A stretch of DNA of 43,647 nucleotides from a virus, in IMG/VR virus record IMGVR_UViG_3300035660_000027, positions 1-43,647 of that record; one strand, given 5' to 3'. The number at the start of each line of letters is the position of its first letter. Within the stretch, counting starts at the first letter, position 1. The translations under genes were made by a program, and so were the position numbers. Positions 1 to 43,647 of this stretch are shown here, piece by piece. The notes below the pieces were generated by a model. It searched no databases. It was not told where the DNA came from and saw only the letters and a program-made list of their open reading frames with translations.

Positions 1-167
1 CGCCAAGGGCCGCTATTTGTGCCTTTAGAGCGGTAATCTGGCTGGTCAGTAATTGATTTGCCGCCGTCAGGACTGAGTTGAACTGTGAATCCCCCGGAGA
101 AACCGACAGGCTTGGATTTTGCTGTGGCCCACGGAACTTGCTCGTTCTGGCGGATATAATCAGCATA
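1..167. repeat. Terminal direct repeat, left copy (circular-contig overlap)
   Basis: Bases 1-167 are repeated at 43481-43647 with a single difference (G at 127, A at 43607). An exact-length overlap at both ends of a contig is the usual sign of a circular or circularly permuted genome assembled with redundancy. The mismatch suggests strain variation. A genuine short terminal repeat is a less likely alternative, because an ORF reads straight through the junction. Confidence 0.95.
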
Positions 168-262
168 TCAATGTCAGAGGCTTGCAGACTCTTCATGTCC
201 TGCAGACGCTTCAACTGGCTTAGTAGGCTGCCAGCAGTCGCTATGTCGGTAGATGCTGTCAT
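1..262 (-). CDS. Junction-spanning small coiled-coil-like protein (N-terminal part)
   Basis: An ATG at 262-260 opens a leftward frame (MTASTDIATAGSLLSQLKRL...) that runs off base 1. It continues at 43480-43464 when the circle is closed, giving 92 residues in total. The product is rich in Gln, Ser, Leu and Ala, with heptad-like leucines near the end (LTSQITALKAQIAALG). No family was recognised. It lies between a fibre-like gene and a 55-residue gene, and its stop overlaps the next start in an ATGA, so it belongs to the late virion unit. Confidence 0.7.
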   Translation of the reverse strand, partial: MTASTDIATAGSLLSQLKRLQDMKSLQASDIDMLIISARTSKFRGPQQNPSLSVSPGDSQFNSVLTAANQLLTSQITALKAQIAALG

Positions 263-271
263 ATTAACTCC

Positions 272-1435
272 CTACGGTTGAATTGCGACCTGTTGGGCCG
301 CGCCTGTATTAAATATCGCCATCAACTGTGTTTTACCGCCACCGTTGTCTTGGGTAAACAATCTACAAGTGTTGACAGGTCCAGCGGCGGGCGCGGTCAT
401 TTCAGTCATCTCTACATAGGTAGTGAACCCTACCCCGAGTCCAGACTCGCCAGCCGCTCCGATGGTTGGATTGACGGTGGTGACTTGGTTGGTGACTTCC
501 AAGTATGTGACGGCGCTGGCTGTGTCCTGGAAGATCAGGGCGGGGTGGCTCTCGACGTAGATGCCTCTGTTGTCTGAGAAAGCGAGGTTGCCTTGGCCGG
601 GGTCAACGAGAGTGCCAAATTCAAAATCGCCAATGCCAACCCCCTGGCCAACCATAAATGCGTAGCCACTATTATTTACATAAAATCCGAATTGGCCTCG
701 CGCCACCCCCGCAGTGGGGTCTACTACATAAGTGTCAATCCCACCGTATGCTTGCGCCGCTGGTGTGCTATTCCTGCCGGCAAATTCAAAACCTCCAACA
801 AAATCTCCTGCAACCTGAGCCGCTGCCTGTGATGTCCCAATTACTACATACGGTCCCTGACCCCCTGTGTTTAGAAACGCCGCTGAGGGCGAGGAAGCCC
901 CGCCTAGATCAAAAGATAGTGCTAACCCAAAACCAGGGTTGCCCTTAACCTTAAACGACAAACCTATGTCGGCATCTGTGCCTGCCGCAGAAAACGATGG
1001 TTTATTACCCGTAGCCGCGTTCGTGATTTCCACCCAGTTGACGGCGCTTGCAACGCTGTTCACCAGCAGGATATTAGGGGTTCCAGTTTCGCTTGATTTG
1101 ATACCTGTCCCGTCAGAAAACAGGAGATTTCCACCAAGCGCATTGGGCGAAAGTACTACATCCTTAGTGCCAGCGGTGAATACTACCGCCGCGCCACCAT
1201 TGGACGAGGCATTAACAACAGTCCTGGTAATCTGATTTGCCGCAGAATAGGTGTAAAGCCCAACCTCCCACTCGTTAGCACTCTGATTGGCTATCCAGCC
1301 TAGAAACGTATCCGCTACAGCACACACCGCAGAGAAGGTCTGATAGGCATTGGGAGCCGTACCACTGAGCGCAAACGGTCCCGTACCAGTGGTAATGCTG
1401 GTGTCCCGCACCCTATCTGCGACGATGAAGGCCAT
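272..1435 (-). CDS. Putative tail fibre / virion surface protein
   Basis: The 387-residue protein is rich in Gly, Ala, Ser and Thr. An internal motif is partly repeated: NLLFSDGTGIKSSET, then NLAFSDNRGIYVESH, each followed by a segment resembling ASAVxxxEITN. This suggests duplicated beta-rich modules of a fibre. The last 45 or so residues (GPVNTCRLFTQDNGGGKTQ ... FNTG) match the C-terminus of the 88-residue gene at 11517-11783 and resemble a C-terminal module common in phage virion proteins. It starts where the tailspike gene ends (shared base 1435), so it is co-translated with it. Fibre function is inferred from composition and context. Confidence 0.65.
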   Translation of the reverse strand: MAFIVADRVRDTSITTGTGPFALSGTAPNAYQTFSAVCAVADTFLGWIANQSANEWEVGLYTYSAANQITRTVVNASSNGGAAVVFTAGTKDVVLSPNALGGNLLFSDGTGIKSSETGTPNILLVNSVASAVNWVEITNAATGNKPSFSAAGTDADIGLSFKVKGNPGFGLALSFDLGGASSPSAAFLNTGGQGPYVVIGTSQAAAQVAGDFVGGFEFAGRNSTPAAQAYGGIDTYVVDPTAGVARGQFGFYVNNSGYAFMVGQGVGIGDFEFGTLVDPGQGNLAFSDNRGIYVESHPALIFQDTASAVTYLEVTNQVTTVNPTIGAAGESGLGVGFTTYVEMTEMTAPAAGPVNTCRLFTQDNGGGKTQLMAIFNTGAAQQVAIQP

Positions 1436-2979
1436 TATTTGCTCTCTAGCTTGGCAATGCGCTCGTGGAGCTGCGTGATGTAGATAAACGCTTCCTCTAG
1501 CTTCTCTAATATCTTATCTGTACGCTCGAAGGCGCCCATAGGCTCGTCGTGGATCCCTGGCAGGCGAAGGTCGCTCTCGAGCCTTTGATGCAGGTCATCG
1601 AGTGCAACCAGTCCTTGGTACTCTGCTGCCCCCTCGTTGTCCTTGTAACGCTCTATGCCGCCATGAAAGTAGCTCTCTAGCGCATAGTCCGGGTTGGTGT
1701 AGGCCCCGTTGTTCTTGTATATGTCACCCGCAGCGTTGAGTGTGCCTAGTCCTTTATCTCCACCAGTTGGACTGCCTAATTGAAGACCGGCACCGATTGA
1801 CATTAAGTCAGTTTTGGTTCCGGCTATTGCCGCTCCCCAACTCCACGAACAATCCTCTGATCCTCCAGTGGCATTATTGACGCGAAACTTATGAGTTCCG
1901 AGTGCGCTTCCACCTTTAATGTGAATGTCTTTTTGAAAACCGGCACTTACATAGATTGAGCCTAGTTCGTGAAGCTCATAACGAAAGCCAGGATTGGTCC
2001 AGAAATCCTGACTGAAGTAGTCTCCCCCCTCTTTTTCAAGCTCTGTGAAGGGAGCGCCAAATATGTTCGTATTCGTGTTGATTGTATAAGTTGAACTACC
2101 TAAAAGTTCTCCAGCGGCGTTCCCAGGGAGCGTGGTTAAGGTGCTCAGACCGCCCCGAAATGAGCCAGCGCACTCACCCAGAAATCTTTTTCCAGTGGCC
2201 GCGCCACTAAATGTGCTTCCCCAAAACAGACAAGCACTTCCCTCACTAGCATGAGCAAATGCAGTCGAGAATGCTGGTGTTCCAGTTAGGGTGTGAACAG
2301 TTTGTTCGATGTCGCAGTTACCAGACCCCTCCGAAACATACATAGTAGCCATGCTGCCACTAATCAAAATAGTGGATTGATAGGAAAGAACTTCCCCCAT
2401 ATACGCATGAACCCCGGTGCCTCCAATCATATTGCCAAACTCTAGATTAGCTTGATAGAAGACTACCCTTGCTCCAGGAGACTGATTTTTGATTGCATTT
2501 TTAGTTGTTGGTCCACTAAACTTTATGCCGTCAATACCAATTCCCCCTACAAAGCCGTTGATAAAAAATCCGTAGGTTCCTGTAATGTCGAACACTACAT
2601 TACCTGGATTTGCATGGTTTCCTAAAAAGTCTAATGAAACCGTCCCTCCTCCTATATCTACTATTGTGCTTCCACCATTGGAGTAAGTACCGTCAGCTAG
2701 TTTAATAGTTACACCAAATCCCGCAGAATCTACATTGGCTTGAATCCAATTCCAGGCATGTTGTGGAGTTTTCCATGGTAATGAGACTGACCCGTCACCG
2801 GTAACGTCATCCCCTGTCGTGGCGACATAGAACGTAGTATCCGCTATCAGTCCGCGCCGTACCGCAAGAGTGGTCCCATCAGACAAAACATGGTCATCGT
2901 TCCATGCTGACGGTCGAGCGATGGTGGCGTCGCCACTATCGACTTTGGGATTTACAAACCTATGTTTTACGGTTGCCAT
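1435..2979 (-). CDS. Tailspike-like protein with beta-helix signature
   Basis: The 514-residue protein begins at the ATG of MATVKHRFVNPK. An upstream in-frame ATG at 3030 would overlap the hydroxylase gene much more. The N-terminal segment KHRFVNPKVDSGDATIARPSAWNDDH resembles phage particle-attachment regions. It is followed by YVATTGDDVTGDGS ... PWKT and VTIKLADGTYSNGG, typical of the start of right-handed parallel beta-helix (pectin-lyase-like) tailspikes. The end (LEKLEEAFIYITQLHERIAKLESK region) is a short coiled coil suited to trimerisation. It is predicted to bind or degrade host surface polysaccharide. No catalytic residues can be assigned by eye. Confidence 0.75.
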   Translation of the reverse strand: MATVKHRFVNPKVDSGDATIARPSAWNDDHVLSDGTTLAVRRGLIADTTFYVATTGDDVTGDGSVSLPWKTPQHAWNWIQANVDSAGFGVTIKLADGTYSNGGSTIVDIGGGTVSLDFLGNHANPGNVVFDITGTYGFFINGFVGGIGIDGIKFSGPTTKNAIKNQSPGARVVFYQANLEFGNMIGGTGVHAYMGEVLSYQSTILISGSMATMYVSEGSGNCDIEQTVHTLTGTPAFSTAFAHASEGSACLFWGSTFSGAATGKRFLGECAGSFRGGLSTLTTLPGNAAGELLGSSTYTINTNTNIFGAPFTELEKEGGDYFSQDFWTNPGFRYELHELGSIYVSAGFQKDIHIKGGSALGTHKFRVNNATGGSEDCSWSWGAAIAGTKTDLMSIGAGLQLGSPTGGDKGLGTLNAAGDIYKNNGAYTNPDYALESYFHGGIERYKDNEGAAEYQGLVALDDLHQRLESDLRLPGIHDEPMGAFERTDKILEKLEEAFIYITQLHERIAKLESK

Positions 2980-3460
2980 GCTCACCCACAATATCAAACA
3001 TGAGATGAATCCTCGTCGCGTCACCAGCATTGCTTACGGCATGTGGTTTCGATGGGTTGACCTGATAGGACATGCCTACCTCCATGTGATGGGCTAACCC
3101 GTCAATCAGGAACCAAGTGTGAGGGTTGGTCACGATCGGCACATGGATGCGGGTTATCCAATCCGAGAAGCAGTTGTCAGTATGGTAGGGCACATAGTCG
3201 CCGGCGTTAAGAACCGTAATCGAGCGGGACGTGTCTTTGCACCCAGGAAAGTTGGGCATCAATTCGGACACAACACGATCTGTCTTGTCTTCCAAAAAGA
3301 GGGGATCGACCATGACATAAGGACGGTCATTGGATCCTTTGTCCCAGATCCGATTACCGATCCATTCTATCAAGTCATCGACTTCGACCGCAATAAGTGA
3401 ATTACAGGTGCCTGTAAATCGCTTAGTTAGCTTTGAGCCGCAAACGGCGCTCTCGATCAT
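2960..3460 (-). CDS. Aspartyl/asparaginyl beta-hydroxylase-like dioxygenase
   Basis: The 166-residue ORF carries the Asp/Asn hydroxylase signature: HTD (His93), RIHVP (104-108), HMEVG, then H140 and R150 in RIHLMFD. The spacings fit the two iron-binding histidines (about 46 apart) and the 2-oxoglutarate-binding arginine 10 residues after the second histidine. Such enzymes hydroxylate Asp or Asn side chains, or free substrates, using Fe(II) and 2-oxoglutarate. The first 25 or so residues look unrelated to the domain and lie partly inside the 3' end of the GIY-YIG gene. The native start may therefore have been displaced by that insertion; a shorter non-ATG start is possible. Confidence 0.75.
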   Translation of the reverse strand: MIESAVCGSKLTKRFTGTCNSLIAVEVDDLIEWIGNRIWDKGSNDRPYVMVDPLFLEDKTDRVVSELMPNFPGCKDTSRSITVLNAGDYVPYHTDNCFSDWITRIHVPIVTNPHTWFLIDGLAHHMEVGMSYQVNPSKPHAVSNAGDATRIHLMFDIVGEHGNRKT

Positions 3461-4049
3461 ATTTTGCTTTCTCAGTCTTATGGGCCAGAACGTACTCTTT
3501 CATTTTGGCAAGACGTGTTTCTCGATTATTAATATGATTGGCCCTAGATCGTTGTCGCCGCCACTCGCGCTGCTCAGGTGACTCAGATGCGTAAACACTC
3601 TGGACGCGAAGTGCATTACAGTCTCGGCAGATGCGCTTGCCTTGCTTGTTGCGGTAGGTATTCGCTTCGTCATAAGGGTGTCCTCGCGGGCAATGTGTGA
3701 TAAGTGCGGCACGGGCGCGAAGTGATGCTGCACGTTTTGCGAGCGTCTCTGGACTTAATCGCCGAGAAATATCGACAATTATATTGTAGTCCGGTTTTAG
3801 AGTGCTGACGTAAAACTGCTCGCGCGCCTCTAGCTCATCAACCGAACATTCCTCAAGTATGGAGAACTGAAAGCACTCCTCTCCATGCTTGTTCCACGCA
3901 CGCTGCAACCGAACACATCCACTGGCCCCACGCCGCAAGCTACGTCGATGCTCGTACCATCGCACGTAAATCTGCTTGCTTGAGCCAACGTAGAATTTGC
4001 CGGTTCGGTTGCAGCGTATCCGATAAATGCCGCTCTTTTGGTTTCCCAT
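3423..4049 (-). CDS. GIY-YIG homing endonuclease with zinc-binding tail
   Basis: The 208-residue protein, from ATG 4049, contains GIYRI near residue 7, FYVGSS near residue 19 and RWYEHR, the core of GIY-YIG nucleases. The conserved ELEAREQFYV segment follows. A CPRGHPYDEANTY ... CRDCNALR module (C-x3-H ... C-x2-C) resembles the zinc-binding element often joined to phage endonucleases, and the C-terminus is very basic for DNA binding. A GTG at 4058 would add three residues. It sits between virion and accessory genes and overlaps the hydroxylase ORF, consistent with a mobile intron-less endonuclease gene. Confidence 0.85.
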   Translation of the reverse strand: MGNQKSGIYRIRCNRTGKFYVGSSKQIYVRWYEHRRSLRRGASGCVRLQRAWNKHGEECFQFSILEECSVDELEAREQFYVSTLKPDYNIIVDISRRLSPETLAKRAASLRARAALITHCPRGHPYDEANTYRNKQGKRICRDCNALRVQSVYASESPEQREWRRQRSRANHINNRETRLAKMKEYVLAHKTEKAKYDRERRLRLKAN

Positions 4050-4099
4050 GCTTCGCACATTGGCATATTCCCCAATGACTTACAATAGGAAACATTTCC

Positions 4100-4609
4100 T
4101 CAGAACGGCTCGTACACGATATGAGCTCCCATCAAGCCCACAGAACCGCCGGTGAAGGCTGACAGGCTGGACTCGGAGACGTTCACGGAGATACCCGTTA
4201 TGCCCCATTCCTCACCAGGAGCCGCAACCCAACGAACGATGCCGCCGAAGGCATTAAACGAGAGGTTAAGCCGTGCCGCGGTCGTAGCAGCACTTCTTTG
4301 AGGAACCGTACCGGCTTGCACAGCGGTAATGGGAACCGCCGCCAGGGCCGCAGTTCTCGTGTCCATAGGACCATCCGATACCGGCCCCGCAAGAGCGGTA
4401 GGAATAGCCACCACGGTCGAGTCCCTTGCGAACATCATGATGTTGATGCTCGAAGCCGAGGCTTGCCCGCCTTCATAGATTTCAATGACGTTCAGGCCGG
4501 CAGTCGCTCCGGATGCGCCGATCGACATGAAGGTCGAGTTGGCAAGGTTGGTACCGTCCGCCGTTGCCGTTGGCGTCCATGTCGGGTTTTGAAAGATTCT
4601 CTTAGCCAT
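4100..4609 (-). CDS. Small beta-rich virion protein, unknown family
   Basis: The 169-residue protein is rich in Ala, Ser, Thr and Gly with few charged residues, starting MAKRIFQNPTWTPTATADGTNLAN. It is typical of phage decoration, collar or fibre-associated proteins. It lies immediately downstream of a glycosyltransferase gene (13-bp gap) and could be a substrate of it; this is inference. A GAGAAC purine run precedes the ATG. Confidence 0.6.
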   Translation of the reverse strand: MAKRIFQNPTWTPTATADGTNLANSTFMSIGASGATAGLNVIEIYEGGQASASSINIMMFARDSTVVAIPTALAGPVSDGPMDTRTAALAAVPITAVQAGTVPQRSAATTAARLNLSFNAFGGIVRWVAAPGEEWGITGISVNVSESSLSAFTGGSVGLMGAHIVYEPF

Positions 4610-4622
4610 TGTCTAGTTCTCC

Positions 4623-5423
4623 TTATGCCGCAGAGGCGGCGGTTTCAGCAAGCTCAGAAAGAGCAAGCGGGTTGCCTATAAACTTGTAATGCCCGAGATG
4701 GTTCAGCTCTATCCAAGGAGCAACCCACACCTTCATTCCAATCTTTCTTACGAGTTGACAAAAATGGTAGTCCTCTGAAAGATCGCGTCCATCTTTAATT
4801 GCTTCACTAAAATAACGTCCAATTTTGCTAGGCTTTCTCCCGCTTTCACGCCCATCGGAGTCGAAATACTCCTTTGGATAACATTCCCTGAACTTATCAA
4901 AAACATGCCGCTGAATCATCATAAATCCAGTGCCGGATTCAGTTACCTCGAGTGGCGAGTAAAAGTTGAAACTCCCATCTAAACCATGCGTATTAAAGAC
5001 TAGATCGCTGCCATACGATGACAAATCGCCGGTAATGCCACGACTGACCGCTGTTGCAACCTTGCTCCAGTTGATGTGCTTTTTAGGATACAAGCCACAC
5101 ACAACATCCTTATCCGATTTAGGGTCGGCTAAGGCTAAGAGACTGAAAACAGCATCAGGACTAAACTCTATATCTGCGTCGATGAACAGTAGATGCGTGC
5201 AATCACTGTGAAGGAACTCATGCACACAGAAGTTTCTCGCCCGCGTTACCCGACTTTCGTTGAACAGACAGAAATAGTCCATTCGCATATCGTTCTGCAT
5301 CATCACGGTTTTCAGTTGCAGAAGCGAGTTTGTGTAGAAGCCGAAGCACTGTCCGCCATACATCGGCGTGGCGACATACAATTTGCGGGCTTGCAGTTCC
5401 TCCCGCGAGATTCTGACTTTCAT
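4623..5423 (-). CDS. GT-A-type glycosyltransferase (paralogue 1 of 3)
   Basis: The 266-residue protein starts at MKVRISREELQ, where its ATG overlaps the TGA of the upstream methyltransferase (ATGA). A longer in-frame start at 5498 would lie inside that gene. LFIDADIEF is the DxD-type nucleotide-sugar/metal site of GT-A folds. The C-terminal block SEDYHFCQLVRKIG ... WIELNHLGHYKFIGNP matches the same block in the two paralogues at 16369 and 18352. It is predicted to transfer a sugar from an NDP-sugar. Donor and acceptor are unknown, but its place among virion genes suggests a virion protein or receptor glycan. Confidence 0.8.
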   Translation of the reverse strand: MKVRISREELQARKLYVATPMYGGQCFGFYTNSLLQLKTVMMQNDMRMDYFCLFNESRVTRARNFCVHEFLHSDCTHLLFIDADIEFSPDAVFSLLALADPKSDKDVVCGLYPKKHINWSKVATAVSRGITGDLSSYGSDLVFNTHGLDGSFNFYSPLEVTESGTGFMMIQRHVFDKFRECYPKEYFDSDGRESGRKPSKIGRYFSEAIKDGRDLSEDYHFCQLVRKIGMKVWVAPWIELNHLGHYKFIGNPLALSELAETAASAA

Positions 5424-5932
5424 GCTTTTTCCAGCACAACCGCGAAATGATGGTCCTCTATGACTTGAGCATAGGCCAGGTTGAAGTTCTTTTTCCAATA
5501 CCAGCGATAGTCGGTAATCGGCAAATTGGCGTCCAAGGTATTTTGATAGAACGCATTGTTCAAAAAGCCGAAGTGATTGGCGCTGAAAAACCTGGTATGC
5601 CCAGGATCAGCAAAGCGGTCATTGCCGATCGGAACTATGATGCCGAACAACCCGCCAGGTTTAAGGATGCGATGGTAGTCCGACATCTCATCGAAATACC
5701 CTCGCCAATCTCCCTGCCGGCCAAAATGCTCCAACACATCATAGGCGCCCATTTCATCAAAGGTGTCGTCAGGAAAGGGTAGAGGGTGTTTCTCTAGATC
5801 CCAAATGACATCGGCCCCGCAGTTAGGGTCCATGTCCATTGTCGTCAGCTCACCCGTCCAATCGCGGTTCTCTCCCAGAAACAGCTTCTTCTTCCTGGAA
5901 TTGCCACAGCCTAACAGGAGGCTTCTCTTCAT
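5420..5932 (-). CDS. SAM-dependent methyltransferase (paralogue 1 of 2)
   Basis: The 170-residue class I methyltransferase has LLLGCGNSRKKK (motif I), TMDMDPNC (motif II acidic), DVLEHF and RILKPGGLFGIIVP (motifs of the Methyltransf_11 type). A conserved DPGHTRFFSANHFGFLN segment is shared with the second copy at 17816. Both partners lie beside a glycosyltransferase gene, and this one overlaps its partner by ATGA. A plausible role is O-methylation of a transferred sugar or of a virion protein; the substrate is not readable from sequence. Confidence 0.8.
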   Translation of the reverse strand: MKRSLLLGCGNSRKKKLFLGENRDWTGELTTMDMDPNCGADVIWDLEKHPLPFPDDTFDEMGAYDVLEHFGRQGDWRGYFDEMSDYHRILKPGGLFGIIVPIGNDRFADPGHTRFFSANHFGFLNNAFYQNTLDANLPITDYRWYWKKNFNLAYAQVIEDHHFAVVLEKA

Positions 5933-6291
5933 GCTGGTTCGTCTGGTAACAAAACACGCGGACTGCCAAGCTGCATTTTTAAGCTCTCCTCCACCTTTGC
6001 CTCAAACGTCACATGGCTGTAATCAGCCCTAAGCATGTCGGCAGCGCAAAAGTCACAAATGTAGTGATAATTGCATTTTGGACAATTCGACCTTTCTCGC
6101 AGCCGAAGCGGGTTCTTTATCACCGCACATTTGCAGTGAGAGCATGTCAGGGTATCGGCCTCGAACAGCTTGCCTTCACCGCAAAACCTTGGATCCAACC
6201 CCGTCTTGATAGCCACATCCTCCGGCAAGCCGGGAGATGCCCGATGGTCGATCATCAGATAGCCATGCTGCTTCAGGGATTGGATGGTCAT
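5929..6291 (-). CDS. Conserved phage zinc-ribbon protein
   Basis: The 120-residue protein starts at MTIQSLKQHGYLMIDHRASPG, chosen because its ATG overlaps the preceding stop (ATGA at 6291-6288). It has two paired cysteine knuckles, CSHCKC and CPKCNYHYICDFC, giving at least one zinc ribbon. The HRASPGLPE opening followed by this zinc module is a combination I associate with small phage proteins located near fibre genes. The role is unknown. Genes on both sides are ATGA-coupled. Confidence 0.7.
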   Translation of the reverse strand: MTIQSLKQHGYLMIDHRASPGLPEDVAIKTGLDPRFCGEGKLFEADTLTCSHCKCAVIKNPLRLRERSNCPKCNYHYICDFCAADMLRADYSHVTFEAKVEESLKMQLGSPRVLLPDEPA

Positions 6292-6968
6292 GTAAGGTCG
6301 AGTTCCAACCACTCTAACTGCACCACGAACTTACGGGTGTCTGATCCCGTTCCACCTGTGGTCTGGTAAATCACGATACCCTCGCCGGGGCCGATCTCGA
6401 GGTCCATGCCGCGCTCATAAGCGATGGGTGACTTGGCAATGATCTGCTTGGATCCCCCTAACGCACCTACCGCGGTTGCCAGGCCGGGGATGGATAGGGC
6501 ACCGAAGTCATTGACGAGCGTTACCGTCATGCCCGTTACCGCGGTCTGGACAAGCATCTGGTTCGTGGCGCCGCCGGTCTTGTAGGGCAGGGCCGTAACG
6601 AGTCCACCCGAAGCTGTCCCGGTGAAGGTGAACTTGCTGAAGGAAATGACCGGGGCGGTTGGAAATGGCGTGGTGCCAAGAAAGTTATAGTCCGCGCTGA
6701 CCGCCCTAATAAGAGCCGTAGCTGTCGCCGTGAGCGGCATTTGCAGCCAGAAGAACCCTGTCGATGTCGCGTTCTGTGCCGCAGCAGCTACGGTCTGTTG
6801 CGTCGATGAGAAGAAATACTTGCCTAGAACCGTCATGCCAACGGTGGGCACCATAAAATGCTCATGGACGGTAACGCCACCAATAGACTTGGTTTCGGTC
6901 CTTACCTTCTTGCCGGCGTTCCCGGTATCATCAGGTAACTGGATATTGGAGGCTATCGGTGCGGTCAT
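6288..6968 (-). CDS. Virion structural protein, unknown family
   Basis: The 226-residue protein is low in charge and rich in Thr, Ala, Gly and Val. It begins MTAPIASNIQLPDDTGNAGKKVRTETKSIGGVTVHEHF, a pattern seen at the N-terminus of phage capsid- or tail-associated proteins. Motifs such as ERGMDLEIGPGEGI near the end suggest a beta-sandwich. It sits between a fibre/collar gene and the zinc-ribbon/methyltransferase cassette. It may be a decoration or fibre-base protein; this rests on composition and context. Confidence 0.6.
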   Translation of the reverse strand: MTAPIASNIQLPDDTGNAGKKVRTETKSIGGVTVHEHFMVPTVGMTVLGKYFFSSTQQTVAAAAQNATSTGFFWLQMPLTATATALIRAVSADYNFLGTTPFPTAPVISFSKFTFTGTASGGLVTALPYKTGGATNQMLVQTAVTGMTVTLVNDFGALSIPGLATAVGALGGSKQIIAKSPIAYERGMDLEIGPGEGIVIYQTTGGTGSDTRKFVVQLEWLELDLT

Positions 6969-6977
6969 ATGAGTATC

Positions 6978-7973
6978 CTATAATTTAACATAGTAAGTCC
7001 CAAATCTGCCAAGGCTGATTGTGGTTGGGGTCAGGGAAGTTCCAGAACCACCGGAGGGAATAGTACCACCAAATGTCACTGTTCCATCAGTAAGAGACAG
7101 TGTGGATGTCGAAACTGTTAAAACAATGTTTCCACCACCGCCAGTCTGATTGTTGCCTGCTGTGTTTGGAGAGCGAGCAACATTTGTGCCGTTGGTAATA
7201 GCAGTATTGACACTTCCGGTCAGTGACGCCGTGCTAAGATTGTAAACTGGTATATTGGCTTGTCCGATCGAAATGGTCGCCTTCTCAGCTCCGATTGCCG
7301 ATCCCGCCACTGTTGGAGTTCCGGTGACGATCCTGCCCGCATCGCTGTTGCCCATATCCCCAAGGCCGAACATGCCATAGTCGCGCATGTCCAGGGTGGC
7401 GATGTATTTGTTGGCAGCAAAGTCAGCCGCAGCCGATCCGCCACGCCCACCATTTACCGGACAAAGCGCATCCGTGAAGTTCGTCCATAGATACAGATAC
7501 AAGGGTTGTGTGTCTGCATTAGCCCTCTGAGCTGCGCCTGATGATGCCGAACCAATGGACCTTGCATCCGACATCACCCATCCGGCTCGAGCGATGCCCT
7601 TCACCGGAACCCAGATGAAATCTCCTGTCTGGGCAACCGCGGTCGGGTCAACCGCCGATCCACCGGCCCCGCCACCTGTTCCTGTCGATGGGCCAATAGC
7701 CTGAATGTTGTCGAAGTCGAATATCACCACGCTGCCGTTGGCGCTCGTCATGCGAGCTCGGTACGCCCCGTCAGCCAACCAGAACTGCGGAATAGTTCCT
7801 GCTGCATCACAGGCAAGCGGGTTAGGATTGAGCAGCGTCAGGCCGAAATCGGAGTACGAATTGGCCGGGATGGAGGTCGAGGCTTGATACAGGTAAAGCA
7901 AGGCCCCTGAGTACGGAGTGCCGTTGACATCCACTCTCTGTGAGAGAGGCAATCCATACAGGGTTCCGGTCAT
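6978..7973 (-). CDS. Tail fibre with collar-like domain
   Basis: The 331-residue protein starts MTGTLYGLPLSQRVDVNGTPYSGALLYLYQ and has a linker GPSTGTGGGAGGSA. It then carries a collar-type segment: GWVMSDARSIGSASSGAAQRANADTQPLY ... CPVNGGRGGSAAADFAANK ... LDMRDYGMFGLGDMG. This order is typical of phage tail-collar and short-fibre proteins. The end is Gly, Ser and Thr rich with the terminal strand GRFGTYYVKL. It overlaps the preceding ejection gene by ATGA. It is a likely receptor-binding or fibre component. Confidence 0.75.
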   Translation of the reverse strand: MTGTLYGLPLSQRVDVNGTPYSGALLYLYQASTSIPANSYSDFGLTLLNPNPLACDAAGTIPQFWLADGAYRARMTSANGSVVIFDFDNIQAIGPSTGTGGGAGGSAVDPTAVAQTGDFIWVPVKGIARAGWVMSDARSIGSASSGAAQRANADTQPLYLYLWTNFTDALCPVNGGRGGSAAADFAANKYIATLDMRDYGMFGLGDMGNSDAGRIVTGTPTVAGSAIGAEKATISIGQANIPVYNLSTASLTGSVNTAITNGTNVARSPNTAGNNQTGGGGNIVLTVSTSTLSLTDGTVTFGGTIPSGGSGTSLTPTTISLGRFGTYYVKL

Positions 7974-9619
7974 TTCTGTGCCATTACCTTTGGTACGATT
8001 GTTGTGTTGGGTTCAAGGTTTTCAATCTCATCCTGAATGCGCTTGTGCAAATCCGGCCTATTGAGTTCCTTGGCAATGGCTGTTGCCAGAACCGCGGAAG
8101 CAACCTTTTTCCTCGTTGAACTCGCATTTGCCCACTGGCGAACAGCTTGAGCGGTGCCAGGCTTGGACATGAGATGCTGAAACACGCTAGGTCCCTTCGG
8201 CGGATCAAGTGCTTTCTGCAAAGTTTTCAGATTGGGCTCTGCCAAAATTGCGTCCTGTATTGCTTCGATTGATCCAGCCGTACCTTTGCCGGCCAACCAC
8301 TTTGCACCGGCACCGATGCCCATGATGGTGTAAGGACCGCCCGGAATGATACCATGCAGAAGATGGCCGGCAATGTTGTCCAAGCTGAAACTCATGATGT
8401 TTTTAGGAGCAGCCGACCCTAAGCCTCTAAGAATCTGTTGAAATGTTCCACCGCCCTTGGCTACGTTTTCCACTCTAGTCGCCGCTTCGGGTGAAACAGC
8501 TCTCAGCATCCTCATTTTCTTTTCGTTCTTGGCAAACTGCCGAAATTCGGTGGAAAGCGCATCATCCAAGTTCTGGTGTGATCGCTGGCTCATTCTTAGT
8601 TGGGCACGATCGGCTATGTGCTTTACCTCTAATGCAGTAGACGCCTTGGCATAGTCCTTCATGCCTTCAGTAAGGGTCTTGCCCTCCATGAACTGACCCA
8701 TATACTCATCGAGAGAATCCTTCATCATCCTGCCTATGGCGCGCTCATTGACATCGGCGCTGCCGCTTACGCTCCGTATTTGCTGACGGAGTTGATGAAT
8801 GTCCTTGATCGTTGTCGTTGGTACCGCCGGATCGAGTTGACTGATTAGTTCCGGGTTCCTGGCAAGCGTTCTAGCCCGCGCCTCCGCATTGATCGACAAC
8901 GGAATGAACTGCTTGGATGGTTCTTTTGTTGCCAAAAGATTGTCAAACTCACGAAAGAGAGCCTTTGCTGACTTGTGAATACGAGGATTATACCCCTCCG
9001 CAGCAGCCTTGGCTTTAAGGTCCGTGACGATCGGATCTAGTGTCGTTGTCGGCAATGCCTCTTCTGAAGCCTTGGCAACATTCATCTGTGCCCCGGCTTG
9101 TGTCTTTAATGCCGCAGCTCTTTGTGCTGCCGGCAAAGGCTTTTCAGGCAAGGTAGCAATTCGTTCCGGCAGATTGGCAACTCGAGCTGCGTCCTCTGCT
9201 GCGATTGCGCCCTTAACTCCCTTGGCTGCAACAGCTTCCGGCACAAGAGCCAAGGTGACAATATCGGTGGCAACCCCTTTAGGGTCTGTAGCTACTGCCT
9301 TTTTCCAACCCTCCTCAGTCAAATACCTGTCGTATAGGTGTTTTGCCACTTTCTCGGCCATACCAGGAATGCTAGATGGCTCTGTGATGGCTTTGTAGGC
9401 GCCTCGAGCCAAAGCAGGGATAGTTTCGGTGCCAGGTACGGGTGGAAAATACGGGTGCTGTTGAGCTTCCTCTTGAGTTTGACGAGTTAGAGTTTTGCCA
9501 CCTTCGGCAAAGGCTTCCCCCCAAGACTGAGAGGGGGCTTCTGCCGGCGCAAACATAGTCTTAAAGTCAGGTGTTTCTCCTTGTGATTCAGGTGCAAACA
9601 TCGACTTGAAATCAGGCAC
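7970..9619 (-). CDS. Putative internal virion / DNA ejection protein (large)
   Basis: The 549-residue, helix-rich protein is third in a run of ejection-type genes. Its N-terminus carries a tandem duplicate, PDFKSMFAPESQ then PDFKTMFAPAEA. Long Ala/Lys/Glu helices follow, then a Gly-rich hydrophobic stretch (HGIIPGGPYTIMGIGAGAKWL) that might insert into membrane. Gene order after the neck proteins matches P22-like phages, where three ejection proteins are released with DNA. Its start overlaps the stop of the preceding gene by one base. No enzymatic motif was recognised. Confidence 0.65.
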   Translation of the reverse strand: MPDFKSMFAPESQGETPDFKTMFAPAEAPSQSWGEAFAEGGKTLTRQTQEEAQQHPYFPPVPGTETIPALARGAYKAITEPSSIPGMAEKVAKHLYDRYLTEEGWKKAVATDPKGVATDIVTLALVPEAVAAKGVKGAIAAEDAARVANLPERIATLPEKPLPAAQRAAALKTQAGAQMNVAKASEEALPTTTLDPIVTDLKAKAAAEGYNPRIHKSAKALFREFDNLLATKEPSKQFIPLSINAEARARTLARNPELISQLDPAVPTTTIKDIHQLRQQIRSVSGSADVNERAIGRMMKDSLDEYMGQFMEGKTLTEGMKDYAKASTALEVKHIADRAQLRMSQRSHQNLDDALSTEFRQFAKNEKKMRMLRAVSPEAATRVENVAKGGGTFQQILRGLGSAAPKNIMSFSLDNIAGHLLHGIIPGGPYTIMGIGAGAKWLAGKGTAGSIEAIQDAILAEPNLKTLQKALDPPKGPSVFQHLMSKPGTAQAVRQWANASSTRKKVASAVLATAIAKELNRPDLHKRIQDEIENLEPNTTIVPKVMAQK

Positions 9620-10707
9620 TATTGGCCTCCGGACAGGAAGTGTGCCGCCGCACCTGCGCCATAGAGTTCATCAAATGCCTTAATAGCCTCGGGGTTCTTG
9701 GCATATTGCCTCAATAGAGTAATCTTATCAGGGCTAGGAATTGGCCTAGCGTTCGGTCCAACACTTATTTGAGTAGCCCCCGGAACAGCAGGGCCAACAT
9801 TAGGAGTGGCGGCTTGCTGTGGTGTAGCTGTAGCACCTTCCCCATAGTCCTGTTCAATACCCTTCTTGAGCCTAGCCTTAGCCCCTACAGCCCAATCCCG
9901 AAGTTTCTTGACCTCTGCACGATATGAATCTTCATCTTGGGCCGAATCCAAAGCAGATATTCTTTGGTTCATGGTATTGAACTCGATAACTGCCAAACGT
10001 CCAAATCCTGCCGTTCCAGAAGTAGAGGCGTCCTTCAAGTCCTGGAATGTTCCTAGCTTGGCCTGATCCATCAATTGCTTTTGTTTGATGCTTAAATTAG
10101 CCGCAGGACTACCAGCTACATTGGGAATATATGCCCCCTTCCAGCCTGTAACACTACCTAGATACGGCGAACTGGTTAAGTCGTCGATGTTTTGGATCAT
10201 AGCATCAAGACCACCGGTTATGATCTGATACTTGTTTTCCAAAACCTCTTTTGGAGGCAGAGGCTTGGCCTTTTTCTGCTGTTGCCATTCCTCAAACGAT
10301 ACGGGTTTAGTCTCTCCCGTAGGCGTTGCTCCGGTAGGTTGCTGTCCCTGACTTTGTGCAAATAGATAATTCTTAATGTCGGGAGTTTCCCCGCCTTGTC
10401 GTGCTCTCAACGCTAGATCCGCTTCCTGATAGGGCGTCATTTGTGGCCCCTGAAGCGTCTTGTACGCAGTTGCTAATCCTTGCGCTCCCTGAATATCTCC
10501 AATCCCCATCAGCTTCATAATGCCAGCTTTGGGATCTTCCCCGCTCATCAATCCGGAAAGGGCATCCTTACGCGCAGCCTGTAACTCTTTCTGCTTCTGA
10601 TACTCAGCCTGTTGCTGCTGAAATAGCTGTGACTTGCGGTACTGCCCGATAAGGTTCTCGACGTTGCCGGTGAAATCTATTGATGGCGGCGCGAAGGGAT
10701 TAGGCAT
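9619..10707 (-). CDS. Putative internal virion / ejection protein (middle)
   Basis: The 362-residue protein has a Gln/Lys-rich helical N-terminal part (QYRKSQLFQQQQAEYQKQKELQAARK), Pro/Thr linkers and a conserved-looking core: DLTSSPYLGSVTGWKG ... MDQAKLGTFQDLKDASTSGTAGFGRLAVIEF. Low complexity with alternating helices is typical of phage ejection proteins. It is sandwiched between two further ejection-type genes. Function is inferred from context. Confidence 0.6.
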   Translation of the reverse strand: MPNPFAPPSIDFTGNVENLIGQYRKSQLFQQQQAEYQKQKELQAARKDALSGLMSGEDPKAGIMKLMGIGDIQGAQGLATAYKTLQGPQMTPYQEADLALRARQGGETPDIKNYLFAQSQGQQPTGATPTGETKPVSFEEWQQQKKAKPLPPKEVLENKYQIITGGLDAMIQNIDDLTSSPYLGSVTGWKGAYIPNVAGSPAANLSIKQKQLMDQAKLGTFQDLKDASTSGTAGFGRLAVIEFNTMNQRISALDSAQDEDSYRAEVKKLRDWAVGAKARLKKGIEQDYGEGATATPQQAATPNVGPAVPGATQISVGPNARPIPSPDKITLLRQYAKNPEAIKAFDELYGAGAAAHFLSGGQ

Positions 10708-10718
10708 GAATTATTATC

Positions 10719-11504
10719 CTATGCAGGAGCCCAGTTACCTTGAGCCCAATCTGGCGTAGAACCCACTGTGCTCCACGAGCTTTCAGGAATAGACGGTGCA
10801 CCGCCACCGAACAAGCCACTCATCCCTCCGCTCATGCCAAGCTCCGCAATGGAGAACAGGGCATTCAGCGTATTGGATGCACCACCGGATTCCGCGGCAT
10901 AGATGTTCTGTGGCAAGGCACTTTGCGCTTGTCCTATGGTGGCGTATTTCTGTGCTTGGATGTCAGCTAGGGATTTGCCCTTACCGATCTGGGCGCCGCC
11001 GATCTGACCATAAGCATTGGACTGACCTAGAGCTCCGGCGGTTTCCTGTCCAAATCCGTGCGAGAGATTAGTGAGCCATTGCTGAAAGTCCTGATTGGAT
11101 AGGTTATGGGCATAATCCATAGCGTTCATGTCAGCCTGACCAAACTGACCCACTGAAGCTCCTACCCGTCCTAGACCCTCCAAACCCTGTCCTAGCGTGT
11201 ATTCATAGCCAGGAGACGCGGTAAACTGATTTCGGGCCGCATCGACCTGCTCCGGTGTGCCCTGTCCTAACGCTCCATAGTATGTCTCGACTGCCGGCTT
11301 ACCCTGATTGAAAATGGTCTGCCAAGGCGCAAGAGATTGCTGGTAGGAGGCTATCCCTGTGTCATAAGCCGGTCCGACCAACTGAGTTTGTTTCTTGGCT
11401 GACTTCTTGGCTGCTTGCGTTGCCGCCGCGGCAGATTGCTTTGCCGCATCAACACCCGTCGATCCGGTGAACAATCCAGCCAAATTACCGAAAAAGTCTG
11501 ACAT
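10719..11504 (-). CDS. Putative DNA injection (pilot) protein (small)
   Basis: The 261-residue, Ala/Gly/Gln-rich protein starts MSDFFGNLAGLFTGSTGVDAAKQSAAAATQAAKK. The segment SPGYEYTLGQGLEGLGRVGASVGQFGQADMNAMDYAHN resembles a motif common to phage injection proteins, and a glycine-rich hydrophobic tail (MSGGMSGLFGGG) follows. The position just after neck genes and before two larger helical proteins fits an ejection set of three, as in P22-like phages. Confidence 0.65.
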   Translation of the reverse strand: MSDFFGNLAGLFTGSTGVDAAKQSAAAATQAAKKSAKKQTQLVGPAYDTGIASYQQSLAPWQTIFNQGKPAVETYYGALGQGTPEQVDAARNQFTASPGYEYTLGQGLEGLGRVGASVGQFGQADMNAMDYAHNLSNQDFQQWLTNLSHGFGQETAGALGQSNAYGQIGGAQIGKGKSLADIQAQKYATIGQAQSALPQNIYAAESGGASNTLNALFSIAELGMSGGMSGLFGGGAPSIPESSWSTVGSTPDWAQGNWAPA

Positions 11505-11516
11505 GCCCTTGATCCT

Positions 11517-11783
11517 TTACGGCTCGGTCGCCATAACTTGAACTACACCTGTAGCAAAAATGACGCATATCTGTGACTTACCTGCACCGTTGTCCCGGCA
11601 GAACACTCGTCCCGTATTGGCCGGCCCGTTGACAGGATCGGTTATCTCGGAGATTTCGATATAGGACTGCCGGATGTCCGGTCTGGTCGGCAGCGCCCAT
11701 TCCCAGAAATAGCGATACCACGGCAAGGCCATCCTGCCGCTTTTCTCGGACAAAGGCGTATCTGGTGGTGGTAGCGCCGTCAT
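11517..11783 (-). CDS. Small virion protein with fibre-type C-terminal module
   Basis: The 88-residue protein has an N-terminal segment ALPPPDTPLSEKSGRMALPWYRYFWEW, of a kind common in small phage structural proteins, and a C-terminal half (GPANTGRVFCRDNGAGKSQI ... FATGVVQVMATEP). That half matches the end of the fibre-like protein at 272-1435. The ATG overlaps the stop of the ATP-grasp gene (ATGA). It is probably a virion component; the shared module may be an assembly or attachment element. Confidence 0.6.
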   Translation of the reverse strand: MTALPPPDTPLSEKSGRMALPWYRYFWEWALPTRPDIRQSYIEISEITDPVNGPANTGRVFCRDNGAGKSQICVIFATGVVQVMATEP

Positions 11784-13156
11784 CTGCGTCCTAGAGCCTC
11801 AGAGAGATCGTCTGACAGGCTTTTCTTTCTTCCCGATAACAGGGAAGCCAAAGAGTTTGTGTCCTCCTTGGCCTCCTCTGCCTCGTCTGGAGTCGCATCG
11901 GAGAACAAGTCAATGCCAAAGTCAGCTAGTTTCTTGATTTCACCTACCGCCTCGTCCAAACTGTCTTGCATGGAGTGTATACAGTATCCCTCGACCTGAT
12001 CCGCCACCTTCTTGACGTTGGCGATAGCTTCCTCCATCGTGTCGCCTAATGCAACCGCGGCGCCGATCTCCGGCAGTCCTACGGCTTGAGGCACGACATA
12101 ATTTCGCCCGTTCAGCATGGTTCGATTGCGGAGCTTGACGCTGTTAGCGAGTGATTTCGGAAACTCAACCGCTTGCCAGTTGGAGTCGGCCCATTGACTG
12201 TGAAGAAGCAGCTCGGCACCCCACGGCGCCGCAAATTCAGGTTCGACCAGCTCACCAGCCGCACCGTGCCATATCACGTCGGCGAGGTTGGTAATCATGG
12301 TCTGAAACAACTCCCCCGGCGGACTACCCATCCGGCAACAGGGATCTATGGAATATGCAATACCGTCCTTGGTTATCCTGAGTTCATTGGCAAAGAAGTT
12401 ACGGTAGCGGAAGGCGCGGAGAGTAGAACTTATCTTTGCGTTCGTCTCTCTGATCTGGTCCGGTAACTCCTTATAAGGCTTCGTCGTCATAATCAAACAA
12501 CGGTCCTTGACCTCGATGCCGGCCATCGCGTTCTGCATGAACTTGCCGTCGATCGAGTAGCCGTCATAGGAAACCTCGACCGCATCGTCGATCGCATCCT
12601 CGACAATGAACTCCAGCACGTTTTTCTTGGCCCCTAGCTTGTACTCCATCTCGTCCAACTGTGGCTCGGTCAGCTTGTAGTTCTTGGAGCAGAACGTCTC
12701 CATATCCCCCCTTGTTTTGGATACCTTGACGTAGACGTTCTTGTGGTCCTTCAGGTACTCCCTCAAATTATCCAGACCCTTGACGATCTTGTAGCCGCCT
12801 ACGTCGATGCCAACCGACTCCATGTGTCCCTTGGCCCAAACGCGGTCGAGCTCCAGATCCTCGCCCATGCGAGAACCCCACACGCGCTTGCCTAGCGACT
12901 CCAAGTGAATCTGCTCCGGCCCCTTGTACACATCAGGGTACACGAACAGGTCGATCTCATCGAGATAAGGCCAGATCGAGTCGATGCGAGTGACCCCTGG
13001 AAGCCCCTTGCCGATCAGGACCGAATTGCTCTTCGGGAATGCCGACTCCCAGGGGCAGGTGTAGAATACGTCCTTGAAATGCGGGGCCAAGGTAACGGCA
13101 AGCTCTACGAATAGCCCGTTATCGACCACACATGCTGTCTTGGACTTGAGGCTCAT
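11780..13156 (-). CDS. ATP-grasp ligase-like enzyme
   Basis: The 458-residue protein has PurD/carboxylase-type ATP-grasp features. These are a lysine-bearing strand (NVYVKVSKTRGDMETF), an acidic adenine-side strand (LEFIVEDAIDDAVEVSYDGY) and a metal/phosphate site FFANELRI ... YSIDPCCRMGSPPGE, with the expected E ... D-P-x-x-R pattern. A C-terminal VALGDTMEEAIANVKKVADQV resembles the small domain ending PurD-like enzymes. About 60 charged residues follow as a tail. Such enzymes join a carboxylate to an amine or thiol with ATP. It is ATGA-coupled to the AdoMet-decarboxylase-like gene upstream, suggesting a two-step pathway. Substrates are unknown. Confidence 0.7.
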   Translation of the reverse strand: MSLKSKTACVVDNGLFVELAVTLAPHFKDVFYTCPWESAFPKSNSVLIGKGLPGVTRIDSIWPYLDEIDLFVYPDVYKGPEQIHLESLGKRVWGSRMGEDLELDRVWAKGHMESVGIDVGGYKIVKGLDNLREYLKDHKNVYVKVSKTRGDMETFCSKNYKLTEPQLDEMEYKLGAKKNVLEFIVEDAIDDAVEVSYDGYSIDGKFMQNAMAGIEVKDRCLIMTTKPYKELPDQIRETNAKISSTLRAFRYRNFFANELRITKDGIAYSIDPCCRMGSPPGELFQTMITNLADVIWHGAAGELVEPEFAAPWGAELLLHSQWADSNWQAVEFPKSLANSVKLRNRTMLNGRNYVVPQAVGLPEIGAAVALGDTMEEAIANVKKVADQVEGYCIHSMQDSLDEAVGEIKKLADFGIDLFSDATPDEAEEAKEDTNSLASLLSGRKKSLSDDLSEALGRR

Positions 13157-13521
13157 GCGTTCCCCGGTAGGCTTAGTGATCCGCTCATAGAGTCAATCAC
13201 CACCAACTCCTGATCGACTTCCAGCCAATGAACGACTTGCCGCTCATCGAACTTCTTGCAGGAGTTGATCGCAAAATACACCCCGTCATGGTCAGGCCAG
13301 GTATCAATGGTCAGAAAGCTCTCGGTAATCGGCTGCACCATCGTCAAGCCGTTGCCACCTTTGTCGTTGACGGGATAGCGCCAGGTCTGAGGAAGGCCGG
13401 TGGCATTCATGTTCATCAACTTAGCGGCGTCCCATAAAAATGTTCGCCACTGCGGCTCGGTTTTCGTGCCCCGTAAGGAAAGAGATAAAACCCAAATGCG
13501 CCGTCCAAATTCCTCAGTCAT
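13153..13521 (-). CDS. AdoMet decarboxylase (SpeD)-like protein, altered processing site
   Basis: The 122-residue protein contains ITESFLTIDTWPDHDGVYFAINSC, closely resembling the pyruvoyl-enzyme core of bacterial AdoMet decarboxylases (ES-H-L-x-I-H-T-W-P-E ... C). By that alignment Glu67-Ser68 is the self-cleavage pair and Cys88 matches the conserved acid/base cysteine, with exactly the family spacing. The processing histidine is replaced by Asp73. Length fits the short bacterial class. The activity may be changed or lost. It is ATGA-coupled to the ATP-grasp gene and follows the gp10-like gene by 13 bp. Confidence 0.6.
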   Translation of the reverse strand: MTEEFGRRIWVLSLSLRGTKTEPQWRTFLWDAAKLMNMNATGLPQTWRYPVNDKGGNGLTMVQPITESFLTIDTWPDHDGVYFAINSCKKFDERQVVHWLEVDQELVVIDSMSGSLSLPGNA

Positions 13522-13534
13522 CTAATGGCAACCC

Positions 13535-15052
13535 CTATTTCTCCGTGAAAAACGCCGTCATGTTGCTGCCACCGCCAACCAACCCGAAATGCACCGCGGA
13601 CGGCACCGCTAGACGCCACCGGCGCCCCTGCGGGCCTGACATCCCGGTGCGGCGTACCGTAATTCTCCGTAGGGACTTTTGCTGACGCCCCAACTCCCGA
13701 AACCGGGGATTCGACCAAGTAACCCCACCGTCATTAGACCATGACACTTCCGCATAAGGGTTGGTCTGGTCAGGGTCATGCCCGTCGATTATCCCTACTC
13801 CGGTGGTAAACTCGAAATCTGCCCTATGTACCGTGACAAACGCCGGGAAGTCCTCGACCGGCAGACTCTCGATCTCAGGGATGAACGGTTGATCGACTTC
13901 CTTGTACACGGTGCTGTCGATTTCCAGCATTCGCCCTTGAGCCAGGGTATCCCCGCAAAGCCAGGTATTGAAGGCAAAGACCGAACCCGTCAGCCTCGAG
14001 CGGGTGCTGAGATAGGATTTGCGCTCATGCCAGCGTGACTTCCCAATATCGGGCTCCAGGCAAAGCACCCAACTAAACTCGTCATTGGAAATCTGAAAGA
14101 ACGGCACACCGTCAGAGACGTAAACCAAAGCCTCTAAATCCGCGGTAGCACCTTTAATCAACCGTTGTAGTTGCGGTGGTGAAACGTCGATCGGCTGCGA
14201 GGTCTGCAACTGCCTTACAGTGTAATCAGAGGCGACATATAACGGCGGCTGACCGAACTCAGGCTCGAATCCCGCAACGGCATGATGGTTAATCAATCCA
14301 GGGGTCATGTTGAACCCCTGCCGGCTTAACGGAAATCCAGTAGGGTTGATCGGCGGACCCCACGTTTCGATGGTGGAGTTTCCCATGACGTACAGATAGC
14401 CGTTGTACGAAACGAGCTGGATCACTCCATCTGGGTCTGAGTTGGCATTCGCCAGGTTGAGCGTGTTGATCGTCGTGACGTTTACGTTGGTCGATAACAG
14501 ATTTCCATTGCCATACCCGAAAATGAGGAACCCATAAATACCGACAACACAGGTCGGAGAGCCTACATTTATATCAGGGTATGCAGAGATCGAGGTCGTC
14601 GTAACTGAGAATGTTCCGGCTTGGCACACCAGAACAATGTCGGGAGTCGGGGCCTTGTTGTTTCTGGCAAAGAAGACCTTATCGGTCCCGGAAACCGCGC
14701 CTATCTTGGTTGATGCACCGCCTTGAACGATCGTCCAAACAAACTCGCCAAACACCCCATACAGGACATTGTTTACGAAAATACCCCCGCGGTACACCCC
14801 GGTAGGAAGCGGCACGGTTTGTCCGGTAGCGAAAAACGGCTCGAAAGGCGTCCAGTACGTCCAGCCTAACGCGGTAGCCGTTTGTGACCCATATGCCGTC
14901 ACACCGGGAGATCGGTGGTAGATAGCCCCCGATTTCTCTCCTATCGGCTCGGCATAGCAGTTAATCAGCCGGCCGGAGTTCTCCTGCGGCTTGATGCCGG
15001 GAGACGTGGAAAGCGGCCAGATGATAGGGGTTCCATCGGTTTTTTTAGCCAT
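13535..15052 (-). CDS. P22 gp10-like head-completion / DNA-stabilisation protein
   Basis: The 505-residue, beta-rich protein contains WPLSTSPGIKPQENSGRLINCYAE, YHRSPGVTAY and SRQGFNMTPGLINHHAVAGF, all typical of P22 gp10-like packaged-DNA stabilisation proteins (tail hub). Trp/Tyr-rich blades follow (STIETWG, YVASDYTVRQL). It caps the portal after packaging. It follows the gp4-like gene by one base, the same order as in P22-type neck modules. Confidence 0.8.
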   Translation of the reverse strand: MAKKTDGTPIIWPLSTSPGIKPQENSGRLINCYAEPIGEKSGAIYHRSPGVTAYGSQTATALGWTYWTPFEPFFATGQTVPLPTGVYRGGIFVNNVLYGVFGEFVWTIVQGGASTKIGAVSGTDKVFFARNNKAPTPDIVLVCQAGTFSVTTTSISAYPDINVGSPTCVVGIYGFLIFGYGNGNLLSTNVNVTTINTLNLANANSDPDGVIQLVSYNGYLYVMGNSTIETWGPPINPTGFPLSRQGFNMTPGLINHHAVAGFEPEFGQPPLYVASDYTVRQLQTSQPIDVSPPQLQRLIKGATADLEALVYVSDGVPFFQISNDEFSWVLCLEPDIGKSRWHERKSYLSTRSRLTGSVFAFNTWLCGDTLAQGRMLEIDSTVYKEVDQPFIPEIESLPVEDFPAFVTVHRADFEFTTGVGIIDGHDPDQTNPYAEVSWSNDGGVTWSNPRFRELGRQQKSLRRITVRRTGMSGPQGRRWRLAVPSAVHFGLVGGGSNMTAFFTEK

Positions 15053-15053
15053 A

Positions 15054-15446
15054 TCATTGACTGATGATCGGATCCCTGATTGCCGTGCCTCGAGCAGCCC
15101 GCTCGATCACCATGACTTGCGGGGTTTTGGTCGGTACCCCTAAACGTCTCAAAACACCCTCAGACGCAGCCTTGCCCGCTTCGCCGGTCGCCGCGCTCAT
15201 AACCCCAAACGCCGGCCCGATGGCAAACCCCATCCTGCGAGACAGCTCGGTGAAATAAATCTCGTTGATGGAGTCGATCGTGGAGGCTTGGAAGATAATC
15301 CCGTCAGCCAACATGCGGGCGTATTCGGACCTTAGCGTTTCCAGAACGTAGTTCATGTCCTCGGACGCAGGGGTTTCGTCCGCGGCAATGATGTTCAAAT
15401 CCCGGAGCGTGCGAATCGCTAAATCGTTTGTCGTGAATTGGGTCAC
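15054..15446 (-). CDS. P22 gp4-like head-tail connector
   Basis: The 130-residue helical protein starts MTQFTTNDLAIRTLRDLNIIAADETPASED and has ALxx-type helices followed by INEIYFTELSRRMGFAIGPAFG. This is characteristic of gp4-type tail accessory/adaptor factors that bind the portal ring. P22 gp4 is somewhat longer. The neighbouring gp10-like gene supports the assignment. The start overlaps the upstream stop by ATGA. Confidence 0.75.
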   Translation of the reverse strand: MTQFTTNDLAIRTLRDLNIIAADETPASEDMNYVLETLRSEYARMLADGIIFQASTIDSINEIYFTELSRRMGFAIGPAFGVMSAATGEAGKAASEGVLRRLGVPTKTPQVMVIERAARGTAIRDPIISQ

Positions 15447-15625
15447 TGTTTGAGCATCTGCATCATCATCTGCACCAGCATCATAGCCCCTTGTGGGCCA
15501 ATACGCTGAATGATGCCCTGTGCGAGCTGCTGAAGCATTTGAGGGTTAGGCTGTTGCGGAGCACCTTGTTGCGGAGGAGCGCCTTGCGGGGCGCCGCCCA
15601 TCAATCCCATCATTCCATCGGGCAT
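15443..15625 (-). CDS. Met/Gln/Pro-rich small protein
   Basis: The 60-residue protein is of strikingly low complexity: MPDGMMGLMGGAPQ, a PQQ-rich middle and a C-terminal amphipathic helix IIQRIGPQGAMMLVQMMMQMLKQ. It is ATGA-coupled to the gp4-like gene. The family is not recognised. Similar small Met/Gln-rich proteins occur next to neck genes in related phages and may be assembly factors or virion components. Confidence 0.6.
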   Translation of the reverse strand: MPDGMMGLMGGAPQGAPPQQGAPQQPNPQMLQQLAQGIIQRIGPQGAMMLVQMMMQMLKQ

Positions 15626-15638
15626 GGTGTTTCCTTAT

Positions 15639-15815
15639 TTATGGGTACAGAGTACCGACGATGAAATCAGCCAGGGTCCGTCGCCATTGCCCAACAGATT
15701 CATTCTTGGGTTGAGGAACGACGATACTCAAGCCGCTCGATGAGTTTCCCGCAGAGCCGGCAAGCGTCATGGTGCCGTCAGCGTTGCTGGTTGCCGTCAG
15801 GGTAATGGTTGCCAT
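15639..15815 (-). CDS. Mini beta protein 1 of a four-gene cluster
   Basis: The 58-codon ORF starts MATITLTATSNADGTMTLAGSAGN and ends in an amphipathic segment VGQWRRTLADFIVGTLYP. The start shares the NADGT turn between two beta strands with its neighbour at 15821. It is too short for many gene finders but fits exactly between flanking genes on the late strand. Role unknown, possibly a small decoration protein. Confidence 0.6.
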   Translation of the reverse strand: MATITLTATSNADGTMTLAGSAGNSSSGLSIVVPQPKNESVGQWRRTLADFIVGTLYP

Positions 15816-15820
15816 GTCGC

Positions 15821-16006
15821 TTACTCAGGCAGCGATAGGACAGTGGCAATCACGCTCTTCAGACCTTGCACGAGGCGCTTGGTCTGGCCGGCGGACGTGG
15901 TGCAGTTCACAACATGCTGACCCCAGGAAATTCCTGCCGTGGTGGAGCATAGCGCATCAACGGAACCGTCAGCATTGGAAGTGAGTACGATCGTGCAGGT
16001 CGCCAT
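15821..16006 (-). CDS. Mini beta protein 2 of a four-gene cluster
   Basis: The 61-residue product, MATCTIVLTSNADGSVDALCSTTAG..., shares the SNADG turn with mini protein 1 and ends in a helix RLVQGLKSVIATVLSLPE. A GGAGAA run precedes its ATG. Spacing to both neighbours is 5-12 bp, consistent with one polycistronic message. Function unknown. Confidence 0.6.
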   Translation of the reverse strand: MATCTIVLTSNADGSVDALCSTTAGISWGQHVVNCTTSAGQTKRLVQGLKSVIATVLSLPE

Positions 16007-16018
16007 AGTAGTTCTCCT

Positions 16019-16192
16019 TTAACGCATGTTCTCTTTGATGATCTTGGCAATCTCGTTCGCAATCGACGTTGCCGATCCGTACAAGGTCGTAGACGGCGTA
16101 TCGACGGTTGCGGTGAGATTGTATGTTCCGGGTGCGGTCGCCGTCATGTCGGCGGGATTCGTCACCACGATGGTCATAGGGCCGAAAGCCAT
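16019..16192 (-). CDS. Mini beta protein 3 of a four-gene cluster
   Basis: The 57-residue product, MAFGPMTIVVTNPADMTATAPGTYNL..., ends ANEIAKIIKENMR. Strand-turn-strand followed by a short C-terminal helix mirrors the other three members, though sequence identity is low. Its ATG lies within 10 bp of the upstream stop, with an AGGAGG-like sequence between. Function unknown. Confidence 0.6.
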   Translation of the reverse strand: MAFGPMTIVVTNPADMTATAPGTYNLTATVDTPSTTLYGSATSIANEIAKIIKENMR

Positions 16193-16202
16193 GTCATGCC
16201 TC

Positions 16203-16376
16203 CTAAGTGAGTTTCAACAGAGGAATGGATTGACCAACCCATCCCTTTGCGATGTTCATAAGCCTCCCCAAACTTTGGGTGGTAACAGTCTGTCCGGCAC
16301 TTCCACCACCGGAGGCCGTTGAAATCGTTGCGGTGCCGTCGCCGTTATCGGTAAATGTAATGGCAAGACTAGCCAT
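16203..16376 (-). CDS. Mini beta protein 4 of a four-gene cluster
   Basis: The 57-residue product, MASLAITFTDNGDGTATISTASGGG..., has an NGDGT turn equivalent to NADGT in members 1 and 2 and a C-terminal helix LGRLMNIAKGWVGQSIPLLKL. It overlaps the end of the glycosyltransferase gene at 16369 by 8 bp. Probably a virion-associated small protein. Confidence 0.6.
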   Translation of the reverse strand: MASLAITFTDNGDGTATISTASGGGSAGQTVTTQSLGRLMNIAKGWVGQSIPLLKLT

Positions 16377-17040
16377 CTCGTTTCTCCTTGTTTATTGCGT
16401 CTCTCAAGAAATTACCGTGCCATGACTTCCTGCCATAATGGCCGAAATCAATATCCGGGTCCACATAGATCATACCCCCGATTTGCTTCCAACGCTTGCA
16501 AAACGAGAAATCCTCCCCGATCGGCACCCCATCCACAATCATCGTGTCCCACAGCATGTGAATGTCCCTGCCGCGGTAGTTAGCCTTCAATTCAGGGTAC
16601 GCCTCTTGCAGTTTCTCCATCGCGCGTCTGGTGATCTTGATAAACCCCCCGCCAACGGCTGAAGTTTCCACCAAGATAGGCTTGTCTGACTTGGGAGCGG
16701 GACCGTTTAGCTTGATGTGGAACTCAGGATCCCCGTCCTTCTTGATCGGGTATGCCCCACCCATAATTTCGAGCGGAGCCTCCAGAATCCTCACAAACCC
16801 CTCCGGGTCCCAGGACAGGTCGGCGTCGATGAAAAATAGGACATCGCAGTCGGAATCCATGAAATCCTGGCCGATAATCGCCCTGGCATAAGGAATGAGG
16901 GAGTTGCCGCTCATCCCGTTGGTTTGCACCGTCCAGCCCTTCTGTGCCGCCAGGACAATGCTGTGAATGTACGAATTGTGGTAATCCAGCCACACATCTC
17001 CGCTCAAGGACGGAGTGCCTATCATGACTTGTTTGCTCAA
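16369..17040 (-). CDS. GT-A-type glycosyltransferase (paralogue 2 of 3)
   Basis: The 223-residue protein has FFIDADLSW as the DxD site, GGGFIKITRRAMEKL, and the shared C-terminal block GEDFSFCKRWKQIGG ... PDIDFGHYGRKSWHGNF. It is clearly paralogous to the products at 4623 and 18352. The ATG overlaps the stop of the structural gene upstream (ATGA). It is predicted to be a sugar transferase acting in the cytoplasm during assembly or on a precursor. The acceptor is unknown. Confidence 0.8.
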   Translation of the reverse strand: MSKQVMIGTPSLSGDVWLDYHNSYIHSIVLAAQKGWTVQTNGMSGNSLIPYARAIIGQDFMDSDCDVLFFIDADLSWDPEGFVRILEAPLEIMGGAYPIKKDGDPEFHIKLNGPAPKSDKPILVETSAVGGGFIKITRRAMEKLQEAYPELKANYRGRDIHMLWDTMIVDGVPIGEDFSFCKRWKQIGGMIYVDPDIDFGHYGRKSWHGNFLRDAINKEKRDG

Positions 17041-17819
17041 GCAGCTCTCGTATGAACCGTTACCGTGTGTGTCCCGTTAGATGCTCCGGCATACGTCCCT
17101 ACCGTCACCAGCACGCCCCACAGGCTTGAACTGATTAGCTTGACCTGCTTGGCGAGGCCGCTCATTTCAATGTAGAGAATATCCCCGTAGTCAACCGGGG
17201 CAGAGATCGGGATTGCTCCGAGATATTTGGGCGCGTCCGACGCCGACAACGAAAATGTCGCCTCGTCCGCAGGGGCGCTCGGAGGCGTGGCGTTGTATAA
17301 ATGCAACACGAAACTGGTCATTGTCGCCGGTACCGTAGCCAAATCGAACCTTAGAGAGACTGCCGTTACCAGATATTGCCCCGCCGCTCCGACATTGGCA
17401 AACTCCATAGCCGCCGCGGCAGCGCCTACCACGTCATTCACGCCATAGGTGTTGGTGTTGGTGGGTCGTGTGACATCGACTGCCGCCGAATATGCCTTGC
17501 TTGCCGTGGTGACGTTGAACGTCTCGGCCCCACTGGACACCATCAGGGAACCACGAGCCGACATGGCCCATGATGCCTCCTGGCCGTCCGTAAGGGTCTT
17601 TTGTGTGGCATTGTAACGCCCGCCCGTCACCAGGGACGTTGTTGCCGCTGCCGCACCGGGGGCTACATTAGTGGCCGAAGTCAGCAGTCGGGATGTATAG
17701 GACTCCAAGGTAGCCATATCGGCAACGACGCTTGCCGTGGTCGGCAGGGGATTTGCCGTGCTGACATGGGTAAAAACATTGGGGGCATCTTCAAACTCAA
17801 GTATCGTCCTGTTCGTCAT
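17037..17819 (-). CDS. Virion structural protein between glycosyltransferases
   Basis: The 260-residue protein is rich in Ala, Thr, Ser and Val: MTNRTILEFEDAPNVFTHVSTANPLPTT, VTGGRYNATQKTLTDGQEASW, FVLHLYNATPPSAPADEATFSLSASDAPKYLG. The second half resembles an all-beta surface domain. It is ATGA-coupled to a methyltransferase upstream and to a glycosyltransferase downstream, making it the best-placed candidate substrate for both. That role is inference. Confidence 0.65.
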   Translation of the reverse strand: MTNRTILEFEDAPNVFTHVSTANPLPTTASVVADMATLESYTSRLLTSATNVAPGAAAATTSLVTGGRYNATQKTLTDGQEASWAMSARGSLMVSSGAETFNVTTASKAYSAAVDVTRPTNTNTYGVNDVVGAAAAAMEFANVGAAGQYLVTAVSLRFDLATVPATMTSFVLHLYNATPPSAPADEATFSLSASDAPKYLGAIPISAPVDYGDILYIEMSGLAKQVKLISSSLWGVLVTVGTYAGASNGTHTVTVHTRAA

Positions 17820-18340
17820 ATCTTCATCCTTGACGGTTTAATGGCTTGCATCACATAGATGAACGTGTCGCCCTCGGTTTTGAAGCACAACTGCTGAAAG
17901 TCGGCTTTGTAGCAAAATCGGTAATCACTCATCGGAGTAACCCCGACTTGCTCGGTGTACGACACCTGATTGAGAAACGTCAGGGTTTCCGCCGAAATGG
18001 CCCTGGTGTGCCCAGGATCGCCCCACAGCCAGTTACTTGTAAGGCTTGGTGACGTACCGGCAAAGAACCCCCCCGGCTTCAGCAGCCTCCAGAACTCGCT
18101 CCATAGCTCGAAAAACGTCTTGAAATCACCCTGAGTTCCTAAATGTTCCAAAACCTCATAGGCATGAATCTCATCGAAAATGCCCTCGGCAAACGGTAAC
18201 GGCAGATTTCTCAAATCATGCACCACATCAGGATTGTGGTCGGCATTGAAATCTAGCGTGACCAATTCCTGCCAATCAGGCTTCTCAGGCGTGCTCAACA
18301 GCTTTTGGTGACGTGAGCCGCACCCCAACAACAGTTCCAT
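17816..18340 (-). CDS. SAM-dependent methyltransferase (paralogue 2 of 2)
   Basis: The 174-residue protein has LLLGCGSRHQKLL, VTLDFNADHNPDVVHDL, AYEVLEHLG and RLLKPGGFFAGTSP, followed by DPGHTRAISAETLTFLNQ. It aligns along its length with the methyltransferase at 5420-5932. It lies 11 bp after a glycosyltransferase and is ATGA-coupled to the structural gene at 17037. It likely methylates a sugar or protein; the substrate is not known. Confidence 0.8.
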   Translation of the reverse strand: MELLLGCGSRHQKLLSTPEKPDWQELVTLDFNADHNPDVVHDLRNLPLPFAEGIFDEIHAYEVLEHLGTQGDFKTFFELWSEFWRLLKPGGFFAGTSPSLTSNWLWGDPGHTRAISAETLTFLNQVSYTEQVGVTPMSDYRFCYKADFQQLCFKTEGDTFIYVMQAIKPSRMKI

Positions 18341-18351
18341 TCAAGACCCCT

Positions 18352-19023
18352 CTATGCTCTCGATTTCAGCCATTCTCCTAGATTGCCGACGAACGTCTTG
18401 TAGCCGGTGTGGCCCATCTTGACATCGGGCAGAACGAATATCTCCCCGCCAATGTCACGCCAGCGGTTGCAAAACGAATAATCCTCGCTGTATTTCAGCT
18501 TGTCCTTGCGATAAGGGTCGAACAGCGCCCATGCCTTCTTGTCCGGCGCCGGATCGCACATGAACTCCAAATCAGCGTAGTAGTTCACCATCCTGGTCAG
18601 CATCTCGCGTGAGCATCGAGTGCAGCCCATCGGTACGCCCCACACCTTGATAAGTCCAGCCTCGTTCGCCCATAACTCCGTTTCTGACAGGTCAAACGAT
18701 ACCGGATAGGTCATCAAGTCGTTGCGATGCGAATAGACAGCCGCCACGCAATCCACCGGAGCATCCACCAGCCTCAACAGCGTACCGGATTCCCAAGTCA
18801 CATCGGAATCGACAAACACCATGTCGGTGCAGTCGCTTGCCAGGAACTTAGCCACCATGAGAGCTCGGGCGTCACCTAACAGGGTATTGCCGCACTCGTC
18901 ATGGACGACAAACGAATCCCCCCGGCAATGGAGAGCTAAAAGGTCAGTCAAAAGACTGCGGAACGTGCCGATATGAATCTGGCCCGTATACGCGGGAAGA
19001 GCTATCCAGACGTTTTTCGGCAC
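18352..19023 (-). CDS. GT-A-type glycosyltransferase (paralogue 3 of 3)
   Basis: The 223-residue protein starts MPKNVWIALPAYTGQIHIGT. VFVDSDVTW is the DxD-like site and SEDYSFCNRWRDIGG ... PDVKMGHTGYKTFVGNL is the C-terminal block common to all three glycosyltransferases here. It also has WGVPMGCTRCSREMLTRM, corresponding to GGGFIKITRRAMEKL in paralogue 2. Placed between coat-associated genes and a methyltransferase, it forms a GT/methyltransferase cassette. Confidence 0.8.
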   Translation of the reverse strand: MPKNVWIALPAYTGQIHIGTFRSLLTDLLALHCRGDSFVVHDECGNTLLGDARALMVAKFLASDCTDMVFVDSDVTWESGTLLRLVDAPVDCVAAVYSHRNDLMTYPVSFDLSETELWANEAGLIKVWGVPMGCTRCSREMLTRMVNYYADLEFMCDPAPDKKAWALFDPYRKDKLKYSEDYSFCNRWRDIGGEIFVLPDVKMGHTGYKTFVGNLGEWLKSRA

Positions 19024-19040
19024 GTTCCGTCTTACGAACC

Positions 19041-19247
19041 TTAGGCAGTAAGGCCAACCAGTTTCAGAAACGTGATGATGGAATTGACCACCGGCACGAT
19101 GTCCGTGGCTGTAGCCGCCGCCGATGCAGTCGTTAGTGCGATGTTCTGCACGATAGGCGTTGCACCGTAGAACCCCACTTTGTCGGCAGCAGCCTGACCA
19201 AGAGAGGTTCCATCGGTATTTTTGTTAGAGAGATATACAACTGGCAT
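19041..19247 (-). CDS. Small coat-associated protein
   Basis: The 68-residue protein, MPVVYLSNKNTDGTSLGQAAADKVGFYGATPIVQ..., lies directly after the coat gene (12-bp gap). The TDGTSLGQ ... DKVGFYGATP motif recurs in small proteins encoded near phage capsid genes. A hydrophobic, Ala/Thr-rich C-terminus follows. A minor capsid or decoration role is plausible but unproven. Confidence 0.6.
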   Translation of the reverse strand: MPVVYLSNKNTDGTSLGQAAADKVGFYGATPIVQNIALTTASAAATATDIVPVVNSIITFLKLVGLTA

Positions 19248-19259
19248 GGTTATGCACTC

Positions 19260-20510
19260 CTATGTTCCGCTGATGCGACAAGCAAGCCGCGGGTCGATAG
19301 CCTTCACCCCATAGAGGACGTCGAGCCTCCAGTTGGAGATGTCGTTGGTGCCATCGTAGTACGGGACAACCCGACATGACAGGCCCTTGTAGGTCTTCCT
19401 CGCCGCATCCACCACGCCCTGCGGCATCTCGAGCGGTACCATTGCGAGAGAAAACGCATTCTTGTGGAACACGAGGTTCTGCGGGTAGATCGTGCTCGCC
19501 GTGCCGATGATGGTGATGGTCTGGTCGGTCACAGGAGTAGCCGAAACGGTCTGGAACGCACCCGATGTGATGATCGGAGGCGAAATCAGAAGGGTCGTTT
19601 CGGAAGTCGATGTACCGTTTGCCGTTACGTCAGCCATAATCACGAACTGCTGCAAGAACGGCAGAGTGACCTTGGTGACGGGGTTGACCGCAAAGATGGT
19701 CGAGATGGTAAACACTTCTCCGGCCTTGAGAGTCGCTGAGACTGCCCAATCCCTGGTCGAGAGCTGCATCGTCCCGGTGTCCTTCGACAACGCCCAGGTC
19801 GTAGTCAGGGCGCCGACGCCGGCAGTCAGGGTTCTGCCTTGAGTCAGAGGAGTTCTGTTGCCGGTGGTCAACTGCGTGACGTTCTGCGACATGAAGGTTT
19901 CCACGCCGCCGATACGCCCTAAGCTGCCGTCACGATAGGCACCCTTGGCCGCATCCTGGATGAACAATCCGGTCTGTGATCCCAACAATCCCCAATGGTC
20001 GGCAGGGGTTAGGATACATGACCTGTCATCGGTCGGAACCGCGGTGTCGTCGAGGCGTTGCGGTCCCAAGGCAAAGTCGGCGTAGGAGTTGATGGTTTGG
20101 CCGGCAGTACCAACCCAGTTCCACACGTTCTTGGACAAATCCGCGCAATCACGATCGACCTGGTTGGCAAGCTGGATCATGGCCGGCTTCATCACGCGCT
20201 CGGAAAAGTCCTTGATGTCGAGGGTCAGCTCCGAAGACGTGAAGCGGAAGTCGATACCTTTCTGCTTATCGACAACCAGCGTGGTAGTGCCTTCAACCAC
20301 GTCCTGCACGGAGGCAACGGCACCGTCACGAACCGTAAAGTCGTTCGGCCGGCGGATTCTGATCGTGGCACCCTTCTGGTACCCGTTCACTGATTTGGAG
20401 TATTCGGACTCGTAGCCGCGATACACCTGATTAGCCATGACGAGATTGTTGTCGAGAAGCATCAACGCTTCCGCGGCAATCACGTCTGCTGTGAGTTTTA
20501 CGTTAGCCAT
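19260..20510 (-). CDS. Major capsid protein, P22 gp5-like
   Basis: The 416-residue protein starts MANVKLTADVIAAEALMLLDNNLVMANQVYRGYESEY and contains KGATIRIRRPNDF, FRFTSSELTL and LANQVDRDCADL, characteristic of the P22 coat protein family (HK97 fold with inserted domain). Length is close to P22 gp5. It follows the scaffold gene by 9 bp, as in other P22-type heads. It forms the icosahedral shell. Confidence 0.88.
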   Translation of the reverse strand: MANVKLTADVIAAEALMLLDNNLVMANQVYRGYESEYSKSVNGYQKGATIRIRRPNDFTVRDGAVASVQDVVEGTTTLVVDKQKGIDFRFTSSELTLDIKDFSERVMKPAMIQLANQVDRDCADLSKNVWNWVGTAGQTINSYADFALGPQRLDDTAVPTDDRSCILTPADHWGLLGSQTGLFIQDAAKGAYRDGSLGRIGGVETFMSQNVTQLTTGNRTPLTQGRTLTAGVGALTTTWALSKDTGTMQLSTRDWAVSATLKAGEVFTISTIFAVNPVTKVTLPFLQQFVIMADVTANGTSTSETTLLISPPIITSGAFQTVSATPVTDQTITIIGTASTIYPQNLVFHKNAFSLAMVPLEMPQGVVDAARKTYKGLSCRVVPYYDGTNDISNWRLDVLYGVKAIDPRLACRISGT

Positions 20511-20519
20511 CTTTCACAC

Positions 20520-21311
20520 CTATTTAGCGGTGCGAGCCTTTATGTAGTCGCTGATGTCTTCCGACCTGGCAGCGAGTTGATGAAGGTCGCGTGGCGGCGC
20601 CGCTCCTCCGCTAGGAGAAGTTATTGGCGGCGGGGCCTTGGTTGATTTACGCGCCGATGGCAAAGACATTCTCTGGTCAAGTTTGCCGATTTCATAAACG
20701 GCATCCAGCGGTCCCGAATTGTAGAGATCACGAGCAACGCCTGGATTCTTGGCGAGATAATAGAGGATCTGAGGACCGTTATCGGCCTCGGCAATCTTGT
20801 CCCGCAAGACATTAGGGAGAGGCCCTAGCTGTCCGTACATGGTGTCGATCGCAGAGTCGAAATCCTTTAGGGTTGACTTGGCTTCCTCGGTTCTTTCGAA
20901 GAAGTCCTGAATCGTCTCCTGACGGGATTCCGCCTCTCTTACCTTGAAGTCCTGCTGCCGTGCCTCGGACAAGCCTTCTCGTATGGCTTGGCGTGCGGCA
21001 TGGGCAACAGCGGCTTTTTCGTAAGCGAGATAGTCGCCGTTGAAGTCTTCCGGCTTCGGCTCACGCTCCGCTTGCGGTTGTGGGGTCTTCAACGACTCCA
21101 GTTGGGCAAGCAGGGCTTGATGCCTTGCCTTCAGTCGAGCGTACCCGGATGATTTCTTGGGTACCTCTTCCTCTGTCTTTGCTTCGGCTGTGTCTTCCGC
21201 CTTGGCCTCTTCGTCAGGCTTTTCAGCCGGAACGTCCGGTGTGGGTTCGGTAGACGGTGGCGCTTTCGGAATTTCGTCCGGAATTACTCCCGGATCGTTA
21301 TCCTCGTTCAT
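20520..21311 (-). CDS. Scaffolding protein
   Basis: The 263-residue, highly charged helical protein has an acidic, Pro-rich N-terminal third ([23 protein letters not shown]), a coiled-coil middle and a short basic end ([11 protein letters not shown]). Charged helical proteins directly before the coat gene are typical P22-like scaffolds that guide procapsid assembly and then exit. Confidence 0.75.
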
Positions 21312-21344
21312 AAAAAACTCCTATTTCAGTGGTTAAATTACCAA

Positions 21345-21674
21345 ATGAAGAAAGGTCGCCCATCAAAACCAATCTGTAAATGTGGCTTACCAAAAATTAT
21401 TAGCTCCAAGGGTAAGTCAAAAGGGTATTGTAACAACTGTTTTCTAGAATGGCAGAGAAATTATCGAAAATCATACAAAGCTAAACCCCATCAAAGAGAA
21501 AAAATCAGAGCAAGATCCTATGCTGATTATTACAAGCGCAGAGGAGATCTAACTCCACAACCATGCGAAAAATGCGGATCATTTCCATCAGAAATGCACC
21601 ACGATGATTATAACAAGCCCTTAGAAGTTAGGTGGCTATGCCGCACTCACCATCTTGAGCACCATAAAACCTAA
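21345..21674 (+). CDS. HNH-type endonuclease gene on the opposite strand
   Basis: The 109-residue, basic protein has two cysteine-pair modules, C11-x-C13 ... C29-x2-C32 and CEKCG (74-78). These are followed by [20 protein letters not shown], the beta-beta-alpha-metal HNH-like core (H85/H86, C99, H102/H103). It is the only rightward gene within the 35-kb late unit and is visibly more AT-rich than its neighbours. It ends 4 bp into the portal 3' end, facing it. This fits a recently acquired homing-type endonuclease between portal and scaffold genes. Confidence 0.8.
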
Positions 21675-23824
21675 TAATGCTCTTCTGAATTACCCTTTGA
21701 ATGCTTCTGTAGTGTCTGTGCCTTTAATGCAACATCTAATTCCGCAGCTTGAACCTTCAGGGCATTCAATATCTGTGCCGTCATGGCTTCCATTTTAGCT
21801 ACGGCGTTGTCGTGCACGGCTTGCATTTGCTGTGACTGCATTTCCATCTGCTGCTTTTGCTGATCGTGCTGCGCTTTCATGCCTTCGATCTGCATTTTGG
21901 CTTGATGGGCTTGCTGGTCCTGCTCCGTCTTGGCCTTGATGGCTTCTTCCTTGGGATCGGGCTTGGGCTGCATGGACTGTTGCAGCATTTGTTGCTGGAT
22001 CTGCTCGTCCGGTACGCCCTGTTTCTTAGCCATTTCGGCCATTTGAATGTTCGGCGGCAGCAGCATGTGCGCCCGCTCGGCAATTTGCTCCGCAAGCGGC
22101 CAATCCTGCGCCTTGGCAACCAAATCCATGATGAGAGGCCCGAACTGCGGGGCAGTCTGCATGAGGTTAATCATGCCTTCCTTGGCATCTTCTCTCCTGG
22201 TTTGGTAAGACGGTCCAACTTGCGTCATCACGTCATAAACGCCTACCGAAACATCGTTTTCGATGGTGTGAATGACATCCAAACCCCTGAATTGCATTTT
22301 GGGCTGGTTGATCGGGGCGTTGTCTACCTCTCCATCCTCGCCTAGAACTCTTACGATGCGAGCTGTGTCGTACACATGCGGGATCATATCGACCAGAATC
22401 CGCCCGCAATGCTTCAGAGCCCTGGCGAAATTATCAATGAACACGAACGTCCCGGTGTCGCCCTCCCGTTTTCTGGAATTGATGGCTTTGCCTGACGTTT
22501 CGTTTCCGGGCTTGCCAAGAGACGACGGGTAAATCCCCGTCACCCGATACATGTCCTCCTCGGCCCGCTTCAATCCTTCCAGGATGCCTTGACTCGACAG
22601 CGGTGGCGTACCCCGTTCCGGCGCCCTGCCTCCGTTCTGCGGGTCAGGCTTGTAAATCAGGTACGGGTAGTTCTCCAGGTTGGCGTTCTGCCACATGGTC
22701 AGGATTTCGGGGTCGGCAAAGTTGTTCTCGGTGCCGATCCACGGTGCTTTAGGTTGGAGAGCTACGATTTCTGTCTCTGCACTCGCATAATAATTATACA
22801 TTCGTTGGGGGTCACGCATGAAGCGGACCATTCCATGACGGACCAACCTTCGCCCAATTCTAATTTCTTCTCCAAACACCGGGACAATCGGAATGTATCT
22901 TCCGGGGGAGATTTGCTTTGGCTCGAGGATGTCGGTGAGGGAAACGAGATAACGTTGGATTTCGTGTCCATCACGCTCCTTGATTTGTGCTTGCGATAGG
23001 ATTGCTGATTTCTCTGCCGAATCTTCTATGTCGTCAACGATCCTGGTTTCCCCGTTGGGGAGAAGGGCGATCTTTCTCTTGACGGGCTTCTTGATCCAAT
23101 ACTCCGACACCCGAACATGGTCGTCGGTCGCCCACTCGGTTCGCCACTGATAGTCCCGAAGCTCCATCGAGTCGGCGTTCTTGCCGGGGTATTTGTCCTC
23201 GAACTTCATCCTCGACATATCTATCGGGACAAAGCAGAACATCGCATCTTCGCGCGTCGGCTTGACCGCATCCGGATCCCACAGAACCGAAATACCGTCT
23301 TCGATGGAACCGATGGCTAACTCCTGGTCGAACGAACTCTCCGAACCGTACTCACGATTGATCCTGAAATGCCCTATGCCCGCGGTGACTTGCTGATCCG
23401 CGGCCTTGTAGTAGGCATCTTGCGCGTCAGAACGGTTCTCGATGTACCTGACGAGATTGGTCAGCACTTCTGCCATTTTAGGCGTGGCGCGTTCGTCAGT
23501 CGGGATGATCTTCAGTGCCGGCTTCATCTGCCGGATGTCGCCAGTGACCTGACGGATGAACTGCGGAAGTAGGTTCACCACCATGCATGGGCGTCTACGG
23601 GACTGACGCTCGTTAAGGGCTACCGCGTCCCACTGCGCGTCACCGCACCGGAAACCTAGGTCCAGATAGGCTTCGATGATGTTTTCGTGTTCTCGCTGAC
23701 GGGCGCGATCGTAGTTGTCGCGCATCTCCTTCATGAAGGTCGTGTTGTAGACCGTCTTGTCTACGATCGTTGTGGTTTCCGGTCTGGTTCGTTCCTTAGA
23801 ATTGCCGGAGACATCAATGGGCAT
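21671..23824 (-). CDS. Portal protein, P22-like
   Basis: The 717-residue protein has features of P22-type portals: [75 protein letters not shown], and a long Gln/Met-rich helical C-terminus resembling the portal barrel. The 12-subunit ring is the packaging and ejection channel and binds the gp4-like adaptor. Length is close to that of P22 gp1 (about 725). It starts directly after a 35-codon membrane-peptide gene. Confidence 0.9.
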
Positions 23825-23932
23825 TTATTGAATCCACAAAACATAAACCAAGGGAAGGATTATCCCTGCGATGAAAAGAAAGTACCCTACAAGGGCCAAG
23901 CCGGCGAGAACATAGGATATGGAGTGTGTCAT
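23825..23932 (-). CDS. Single-span membrane peptide
   Basis: The 35-residue product, MTHSISYVLAGLALVGYFLF then IAGIILPLVYVLWIQ, is almost entirely one hydrophobic segment. The stop TAA abuts the portal ATG, and the start overlaps the stop of the gene at 23929 by ATGA. A holin-like or membrane accessory function is possible, though its position among packaging genes is unusual for lysis. Confidence 0.6.
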   Translation of the reverse strand: MTHSISYVLAGLALVGYFLFIAGIILPLVYVLWIQ

Positions 23933-24246
23933 TTATCTACTGGCTCTAGCCAACTAATAGGAAGGCGATGAGAAATGTATGATCCATATTCATTGTCTAA
24001 ACGATGAACATGAGACGATGCCCTAGCTGGAACTTTATAGGCACCAACAATCTGATTAGTTCTTCTATCAATAACTGCGTGGCTTTTACCTTCTAATGTA
24101 ACACCAGGCTTAACGGAATAAACATTATCGCCTTCTTTGTAAGCCTTCGGAGTATAAGAACGTGCCTCTCCCCCCTCATAGGCTTTCCCGCCCTCAAGAA
24201 GTTTAGTGCCCATAATTGATGCCAACGGATTACGTTCTGCCATCAC
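23929..24246 (-). CDS. Hypothetical protein
   Basis: The 105-residue basic protein starts MMAERNPLASIMGTKLLEGGKAYEGGEARSY; the second Met is an equal candidate. Motifs such as YSVKPGVTLEGKSHAVIDRRTNQIVGAYKVPA suggest a small beta fold. No family was recognised. It is ATGA-coupled to the membrane-peptide gene before the portal. Confidence 0.55.
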   Translation of the reverse strand: MMAERNPLASIMGTKLLEGGKAYEGGEARSYTPKAYKEGDNVYSVKPGVTLEGKSHAVIDRRTNQIVGAYKVPARASSHVHRLDNEYGSYISHRLPISWLEPVDK

Positions 24247-24258
24247 CTACCTCTAATT

Positions 24259-24612
24259 TCATATACAATTATGCCTCAAGCCATCGAAGCCAAGATATGA
24301 ACCCGTAGGCGGGTCGAAACTACGGTACTTGTTGGCACAGTACTGGTACCACATTGGAGAATAGGGAATCATCTCCTGCGGGACAACGATGACTTCAGGG
24401 CGAGGAGCAAACCAACTGCCGAATATGCCACCAATAGCCCCCCCAATAATAGCGCTGCCAAAATCAGAGCCATAGCGGTCGCCGCCATGCCAACCATTAC
24501 CCCGATAGCCATGATAACCTCCACCACCATATCCATGAAAGCCGTGATGCTCTTGTGCATGAGCAATGGTTCCAATCAGAAACGCGATGAGGAAAACGCT
24601 AATCCCTCTCAT
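24259..24612 (-). CDS. BA14K-like secreted protein
   Basis: The 117-residue protein has a signal peptide (MRGISVFLIAFLIGTIAHA|QE) and a Gly/His/Tyr-rich stretch. A C-terminal module follows: WYQYCANKYRSFDPPTGSYLGFDGLRHNC. This YCAxxYRSFDPxTGxYLGxDGxRHxC signature is that of the BA14K family, an abundant exported family in Hyphomicrobiales. It is not a usual phage gene. It probably came from the host and may alter the cell envelope or host surface (moron-like). It sits in the late strand and overlaps the next gene by 14 bp. Confidence 0.75.
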   Translation of the reverse strand: MRGISVFLIAFLIGTIAHAQEHHGFHGYGGGGYHGYRGNGWHGGDRYGSDFGSAIIGGAIGGIFGSWFAPRPEVIVVPQEMIPYSPMWYQYCANKYRSFDPPTGSYLGFDGLRHNCI

Positions 24613-24808
24613 GGGTCATCCTTTTCTTGGCCCAACGCTCACGCATGTATGCCTTGCGGTCGAACTTGAGATTGCGTGGCCGTTCGTACTCAGGGTCTGC
24701 ATAGACGATCCACGGCTGCGGATCTCTACGAGAGATAGGCTTGCGGTCGCAGTCCCTTCCGCACCACTTGTATGCCCCGCACTCGAGGCATTGCGTCTTG
24801 AATCTCAT
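24599..24808 (-). CDS. Small Cys-rich basic protein
   Basis: The 69-residue protein starts at MRFKTQCLECGAYKWCGRDC, chosen because its ATG overlaps the preceding stop (ATGA). C-x2-C ... C-x3-C may bind zinc, and the C-terminal KAYMRERWAKKRMTHERD is strongly basic. Possibly nucleic-acid binding; no family recognised. Confidence 0.55.
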   Translation of the reverse strand: MRFKTQCLECGAYKWCGRDCDRKPISRRDPQPWIVYADPEYERPRNLKFDRKAYMRERWAKKRMTHERD

Positions 24809-24912
24809 CTGAAAAAACTCCACAGCCACTTTTGAAGTTTCTCCTTCAAGGTACTTTTCTTGACGTCCATCTGGAACGCATTATTTTGGTATGCGTTGGA
24901 TTGAAAGCTCAT
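24805..24912 (-). CDS. 35-residue protein with FQxNAFQ motif
   Basis: The product MSFQSNAYQNNAFQMDVKKS ... WLWSFFR is coded between two ATGA overlaps, so it is very likely translated. Its N-terminal SFQSNAYQNNAFQMD matches AFQTDAFQNDAFQME in the C-terminal part of the repeat protein at 40437. A basic helix with an aromatic end follows. Function unknown. Confidence 0.6.
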   Translation of the reverse strand: MSFQSNAYQNNAFQMDVKKSTLKEKLQKWLWSFFR

Positions 24913-25127
24913 GGCTTGCTCGCATAATGAAGATCGGTGTCCCAAACAACGCTGTCGTCATGCTCGGATAAGTTCACGCCCATCCTGTGCAGTCTTTCCC
25001 TGAACTCATCGGCAGTTTGGTATGAACCGTTCCTGCGGTGAAACTCACGGCACCGGATGAGCCACAGGACTTGCTCACGGTCTATCGAGGTTGCCATTTG
25101 AGCGCGCCGGCCTTCCTCAACGATCAT
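24909..25127 (-). CDS. Hypothetical small protein
   Basis: The 72-residue charged protein, MIVEEGRRAQMATSIDREQVLWLIRCREF..., is likely helical. Starts at residue 1 (ATGA with the upstream stop) or at the second Met (MATSIDREQ) are both possible. No family recognised. It is part of the tight run of small genes after the large terminase. Confidence 0.5.
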   Translation of the reverse strand: MIVEEGRRAQMATSIDREQVLWLIRCREFHRRNGSYQTADEFRERLHRMGVNLSEHDDSVVWDTDLHYASKP

Positions 25128-25288
25128 GTGGTGGGTATGCCTAGCGTGGCCTTCACGACATCTAGGATCACCGGGGAGTAGGCATTGATCTTCGAGATGA
25201 ACGCCCTAGCCTCTTCCTCGGTAGGGAACCAGGTCAGCGGACGGGTTTCGGTGTCCATTGCGTGTCGCACGATCCAGATGTCGGTCAA
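25124..25288 (-). CDS. Hypothetical small protein with probable TTG start
   Basis: A 54-residue frame, TDIWIVRHAMDTETRPLTWFPTEEEARAF..., starts at TTG 25288, which overlaps the preceding TGA. An internal ATG at 25258 would give 44 residues. The end overlaps the next ATG (ATGA). The EEEARAFISKI segment suggests a helix. No family recognised. Confidence 0.5.
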   Translation of the reverse strand: MTDIWIVRHAMDTETRPLTWFPTEEEARAFISKINAYSPVILDVVKATLGIPTT

Positions 25289-25377
25289 TGTAGTGTCCTA
25301 TAGTTGACGGGTTGCTCGTCCTCGTACTCGGAAATCGTCTGCAACGCCTCACGAATCAGCCAGTGAAGAAACATCAT
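25285..25377 (-). CDS. 30-residue small protein
   Basis: The product MMFLHWLIREALQTISEYED... is preceded by a strong ribosome site (GGAGGAACTC before ATG). It lies 23 bp after the terminase stop and is coupled to the following frame. It is short, amphipathic and acidic at the end. Function unknown. Confidence 0.5.
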   Translation of the reverse strand: MMFLHWLIREALQTISEYEDEQPVNYRTLH

Positions 25378-25400
25378 GAGTTCCTCCTGCTGCTTTGTGG

Positions 25401-26729
25401 TCAGGCTGCTTGCCATGAGCCGGAACTCAATCTGGTGTAGCGTTTCGGTTGCTTGTCCATGTACTTCTCAGAGAATCCTACCGCAAACGTCCGCAGTGAA
25501 TCGGCGCCGTGCGAGGCCCAATCATGCAGAGGTTTCGGCTTCCAGACCTTGCCCTTGTCGTCCCACTCCCTGCGGTATTGTCTCAGGCACTCCAATCCTC
25601 GAGAACACCGTTTGCGGTCGATCCAGCACGAATCCAGCAATCTTCTCGTGGCGTTTATGCCGTCGTTCAAGTCGCCTTGCGGTACCACCGTAGCTGAGAT
25701 GCCTAGACTTCTTAGGGTTTCCATGCGGGACCGGTCCATGCCGATCATGTGCTGCGCGATGTCATGCGGAAAGTAGTGATCCCCGTACACATAGCCCTTG
25801 TCCTTCAAGAGCTTCGCGTAGTAGTCGAATCCCATGCCTGACGCTTCGGCGTAGTCGATCAGTCGTCTTTCCTTGCCAACGCATTGAATAAACCAGATAG
25901 CCGTCGAATCAGAGTAGCCAAGATCCCAAGCGGTGTGTACGGGTACAGCGCGGTCAATCGGTATGGAAGCAAGTCGTCCATCGTCCTCCATTCTGCGGAG
26001 TTCGGCGGCGAAATACGCTCCAAAAGTCGGCGCATCAAACGAACACATGTATTCCTGCTCGAACAAAGCATTGCCGGCCTCTTCCCCAAAGTCCTTCACA
26101 TACTCCGATCGTTCCGATGCTAACTGTTCCTCGGTGAACACTCCCGTCTCATTCGCTTTCAGGAGCTCGACGTGCCAGGTAGGGTCATCCCGGTAATCCT
26201 CATACATCTTAGCGGCATGGTTTCTTCCCCTGGACGTGGTAACGAACAAAGCCCATCCATCGTTCTCGAGTAGAATCGGTCGAATGTAACCCCAGGCCTT
26301 GGGGTCGGCGAGAGCCCACTCGGATGCAACAATCCCAACTGGTGGAGTCCCAACAAGAGCATTGTAATTGTCAGAGCCGACAAGATGCCAGTACGAACCG
26401 TTCTTGAACCTGATCGACATGGTATCTTCGCGGGTGCTCTCACGAAGCGCCTTCGGAAACGCAATGTCTATCCTCCGTATCCCTTTGTGCGGGTCAACCG
26501 CTTCCCAAATGGCCTTCCGGGCTTGTGCGTACTCAGGGAGAAGGTGCCAATAGGTGCCCACCCTTTGAAGTAATTGAGTTGCCGCCCAGTGCATTCCAAC
26601 ATCGTCTTTTCCAGACCGGCGATGCCAAACCAGAATAACCCTCTTTTTGCCGGATTCTAATGCTTTCCATGCATTCATCTGATAAGGTCTGGGATCCCAT
26701 CCATTGGGTATGCGGATAACCTTAGCCAT
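25401..26729 (-). CDS. terL: Terminase large subunit
   Basis: The 442-residue packaging motor and nuclease has Walker A HRRSGKD (36-42), a Walker B-like GIVASEW (131-137) in which Ser stands in the usual Asp position, and the coupling motif VTTSRG. The RNase H-like nuclease has acidic residues in AWDLGYSD (D268, D273) and near the end in HDWASHGADSLR. Its start overlaps the methyltransferase stop by one base. It translocates DNA through the portal and probably cuts by a headful mechanism, as expected for P22-type heads. Confidence 0.92.
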   Translation of the reverse strand: MAKVIRIPNGWDPRPYQMNAWKALESGKKRVILVWHRRSGKDDVGMHWAATQLLQRVGTYWHLLPEYAQARKAIWEAVDPHKGIRRIDIAFPKALRESTREDTMSIRFKNGSYWHLVGSDNYNALVGTPPVGIVASEWALADPKAWGYIRPILLENDGWALFVTTSRGRNHAAKMYEDYRDDPTWHVELLKANETGVFTEEQLASERSEYVKDFGEEAGNALFEQEYMCSFDAPTFGAYFAAELRRMEDDGRLASIPIDRAVPVHTAWDLGYSDSTAIWFIQCVGKERRLIDYAEASGMGFDYYAKLLKDKGYVYGDHYFPHDIAQHMIGMDRSRMETLRSLGISATVVPQGDLNDGINATRRLLDSCWIDRKRCSRGLECLRQYRREWDDKGKVWKPKPLHDWASHGADSLRTFAVGFSEKYMDKQPKRYTRLSSGSWQAA

Positions 26730-28060
26730 CAGAGAGCTGCAAACATCGGTAGATCGGTTAGGGATTCTTGCTTGACACTAGCGGCTCTGCGTTCATCGGG
26801 GCCGGCCAAGCAAAGCCCCATGCGCTTTACAATGTCGGCCTGGTATTCCGCTTCTCGCTCAATAAGTACCGCTTTAAAGCCTTCACGGAACGCAGCCTCC
26901 CCCGCAGTACCCGTCCCGGCAAACGGGTCCAGGACCAGCCCACCCGGAGGGGTGATAAGCCGAACGAGATACTGAATAAGATCGAGTGGCTTGACAGTGG
27001 GATGCTTACTACCCAAGCGATCATCTGCATCTGCCTTTGCGGTGTAGAAGAAGCGAGCGGCGGAACCCCAAGAGGATTTGCTGTCGCCGTTGTATTCCCA
27101 ATCCTTGCCCTCGCTTCCATATATGCTGGTCGCTGAGTGGCGGAAATTGTCCTTGCCCGCTGCGTTTGCAGGAAACCCCGCCAGCACTTCCTCTGAGCCG
27201 TCATGGATGAGATTGGCGGGCCATCTTCCGTTTGTGTTTGCCCATTCGCCGCCACCCATGCCGCTGCCATAAACCGCGTTCTTGTTATTAGGCTGGTAGT
27301 CCGGCTTAGGTTCTCCAGTGCCAGTTCCAATCCGACACCCATCCACATTGATCGCGCCCGTTCCCCACTTGAGGACGTTCTCGGCGACGGTCTTTTCGGA
27401 TAATGGCTTGCGGGCTAGGACTATTGGCTCCCATGCGGGCTTGAGGGCGGTGCCCCAGCCTTGCCATTGGATAGCGGCTTCGGTTGCGGTAAACTCAATG
27501 CCTGGAACATACTCGCGCCCGTTATTCTTTTCCCAGCCTTGCTTGTTCTGATCCGCACCAGGGATAATGCGCTTGACTGGCTTGCCGGTTGCGATCTTCT
27601 CCCGCTCTGCCCCCGCCATCCGGTCGATGCCCTTGGACACGTCATGGCTCTTGGGAAACCCGCTTCCATAGCACCATCCAATCTGATCCCGAATCTCAAA
27701 CCCGGCATCTTCAATCGCACACGCCATGCGGTGATATGTTCTAGTCCCTGAGAATGCGAGCAGATGACCCCCTGGTTTGAGGACTCGGTAAACTTCGGCC
27801 CATGTTTCAGGTCTGAATGCTACGTCACCGCCGTCCCATTGCTTGCCCATGAAACCGGCACTAGCCCGCGCATAAGCGCCCGTCTTGCCTTCCTTGCATG
27901 GCGCAGCGTTATCGGCCCCAAACCGCTTAACGATGCTGGTGAGATGATAGGGCGGATCGCACACCACGGAGTCGATGCTGTTCTCATCAAGCGTCGGCAA
28001 GACCTCAAGGCAGTTGCCCCGGTGTAATGTCACCTTGCCGTCGAGAAATACGTCAGCCAC
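26729..28060 (-). CDS. DNA adenine N6-methyltransferase, beta class
   Basis: The 443-residue protein has DPPY at 35-38 (catalytic motif IV) before FAGTG at 380-384 (SAM-binding motif I), the beta-type order. KHPTVKPLDLIQYLVRLITPPGG precedes motif I as in CcrM/HinfI-type enzymes. The long middle region should hold target recognition. It starts with GTG at 28060. No restriction partner is adjacent, so it is an orphan methylase, likely for evading host restriction or timing packaging, since it directly precedes terL. Confidence 0.9.
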   Translation of the reverse strand: MADVFLDGKVTLHRGNCLEVLPTLDENSIDSVVCDPPYHLTSIVKRFGADNAAPCKEGKTGAYARASAGFMGKQWDGGDVAFRPETWAEVYRVLKPGGHLLAFSGTRTYHRMACAIEDAGFEIRDQIGWCYGSGFPKSHDVSKGIDRMAGAEREKIATGKPVKRIIPGADQNKQGWEKNNGREYVPGIEFTATEAAIQWQGWGTALKPAWEPIVLARKPLSEKTVAENVLKWGTGAINVDGCRIGTGTGEPKPDYQPNNKNAVYGSGMGGGEWANTNGRWPANLIHDGSEEVLAGFPANAAGKDNFRHSATSIYGSEGKDWEYNGDSKSSWGSAARFFYTAKADADDRLGSKHPTVKPLDLIQYLVRLITPPGGLVLDPFAGTGTAGEAAFREGFKAVLIEREAEYQADIVKRMGLCLAGPDERRAASVKQESLTDLPMFAAL

Positions 28061-28169
28061 GCGCCGCCCTCGCCTTCAGTGCCCGCACAATCAGCAACCG
28101 CGCCCGCATTATGGCTATCCATAACTCATACCCCTTACGGGCATCGTCCTCCCAGGAGTAATCAGCCAT
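28053..28169 (-). CDS. 38-residue small protein
   Basis: The product MADYSWEDDARKGYELWIAI ... RALKARAARG has an acidic N-terminus and a basic, Arg/Ala-rich helical end. It overlaps the methyltransferase GTG start by 8 bp and the upstream frame by 8 bp, so coupling is likely. Function unknown. Confidence 0.5.
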   Translation of the reverse strand: MADYSWEDDARKGYELWIAIMRARLLIVRALKARAARG

Positions 28170-28308
28170 CAACTACTCGCACCTGTTCATTTCTCCGCCT
28201 GTCCTGATTGGCCTTTATCTCCCGTTCCATGCGCTGGTCGTAGGCAATCAGTTCCTCCTTGGTAAGACTCAGGACGTACATAATCTCAGCCACCAGATCA
28301 GCCGTCAT
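28162..28308 (-). CDS. 48-residue small helical protein
   Basis: The product MTADLVAEIMYVLSLTKEEL ... EQVRVVDG is charged and helical. Its ATG overlaps the preceding stop (ATGA at 28308-28305). No family recognised. Confidence 0.5.
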   Translation of the reverse strand: MTADLVAEIMYVLSLTKEELIAYDQRMEREIKANQDRRRNEQVRVVDG

Positions 28309-28547
28309 GGCTTCCCTCCATCAAGTGCGGCGCGGGCTCGGATAGCGTCGATCATGGCATCAACCCCTACCCATCCTGTCGTTTCTACCTCGTGTCGAAT
28401 AACCGAGATATTCGCCTCCCGCTCTGCGGCGATGGCCCTTCGCACAATATCCAAAATCGCTGTGTCATGTATTGTTAGCTCGCAATCCTTGCCCACTAGG
28501 ATAAACTGTAGACAAATTACTTTGGTGGCTTGCTCCGGCGTCATCAC
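28305..28547 (-). CDS. Small helical protein with RAALDGGKP tail
   Basis: The 80-residue protein, MMTPEQATKVICLQFILVGK..., ends IDAIRARAALDGGKP. The same terminal tag ends the upstream gene, and a similar one ends the gene at 31921. The start overlaps the upstream stop. Function unknown. Confidence 0.55.
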   Translation of the reverse strand: MMTPEQATKVICLQFILVGKDCELTIHDTAILDIVRRAIAAEREANISVIRHEVETTGWVGVDAMIDAIRARAALDGGKP

Positions 28548-28870
28548 TTCCCCCCATCAAGTGCGGCACGCCCAAGCGCGGTGCGGGCAAATCGGTCGCA
28601 ATCATCAAGGCCCTCGATCCTATCCGCCTCCGTGTCAAAATCTACATAGCGTCTCAGCGCCTCCCGCAGCCGGTCGCGCTCGTCCAACGCCTCTGTGAGT
28701 GCAAGCCCTAGCCCCTTCCATCCAACATGGGGCGGCTCACCAGTGAACCCAGTGCGGCAGCAGATTACCGTCTCGACATAGGTTGCTGCCTCTTTCTCTA
28801 AGGCCCGCCATTTGTCACGCTCTGCCTCTAGGGAGGCGATGGTGGCCTTCAAGGTGTCAATCTCGGTCAT
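28544..28870 (-). CDS. Coiled-coil small protein with RAALDGGK tail
   Basis: The 108-residue protein has a heptad-like N-terminus (DTLKATIASLEAERDKWRALEKEAATYVE). A middle with GFTGEPPHVGWKGLG and a long helix (LTEALDERDRLREALRRY) follow, ending TALGRAALDGGK. Similar small coiled-coil proteins are common in phage early or accessory regions; the role is unknown. Confidence 0.55.
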   Translation of the reverse strand: MTEIDTLKATIASLEAERDKWRALEKEAATYVETVICCRTGFTGEPPHVGWKGLGLALTEALDERDRLREALRRYVDFDTEADRIEGLDDCDRFARTALGRAALDGGK

Positions 28871-28889
28871 CCCTTCCCCCTCCGCTTCC

Positions 28890-29162
28890 TCATGTACCCC
28901 TGCGCCGATACCAAGTCGCCTTCGATATCCCTAAAACCTCCCACGGCGGCCTAGTCTCATTTTCAGTCTCAGTCTCACCGGAAACAGTCTCAGTCTCACA
29001 TTTAGTCTCACTCTCAGTCTCAACCGCTTGGCAATACCCCGGCCTCAAATGATACTGCCGGCACTTGTGACACCGCTCAACCGTCCCCCAAATCATAGGG
29101 CAATTCAACGGCGCAATCCCACAAACCCGCAGCCTTCCTCGATATTCCACAGCGTCAGTCAT
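28890..29162 (-). CDS. Cys-rich small protein with possible HTH end
   Basis: The 90-residue protein has spaced cysteines (VCGIAPLNC ... CHKC ... GYC), suggesting a zinc site. An acidic Glu/Thr run rich in SET and TET repeats follows. The basic end RPPWEVLGISKATWYRRRGT resembles the recognition helix region of mobile-element regulators (WExxGISRATWYRR). It may be a DNA-binding protein acting near the packaging region. Confidence 0.55.
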   Translation of the reverse strand: MTDAVEYRGRLRVCGIAPLNCPMIWGTVERCHKCRQYHLRPGYCQAVETESETKCETETVSGETETENETRPPWEVLGISKATWYRRRGT

Positions 29163-29202
29163 CGGTACCGCTTACAATGTAAACATGGCGTATGTAAGGC
29201 TA

Positions 29203-29219
29203 GGGTGGGTCGGGGTGGG
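29203..29219 (+). other. G-quadruplex-type motif in a packaging-proximal gap
   Basis: Four G runs (GGG, GGG, GGGG, GGG) are separated by 1-2 bases within 17 nt, a textbook intramolecular G4 pattern. It lies in a 140-bp non-coding gap between the putative small terminase and the next gene. The same gap has the palindrome at 29237 and a run of nine C at 29265-29273. Function unknown. Confidence 0.5.
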
Positions 29220-29236
29220 TGGCTATGCCTATACGC

Positions 29237-29248
29237 TTGCATGTGCAA
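29237..29248. repeat. Perfect 12-bp inverted repeat in the packaging-proximal gap
   Basis: TTGCA-TG-TGCAA lies between the G-rich block and the C9 run. It could be a protein-binding site, for instance for terminase, but no partner is known. Confidence 0.4.
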
Positions 29249-29302
29249 ACACACTTCCATGCCTCCCCCCCCCTGTCTGTGTGTGAGGGCGCCTGGCTCG
29301 AG

Positions 29303-29683
29303 CTAATCCTTGCCTTCTGTGGGCTTTCCGGAAGATTGATTATGCGAAACCGTTGGTGTTATGTCCTTGATTTCATTATCTAATGTGAGTGTGTGTGTCT
29401 CTAGTGTGGGCTGTTCAATGACATACTTTACAACCTGGAGTGTTATCTGTTGACCATCATCTGCATCAATTAGTGCCTGAGGAACCTTACCATCTATGCG
29501 CTCTGCCACATGCTGCACGGCCCAGCTCTCGCCTTCGTATGCCAGCTCTAGCACTTTCTGGGCGATCCTGCGCAGGCCACGATGGTCAGTGCCGGCCTCT
29601 TTCAGCTGCATCATAAGCGCGTCACGATAAGGCTTGGGCGCCCTGCGATCCTTAGCAATTGTGTTGCCAGGTTGGAAGGTCAT
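29303..29683 (-). CDS. Putative terminase small subunit (DUF5681-like)
   Basis: The 126-residue protein starts FQPGNTIAKDRRAPKPYRDALMMQL after Met-Thr. HRGLRRIAQKVLELAYEGESW and AERIDGKVPQALI follow. A basic N-terminus, a helical middle and the RIDGKVPQ motif occur in phage small-terminase-like proteins. The position at the start of the late unit upstream of the large terminase agrees. The C-terminal third is Thr-rich and probably disordered. An alternative is an uncharacterised DNA-binding protein. Confidence 0.55.
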   Translation of the reverse strand: MTFQPGNTIAKDRRAPKPYRDALMMQLKEAGTDHRGLRRIAQKVLELAYEGESWAVQHVAERIDGKVPQALIDADDGQQITLQVVKYVIEQPTLETHTLTLDNEIKDITPTVSHNQSSGKPTEGKD

Positions 29684-29724
29684 AGTTCAGTCACTCATAA
29701 GCTGTTGATGCTGTTGCTAATATA

Positions 29725-29901
29725 TCACGCCTTCATGAGTTTATGCAATGCACTGTGCTTAGGTGCTTTGCGCTTGTGAGCTGCAGGCTTGTGACTGAAC
29801 TCGTGTGCCACCTTGGAGCTCGGGCAGGCGCCTTCAGCATGTTTTGGATTGTGGGCGCACATAGCCATAAAGCGTTGCTGCTTCTCACTGACTGCGGGCA
29901 A
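29725..29901 (-). CDS. Small DUF3008-like basic protein, TTG start
   Basis: The 58-residue product is (M)PAVSEKQQRFMAMCAHNPKHAEG. The TTG at 29901 is preferred over an upstream in-frame TTG because GGAGG lies 7 bases before it and the family typically begins with PAxSxxQQRFM. The C-terminal half is basic (KPAAHKRKAPKHSALHKLMK), suggesting nucleic-acid binding. It is the first gene of the leftward late unit. Confidence 0.65.
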   Translation of the reverse strand: MPAVSEKQQRFMAMCAHNPKHAEGACPSSKVAHEFSHKPAAHKRKAPKHSALHKLMKA

Positions 29902-29930
29902 TTTGTTGCCTCCTATGCATCTCAAGCCTC

Positions 29931-29960
29931 GTTAATGATTATCACGATAAGTTGATTAAC
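29931..29960. promoter_or_regulatory. Inverted repeat in divergent control region (candidate operator)
   Basis: GTTAAT at 29931-29936 and ATTAAC at 29955-29960 form perfect arms. A nested TTATC-AC-GATAA dyad lies at 29939-29950. The site sits between the leftward late unit and the rightward unit starting at 30043, where a regulator would be expected to bind. Confidence 0.4.
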
Positions 29961-29962
29961 TC

Positions 29963-29976
29963 TCACGTTTTCGTGA
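29963..29976. promoter_or_regulatory. Inverted repeat TCACG-TTTT-CGTGA (candidate operator)
   Basis: Five-base arms around four T, just upstream of the -35 box of the rightward promoter. This suits a regulator site; no assignment to a specific protein. Confidence 0.4.
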
Positions 29977-29987
29977 TGCATTGCCTA

Positions 29988-30016
29988 TTGCCTCATATAC
30001 GTTGCGTATATATAAT
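29988..30016 (+). promoter_or_regulatory. Rightward sigma70-type promoter
   Basis: TTGCCT at 29988-29993 and a perfect TATAAT at 30011-30016 are separated by 17 bp. The predicted transcript starts near 30023, about 20 nt before the ATG at 30043, leaving room for the GGGAGG ribosome site. A 7-bp-arm dyad fills the spacer. Confidence 0.7.
29995..30011. promoter_or_regulatory. Dyad inside the promoter spacer (candidate repressor operator)
   Basis: ATATACG-TTG-CGTATAT is a perfect inverted repeat lying between the -35 and -10 boxes. Binding here would block RNA polymerase. The candidate binder is the small HTH protein encoded at 34026-34280. Confidence 0.5.
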
Positions 30017-30042
30017 GTGTGTCACCAGATAGGGAGGATGAC

Positions 30043-30408
30043 ATGCAAACCTGGCATAAAGTCAACAAAGCCGCCGTTGAACCCATTATCAAGGCGACGT
30101 TCCCAGATTACCGCGGGCGCAAGATCAGCGTTACCGCAGCGATCTCAGTCACCGTTCACCATGCAGACCTTAATTGGAGCGGCGGCTCTCGCACACAATA
30201 CCGGGGCTGCACGACTAGCGGCTATGTCACCGGCAGTCTCGACAAGCATAACGCTTCGGCGCCCTGGGACAAAGCGCCAGGATCGACGATCGTCGAGCTT
30301 CCTGCCGGTGCGGTCTTGGTCGAGCATGTCATGTTTTGCGGCAAGGACTGTGGGCTTCGCATTTATATCAATCCTGCCGATATGCCAAAATGGATTAAAG
30401 CCGCCTGA
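30043..30408 (+). CDS. Early protein of unknown function
   Basis: The 121-residue protein starts at MQTWHKVNKAAVEPIIKATF, chosen for the GGGAGG ribosome site 6-7 bases upstream. An in-frame Met at 30019 lacks one and lies about at the transcription start. Features are SVTAAISVTVHHADLNWSGG, GSTIVELPAGAVLVEHVMFCGKDCGLRIYI. It looks like a compact alpha/beta protein. It is first in the 30043-31316 unit; no family recognised. Confidence 0.6.
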   Translation: MQTWHKVNKAAVEPIIKATFPDYRGRKISVTAAISVTVHHADLNWSGGSRTQYRGCTTSGYVTGSLDKHNASAPWDKAPGSTIVELPAGAVLVEHVMFCGKDCGLRIYINPADMPKWIKAA

Positions 30409-30420
30409 CCCTAGCAACTA

Positions 30421-30460
30421 GGGCGCTGCTCCGGCCGGAGTATGTCACGGCGCCCCTTTT
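30421..30460 (+). terminator. Intrinsic terminator-like hairpin, possibly an attenuator
   Basis: GGGCGC (30421-30426) pairs with GCGCCC (30450-30455) around an inner CTCCGG/CCGGAG stem and is followed by CTTTT. An alternative hairpin, CCCTAG-CAA-CTAGGG (30409-30423), uses the same GGG, so the two folds exclude each other. It lies between the first and second genes of the unit. Confidence 0.55.
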
Positions 30461-30492
30461 GGTACGGTTAGACTGACAAGGGAGGAACTGAG

Positions 30493-30837
30493 ATGACCAT
30501 CCAACTCAACGCAAAGCAGAGGCGCGAGCTCACGGATCTTATGCAATCCATCGGTTTCAAGCTGACACCTATCAAGCCTAAGCCGAAGCACGATATTGTT
30601 TCAACTCGGCCCTACAAGTGGAAAGGCGCCGGCCGCGGCGTGTACTGGTACAAAGGCATATCAAACGATCAAGTGAAAGGTGTGCAGGATTATTCCAAGG
30701 GACGGTGTGCGCCTTCAAACTGGCCGGAAGATATCCGCGCGTGGTACGATTCCACATCATCGTTCCGCCATGACTGGTACTGCCAAAATTGGCAGCGCCT
30801 CGCAGTCCAAGCCCACTATGCAACCAAGGGAGTCTAA
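30493..30837 (+). CDS. Hypothetical early protein
   Basis: The 114-residue basic protein has a helical N-terminus (LNAKQRRELTDLMQSIGFKL) and aromatic motifs GVYWYKGISNDQVKGV and FRHDWYCQNWQRLAV. AAGGGAGGAACTGAG precedes the ATG. No family recognised; the basic, aromatic composition suits a nucleic-acid or host-target binder. Confidence 0.55.
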   Translation: MTIQLNAKQRRELTDLMQSIGFKLTPIKPKPKHDIVSTRPYKWKGAGRGVYWYKGISNDQVKGVQDYSKGRCAPSNWPEDIRAWYDSTSSFRHDWYCQNWQRLAVQAHYATKGV

Positions 30838-30838
30838 C

Positions 30839-31243
30839 ATGCAGTCCGTAATCGAAGATAAGTTTGCCAGCGCAAAAGAAAACGCTAGGGGTTGGCTATC
30901 CTCAATTGAGGACATGCTAGAAACTTATAACGATGCCAACGACGATACAGCCGCACATGGCCTAGCAGATGAGGCACGCGAGACAATCGAGCAAAGCGTG
31001 CTTTCCGTCATGGTCCGCGATGGTTGGCGCTCACCTGGCGTACCAGCCGAAGGTGCTGACGAATATGAAATCCTGCTATCTACCGGCGGGCCGGCGCTTC
31101 GCATTTGGGGTCAGTTGGACCAATTCGACGAACCTCGCAGCGCAGAATTGCAAATGCAGGACTGGTTCTTGCCCTGGACGCGCTTCCCGGCTGCGGAAAA
31201 AACATTACTCCAATTCGCCCGCTGCTTCTATTTCGGAGGATGA
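30839..31243 (+). CDS. Conserved mobile-element hypothetical protein
   Basis: The 134-residue protein starts at MQSVIEDKFASAKENARGWL, one base after the preceding stop. The C-terminal half, YEILLSTGGPALRIWGQLDQ ... QMQDWFLPWTRF ... LLQFARCFYFGG, matches a motif I know from many plasmid and phage hypothetical proteins (TGGPAxRIxGxL ... QDWxxPW ... LLxFAxxFYFG). Function of that family is not established. Confidence 0.7.
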   Translation: MQSVIEDKFASAKENARGWLSSIEDMLETYNDANDDTAAHGLADEARETIEQSVLSVMVRDGWRSPGVPAEGADEYEILLSTGGPALRIWGQLDQFDEPRSAELQMQDWFLPWTRFPAAEKTLLQFARCFYFGG

Positions 31244-31244
31244 T

Positions 31245-31316
31245 ATGGGCTTCCTATACAAAATCCTAGTACGGATCAGACTGCAACAGCGCATCAATGA
31301 GCTAGATCGGCGCTAA
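31245..31316 (+). CDS. 23-residue basic peptide
   Basis: The product MGFLYKILVRIRLQQRINEL ends DRR. A CGGAGGA ribosome site lies 6-7 bases before the ATG, and the start is 1 bp past the previous stop. Amphipathic and basic. Coding status rests on the ribosome site and spacing only. Confidence 0.4.
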   Translation: MGFLYKILVRIRLQQRINELDRR

Positions 31317-31344
31317 CATCACTGGGACCAAAGGAACCACTTCT

Positions 31345-31380
31345 GGGCTCGGAGGCTAATCGCTTCCGGGCCCTTATTGT
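31345..31380 (+). terminator. Intrinsic terminator at convergent gene ends
   Basis: GGGCTCGGAGG (31345-31355) and CTTCCGGGCCC (31363-31373) form an 11-bp stem (two G-T pairs) with a 7-nt loop, followed by TTATTGTGT. It lies 28 bp after the last rightward gene. The remaining 90 bp before the convergent gene at 31470 show no further feature. Confidence 0.65.
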
Positions 31381-31469
31381 GTCAGATAACCGATGCTATC
31401 GCTAAGGATGGTGAAGTGTCCGCTTATTTGGGACAAGTGTCAATGGACCACTTTTCACTTTTCACTTTG

Positions 31470-31943
31470 TCAACGGCCAAGTTCCATCGTCCAAACTTCC
31501 AGGTCGAACCTCGTATAGACCTGTGCCACGGCGCCGTCGAAATACCGCCGAACCGTTTTTTCACTTCGGCTTACCCGTTGGCTCAATTTCCACCAAGGCA
31601 CCGATCGGGCTCGGCACTCGAGGATCTTGCATCCCGTCTTGCCATGCTTCTGCGTAGCCAACCAGCACAGCCAGCCATAAACGGGGAGCCAATTCGTTAC
31701 GTCTCGTGCACTTGGCTGGAACCTGGCCGGACGTTGATCAGACCACCCGTAAGCCTCCATCGGATCATGGATGATCTGCAAATCGGACGTTAGATAAGCC
31801 TTCCGTGTAGCCGCCGGCAGCGCGTCATGCGTCAACACAGCTCTGCGGATGAACGTCCAACACCGGACAGTCCCCTCAGATGTGTCCCTAGGAGCCCGTA
31901 GGAAGCCCGTAGGCGGCTTTTCACTCTCCAGGCTTGCCACCAT
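31470..31943 (-). CDS. DUF6362-like HTH regulator
   Basis: The 157-residue protein has a C-terminal half ARDVTNWLPVYGWLCWL ... CKILECRARSVPWWKLSQRVSRSEKTVRRYFDGAVAQV. It resembles the DUF6362 domain and sigma-region-4-like HTH of phage late regulators (VPWxxIAxRLGxSxxTxxRRY). It is last in the leftward early unit and might activate late transcription. The first 50 residues are Arg/Pro-rich and unassigned. The start overlaps the upstream gene by 23 bp. Confidence 0.65.
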   Translation of the reverse strand: MVASLESEKPPTGFLRAPRDTSEGTVRCWTFIRRAVLTHDALPAATRKAYLTSDLQIIHDPMEAYGWSDQRPARFQPSARDVTNWLPVYGWLCWLATQKHGKTGCKILECRARSVPWWKLSQRVSRSEKTVRRYFDGAVAQVYTRFDLEVWTMELGR

Positions 31944-32139
31944 CCCTCAATGCCCTTAAAGCCGCCCTAGCCTCGTGTAGCTGGTCCTCACGCTGTTGGA
32001 CCACTACAGCCAACCCATCCCGCTCGGTTTTGACAAAGGCGAGCTCGCGTTTTGCGGACTTCAAATCGGCCTCGAGCTCCTCGACGCGGACTGCGAGACT
32101 TTCGAGGTCAGCCCAGACAATCGTCCTTGTAACACTCAT
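31921..32139 (-). CDS. Coiled-coil small protein
   Basis: The 72-residue protein has continuous heptads (LESLAVRVEELEADLKSAKRELAFVKTERDGLAVVVQQRE). It ends AALRALRDGGKPGE, like the RAALDGGKP tails of the genes at 28305 and 28544. It is ATGA-coupled to the upstream gene. Function unknown. Confidence 0.55.
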   Translation of the reverse strand: MSVTRTIVWADLESLAVRVEELEADLKSAKRELAFVKTERDGLAVVVQQREDQLHEARAALRALRDGGKPGE

Positions 32140-32405
32140 CGCTTGGCCACCGTGTATTCTGTGAACGGCATAGCCTCAATCAACTTGCGTGCCTCACCCG
32201 GTCGGTTGTATGGATTAAATAGGTCAATCGTGCTGACATTGCCGGCCAGGTTCTCAATCTTGAGCAAAAGATCACCATAATCCTCAACAGTGGCGCCTTT
32301 TTCGTAGGTGCAATGATCGGTGTTGATTACGTCCTTGATGTCGTTAAGAGCCTCCAGCATAGCCTTATAGTGCCGGACCAATAAATCCGTGTCGTAGTCA
32401 ATCAT
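32136..32405 (-). CDS. Hypothetical small acidic protein
   Basis: The 89-residue protein, MIDYDTDLLVRHYKAMLEAL..., is acidic and helical and contains STIDLFNPYNRPGEARKLIEA. ATGA overlaps on both sides imply coupled translation. No family recognised. Confidence 0.55.
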   Translation of the reverse strand: MIDYDTDLLVRHYKAMLEALNDIKDVINTDHCTYEKGATVEDYGDLLLKIENLAGNVSTIDLFNPYNRPGEARKLIEAMPFTEYTVAKR

Positions 32406-32614
32406 CGCTTGGCCCTCCGATGAACCTTCGGCTTGGCTTGAGGCTTCCAGGTCGGCGTGCAGTACGTCCCGGGATCATACTCCGGATGCAGCACCACGAA
32501 CTCGTTTCGGACCAGCAAGCAATCAGCCTCGTTAGCATAGTTCGGGTCGATGATGGGCGGCAGATTGCCGGCTTGTGCCGTCAGCAGCCAACCCCAGACG
32601 ATAGCAGTTTCCAT
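32402..32614 (-). CDS. Small possibly exported protein
   Basis: The 70-residue product, METAIVWGWLLTAQAGNLPPIIDPNYANEADC..., has a short hydrophobic start, two cysteines and a basic end (KPKVHRRAKR). A strong AAAGGAGGGAGAA ribosome site precedes it. The 57 bp upstream are AT-rich (TATATATTATG) and could hold a promoter, but no clear -35 was found. Confidence 0.5.
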   Translation of the reverse strand: METAIVWGWLLTAQAGNLPPIIDPNYANEADCLLVRNEFVVLHPEYDPGTYCTPTWKPQAKPKVHRRAKR

Positions 32615-32671
32615 TTCTCCCTCCTTTGGTTACCCTGGACCACTTAGCTATATATTATGTTTATTTTGTGG

Positions 32672-33478
32672 CTAACCCCTAGGCCATAATGACGGAACCG
32701 TTAGAACACCCTTAGTGTATATTCTTGGATCATTCAATCTAATAAAGAACTTATGCCATGCCTCCCACTGTTCTGTCTGTGGTGGTATAAGATAACTCTC
32801 GCCCCTCATTTGTATTCTCGTAACACTATTATTTAGGGCCGCGCCCATCCATTCAGCCAAAACCACAGGGTCAACATCAGCCGCCCTATCCAATAGTTCA
32901 ACCAATGCCTCATCATCTCCACCAGATAGCTTTCTCCACTTGCCTACCAGCGATCGAGCTTGCTTTTCAGGAACACCCTCGGCAACAAGCATGTTGACCC
33001 CTTTTCTGAAGGCCTCTTTTTTGAAATCAAGAAGGGGCGCAGCCCCCGTAGCTTTAGCTACGGAATCTTCTTTTATATGGGTATGGGTATGCGATACATT
33101 GCTGATGATATGCTCATCAGGAGCTAACTTATTGTTTTTGTTACGTCTGGTACGCCAACCTAATGTGGCTTTTTGCGAATTAGCTTCCCGGATACCTGAT
33201 GTGCGTTTTAGCTCATCAGCTAGTCTTTTTTGTATAAGTGTCTTGTCGTCTACAACCGTAAAGAAGGGAAGAAGCCTAAGCCATACTCTGGACCACCTTG
33301 AGGGGTGAACGCGAGCCATCCTGCAAAGGTCTGACATGTCGCTGGTGTCCAATGTTCCGCCCCGTAGCCACATCGCCCCAAGAAGCAAAATATAGGCGCC
33401 GGTTTCTTCCGCGGTTAAATGCGTGGTATCTCCTACAAAATCTCTAATCCAAAGAGGCATGTATGGAGTGTCTGTCAT
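32672..33478 (-). CDS. DUF1376 phage replication protein
   Basis: The 268-residue protein starts MTDTPYMPLWIRDFVGDTTHLTAEETGAYILLLGAMWLRGG, the DUF1376 winged-helix signature of phage replication-initiation proteins. A basic linker (KATLGWRTRRNKNNK) and a C-terminal domain with GKWRKLSGGDDEALVELLDRA follow. It probably binds the origin and recruits host helicase, since no phage helicase or polymerase was found. ATGA-coupled to the membrane peptide upstream. Confidence 0.8.
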   Translation of the reverse strand: MTDTPYMPLWIRDFVGDTTHLTAEETGAYILLLGAMWLRGGTLDTSDMSDLCRMARVHPSRWSRVWLRLLPFFTVVDDKTLIQKRLADELKRTSGIREANSQKATLGWRTRRNKNNKLAPDEHIISNVSHTHTHIKEDSVAKATGAAPLLDFKKEAFRKGVNMLVAEGVPEKQARSLVGKWRKLSGGDDEALVELLDRAADVDPVVLAEWMGAALNNSVTRIQMRGESYLIPPQTEQWEAWHKFFIRLNDPRIYTKGVLTVPSLWPRG

Positions 33479-33564
33479 CGCATCACCGCTAGATAAACAT
33501 CACACGCAAACCAGGTCAGGACAAACCCCAGGACGAAGGCGACGATAGCTGATTGATAGGTCAT
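33475..33564 (-). CDS. 29-residue membrane peptide
   Basis: The product MTYQSAIVAFVLGFVLTWFA ... YLAVMR is one hydrophobic span. ATGA-coupled downstream and overlapping the RusA-like gene end by 4 bp. A TCC-rich complement (GGAGGGATG) gives a good ribosome site. Function unknown. Confidence 0.5.
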   Translation of the reverse strand: MTYQSAIVAFVLGFVLTWFACDVYLAVMR

Positions 33565-33917
33565 CCCTCCTCCCACGGCGTTATGGTCACATAGGCCCCC
33601 GGCGCCTTGTCAGTCAGTCCTATCTCGAGATACCGGACGATCGTGCAGCTATCCGACTCGATCACGAGATTGTGAACGAGCAGGTCCAAAACAGCCTTAG
33701 CGCGGTTATCAAGGTCAAATGGCCGCTTAGTTGGGCTTGAGAGGGCTATAGCGACCCGTACAGGGCCTTTGAAGGCTTTGGGGTGCTGGACCATCAGCTC
33801 GAGGCTTGCAGCCTTCAGCCAGAAGCGGTACCGCTCTGAAAGGATGTTCCTGCCGCGGACGGCCCGCCATAAATTGTTGGTGGAGATAGGCCAGAGCATG
33901 AACAGCGTTTGAGCCAT
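33561..33917 (-). CDS. RusA-like Holliday junction resolvase
   Basis: The 118-residue protein, from MAQTLFMLWPISTNNLWRAV, has SPTKRPFDLDNRAKAVLDLLVHNLVIESDS. Acidic residues at 68, 70 and 89 fit the catalytic Asp70/72/91 of E. coli RusA, and the basic loop before them fits DNA binding. It resolves junctions or flaps before packaging. An in-frame ATG at 33971 would add 18 Pro-rich residues and is less likely. Confidence 0.8.
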   Translation of the reverse strand: MAQTLFMLWPISTNNLWRAVRGRNILSERYRFWLKAASLELMVQHPKAFKGPVRVAIALSSPTKRPFDLDNRAKAVLDLLVHNLVIESDSCTIVRYLEIGLTDKAPGAYVTITPWEEG

Positions 33918-34025
33918 TTCTGACCTAATCCTAAGCGGTACCGGGGCCGGTACCAAGGGAGGAACAAGCACCGACCCCGGACCATCCGACGCTAGAGAGG
34001 GGGCACCCGCGCCAGATCGGATAAA

Positions 34026-34280
34026 CTAGGTTTCCAGGGGAGCGGCAGATTTCCTTCCCCCGTCTCCCCCGTCCCTCATGCCAAAAACGGCAGGGGTTAC
34101 TAACTTCCCCACACTAGCAAGCGTGTTGGAAATCTCAAGGAAATACTCTGCCGGGATCCGTTTCCGTAACCGCCAATTATGGACGGTCTGCGGGGTCTGG
34201 CCCGTCAGCCGGCCCATCTTCGTCGTGCCACCCAAGGCGTCGATCACCTTGTCGGCTGTATCCATGATCTCGTAGTTCAT
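34026..34280 (-). CDS. Small HTH repressor (Cro/YdaS-like)
   Basis: The 84-residue protein starts at MNYEIMDTADKVIDALGG. The HTH is TKMGRLTGQTPQTVHNWRLRKRIP (about 20-43), typical of short Cro/YdaS-type regulators. An upstream ATG at 34340 would place the start inside the divergent promoter. A minus-strand promoter at 34314-34287 would start RNA right at this ATG, implying a leaderless message. Divergent orientation to the early unit at 34385 supports a repressor role. Confidence 0.7.
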   Translation of the reverse strand: MNYEIMDTADKVIDALGGTTKMGRLTGQTPQTVHNWRLRKRIPAEYFLEISNTLASVGKLVTPAVFGMRDGGDGGRKSAAPLET

Positions 34281-34286
34281 GAGCCT

Positions 34287-34314
34287 ATCGTAAATGCTTC
34301 GTTGCGAATTGCAA
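34287..34314 (-). promoter_or_regulatory. Leftward promoter for the repressor, leaderless
   Basis: Reading leftward: TTGCAA (34314-34309), 16 bp, TACGAT (34292-34287). Transcription would begin at about 34280, the first base of the ATG. The -35 box overlaps a TTGC-N5-GCAA inverted repeat (34302-34314) that may be an operator. Confidence 0.45.
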
Positions 34315-34333
34315 GCGATATTTATATCCCCTG

Positions 34334-34361
34334 TTGACATCCTATCCGTGGCGTGTATGGT
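34334..34361 (+). promoter_or_regulatory. Rightward early promoter
   Basis: TTGACA (34334-34339) is a perfect -35 box, followed by 16 bp and TATGGT. The transcript would start near 34368, just before the AAAGGAGGG ribosome site of the gene at 34385. It drives the 34385-37946 unit. Confidence 0.65.
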
Positions 34362-34384
34362 GATGGTTCACAAAGGAGGGACCA

Positions 34385-34618
34385 ATGGCACACTCTACCG
34401 CAGACGTAATCCAAAGCCGCACTGACCTGACATCTTCCATCCACCGGGAAATCTCGATCTACAAGGGCTATCTGGCCGCGCTCGAGAACGTGCTACGAGC
34501 CACGGAAATGCTCAACGCCACCAAGGTCGATCGGGAGGTCGAGGATCTGGAGGAGGAAGCTATCGTCGAGAGCAAGAACATCGGCACCCTGGCCGAGAGA
34601 CTTAGGGGCCGCAAATGA
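34385..34618 (+). CDS. First early gene, small charged protein
   Basis: The 77-residue helical protein, MAHSTADVIQSRTDLTSSIHREISIYKGYL..., has a charged end (DREVEDLEEEAIVESK). A strong AAAGGAGGGACCA ribosome site is present. It is first in the rightward early unit, overlapping the next gene by ATGA. No family recognised. Confidence 0.6.
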   Translation: MAHSTADVIQSRTDLTSSIHREISIYKGYLAALENVLRATEMLNATKVDREVEDLEEEAIVESKNIGTLAERLRGRK

Positions 34619-34821
34619 ACCGTAAAGAACTCATCGACGAGGTTCTGAAACGAATACCGTGGGACGTGCTAGGCGCTGAAGGGTGGGCTGAGAGGATTGT
34701 GGATGAGGTTATCCTGCCCCTGCTCGACGAGCAGCAAAAAGCCTTCCATGAGGACATGGTAGCTACCATCAGGAATATGGAGAAGGCTATGGCCGGCAAT
34801 CCCAACGAGGGTCTGAAATGA
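34615..34821 (+). CDS. Hypothetical early protein
   Basis: The 68-residue acidic helical protein, MNRKELIDEVLKRIPWDVLG..., contains WAERIVDEVILPLLDEQQKAF. Coupled by ATGA on both sides. No family recognised. Confidence 0.55.
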   Translation: MNRKELIDEVLKRIPWDVLGAEGWAERIVDEVILPLLDEQQKAFHEDMVATIRNMEKAMAGNPNEGLK

Positions 34822-35033
34822 ACAACAAACTGGTCTGGGACGATGATCCGCGCTATGACCAACCCCCTAGAAACGTGCCATGCCGGCCAAAGTTCCTTGA
34901 CGGGGTTGCTTCGTTCGCACCGGATTGGTGGCGCCTGTGCAACAGGAATTTCGTTGCCGTGATGCGGCAGGAATATCCTAACCTAGAAATCCAAGGGAAC
35001 TTCGATGGTCCATACGACGATCCAAACTCATGA
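34818..35033 (+). CDS. Hypothetical early protein
   Basis: The 71-residue protein, MNNKLVWDDDPRYDQPPRNV..., contains two tryptophan-rich stretches (FAPDWWRLCNRNF). It overlaps the next frame by 29 bp. Function unknown. Confidence 0.5.
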   Translation: MNNKLVWDDDPRYDQPPRNVPCRPKFLDGVASFAPDWWRLCNRNFVAVMRQEYPNLEIQGNFDGPYDDPNS

Positions 35034-35190
35034 CGAGCAAGTGACCCTGTGGGCAAACGTGGCTGCGGTCGATTTCGAGCTGAAAGAGGATTTTCTGAGG
35101 CTCATCGAGCATGGCTATCGTAAGGAAGCCATCGCAGTCATTGAATGGGCACTCAAGAAACTGGAGGAGACACCAAATGAGCAAAAATAA
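35005..35190 (+). CDS. Hypothetical early protein
   Basis: The 61-residue helical protein, MVHTTIQTHDEQVTLWANVA..., ends VIEWALKKLEETPNEQK. The start lies within the previous gene. The 17-bp DNA segment coding LKKLEE recurs at 35512-35528. Function unknown. Confidence 0.5.
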   Translation: MVHTTIQTHDEQVTLWANVAAVDFELKEDFLRLIEHGYRKEAIAVIEWALKKLEETPNEQK

Positions 35191-35539
35191 CGCTTGGGAC
35201 GCTAACGCCGATTGGAGTTTGATCCCCGAGCACTGCCAGGATGGGCTTCGCAACTACTTCTTGCTTGGTGCCCCAATCGGCGACTTCCTCAACGCCGTTC
35301 TGTGCAACAAGCTGGTGGAGGCGTTTGGTCGCGCTGATGACATCAACGTCGATCGGCTACGCGACTACGCGAACTTCCTCTACAACTATGCGCCAAGTTG
35401 GCCGGTGCGGAGCTGGGGGTCGCAGGAGATCGTCTATGAGTGGCAGAAGATGGGCGGGATGCAGCGGCTGTCGATCGCGCGACGCGATGGAAGATCGTTA
35501 CAAGCACGCCATCAAGAAACTGGAGGAGTAGATGATTAA
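35177..35539 (+). CDS. Hypothetical early protein with suspected 3' frameshift
   Basis: The 120-residue frame starts at MSKNNAWDANADWSLIPEHC and contains CQDGLRNYFLLGAPIGDFLNAVLCNKLVEAFGRAD. The last 20 or so residues (GRSLQARHQETGGVDD) look out of frame. The alternative frame reads DAMEDRYKHAIKKLEE and stops at 35531, directly before the next ATG. A frameshift, natural or from assembly, near 35470-35490 is suspected. No family recognised. Confidence 0.55.
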   Translation: MSKNNAWDANADWSLIPEHCQDGLRNYFLLGAPIGDFLNAVLCNKLVEAFGRADDINVDRLRDYANFLYNYAPSWPVRSWGSQEIVYEWQKMGGMQRLSIARRDGRSLQARHQETGGVDD

Positions 35540-35750
35540 CCAAGGCATACATGGCTGCACGTCTTTTCGCGTCGAGACACATTATGTGCAGAACGCAAAT
35601 AGCGTCACGCTAGAGATAAATACCAGACGAGGGGAAACGATCATACTCTGTCTGTACGATCTGCCCGCACACATAACGTCTCGTATCGTCGGTAATTTTG
35701 CGGACGAAAAAACCAGATACCCAGTGCATGGCGACGAGGAAGTACCATGA
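35532..35750 (+). CDS. Hypothetical early protein
   Basis: The 72-residue, beta-leaning protein, MINQGIHGCTSFRVETHYVQ..., contains NSVTLEINTRRGETIILCLYD. The stop overlaps the Gp157 start (ATGA). GGAGTAG before the ATG gives the ribosome site. Function unknown. Confidence 0.55.
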   Translation: MINQGIHGCTSFRVETHYVQNANSVTLEINTRRGETIILCLYDLPAHITSRIVGNFADEKTRYPVHGDEEVP

Positions 35751-36250
35751 CCTACCCATTGCAGAAATCATCCGACTTCTGGAAATCCCTGAGAGGCAAG
35801 CTACTCGAGGCTATGCCGGAGCTTCTGGAAGACCCCGAATGCCTCATAGACACCCTGGAAGGGCTTACAGACACCAAGGAGCAACTGGCAGCACTCCTGC
35901 TCTCCGCGGTGGTGGACGAGGCCCTGGTGGTAGGTCTGAGCGACTTACAGAACCGCCTAGCCGATCGGAAGGCATGTCTGGTCGAACGTGCACAGCGCAA
36001 GCGCAAGATTGCCTTGAACTACATGACTGATTTGGGGTTCCATGACATCAAGGCGCCTGGCCTGACAGCTTCCATCAGGACCGTGCCGCCGTCCGTGGTC
36101 ATCATCAACGAGAACCTGATACCCGACAAGTTCATGGTCATCAAGAAACAACCCAACAAAACGCTCATCAAGGTCGAACTGAAAGCAGGACATGACGTGC
36201 CTGGTTGCCAACTCTCCAACGGATCTGAAACCCTAGCAATCAAAGTCTGA
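35747..36250 (+). CDS. Gp157-family protein
   Basis: The 167-residue protein has a central coiled coil (LSDLQNRLADRKACLVERAQRKRKIALNYM). The conserved C-terminal domain follows: IKAPGLTASIRTVPPSVVI, then KTLIKVELKAGHDVPGCQLSNGSETLAIKV. This is the Siphovirus Gp157 family, found beside phage single-strand binding and recombination genes. It was first linked to phage resistance in Streptococcus; the molecular role is unclear. Next to the SSB-like gene here. Confidence 0.85.
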   Translation: MTYPLQKSSDFWKSLRGKLLEAMPELLEDPECLIDTLEGLTDTKEQLAALLLSAVVDEALVVGLSDLQNRLADRKACLVERAQRKRKIALNYMTDLGFHDIKAPGLTASIRTVPPSVVIINENLIPDKFMVIKKQPNKTLIKVELKAGHDVPGCQLSNGSETLAIKV

Positions 36251-36261
36251 AAGGAACTGAC

Positions 36262-36675
36262 ATGAAAGGCTCTGACGTTTATCCCTCGAACTATCTGAAA
36301 GCCGCCGATCTGCAAGGCAAGGAAATCAAGGTCTACATCGAGCGTGTCGAAATGGGCGAGATTGGTGACGATCGCAAGCCAATCCTGTACTTCCAGGGCA
36401 AGACCAAGGGGGTAGTCCTAAACAAGACCAATTGGAACAACATCGCCTATGCCTATGGTGACGAGTCCGACGATTGGTTTGGCAAGGCTGTGATCCTGTT
36501 CACCGCATGGGTGGATTTCCAGGGCAAGTCAGTGGAGGCAATCCGCATCCGGCCATCCTTGGAGCCCAAGAAGAAAGCGGCGCCGCGCCGGCAGACACCA
36601 CACCAAGAAAGCGAGAACCCCGCGGACGGCATGGAAGACATTGGTGGGGTGATTGGGGATGAAATCCCGTTCTAG
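36262..36675 (+). CDS. OB-like phage protein with SSB-type acidic tip
   Basis: The 137-residue protein starts MKGSDVYPSNYLKAADLQGKEIKVYIERVEMGEI and contains LYFQGKTKGVVLNKTN, WFGKAVILFTAWVDFQGK. A basic linker precedes the acidic end MEDIGGVIGDEIPF. The terminal DEIPF copies the DDDIPF tip by which bacterial SSB recruits partner proteins. The body is a known conserved phage family. A single-strand DNA-related role is likely but not proven by sequence. Confidence 0.7.
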   Translation: MKGSDVYPSNYLKAADLQGKEIKVYIERVEMGEIGDDRKPILYFQGKTKGVVLNKTNWNNIAYAYGDESDDWFGKAVILFTAWVDFQGKSVEAIRIRPSLEPKKKAAPRRQTPHQESENPADGMEDIGGVIGDEIPF

Positions 36676-36683
36676 GAGGGGAA

Positions 36684-36896
36684 ATGAACAAGAGAGTTAG
36701 GGATTTGAAGGTACTAGATACGATTGGACCAATCCTTAGTTCCGATAAATGGAGAATTGTCTCCATCGAGATCGTGGATGGAAACCATAAATTAGGCATC
36801 GTTTGTATGGAAAACATAAGAGGAAGCGACGGGGCAAGGCAATGGATCACTCTTAATCCCAATATCGAACTGGAAGCTACAGAGTATTGCCTATGA
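36684..36896 (+). CDS. Hypothetical early protein
   Basis: The 70-residue protein, MNKRVRDLKVLDTIGPILSS..., contains KWRIVSIEIVDGNHKLGIV, probably a small beta barrel. It is more AT-rich than the flanking genes. GGAGGGG ribosome site; stop overlaps the next ATG. Unknown function. Confidence 0.55.
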   Translation: MNKRVRDLKVLDTIGPILSSDKWRIVSIEIVDGNHKLGIVCMENIRGSDGARQWITLNPNIELEATEYCL

Positions 36897-37312
36897 AAGC
36901 CGTCATCACAGGAACCTTCAGCGAGGTTAAGTTCATCAAGACCCGTAGTGTCATGCAGCTCTGTGTGGAAATACCGATCGAACAGGCTGACATGGCCCTG
37001 CACGCCCTTGGAGGGGTGCCACAACCGGGGAACGAGGTTCATGTGGCCGTGGCTAGATTGAACTCGCATGAGGAGCCTAAGCCTAAGAAGGGGTCACTGG
37101 CGCAGCAAGCGGGGATCCTGTGTGACGATCCGGTGTTCAAGACGTTCTTGAAGGAATATCTCAGCAGCTTTGGTAGGCAGTATGATGACCCTGCGGAAGC
37201 CGTGAGGGACTTGTGTGAGGTTGAATCTCGAGCGCAGTTTGACACCGAACTGGTGGCTGCGGCACGATGGCGGGAACTGAAGGGGAAATATGATGCTTGG
37301 AAGCTGCTGTGA
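36893..37312 (+). CDS. Conserved phage protein of the SSB/Gp157 neighbourhood
   Basis: The 139-residue protein starts at MKAVITGTFSEVKFIKTRSVMQLCVEIPIEQADMAL, chosen for the ATGA overlap. LGGVPQPGNEVHVAVARLN and a C-terminal helical domain follow (DDPAEAVRDLCEVESRAQFDTELVAAARWRELKGKYDAW). I know this architecture from uncharacterised phage proteins next to recombination genes. A role in DNA metabolism is inferred from context. Confidence 0.65.
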   Translation: MKAVITGTFSEVKFIKTRSVMQLCVEIPIEQADMALHALGGVPQPGNEVHVAVARLNSHEEPKPKKGSLAQQAGILCDDPVFKTFLKEYLSSFGRQYDDPAEAVRDLCEVESRAQFDTELVAAARWRELKGKYDAWKLL

Positions 37313-37686
37313 AAGTCACCCCTAGATTTAAGACAGAACGGAAACCTAAGAAGCGGTGGGCCGCTACACGGCCGGGGATGTCGGATGACTACGTTCAAAA
37401 GATCAAACGTCTGCCATCTTGCATTTCCGGTCGTGGGCCGTGCGACCCGCACCATCTTCGCATCAAGGAGGAGCGTGGGGTTGGTTTGAAGGCTACAGAT
37501 CAATGGTGCGTGCCATTGACCCGAGACGAGCACATCCAGGTGCATACGGTAGGGTCGAGGAAGGAGTGTGAGTGGTTCCGCGAACGGGGAGTGGAGTGCT
37601 ACGAGTTAGCCATAGCGTTATGGACGAACCGGCACAGCGAGGATGCAATGTTGAAGGTAATCATCAAACACAGGGGGTTGGGATGA
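37297..37686 (+). CDS. HNH-like / DUF968-like nuclease
   Basis: The protein of up to 129 residues has a basic N-terminus (TPRFKTERKPKKRW), then CISGRGPCDPHHLR ... GVGLKATDQWCVPLTRDEHIQVHTVGSRKECEWF. The pattern C ... C-x2-HH ... C-x-PL-x3-EH-x2-H is that of HNH-type recombination nucleases (DUF968/Ref-like). The start is non-ATG: TTG at 37297 or GTG at 37309, which overlaps the upstream TGA. It is likely a recombination or host-DNA nuclease. Confidence 0.7.
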   Translation: MEAAVKVTPRFKTERKPKKRWAATRPGMSDDYVQKIKRLPSCISGRGPCDPHHLRIKEERGVGLKATDQWCVPLTRDEHIQVHTVGSRKECEWFRERGVECYELAIALWTNRHSEDAMLKVIIKHRGLG

Positions 37687-37946
37687 CCGAACTTGACGGG
37701 TTGAGAAAGTGGATGGAATCCAGGAAACAGGAGAGGACTACGATCGTGATCGACGATGATACAAGGGCTAATCTACAACACCGCATCTATGCGCTGGAGA
37801 ATGAAATCAGGGGATCGGCGGCAGCTGCGGAGGTTCTAAGCAGAGAACTTTTACAGACCAAGGAGGAACTGAGGATAGCTTTGGACGAGCTCTACCGCTT
37901 GAAGATGGCCTCCATCGGTGAGCCGCAAGGGTGGAAGTGCGGCTGA
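37683..37946 (+). CDS. Coiled-coil protein ending the early unit
   Basis: The 87-residue protein starts at MTELDGLRKWMESRKQERTT; its ATG overlaps the preceding stop. Long heptads follow (RANLQHRIYALENEIRGSAAAAEVLSRELLQTKEELRIALDELYRL). It is the last rightward gene before the convergent late genes. Function unknown. Confidence 0.55.
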   Translation: MTELDGLRKWMESRKQERTTIVIDDDTRANLQHRIYALENEIRGSAAAAEVLSRELLQTKEELRIALDELYRLKMASIGEPQGWKCG

Positions 37947-38066
37947 CCCGTGGCGTCCGCCACAAGCGGGCCGGCGCATCCGGCAATTCGTTCGCTGGTT
38001 AACAAAGACCCCACGAACGGCAGATGAAGGAACCTTTCAGAAGAAGCTGAGAAAAGGACCAGAACC

Positions 38067-38118
38067 CCCGGTCCCACATTGGGGATCCGCCTTTACCCCG
38101 TTCGGATGTGGGGCCGGG
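38067..38118. terminator. Long hairpin between convergent units
   Basis: CCCGGTCCCACAT (38067-38079) pairs with ATGTGGGGCCGGG (38106-38118) as a 13-bp stem with one G-T pair, with an inner GGGG/CCCC. It lies in the 178-bp gap between the last rightward gene (end 37946) and the last leftward gene (end 38125). No clean T tract follows on the plus strand; on the minus strand a CCTTTTCTC comes a dozen bases later. Bidirectional termination or RNA processing is likely. No other feature seen in the gap. Confidence 0.5.
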
Positions 38119-38124
38119 ACTTGG

Positions 38125-38358
38125 TTAGTGAGGTTGCCCCCGAAACCAAGCCCCTAGATCATCCGGTTCCTGCGAGCAGCGATACCCCTTGACCATGTAA
38201 TCGGTGTGGTCGAGCGTGAACTTCATCCCGCCGATAACACCACCCATCAGACAGTCCTCGATGCTGGTAATCGCCCGATAGTCCTCCGGCACCATGACGA
38301 GCGTCCGGCACTGGGTATTGTTGAGCACCAGACAAAATACGACTGTCAGGGTAATCAC
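38125..38358 (-). CDS. Small Cys-containing exported-type protein
   Basis: The 77-residue product has a GTG start directly after the upstream TAA. The hydrophobic N-terminus ITLTVVFCLVLNNTQC could be a signal peptide, perhaps lipoprotein-like. CRTLVMVPEDYRAITSIEDCL and CSQEP follow, giving several cysteines. As the last gene of the lysis cluster it might be spanin-related, but no family was recognised. Confidence 0.5.
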   Translation of the reverse strand: MITLTVVFCLVLNNTQCRTLVMVPEDYRAITSIEDCLMGGVIGGMKFTLDHTDYMVKGYRCSQEPDDLGAWFRGQPH

Positions 38359-38574
38359 TTACTTGGTGGCTTGATTGTACTTCCACCAACCACCGACGCC
38401 GGCGCCAAGCCACGGCAGGGCCGTACCGACACCGACAAGGGTTGCCGCAACAGCACCTAACCCGACGAGTGGCAACAGCACCGGCGCCGCCACAACGATC
38501 GCTGCCGCGGCCAAGCCGCCGACAACAACGCCCTTAGCCACTTCTGTACCAACTGAAACGGTTGGGTCTGCCAT
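38359..38574 (-). CDS. Small hydrophobic membrane protein (holin candidate)
   Basis: The 71-residue product, MADPTVSVGTEVAKGVVVGG..., has about 50 continuous hydrophobic Ala/Val/Leu/Gly residues forming one or two spans, then WWKYNQATK. Its position behind endolysin and DUF1353 genes makes it a holin candidate. Confidence 0.55.
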   Translation of the reverse strand: MADPTVSVGTEVAKGVVVGGLAAAAIVVAAPVLLPLVGLGAVAATLVGVGTALPWLGAGVGGWWKYNQATK

Positions 38575-38575
38575 A

Positions 38576-38755
38576 TCAACTCTCCTCTGCTTTGGTTAAC
38601 ATCGACGCTAATTCACGAATCAAAACACTGTGGTCGCTCAAAATCTGCCGATACATCCTGATGACGGCATGATAGTTGAGCATGGACGGATCGGGAATGC
38701 CCATCTCCTGATTGCGGAGGTCTTCCGCCTTGTCAGCTATTTCCTGAAATGTCAT
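38576..38755 (-). CDS. 59-residue helical protein
   Basis: The product MTFQEIADKAEDLRNQEMGI ... LIRELASMLTKAEES is soluble, acidic and helical. The start lies within the end of the DUF1353 gene and the stop 1 bp before the next ATG. No family recognised. Confidence 0.55.
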   Translation of the reverse strand: MTFQEIADKAEDLRNQEMGIPDPSMLNYHAVIRMYRQILSDHSVLIRELASMLTKAEES

Positions 38756-39110
38756 TTGGATACTCCCAATGAGGACCGCCCAGATACACCGCCCAATACA
38801 TCGCTTGAGCCTTGATGATGTTCGTGCCGGCGGTAATCATTGCCTCGTAGAACATCTTAGCCGTATTCTGCCAGGAGCGCACCCTCGATTTGCAATAAAT
38901 ATCGTGCAGCACCGCGGCTCTGAGATACGGCTCCTGAAACGAACCTCCAATGATGAGCTTGGCCACACCGGGAATGCTTGCCCCATCGGTCAGGGACCCT
39001 TGCGGTGCAACCCAGTTCACTTTGTGAGAGTCGATGAACCCGAATGTCCTGGATACCACGACTGAGTTTTCGTCTAGCCTCAAAATCCCGTAGAAATGAG
39101 GGTCGCTCAT
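38733..39110 (-). CDS. DUF1353 protein
   Basis: The 125-residue protein starts at MSDPHFYGILRLDENSVVVS, chosen for the ATGA overlap with the endolysin stop. NWVAPQGSLTDGASIPGVAKLI and LRAAVLHDIYCKSR are the DUF1353 hallmarks (GASIP and H-D motifs). The family sits with lysis or tail genes in many phages. Its function is not established; a hydrolase-like role has been supposed from the HD pair. Confidence 0.8.
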   Translation of the reverse strand: MSDPHFYGILRLDENSVVVSRTFGFIDSHKVNWVAPQGSLTDGASIPGVAKLIIGGSFQEPYLRAAVLHDIYCKSRVRSWQNTAKMFYEAMITAGTNIIKAQAMYWAVYLGGPHWEYPNDISGNS

Positions 39111-39778
39111 GCCAATGGCAAGTTCTTGGCAGCAGGAGCTAGAATGCTCGTTTCGAACCAGGTGTGACGAACCCAAGTGAACAGTGCTACACCAGCTTGA
39201 ATGGCAACGATGACGCCGGCGACATGCTCCGGGGTAAGCGGTACTTTGAAAAACACACATAAGCTAGTCAAGATCCCGCCGAGCTGCACCCAGTTTATAG
39301 TCGAGTACCAGGGGTTTTTCGTCGGCACCACGACTTCCGTAACGGTTGCTTCAACCATGACTTTCTTCTCCATTGGGGTCGGCCAGCGATAGCCGAGAAC
39401 CCGAGATTGATTATAGGGTGCGATGCTCACGGAGTCCGACTGATTGCCGCCAAGCCCTAGCCCCGGCGAGACGAAAAAGAAGACATGGCCGAACGGACCT
39501 GTCCCGCGTTCGATGACCGTCACACACCCCTGTACCGGAGCTAATAACTTGGTGCCCCATTTGAGGTAGGAGCGGGCCATGAGAGAACCTGAAGGCTTGA
39601 TTCCTGACCTTTTGAGCATGGCCCCGACAAAGGCGGCGCACCACGGAACCGAGTCATGCTTAACATCCGGAAACCCTGCATCTCTGTAGTACGCCACCAC
39701 TTTAGGGTTGTCGGCGGTATCCGGCCCCTCGAGTGTTCCGACCTCCTTCAGGGCTAGTTCATACCAAAGTGGGGTCAT
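39107..39778 (-). CDS. Endolysin, TIGR02594/CHAP-like, with membrane C-terminus
   Basis: The 223-residue protein starts at MTPLWYELALKEVGTLEGPD, chosen for the ATGA overlap; a longer frame exists upstream. VPWCAAFVGAMLKRSGI carries the catalytic Cys (47) and GPFGHVFFFV the His (98), typical of TIGR02594-type cell-wall amidases/peptidases. After about residue 150 comes a second region with two hydrophobic spans (WVQLGGILTSLCVFF and VAGVIVAIQAGVALFTWV). That region is absent from simple endolysins and may anchor or export it. It degrades peptidoglycan at lysis. Confidence 0.75.
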   Translation of the reverse strand: MTPLWYELALKEVGTLEGPDTADNPKVVAYYRDAGFPDVKHDSVPWCAAFVGAMLKRSGIKPSGSLMARSYLKWGTKLLAPVQGCVTVIERGTGPFGHVFFFVSPGLGLGGNQSDSVSIAPYNQSRVLGYRWPTPMEKKVMVEATVTEVVVPTKNPWYSTINWVQLGGILTSLCVFFKVPLTPEHVAGVIVAIQAGVALFTWVRHTWFETSILAPAAKNLPLA

Positions 39779-40098
39779 GAAGGAACAAAATGCCAAACCG
39801 CTACGGCAGTGGTTATCACGGCAAGTATCCCTGCGACGACAGCAGACAGCATGAACAATCTTCCCTGCCATGACGAGAGTTCTTTAGCGAGGGCTTCAAT
39901 CTTGTCGGCCAGCTTGTCATGCAGTTCGCGTGTAACATAAAGTCGGGGTAGTTGGTTGGATAAATCCGCCAGTTCCAACCGTCTTGCATACTCCCTGGCA
40001 GCCAGTTCCAATGCTTCTCTATCGTGCCGCAAACTCTCCCTGATGACAGCGACTTCCACGGTCAACTGACGCAAGGTGTGGGTTTCATCGGATACCAT
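39775..40098 (-). CDS. Coiled-coil membrane protein (XhlA-like / holin-associated)
   Basis: The 107-residue protein has a coiled coil of about 75 residues (LRQLTVEVAVIRESLRHDREALELAAREYARRLE) followed by one C-terminal span (RLFMLSAVVAGILAVITTAVAVWHFV). Long helix plus terminal span is the XhlA-like layout of phage lysis accessory proteins. ATGA-coupled to the endolysin. Confidence 0.65.
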   Translation of the reverse strand: MVSDETHTLRQLTVEVAVIRESLRHDREALELAAREYARRLELADLSNQLPRLYVTRELHDKLADKIEALAKELSSWQGRLFMLSAVVAGILAVITTAVAVWHFVPS

Positions 40099-40440
40099 TT
40101 AAGGGACTTCCATGTTCGCCAGGTTGCCCCTCAAGACAAAAACCCCGTCCTCTACAATGATGTTACCGACCGTAGATTTGATAGACCAAAACACCGACCC
40201 CGGATCCGAGACTGATGAATCCCATGTTGCCGACCAAATCCCCGTAGCGGGATCGACCACCATAGGGATCGTAACCACCCCCTTGAGCTGGCCGGGATCG
40301 TGCGACAACAGATTCCCCGGCGGGGTCGAGGAAGGATAGACGAGCGTGACCGACGCCGATCCAACCGTGGTCAGAAAGCCGTTCTGGTCATAGAACGTGT
40401 TGGCAAAGTTTATCGTCTCACCGCGGTTATGATAGATCAT
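40099..40440 (-). CDS. Small beta-sandwich virion protein
   Basis: The 113-residue protein, MIYHNRGETINFANTFYDQNGFLTTVGSASVTLVYPSS..., contains VVDPATGIWSATWDSSVSDPG. It has an Ig-like strand pattern common in phage proteins near tail genes. ATGA overlap with the repeat-protein stop. Exact family not recognised. Confidence 0.6.
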   Translation of the reverse strand: MIYHNRGETINFANTFYDQNGFLTTVGSASVTLVYPSSTPPGNLLSHDPGQLKGVVTIPMVVDPATGIWSATWDSSVSDPGSVFWSIKSTVGNIIVEDGVFVLRGNLANMEVP

Positions 40441-42602
40441 GGGTCATCCGTATCCATCCTGCCTCTGCCGGCAGTAATTGTTGTGCGAGCTCGTCCTGCC
40501 TTGACTTGGGTAACTCCGCTTCCGGTCCCGACATTTGGCAATCCTGCCGCTGGTTGTCCCGTATCGAAGCATACAGTAATTTCCATCTGGAACGCATCAT
40601 TCTGAAATGCGTCTGTCTGGAATGCGGCATCCTGCTGATGACACAACGTAAGCGTGCCAAGAACAGGCGTAACGGAATGAACGGCGCCGGAGCCGATAAG
40701 CGCAAGTCCGCTCTTTGCCGGCTTTGGTGGTCCTGGCGGCTCCGGTGGCGGTATCGCCGGAGAAATGTACGATAGCCACGTCGATTGCTCGTAGCCGTAG
40801 GTAAAGAGATGCTTCGGGCCAGGAGGAACCGGCCAATCATGTTGGACGCGCGGCTGGCTGATAGAGAAGTCGTGGGCATGAGCCTCTTGGACAAAGCCAT
40901 CGACAAATCTTTGTTTCTTCGGTACCGGCCAATCATATTGAGTGAATGGCGGCTTAACCGTGGTAAGCGGTAGCTTGAAGCTGTCCGTCCAGCCAAGGGC
41001 GGTTAGGCGTGCTGGTCCTTTCGGTACCGGCCAACTGGTCTGGTTGAACGGCTCCCCGAACTCCTCGAGGTATCCCGTCTGCGTCCATGTCCAGAGGTCG
41101 ATGACCCTGGCATAGCCCCTTGGATTGGGCCAATCCCTCTGATTGAACCCAACAACCGTGGTTAGGGGCAGCTTGAACGAGTCGGTCCAGCTCAACCCAA
41201 CGGGCTTCTGACCCTTCGGGACGGGCCAATCCTGCTGGATATACGGAGGCGCAACGGTCGTCAGGGGCAGTTTGAACGAGTCTGCCCAAGTCAGTCCAAC
41301 AGGCTTTTGGCCTTTCGGAACGGGCCAATCGGCTTGGACGAACGGCGCCGCGGCAACCGTATTCAGCGATAGATTGGTCCCGGCAATCCAATCGGGATTT
41401 CGGGTGTACCCTCGAGGGTTCGGCCAATCGTATTGATTTGCCCCAACAATGGTTTGTAGAGGCAGTTTGAATGAGTCAGTCCAACTCAGCCCTACAGGTC
41501 TTGGGCGCCCAGGGAGAGGCCAATCGGTCTGACTGAAGGGTTCCCCTGCTTCCTCCAGAAAACCCGTCTGGAGCCACGTCAGGAGGTCTAGGGACCGTTG
41601 GTATCCTCTTGGGTTAGGCCAATCATATTGATTTTCCCCTACTATCGTTTGTAAAGGTAGCTTGAACGAGTCGGTCCAGGATGGATTTCGAGTATAGCCT
41701 TTCGGGTTAGGCCAATCCGTCTGGAAGAACGGAGACGGAACCGCGCTAGGTAGGGCAAGACCTGATTGTATCCATCCCAGATCCCCGGAGCGTTTTCCAC
41801 CTAGAGACGGATTAGGCCAATCGTATTGGTTAGACCCTACGATCGTTTGCAGGGGTAGCTTGAACGAGTCAGACCAATCCGGATTGCGGGTGTAACCCCT
41901 TGGATTAGGCCAATCGGTCTTGAGATAGGGCGGCTTTACCGTGGTCAGTGGTAATTTGAAGCTGTCCGTCCACGTTCTCAGGTGGGACGGCTGATAACCC
42001 TTGGGAACCGGCCAATCATACTGGATGAAGGGCGGCTTGTGTGTCGTGAGCGGGAGTTGGAAGCTGCTGGTCCAACTCAGCCCTATACGGTTCGGATTTG
42101 CCCCTTGCGGGACTACCCAAGTGGTCTGTGCAAACGGAGCCCCGCCGGCAGGAGGAACGTAAGTTCCTTGAAATACCTCGCCGGAAATCGAGGCATCCGA
42201 AATCGCCGTCCCGCTGATGCCGGCAGGACGGTAGGCGGATACAACCGGCGGTGCAGCAGTAAGCGGTAATGCTAGGTAAGTCTGGGTTAGTAGGCTTACA
42301 TTTCGCGGTGCGCTTAGAGGCGGATTAGGCCAATCCGTCTGATGAAACGGAACAACGGTAAGGGCTAATGCAAGATAGGTAAAAGTATATAGGCTTACGC
42401 TGCGCCTTGGCTGTTGTGGGTTTGGATAGTCGTAATCTGGAACCTGACCGGGACCACCATAAACCTTGTCCTGGCCCTTGAGGGTCGTCTCGAGGATATT
42501 GACGGTGCTGACGTCATCGTGGGCACGAATAGCCGTGCCGCGCTCATCTTGCTTCCAGCTCCTGAAGGCATAGATCGGGGATCTCGTAATAAATGTCGGC
42601 AT
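40437..42602 (-). CDS. Large tandem-repeat virion protein (DWPxP repeats)
   Basis: The 721-residue protein consists of about 15 good and two degenerate repeats of roughly 28-36 residues between residues 57 and 606. The consensus is Q-x-D-W-P-x-P-(K/R)-G, a variable stretch, then W-T-D-S-F-K-L-P-L-T-T-V. A Pro-rich linker, an AFQTDAFQNDAFQME motif (about 660-674) and a charged tail follow. Regular Trp/Pro repeats could form an extended beta fibre or a sleeve on the virion. No known domain recognised. It is flanked by structural genes on the late strand. Confidence 0.7.
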   Translation of the reverse strand: MPTFITRSPIYAFRSWKQDERGTAIRAHDDVSTVNILETTLKGQDKVYGGPGQVPDYDYPNPQQPRRSVSLYTFTYLALALTVVPFHQTDWPNPPLSAPRNVSLLTQTYLALPLTAAPPVVSAYRPAGISGTAISDASISGEVFQGTYVPPAGGAPFAQTTWVVPQGANPNRIGLSWTSSFQLPLTTHKPPFIQYDWPVPKGYQPSHLRTWTDSFKLPLTTVKPPYLKTDWPNPRGYTRNPDWSDSFKLPLQTIVGSNQYDWPNPSLGGKRSGDLGWIQSGLALPSAVPSPFFQTDWPNPKGYTRNPSWTDSFKLPLQTIVGENQYDWPNPRGYQRSLDLLTWLQTGFLEEAGEPFSQTDWPLPGRPRPVGLSWTDSFKLPLQTIVGANQYDWPNPRGYTRNPDWIAGTNLSLNTVAAAPFVQADWPVPKGQKPVGLTWADSFKLPLTTVAPPYIQQDWPVPKGQKPVGLSWTDSFKLPLTTVVGFNQRDWPNPRGYARVIDLWTWTQTGYLEEFGEPFNQTSWPVPKGPARLTALGWTDSFKLPLTTVKPPFTQYDWPVPKKQRFVDGFVQEAHAHDFSISQPRVQHDWPVPPGPKHLFTYGYEQSTWLSYISPAIPPPEPPGPPKPAKSGLALIGSGAVHSVTPVLGTLTLCHQQDAAFQTDAFQNDAFQMEITVCFDTGQPAAGLPNVGTGSGVTQVKAGRARTTITAGRGRMDTDDP
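40581..40625 (-). repeat. AFQxDAFQ-coding segment shared with the gene at 24805
   Basis: It codes AFQTDAFQNDAFQME. The small gene at 24805-24912 has SFQSNAYQNNAFQMD, and the DNA shares CCATCTGGAACGCAT(C/T)ATT(C/T)TG, suggesting a common module moved or duplicated within the genome. Confidence 0.6.
40785..42434 (-). repeat. Coding tandem repeats of the DWPxP protein
   Basis: The DNA shows GGCCAATC-type cores recurring about every 90-110 bp, matching the DWP codons, and AGCTTGAA(C/G)GAGTC-type cores for DSFKLPL. Some neighbouring units are nearly identical (for example those with VPKGQKPVGL), indicating recent duplication; others have diverged. Confidence 0.85.
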
Positions 42603-42611
42603 TAAGAGATC

Positions 42612-43295
42612 CTACATGATGGCTTGAGGTAGCAACGTCTCCGCTTGCATGAAAGATGCCGTTCCCAAACAACCGTCTGTAGGGTTGGTTCCGGCAAACG
42701 CAGGAGCTACGGCAGTCGTAGCCGCGACGGTTTGATAGCCGATCCTGACGGATAGAACGGATTGAGTTGCCACCTGCGCCCCTAGCAGATTTGGCGAACT
42801 CGCCGTCCATACCGCGCTTCCCGTCGAGCACGAAAAGCACAACACCACTTCCTCCGCGATGGTCAGCGTGCCGGTCGTCGGGCAGGTAAACGGCGTGGTA
42901 ATATCGCTGGTGATGTTGGCAGGATTGGCGTCGAGCGGAGAGCGTAGGAACGGTCCCTTGATGATTACCGCGGCAATGGCGCCGTTGTTCGTGCCGCCGT
43001 TGGCAGTCGCCGCCAAGGAGTTAGTAACGAGCGTTCCGGCTACGGTAACGCGGGCATAGAACGGTCGTGCGGTGCTAGTTCCTGCGTCCACGGCAGCAGT
43101 TAATGGGGTAAAGACATTGCCGAGAGTGACATCGGTTACGGCCGTCACCGTGTTGGTGGTTTGCTCCCCGACAACGCAATAGATCAAATCGCCTATAGCG
43201 ACAACCCCGGACCCCGTAAGGGTTGCCGTGGGAAGCGATGTACCTATGGAGTTTGCTGCACCGGTAAGAGCCCCTCCTAAGTCACCGAAGGCCAT
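42612..43295 (-). CDS. Beta-rich virion protein
   Basis: The 227-residue protein starts MAFGDLGGALTGAANSIGTSLPTATLTGSG and is almost all Ala/Thr/Val/Gly with few charges. TASxAVWTASSPNLLGAQVATQSVLSVRIGYQTV suggests a beta sandwich of the kind seen in phage head-decoration or fibre proteins. It lies between a 55-residue gene and the repeat protein. Role inferred from composition and context. Confidence 0.6.
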   Translation of the reverse strand: MAFGDLGGALTGAANSIGTSLPTATLTGSGVVAIGDLIYCVVGEQTTNTVTAVTDVTLGNVFTPLTAAVDAGTSTARPFYARVTVAGTLVTNSLAATANGGTNNGAIAAVIIKGPFLRSPLDANPANITSDITTPFTCPTTGTLTIAEEVVLCFSCSTGSAVWTASSPNLLGAQVATQSVLSVRIGYQTVAATTAVAPAFAGTNPTDGCLGTASFMQAETLLPQAIM

Positions 43296-43299
43296 TTAT

Positions 43300-43467
43300 C
43301 TACCCAGGAGGCTGTTCTGGCTTCTCGCCATCGTCAACGGCGTTCTGCAACTTAGCATCCAGCACCAAACAAACCTGTGCCGAACGAATCCCCAAAGTCT
43401 TGTTTGCCACGTCGAGCAGTTGACGAAATGCTGTAACTTCCTCGTCTGTCAGCTTTAGGACTTTCAT
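43300..43467 (-). CDS. 55-residue hypothetical protein
   Basis: The product MKVLKLTDEEVTAFRQLLDV ... KPEQPPG is a short helical protein with an acidic end. The ATG overlaps the stop of the junction-spanning gene, and its end is 4 bp from the next ATG, with an AGGAGG sequence of the next gene inside its 3' end. Similar LTDEExxxLxxLLD small proteins are frequent beside phage tail genes. Confidence 0.6.
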   Translation of the reverse strand: MKVLKLTDEEVTAFRQLLDVANKTLGIRSAQVCLVLDAKLQNAVDDGEKPEQPPG

Positions 43468-43647
43468 GGAACATCCGTAACGCCAAGGGCCGCTATTTGT
43501 GCCTTTAGAGCGGTAATCTGGCTGGTCAGTAATTGATTTGCCGCCGTCAGGACTGAGTTGAACTGTGAATCCCCCGGAGAAACCGACAGGCTTGGATTTT
43601 GCTGTGACCCACGGAACTTGCTCGTTCTGGCGGATATAATCAGCATA
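43464..43647 (-). CDS. Junction-spanning small coiled-coil-like protein (C-terminal part)
   Basis: This is the right-hand piece of the 92-residue gene whose start is at 262 in the left copy. It ends with TGA at 43466-43464, overlapping the ATG (43467-43465) of the next leftward gene. This copy carries Ser where the left copy has Pro. Function is unknown. Confidence 0.7.
   Translation of the reverse strand, partial: MLIISARTSKFRGSQQNPSLSVSPGDSQFNSVLTAANQLLTSQITALKAQIAALGVTDVP
43481..43647. repeat. Terminal direct repeat, right copy
   Basis: This is the second copy of the 167-bp end overlap; see the left copy. The one mismatch changes a codon of the junction-spanning gene from Pro (left copy) to Ser (right copy). 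Confidence 0.95.

Follow-up and report, generated by a model that had tools for sequence, protein, structure and literature searches.

The eight predicted modification enzymes that lie among the virion genes of a P22-like podovirus contig (IMG/VR record IMGVR_UViG_3300035660_000027; the whole stretch of 43,647 nucleotides is called the window here) probably represent three independent things: a virion glycosylation cassette, an amine-ligation module and a beta-hydroxylase that would work alone. The families and folds of the enzymes, their linkage, the lack of linkage between the three sets and the pairing of a small capsid-adjacent protein with a type of transferase, on which this reading is based, were observed directly. 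The cassette would consist of the small-protein gene at 19041, GT3, MT2, GT2 and a second MT–GT pair at 4623–5932 (Table 1). GT3 would move a sugar from a host nucleotide-sugar onto the small head-displayed protein, further glycosyltransferases may extend the glycan and a methyltransferase would modify this sugar or cap it; the small protein would be inherited and exchanged together with its transferase, as a pair. In the module, a decarboxylase derived from SpeD would convert an amino acid into an amine. A PurD-like ligase of the ATP-grasp type would link that amine, or one related to it, to a carboxylate, which could be part of a head or portal protein or of a small molecule used in packaging.

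The preliminary description had placed eight modification enzymes amid virion genes, several of them coupled by ATGA overlaps, and this holds. All eight open reading frames (8/8) are present, all on the minus strand, with matching families or folds, and they are interspersed with virion genes such as those of the P22-like capsid and the head closure protein (13535–15052). Overlaps of 4 bases (ATGA or TTGA) occur at six junctions: MT1–GT1, 5929–MT1, AMDC–ATPg, ATPg–11517, MT2–17037 and 17037–GT2. The arrangement exceeds chance, because two sub-sets of the enzymes recur as units in other viruses.

Table 1 Features of the window discussed in the text, in order along the minus strand
Feature	Position	Strand	Support
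Major capsid protein, P22-like; cassette anchor	19260–20510	−	phrog_283, 4.9e-91
Head-fibre-like small protein of 68 aa (Tyr27, FYG type); proposed cassette acceptor	19041–19247	−	family kept just 3' of capsid gene
GT3, GT-A glycosyltransferase; proposed first transferase	18352–19023	−	phrog_1574, 4.6e-14; fold nearest STIV A197, 8.3e-10
MT2, SAM-dependent methyltransferase	17816–18340	−	PF08241, 4.8e-6
Putative virion protein, 260 aa, beta-rich; coupled to both MT2 and GT2	17037–17819	−	tentative role
GT2, GT-A glycosyltransferase; possible chain extension	16369–17040	−	phrog_1574, 4.6e-23
AMDC, divergent SpeD (AdoMet decarboxylase) homologue	13153–13521	−	PF02675, 1.4e-8
ATPg, ATP-grasp ligase resembling PurD; ATGA overlap with AMDC	11780–13156	−	fold
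MT1, SAM-dependent methyltransferase of second MT–GT pair	5420–5932	−	PF08241, 2.3e-5
GT1, GT-A glycosyltransferase of second MT–GT pair	4623–5423	−	phrog_1574, 1.3e-50
Asp/Asn beta-hydroxylase family protein; singleton outside cassette	2960–3460	−	PF05118, 4e-11

As regards the three glycosyltransferases, the assignment as GT-A paralogues was correct: all match phrog_1574, a family annotated as 'unknown function', all carry DxD motifs (FIDADI, FIDADL and FVDSDV), and the GT-A fold of GT3 was confirmed by a model (pLDDT 96.6) and a PDB fold search. The start of the 4623 gene had been misplaced; it is the ATG at 5423, in an ATGA overlap with MT1, and not 5498. The fold of GT3 is nearest to STIV A197 and other protein glycosyltransferases, several of them viral, with TM-scores to known glycosyltransferases of about 0.5, so that its sugar and acceptor are not fixed by fold. 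Both methyltransferases, also predicted earlier, score above the PF08241 cut-off and are 43% identical to each other; a PDB search with their profiles gave no hit at 0.01. The glycosyltransferases share only 24–26% identity, and each of them, as well as MT2, has nearer relatives in other viruses. GT3 is up to 61% identical to capsid-adjacent glycosyltransferases of related contigs, GT2 is 41% identical to the second glycosyltransferase of contig L091, phages of Sinorhizobium, Ochrobactrum and Caulobacter carry relatives of GT1, and MT2 is up to 65% identical to methyltransferases adjoining the capsid gene in relatives. MT1 is about equally distant from MT2 and from outside methyltransferases (43–45%), its closest paired relatives being those of L103 and L104. 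Because of these low identities and nearer outside relatives, the paralogues appear to be old co-residents; recent gene duplication as their source is unsupported.

Between the capsid and head closure genes of many related contigs, a GT-A gene, often together with a methyltransferase gene, is found in fixed order. The two are at most 16 nt apart in 16/16 contigs with both a P22-like capsid and this methyltransferase family, and of the 46 contigs selected by capsid, 16 show linkage with virion genes. Since roughly half of the capsid relatives have neither gene, the cassette is dispensable. Many relatives of the methyltransferases stand alone in an apparent DNA-metabolism region, and in other phages both families also occur as solitary genes or amid genes of DNA metabolism; thus, a virion-protein target is not necessarily universal. 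Glycosylation of a virion protein is a good reading of the GT/MT part, since the GT–MT unit recurs by the capsid gene and the fold is nearest to protein-glycosylating enzymes. To this extent the earlier proposal of a glycosylated and methylated virion protein stands, although not as the product of a single eight-enzyme pathway. The acceptors then suggested, the products of 4100, 6288 and 17037, are not conserved beside the glycosyltransferases of relatives, whereas 19041 is: genes like 4100 or 6288 were found in 0/46 capsid-selected contigs, and one like 17037 in 1/46. Rhizobium phages have relatives of 17037, and L186 has one downstream of its capsid gene.

Relatives keep the small-protein family just downstream of the capsid gene, and also its position as neighbour of the glycosyltransferase. 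A weak match to phrog_20838 ('head fiber protein'; 3.6e-4) was obtained for some of its members, and deposited phages hold no relative except for one short match. P22-like capsid relatives were confirmed in at least 578 stretches, a subset of which is covered by the following pairing counts. Of the capsid-selected contigs, 38 have the small protein and 35 lack it; a glycosyltransferase gene occurs in 24 of the former and in 1 of the latter. On the capsid tree the presence of this gene changes about 20 times, and gains and losses follow the small protein (independent pairs 7:0, median p 0.016). Moreover, small proteins of the aromatic type (as in FYG) go with a GT-A enzyme as opposed to an MptE-like protein in a ratio of 36:0, while those of the His/Cys type (as in FHG) have the MptE-like protein in eight cases and a glycosyltransferase only in one. 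The Fisher value for 36:0 vs 1:8 is 4e-8, which ignores descent; tree-corrected residue-versus-enzyme pairs, small in number, are 4:0 and 3:0 (p 0.125 and 0.25). Contig L169, of FHG type, has both enzymes. The flanks of L210 and L213 are 99.4–99.8% identical, and these contigs differ by precisely the swap of the GT cassette (L210) for the MptE-like one (L213). From these sequence patterns, small protein and glycosyltransferase can be read as an acceptor plus its cognate transferase. We infer that the small protein is displayed on the virion and acts as acceptor, and likewise which residue bears the sugar and in what order sugar and methyl group are transferred.

The alternative enzyme, of about 235 aa, is not homologous to GT-A and is absent from the window. 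Four of six sequences match PF01973 (E 5e-8 to 5e-4), with a best score of 26.5 bits that is below the cut-off of 34.6, for which reason it is named MptE-like only. A profile search of its alignment against the PDB gave only chance-level matches.

To our knowledge, virion glycosylation has been demonstrated in very few phages. The common, uncultured P22-like group described here offers a repeatable acceptor–enzyme pairing immediately after the capsid gene, and L210 and L213, as natural variants that are nearly identical except for the cassette, make modification of the small protein and the role of the sugar on the particle directly testable. The archaeal virus enzyme STIV A197 (PDB 2c0n; PMC10551542), a GT-A protein whose suggested target is the STIV capsid, resembles GT3 in fold, DxD motif and small single-domain build, and besides being the best PDB match of the GT3 model it is that of the glycosyltransferase profile (1.2e-6). 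However, identity is about 16%, its virus is archaeal with another capsid fold, its acceptor is itself only proposed, and no paired small protein is described for it. In mycobacteriophages, phage-encoded glycosyltransferases are likewise thought to modify capsid or tail subunits, according to the account of Freeman 2023 given in PMC12619734 and PMC11256854. These are other phages with another gene layout, and the same account has the major capsid or tail tube protein modified at its C-terminus, whereas we propose a separate small protein, paired with its enzyme, as acceptor. A surface protein is also the substrate of Maf flagellin glycosyltransferases (PF01973; PMC11339370, PMC4065374), and their family is the one matched by the enzyme of the FHG-type relatives, although this is only about 235 aa long, scores below the curated cut-off and is found in phage.

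The assignments of 13153 as an AdoMet-decarboxylase homologue and of 11780 as an ATP-grasp ligase were borne out. AMDC scores 35.4 bits against PF02675 (cut-off 25) and shares with SpeD and its phage offshoots SpeDA and SpeDC (PMC10407285, PMC9992855) the pyruvoyl-forming Ser and the catalytic Cys, Ser68 and Cys88, which are invariant in the alignment and correspond to Ser63 and Cys83 in Thermotoga maritima numbering. In the window and its clade, alignments show Asp73 in place of the catalytic His68 (T. maritima numbering), which is essential for SpeD processing (PMC10407285), and the partner gene encodes an ATP-grasp ligase, where SpeD has polyamine genes as partners. AMDC is therefore not classed as an AdoMetDC, and since the His needed for self-processing is missing, it may not be an active decarboxylase. 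Although a Pfam search assigned ATPg to no family, its model (pLDDT 90) agrees with GAR synthetase/PurD (PDB 2yw2) over the full length at E 7.5e-21 (TM 0.69/0.74), so the ATP-grasp assignment is correct. Both acidic metal ligands and the Arg are kept. Compared with PurD, identity is 13–16%, the context is that of phage late genes, and the Glu-x-Asn metal motif is replaced by Asp271-x-Cys273, with Cys or Thr for the Asn ligand; among 27 sequences the Asp is invariant and the third position is Cys, Thr, Met or Leu. ATPg is thus predicted to work like an ATP-grasp ligase and is not classed as PurD. BFVD holds no full-length viral match to it.

AMDC lies directly 5' of ATPg in 40 of 73 phage or prophage loci, and a canonical SpeD homologue does so in three more (total 43/73); in one locus an arginine-deiminase-fold gene takes the place of AMDC. 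Sixty-five of the ATPg loci were reached only by a two-sequence profile seeded from an AMDC match. A single-sequence search of viral contigs with ATPg gave no relatives and a first genome-contig scan with a thin profile gave none either (0), while a second scan yielded eight, one of which is identical to the contig of an IMG/VR locus (L043 = L078, a Bradyrhizobium YR681 prophage). Most loci lie between terminase and portal genes. AMDC–ATPg is a module of its own, separate from GT/MT, conserved across several phage types and known only from uncultured phages and prophages; it has no protein-level match among 50,697 deposited phages and should be well suited to biochemical study. Its chemistry as outlined here is in all parts a proposal.

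The 2960 product, rightly predicted to be an Asp/Asn beta-hydroxylase, scores 43.4 bits against PF05118 (cut-off 22.6), and HTD at 93, PHAVSN at 139 and RIH at 150, as read from the sequence, are candidate sites for the two metal-binding His and the 2-oxoglutarate Arg. A single-sequence search of viral contigs with it gave nothing. It is a singleton and would act on its own.

That hydroxylation by 2960, the three glycosyltransferases, the methyltransferases and ATPg plus AMDC together build one capped virion glycan, as the preliminary description proposed, is highly improbable. The eight genes do share a 16-kb stretch of one late region, several of them coupled, and the fold of GT3 resembles the hydroxylysine glycosyltransferases LH3 and COLGALT1, which follow a hydroxylase; Asp/Asn hydroxylases, however, differ from lysyl hydroxylases. 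The pathway was rejected on co-occurrence, which fails for three of the eight genes (hydroxylase, AMDC, ATPg) and holds for the GT and MT genes. Among relatives with the cassette or capsid, the hydroxylase was found in 0/40 (PF05118 scan of whole records, which detected controls in only 1 of 14 genomes) and ATPg in 0/40 (a search with no positive control of its own, by a model that detects other loci). Conversely, the 73 ATPg loci hold a methyltransferase in none and a glycosyltransferase in three, and 1 of 12 whole records with ATPg has a glycosyltransferase. Modification of phage DNA bases by the GTs and MTs, with a late-region position by chance, is quite unlikely. Virus glycosyltransferases that hypermodify DNA are known (Pyle 2024, as cited in PMC12619734), GT1 relatives are located among replication genes in Sinorhizobium phages, and the apparent DNA-metabolism setting of many solitary MT relatives points the same way. 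Against this, no base-premodifying enzyme (hydroxymethylase, TET-like or kinase) was found among the ten largest right-half proteins of a contig that may be incomplete, the glycosyltransferase is directly behind the capsid gene and tracks the small head-fibre-like protein, and its fold is nearest to protein glycosyltransferases. We give slightly less credence still to a change of host surface glycans (O-antigen or receptor) that would block superinfection or aid progeny release: serotype-converting phage glycosyltransferases are well known (PMC12619734), but the late position within structural genes, the lack of visible transmembrane or lipid-carrier partners in the cassette and the pairing with a small capsid-adjacent protein argue against it.

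It is possible, though on the whole doubtful, that small protein and glycosyltransferase are merely co-exchanged as neighbours without an enzyme–substrate relation. Any recombination with breakpoints outside both genes moves them together, and the informative independent switches (4:0 and 3:0) are few; yet the glycosyltransferase, for all its switching on the capsid tree, occurs without the small protein so rarely, two non-homologous enzymes sort by residue type, and L169 combines the FHG type with both enzymes. For the amine-ligation module, a supply of polyamine or an amine conjugate for DNA packaging, without protein modification, has a comparable, minor chance. In 39 of 73 loci ATPg is followed by a portal-like gene at a distance of 0.2–2.5 kb, its neighbours include Pfam P22 and SU10 portals as well as terminases, and polyamines are important for phage replication (PMC9992855). 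On the other side, the record holds no spermidine synthase (PF01564), AMDC is without the essential His, and in the window the pair is behind head closure and does not adjoin the portal gene, while in L081 and L084 it is beside tail-type genes. Aminylation of a head, portal or tail protein of the virion by AMDC–ATPg, with swaps of the P22-like acceptor-plus-transferase cassette alongside, can be envisaged but is unlikely. In such a case, a neofunctionalised SpeD-fold enzyme would provide the amine and the PurD-like ligase would attach it, in a system widespread in uncultivated phages and prophages, and each swap would alter the enzyme (GT-A or Maf-like) and the motif of the head-fibre acceptor (FYG or FHG) in one step.

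All eight enzymes that the preliminary description placed among the virion genes are present in the window: three GT-A glycosyltransferases (GT1, with its start corrected to 5423, GT2 and GT3), two SAM methyltransferases (MT1 and MT2), a beta-hydroxylase family member, a PurD-like ATP-grasp ligase (ATPg) and a SpeD homologue (AMDC). The folds of the two least certain by sequence, ATPg and GT3, were predicted. ATPg (11780) falls outside any Pfam family; GAR synthetase is a full-length match to its model (pLDDT 90; E 7.5e-21), and a profile of 27 ATPg sequences matched PurD chains at 3.9e-5. Lys144, Glu258, Asp271 and Arg275 are invariant, whereas the third metal-ligand site differs from that of PurD, with Cys or Thr, rarely Met or Leu, in place of Asn. 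The model of GT3 (18352; pLDDT 96.6) had STIV A197 as its top PDB match (8e-10), followed by lysyl hydroxylase LH3 including its glycosyltransferase part, mimivirus R699 and collagen galactosyltransferase COLGALT1, and at lower rank by ppGalNAc-T1 and the PBCV-1 capsid glycosyltransferase. Since the TM-scores are about 0.5, these matches indicate the enzyme class rather than the sugar.

The proposal that all eight act in one pathway of hydroxylation, glycosylation and methylation was examined in three sets of relatives: 65 viral loci and 8 genome contigs selected by ATPg (L043 and L078 being one contig), 80 loci selected by MT, and 80 capsid-selected loci, out of at least 578 confirmed stretches, which are unbiased toward any enzyme. 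Of the contigs in the MT set, 16 also have a P22-like capsid, and every one of these carries a phrog_1574-type GT at most 16 nt from the MT; the gene order is scaffold, capsid, small protein, (GT), MT, GT, a gene like 15054 of the window, and head closure. Among the 46 capsid-selected contigs that extend at least 3.5 kb beyond the capsid, GT occurs in 16 and MT in 2, both with GT, and ATPg, AMDC and the hydroxylase in none; PF05118 and ATPg were likewise absent from 40 capsid-selected records searched over their whole length. Neither MT nor a P22-like capsid was found in the 73 ATPg loci, and GT was found in 3 of these and in 1 of 12 whole ATPg records. The same gene set was thus not recovered across related phages, and this reciprocal absence means that the eight enzymes are not one co-inherited set. 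The original grouping holds for the GT and MT genes, which form one unit, but not for ATPg, which forms another with AMDC; the observation was right and the grouping wrong in an informative way. The hydroxylase, a PF05118 member weakly similar to a beta-hydroxylase structure, is given no partner; its distant relatives include proteins of Limnohabitans phage DC33 and of Mycobacterium phage LilMcDreamy, where the gene adjoins those for terminase. In a spring-water podovirus (L012), the gene at 18551-19162, a 2OG-Fe(II) oxygenase by annotation, adjoins scaffold and capsid; PF05118 had no match in that record.

The GT/MT part is probably a variant of the already known glycosylation of phage virions, with a clean, testable pairing of acceptor and enzyme. 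The small proteins are mostly 67-105 residues long, with a motif like LGQSATDKVGFYGATP. The similarity of a few of them to phrog_20838 'head fiber protein' (3.6e-4) or phrog_29706 'tail spike protein' (1.3e-4) makes a head-fibre-like function plausible, if weakly supported. Of the capsid-selected contigs, 38 have the small protein, and 24 of them carry GT; of the 35 that lack it, 1 does. Across the 90 rows of the capsid tree, GT is gained or lost about 20 times, with branch support for at least 13 of these changes. In pairs that are independent on the tree, GT accompanies the small protein 7:0 (median p 0.016 in a sign test), so the link is more than common descent alone. On the favoured reading, the small protein serves as the acceptor, with a separate transferase for each of its types; that plain linkage alone joins the two genes is a possible alternative.

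Two such types exist, differing at one position, which is either aromatic (FYG, FFG, FWG) or His/Cys. Where either enzyme is present, the aromatic type occurs with the GT-A enzyme in 36 cases and with an alternative protein of about 235 residues in none, whereas the His/Cys type occurs with the alternative in 8 (among them L169, with both enzymes) and with GT alone in 1 (Fisher 4e-8, uncorrected for descent; tree-based pairs 3:0). The alternative protein matched PF01973, the MptE-like domain, at 5e-8 to 5e-4 in 4 of 6 contigs, below the curated cut-off; Maf flagellin glycosyltransferases are members of this family. Contigs L210 and L213 have long stretches of 99.4-99.8% identity on either side, and differ from 39 bases beyond the capsid up to the next gene, where they carry non-homologous alleles. 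The GT ORF of L210 (9191-10501; 436 aa) is about twice the usual length and may therefore include an extra domain. The window agrees with the type-enzyme rule: its small protein belongs to the FYG type (Tyr27), and GT3 comes directly after it. That Tyr27 itself bears the sugar is a guess; its position may merely be near the glycosylation site.

Features of the window and of two allelic contigs
Feature	Position	Strand	Match or context
GIY-YIG endonuclease	3423-4058		PF01541, 2.3e-11
Small protein	19041-19247	minus	between capsid and GT
P22-like capsid		minus	phrog_283
Head-closure protein		minus	phrog_578
HNH-like endonuclease	21345-21674		by eye
Portal-like ORF	21671-23824
Terminase	25401		weak match
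N6/N4 DNA methylase	26729
Contig L210	8954-10501		just 3' of capsid gene; FYG small protein + GT
Contig L213	9925-10886		just 3' of capsid gene; FHG small protein + MptE-like protein

The second pair, MT1-GT1 (4623-5932), is ATGA-coupled; among relatives that are also paired, the MT-GT genes of two contigs, L103 and L104, are closest to it. No GT lies within 1 kb of the MT in 54 of the 80 contigs of the MT set; in six of these, judged by eye, the neighbours resemble DNA-metabolism genes. The MT and GT families are mobile enzymes, the target of which need not agree across phages.

In the other unit, 40 of the 73 loci have AMDC 5' of ATPg, the two genes often overlapping by 4 bases, and 7 further loci end at the 5' side; among the neighbours of ATPg are P22-type and SU10-type portals and terminases. 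The AMDC clade resembles SpeD in keeping the Cys and the pyruvoyl-forming Ser, but the His that is essential for SpeD processing (PMC10407285) is replaced by Asp in the window and in 38 aligned relatives, and by Glu in L080 (by eye). Given this replacement, AMDC is counted, judging from its sequence, as a diverged homologue and not as an AdoMetDC; no spermidine synthase was found in the window. A more canonical SpeD homologue replaces AMDC 5' of ATPg in L026 (PF02675, 4.7e-17), L027 and L033, and in L071 an arginine-deiminase-fold gene (3752-4984; PF02274, 2.8e-9) takes its place. Such replacement of AMDC by other enzymes of amine or guanidine chemistry suggests that the pair makes an amine and then ligates it. 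AMDC, ATPg and a distant ATPg member had no tblastn match in 50,697 deposited phages, ATPg had no full-length fold match in BFVD, and the literature searched yielded no paper on the pair, which may be a new kind of system.

In ATPg loci without AMDC, ATPg is often adjoined by a small protein (120-180 aa) whose His-Glu motif resembles a metal site (e.g. HELLE, HEAVE), on the 5' side in L049, L057, L060 and L084 and on the 3' side in L079; the L049 copy has no Pfam match. Highly acidic ORFs of 41-43 aa just 5' of ATPg in L025, L067 and L070 could be peptide substrates or just small virion genes. In one alignment of 65 proteins from ATPg neighbourhoods, one neighbour matches an O-antigen ligase domain (Wzy_C, 6.9e-11), and others match ADP-ribosyltransferase, zeta-toxin and GNAT acetyltransferase domains.

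The window, which spans one entire IMG/VR virus record of 43,647 bases, carries its late genes on the minus strand. Its host is likely an alphaproteobacterium, since the deposited relatives nearest to GT1 include Sinorhizobium, Ochrobactrum, Caulobacter and Stenotrophomonas phages, those nearest to gene 17037 are mostly Rhizobium phages, and Bradyrhizobium holds one ATPg relative. The two endonuclease genes among the virion genes are probably homing elements. A 721-aa protein (40437-42602), without Pfam match, has repeats like DWPNPRGYxRxxxWTDSFKLPLTT. The last 49 C-terminal residues of the products of 11517-11783 (88 aa, coupled to ATPg) and 272-1435 are 49% identical, and the two appear to have a tail-type end in common.

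Follow-up and report, generated by a model that had tools for sequence, protein, structure and literature searches.

What could an AdoMet decarboxylase-like (SpeD-like) protein do next to an ATP-grasp ligase among the late genes of a phage? This question is raised by a viral contig (43,647 bases), which is called the window in the following, meaning the whole stretch of DNA that was analysed. For this contig, the original prediction had described two translationally coupled genes, of which one could make or bind an amine and the other could ligate it. Both ORFs are found on the minus strand where they had been placed, and their 4-bp overlap reads ATGA. The gap between the head closure gene and the SpeD-like ORF amounts to 13 bp. 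The features of the locus are as follows:

13153-13521, minus strand: SpeD-like ORF, 122 aa, Asp-type; AdoMet decarboxylase fold according to a PF02675 match and the predicted structure
11780-13156, minus strand: PurD-like ATP-grasp ligase ORF, 458 aa; according to a 52-member profile and the predicted structure
13153-13156, minus strand: ATGA stop/start overlap of the SpeD-like and ATP-grasp ORFs, read from the sequence
11517-11783, minus strand: ORF of 88 aa with an ATGA overlap with the ATP-grasp ORF; no family match
13535-15052, minus strand: head closure Hc3, 5' of the SpeD-like ORF (phrog_578, 1.5e-54)
9619-10707: match to phrog_2534 ('released from the phage upon host infection'), downstream of the pair (3.4e-9)
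25401-26729: terminase gene

Besides the terminase, the part of the window ORFs that was scanned includes a major head protein, a scaffold, a portal and a DNA methyltransferase. The pair had been seen as lying inside neck/ejection genes, which is a fair description of the window with its Hc3 and phrog_2534 matches, but it needs widening, since in many relatives the pair is flanked by the large terminase gene on one side and by a P22-like portal gene on the other. Both settings, the latter as well as the position after head closure in the window, are late virion modules. Whether the 88-aa ORF belongs to the same cassette is uncertain. Among the late genes, a phrog_1574 protein (function not known; window:16369-17040) and a weak glycosyltransferase match (window:4623-5498) are also present, and an N6/N4 DNA methyltransferase gene (window:26729-28060) adjoins the terminase gene. 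A role in anti-phage defence was considered and dropped, since none of the PADLOC-DB families matched among the five proteins scanned.

The 122-aa ORF is a SpeD homologue, whose predicted structure displays a clear AdoMet decarboxylase fold. The original prediction had been staked on a profile match to SpeD, and a significant one was obtained: PF02675 (AdoMet_dc) matches the window protein with 35.4 bits (E=1.4e-8), above its curated cut-off of 25 bits, and of the 34 sequences in alignment A6, 31 reach this family at E≤0.01. The cut-off of the AdoMet decarboxylase equivalog TIGR03330 (75.65 bits) is not reached (18.4 bits), and the same holds true for HTVC201P, a tested phage arginine decarboxylase (38.4 bits). 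An AlphaFold2 model obtained with A6 as input has a pLDDT of 94.4 and aligns with the Thermotoga AdoMet decarboxylase 1vr7 over 111 residues (VIA-align Z 12.2, rmsd 3.2; Foldseek 1.3e-5). All five Foldseek matches at E≤0.001 are AdoMet decarboxylases from T. maritima or A. aeolicus, with Z values of 11.8-12.2. Since the A6 profile has no match at E≤1 in the PDB sequences, the SpeD assignment rests on Pfam, the His-type relatives and the predicted fold. Searching the PDB by phmmer with both window proteins gave chance-level matches only, and tblastn with these and with both proteins of the relative L001 gave nothing in 50,697 GenBank phage records.

On the level of the active site, an alignment with T. 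maritima SpeD places Glu67-Ser68, Asp73 and Cys88 at E62-S63, H68 and C83. The family spacing is kept, so that the Glu-Ser pair, the Cys and the Asp in place of the His stand as the original prediction had read them. Within the 48 distinct Asp-type proteins, these positions are occupied as follows:

13342-13344, minus strand: codon of Thr60, aligned with Ser55 of T. maritima SpeD; Thr in 44/48 and Ser in 2/48 Asp-type proteins
13318-13323, minus strand: Glu67-Ser68, where self-cleavage is predicted and the Ser would give rise to the pyruvoyl group; Ser in 48/48, Glu in 41, Asp in 5 and Thr in 2
13303-13305, minus strand: Asp73, where the processing His68 would be; Asp in 47/48 and Glu in 1/48
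13258-13260, minus strand: Cys88, aligned with the catalytic Cys83; Cys in 48/48

The single Glu at position 73 comes from locus L071. Neither Ser68 nor Cys88 varies, and position 73 stays acidic, despite a mean column identity of 32% in A6, which points to an active-site pattern. With T. maritima TM0655, a class 1b SpeD, the window protein has the fold, the length, the cleavage Ser, the Cys83 and a hydroxyl at position 55 in common. It differs in the change of His68 to Asp, in an Asp77 at the position of E72 and in the residue following the cleavage Ser, which is Phe in 46 of the 48 Asp-type proteins and not His. According to PMC10407285 (Li et al.), the T. maritima SpeD cannot process itself without S63, H68 and C83, and these residues are expected to be kept; from this expectation the Asp-type clade departs. 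The processing His is kept in all 55 His-type proteins among the matches listed and in 11/11 reference phage SpeDs. HTVC201P (AXH71538) resembles the window protein in Gln63 and Thr60; however, it has kept the His and has no adjoining ATP-grasp. In a quick tree of few columns and long branches, which was re-rooted so that branch labels may have moved, the Asp-type SpeDs form one clade (SH-aLRT 100) and the His-type SpeDs another (99). Judging from the aligned proteins, Asp for His marks a whole clade and is not the quirk of one sequence. The same tree groups the pelagiphage arginine decarboxylase and the Asp-type proteins together, but this is unreliable and was dropped as support. Phage SpeD homologues with a changed substrate are likewise described for SpeDA/SpeDC (PMC9992855; PMC10407285).

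For the second gene, the call as ATP-grasp, weak by its sequence alone, is secured by a family profile and by structure prediction. Pfam gave nothing credible for the 458-aa ORF alone, a first viral scan using the single sequence gave no match, and NCBIfam purD (TIGR00877) reached E=0.0047 and 15.8 bits against a cut-off of 288, which rules out a purine gene. The 52-member profile, on the other hand, matches PurD chains at E=3e-5, and the predicted model (pLDDT 92.2) aligns with PurD at a Z of 31.4 over 377 residues, at an identity of ~12-18%. PurT and PurK (Z ~23-25) and biotin carboxylase (~22) all score below PurD. Throughout the 52 sequences, K144, R149, E153, E186, E215, K217, E258, D271 and R275 are invariant, and both the fold and the conserved ATP/Mg residues of the ATP-grasp superfamily are present. 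This suggests a PurD-like enzyme with the ATP-grasp fold over its whole length, in which the N-terminal phosphate-binding stretch of PurD, GxGGREHA, is not kept (DNGLFVELA). Within a viral protein structure library, the nearest model has 10% identity and a TM of 0.44. An A5 search of 397 and of 398 bacterial genomes found the ATP-grasp in 1/397 and 1/398, which is the same genome and a known carrier.

How far the two genes belong together was the other point on which the original prediction depended, and their co-occurrence in relatives is wide. A viral scan, its query being a two-sequence alignment started from L001 (gene order terminase, small ORF, SpeD-like, small ORF, ATP-grasp), gave 65 viral loci carrying the ATP-grasp, L001 included. 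Together with the window, and with the duplicates L002-L004 dropped, a SpeD-like gene is present 5' of the ATP-grasp at 43/66, and at 26 of these 43 the ORFs, with mechanically chosen starts, are at most 20 bases apart. Scanning for the Asp-type SpeD motif yielded 42 viral loci, all 42 with an ATP-grasp just downstream, which in at least three cases is truncated at the end of the contig. Since 12 of these 42 contigs are absent from the results of the ATP-grasp scan, this part represents an independent test of the pairing. The widest count comprises 108 distinct ATP-grasps among the matches listed, 100 of them with at least 600 nt upstream; here, the upstream partner is an Asp-type SpeD in 55, a His-type SpeD in five, an amidinotransferase/deiminase-like gene in two and none of these in 38. 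The queries derive from the window and the counts favour its kin, so these numbers among the matches listed are not frequencies in nature. Eight bacterial loci with the ATP-grasp were found in a scan of GTDB contigs, two of them with a SpeD-like gene; one of the eight, on Bradyrhizobium sp. YR681 contig NZ_AKIY01000059.1 (L069), has a pair that looks intact, and its contig agrees in length and coordinates with a viral contig of IMG/VR (31,428 bases).

The cassette is real and conserved across dozens of phage contigs. As far as searched it is unnamed, and the open-licence literature searched yielded no description of a SpeD/ATP-grasp phage cassette. Around the pair, the relatives carry the families f6/f8 upstream and f1 downstream, the latter at 32 loci. 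Another family of ~130 aa, f10, marked by a HELVE/HELIE motif and, towards the C-terminus, by EH..A..IE (L070:5712-6095, L032:1438-1836 and others), lies near 21/100 distinct ATP-grasps among the matches listed, with or without SpeD. It was considered as a third component, and the members scanned had no family above cut-off. A C-terminal motif like GxISxKAxxK, which resembles a SHOCT-type tail, recurs in small proteins encoded near the pair (L045:4590-4898, L001:2786-3067) and in some ATP-grasps (C-terminal end of L001:3622-4983).

What lies 5' of the ligase bears on the possible product. His-type phage SpeDs have an ATP-grasp in the flanks examined at 5/80 loci among the matches listed, namely on the contigs of L017, L018, L024 and L026 and at L127. 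These five SpeDs form one clade (SH-aLRT 93), and in the ATP-grasp tree their ligases are nested among those of the Asp-type (clade of 44 rows, 100/100). It thus seems that one kind took the place of the other at this position, and this speaks for a common function. Among the His-type relatives is speH_1 of MaAM05, from an operon speH_2-speH_1-speE-speB (agmatinase), although the tie between the His-type group and speH_1 is weak (support 63). In this Microcystis phage (L198:2486-5264), the four consecutive genes are those of two SpeDs, one canonical and the other divergent, followed by speE and the agmatinase gene, and the operon suggests a phage-encoded route from arginine to spermidine.

Two deep ATP-grasps without SpeD, L062 and L216, have amidinotransferase/arginine-deiminase-like genes directly 5' instead (L062:3752-4987 and L216:2280-3443; 52% identical). 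The best PDB matches of the L062 partner are HsvA (9.4e-7) and inosamine-phosphate amidinotransferase (8.2e-6), and a scan for further such partners with the L062 protein as query found itself only. Amidinotransferase-type enzymes commonly use arginine, and one acting on putrescine would also yield agmatine. In L216, the ATP-grasp ORF (L216:3456-5807, 783 aa) contains ~355 intein-like residues, which interrupt the conserved RGD motif and, identified by eye, start at a Cys and end before a Ser. A fusion of amidinotransferase and ATP-grasp was ruled out for this locus, since the extra ~355 residues are intein-like and the amidinotransferase-like protein has a gene of its own, upstream.

The fold, the conserved residues, the coupling and the conserved pairing come out of the computations themselves, and the chemistry that we infer from here on follows the amine-making and ligating proposal of the original prediction, whose interpretation is partly supported overall. 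The favoured reading is a two-enzyme late-gene cassette, in which a basic amine would come from a pyruvoyl decarboxylase whose processing residue is acidic and would then be built into an amide by a PurD-like ligase; its probability is put at about one half. Here, the SpeD-like proenzyme of the class 1b AdoMet decarboxylase fold would cleave itself between Glu67 and Ser68, Ser68 would become the pyruvoyl group, and Asp73 would take the role of the usual histidine. This pyruvoyl group would decarboxylate a basic amino acid, likeliest L-arginine or L-ornithine, to agmatine or putrescine, and the ATP-grasp would activate a carboxylate with ATP and form an amide bond to that amine. A guess from the gene position is that the product acts in virion assembly or genome packaging; it might, for example, be an amide carried by a virion protein or a small cation accompanying the packaged DNA.

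A product of arginine or ornithine is favoured because Asp-type and His-type SpeDs look exchangeable upstream of the ligase, and because the amidinotransferase/deiminase-like genes take this position in L062 and L216. Furthermore, the His-type group lies near MaAM05 speH_1, whose neighbourhood is of the arginine decarboxylase type; following PMC10407285, arginine decarboxylases can be predicted from neighbourhoods of the speH/speE/agmatinase kind. Finally, phage SpeDs have been proven to be AdoMet, arginine or ornithine decarboxylases, as stated in PMC9992855, which again would fit to arginine or ornithine. Counting against the favoured reading, the PurD-like fold suits ligases of very different substrates, as PurT, PurK and biotin carboxylase match too.

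In addition, H68 is essential in the T. maritima SpeD (PMC10407285), and the Asp could mean that no cleavage occurs at all. This leads to the alternative that the Asp-type SpeD is a dead enzyme and a binding or regulatory subunit, like the prozyme of trypanosomes, a dead AdoMet decarboxylase paralogue, while the ATP-grasp alone works on host substrates. Such a subunit would explain the missing processing His in 48/48 Asp-type proteins and the tight association with the ATP-grasp (42/42), and the AdoMetDC/prozyme heterodimer 5tvm is among the structural matches of the model. It would also be in line with the 38/100 ATP-grasps among the matches listed that have neither SpeD nor another recognised partner, which indicates that the ligase manages without an amine-making enzyme encoded next door. 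However, a dead subunit should lose Ser68, Cys88 and the acidic residue at position 73, all of which are kept, and in five phages the same slot is occupied by a His-type SpeD in which the processing set is complete. A dead subunit is considered unlikely.

Still less probable is an ordinary polyamine supply, in which phage replication would draw on a polyamine, or a precursor of it, made by the SpeD-like protein, with the ATP-grasp serving an unrelated function. The phage SpeDs with proven AdoMet, arginine or ornithine decarboxylase activity provide a model for it (PMC9992855). Nevertheless, an Asp-type SpeD without ATP-grasp occurs at 0/42 loci, the genes of the window overlap, and the tested HTVC201P enzyme is encoded between an exonuclease region and ribonucleotide reductase and not among virion genes. 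It is equally improbable that the amine or a conjugate is placed on bases of the phage genome, as in known hypermodified phage DNAs: PurD itself ligates glycine to ribosylamine, the pair lies beside packaging genes in many relatives and a DNA methyltransferase is also present in the window, but no other base-hypermodification enzyme was recognised among the window proteins scanned (part of the ORFs), and the pair belongs to a late virion module and not to a nucleotide module.

For the two-enzyme cassette, the nearest precedent in idea is found in operons of the PspA type, for which PMC11237479 describes an AdoMet decarboxylase linked to an ATP-grasp ligase that resembles glutathionylspermidine synthetase. 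As in the phage cassette, a SpeD and an ATP-grasp ligase are linked, and they are thought to handle polyamines; in contrast, these operons are cellular and belong to membrane stress, and their ligase is of the glutathionylspermidine synthetase kind and not PurD-like. PMC12568646 outlines the biosynthesis of E-64, in which two enzymes, one an ATP-grasp enzyme and the other a distinct amide synthetase, link an acid, an amino acid and an amine, for instance agmatine.

Taken further, the cassette might represent a dedicated late phage pathway. Here, a SpeD-derived enzyme would make agmatine or putrescine, a new PurD-like family would attach this amine to a virion carboxylate or a small carrier, giving an amide unknown from phages, and an amidinotransferase-like enzyme would substitute in some lineages. 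This wider picture is tentative and may well turn out to be wrong, although its chance is not small. The conserved pair itself points to an undescribed chemistry of late infection, and its ATP-grasp family, present in dozens of environmental phage contigs, is named in no library searched. If the reading is true, an acid can replace the histidine that is held to be essential for SpeD self-processing, and phage assembly would gain a biosynthetic step, with a basic amine made and attached while the heads are built and filled.
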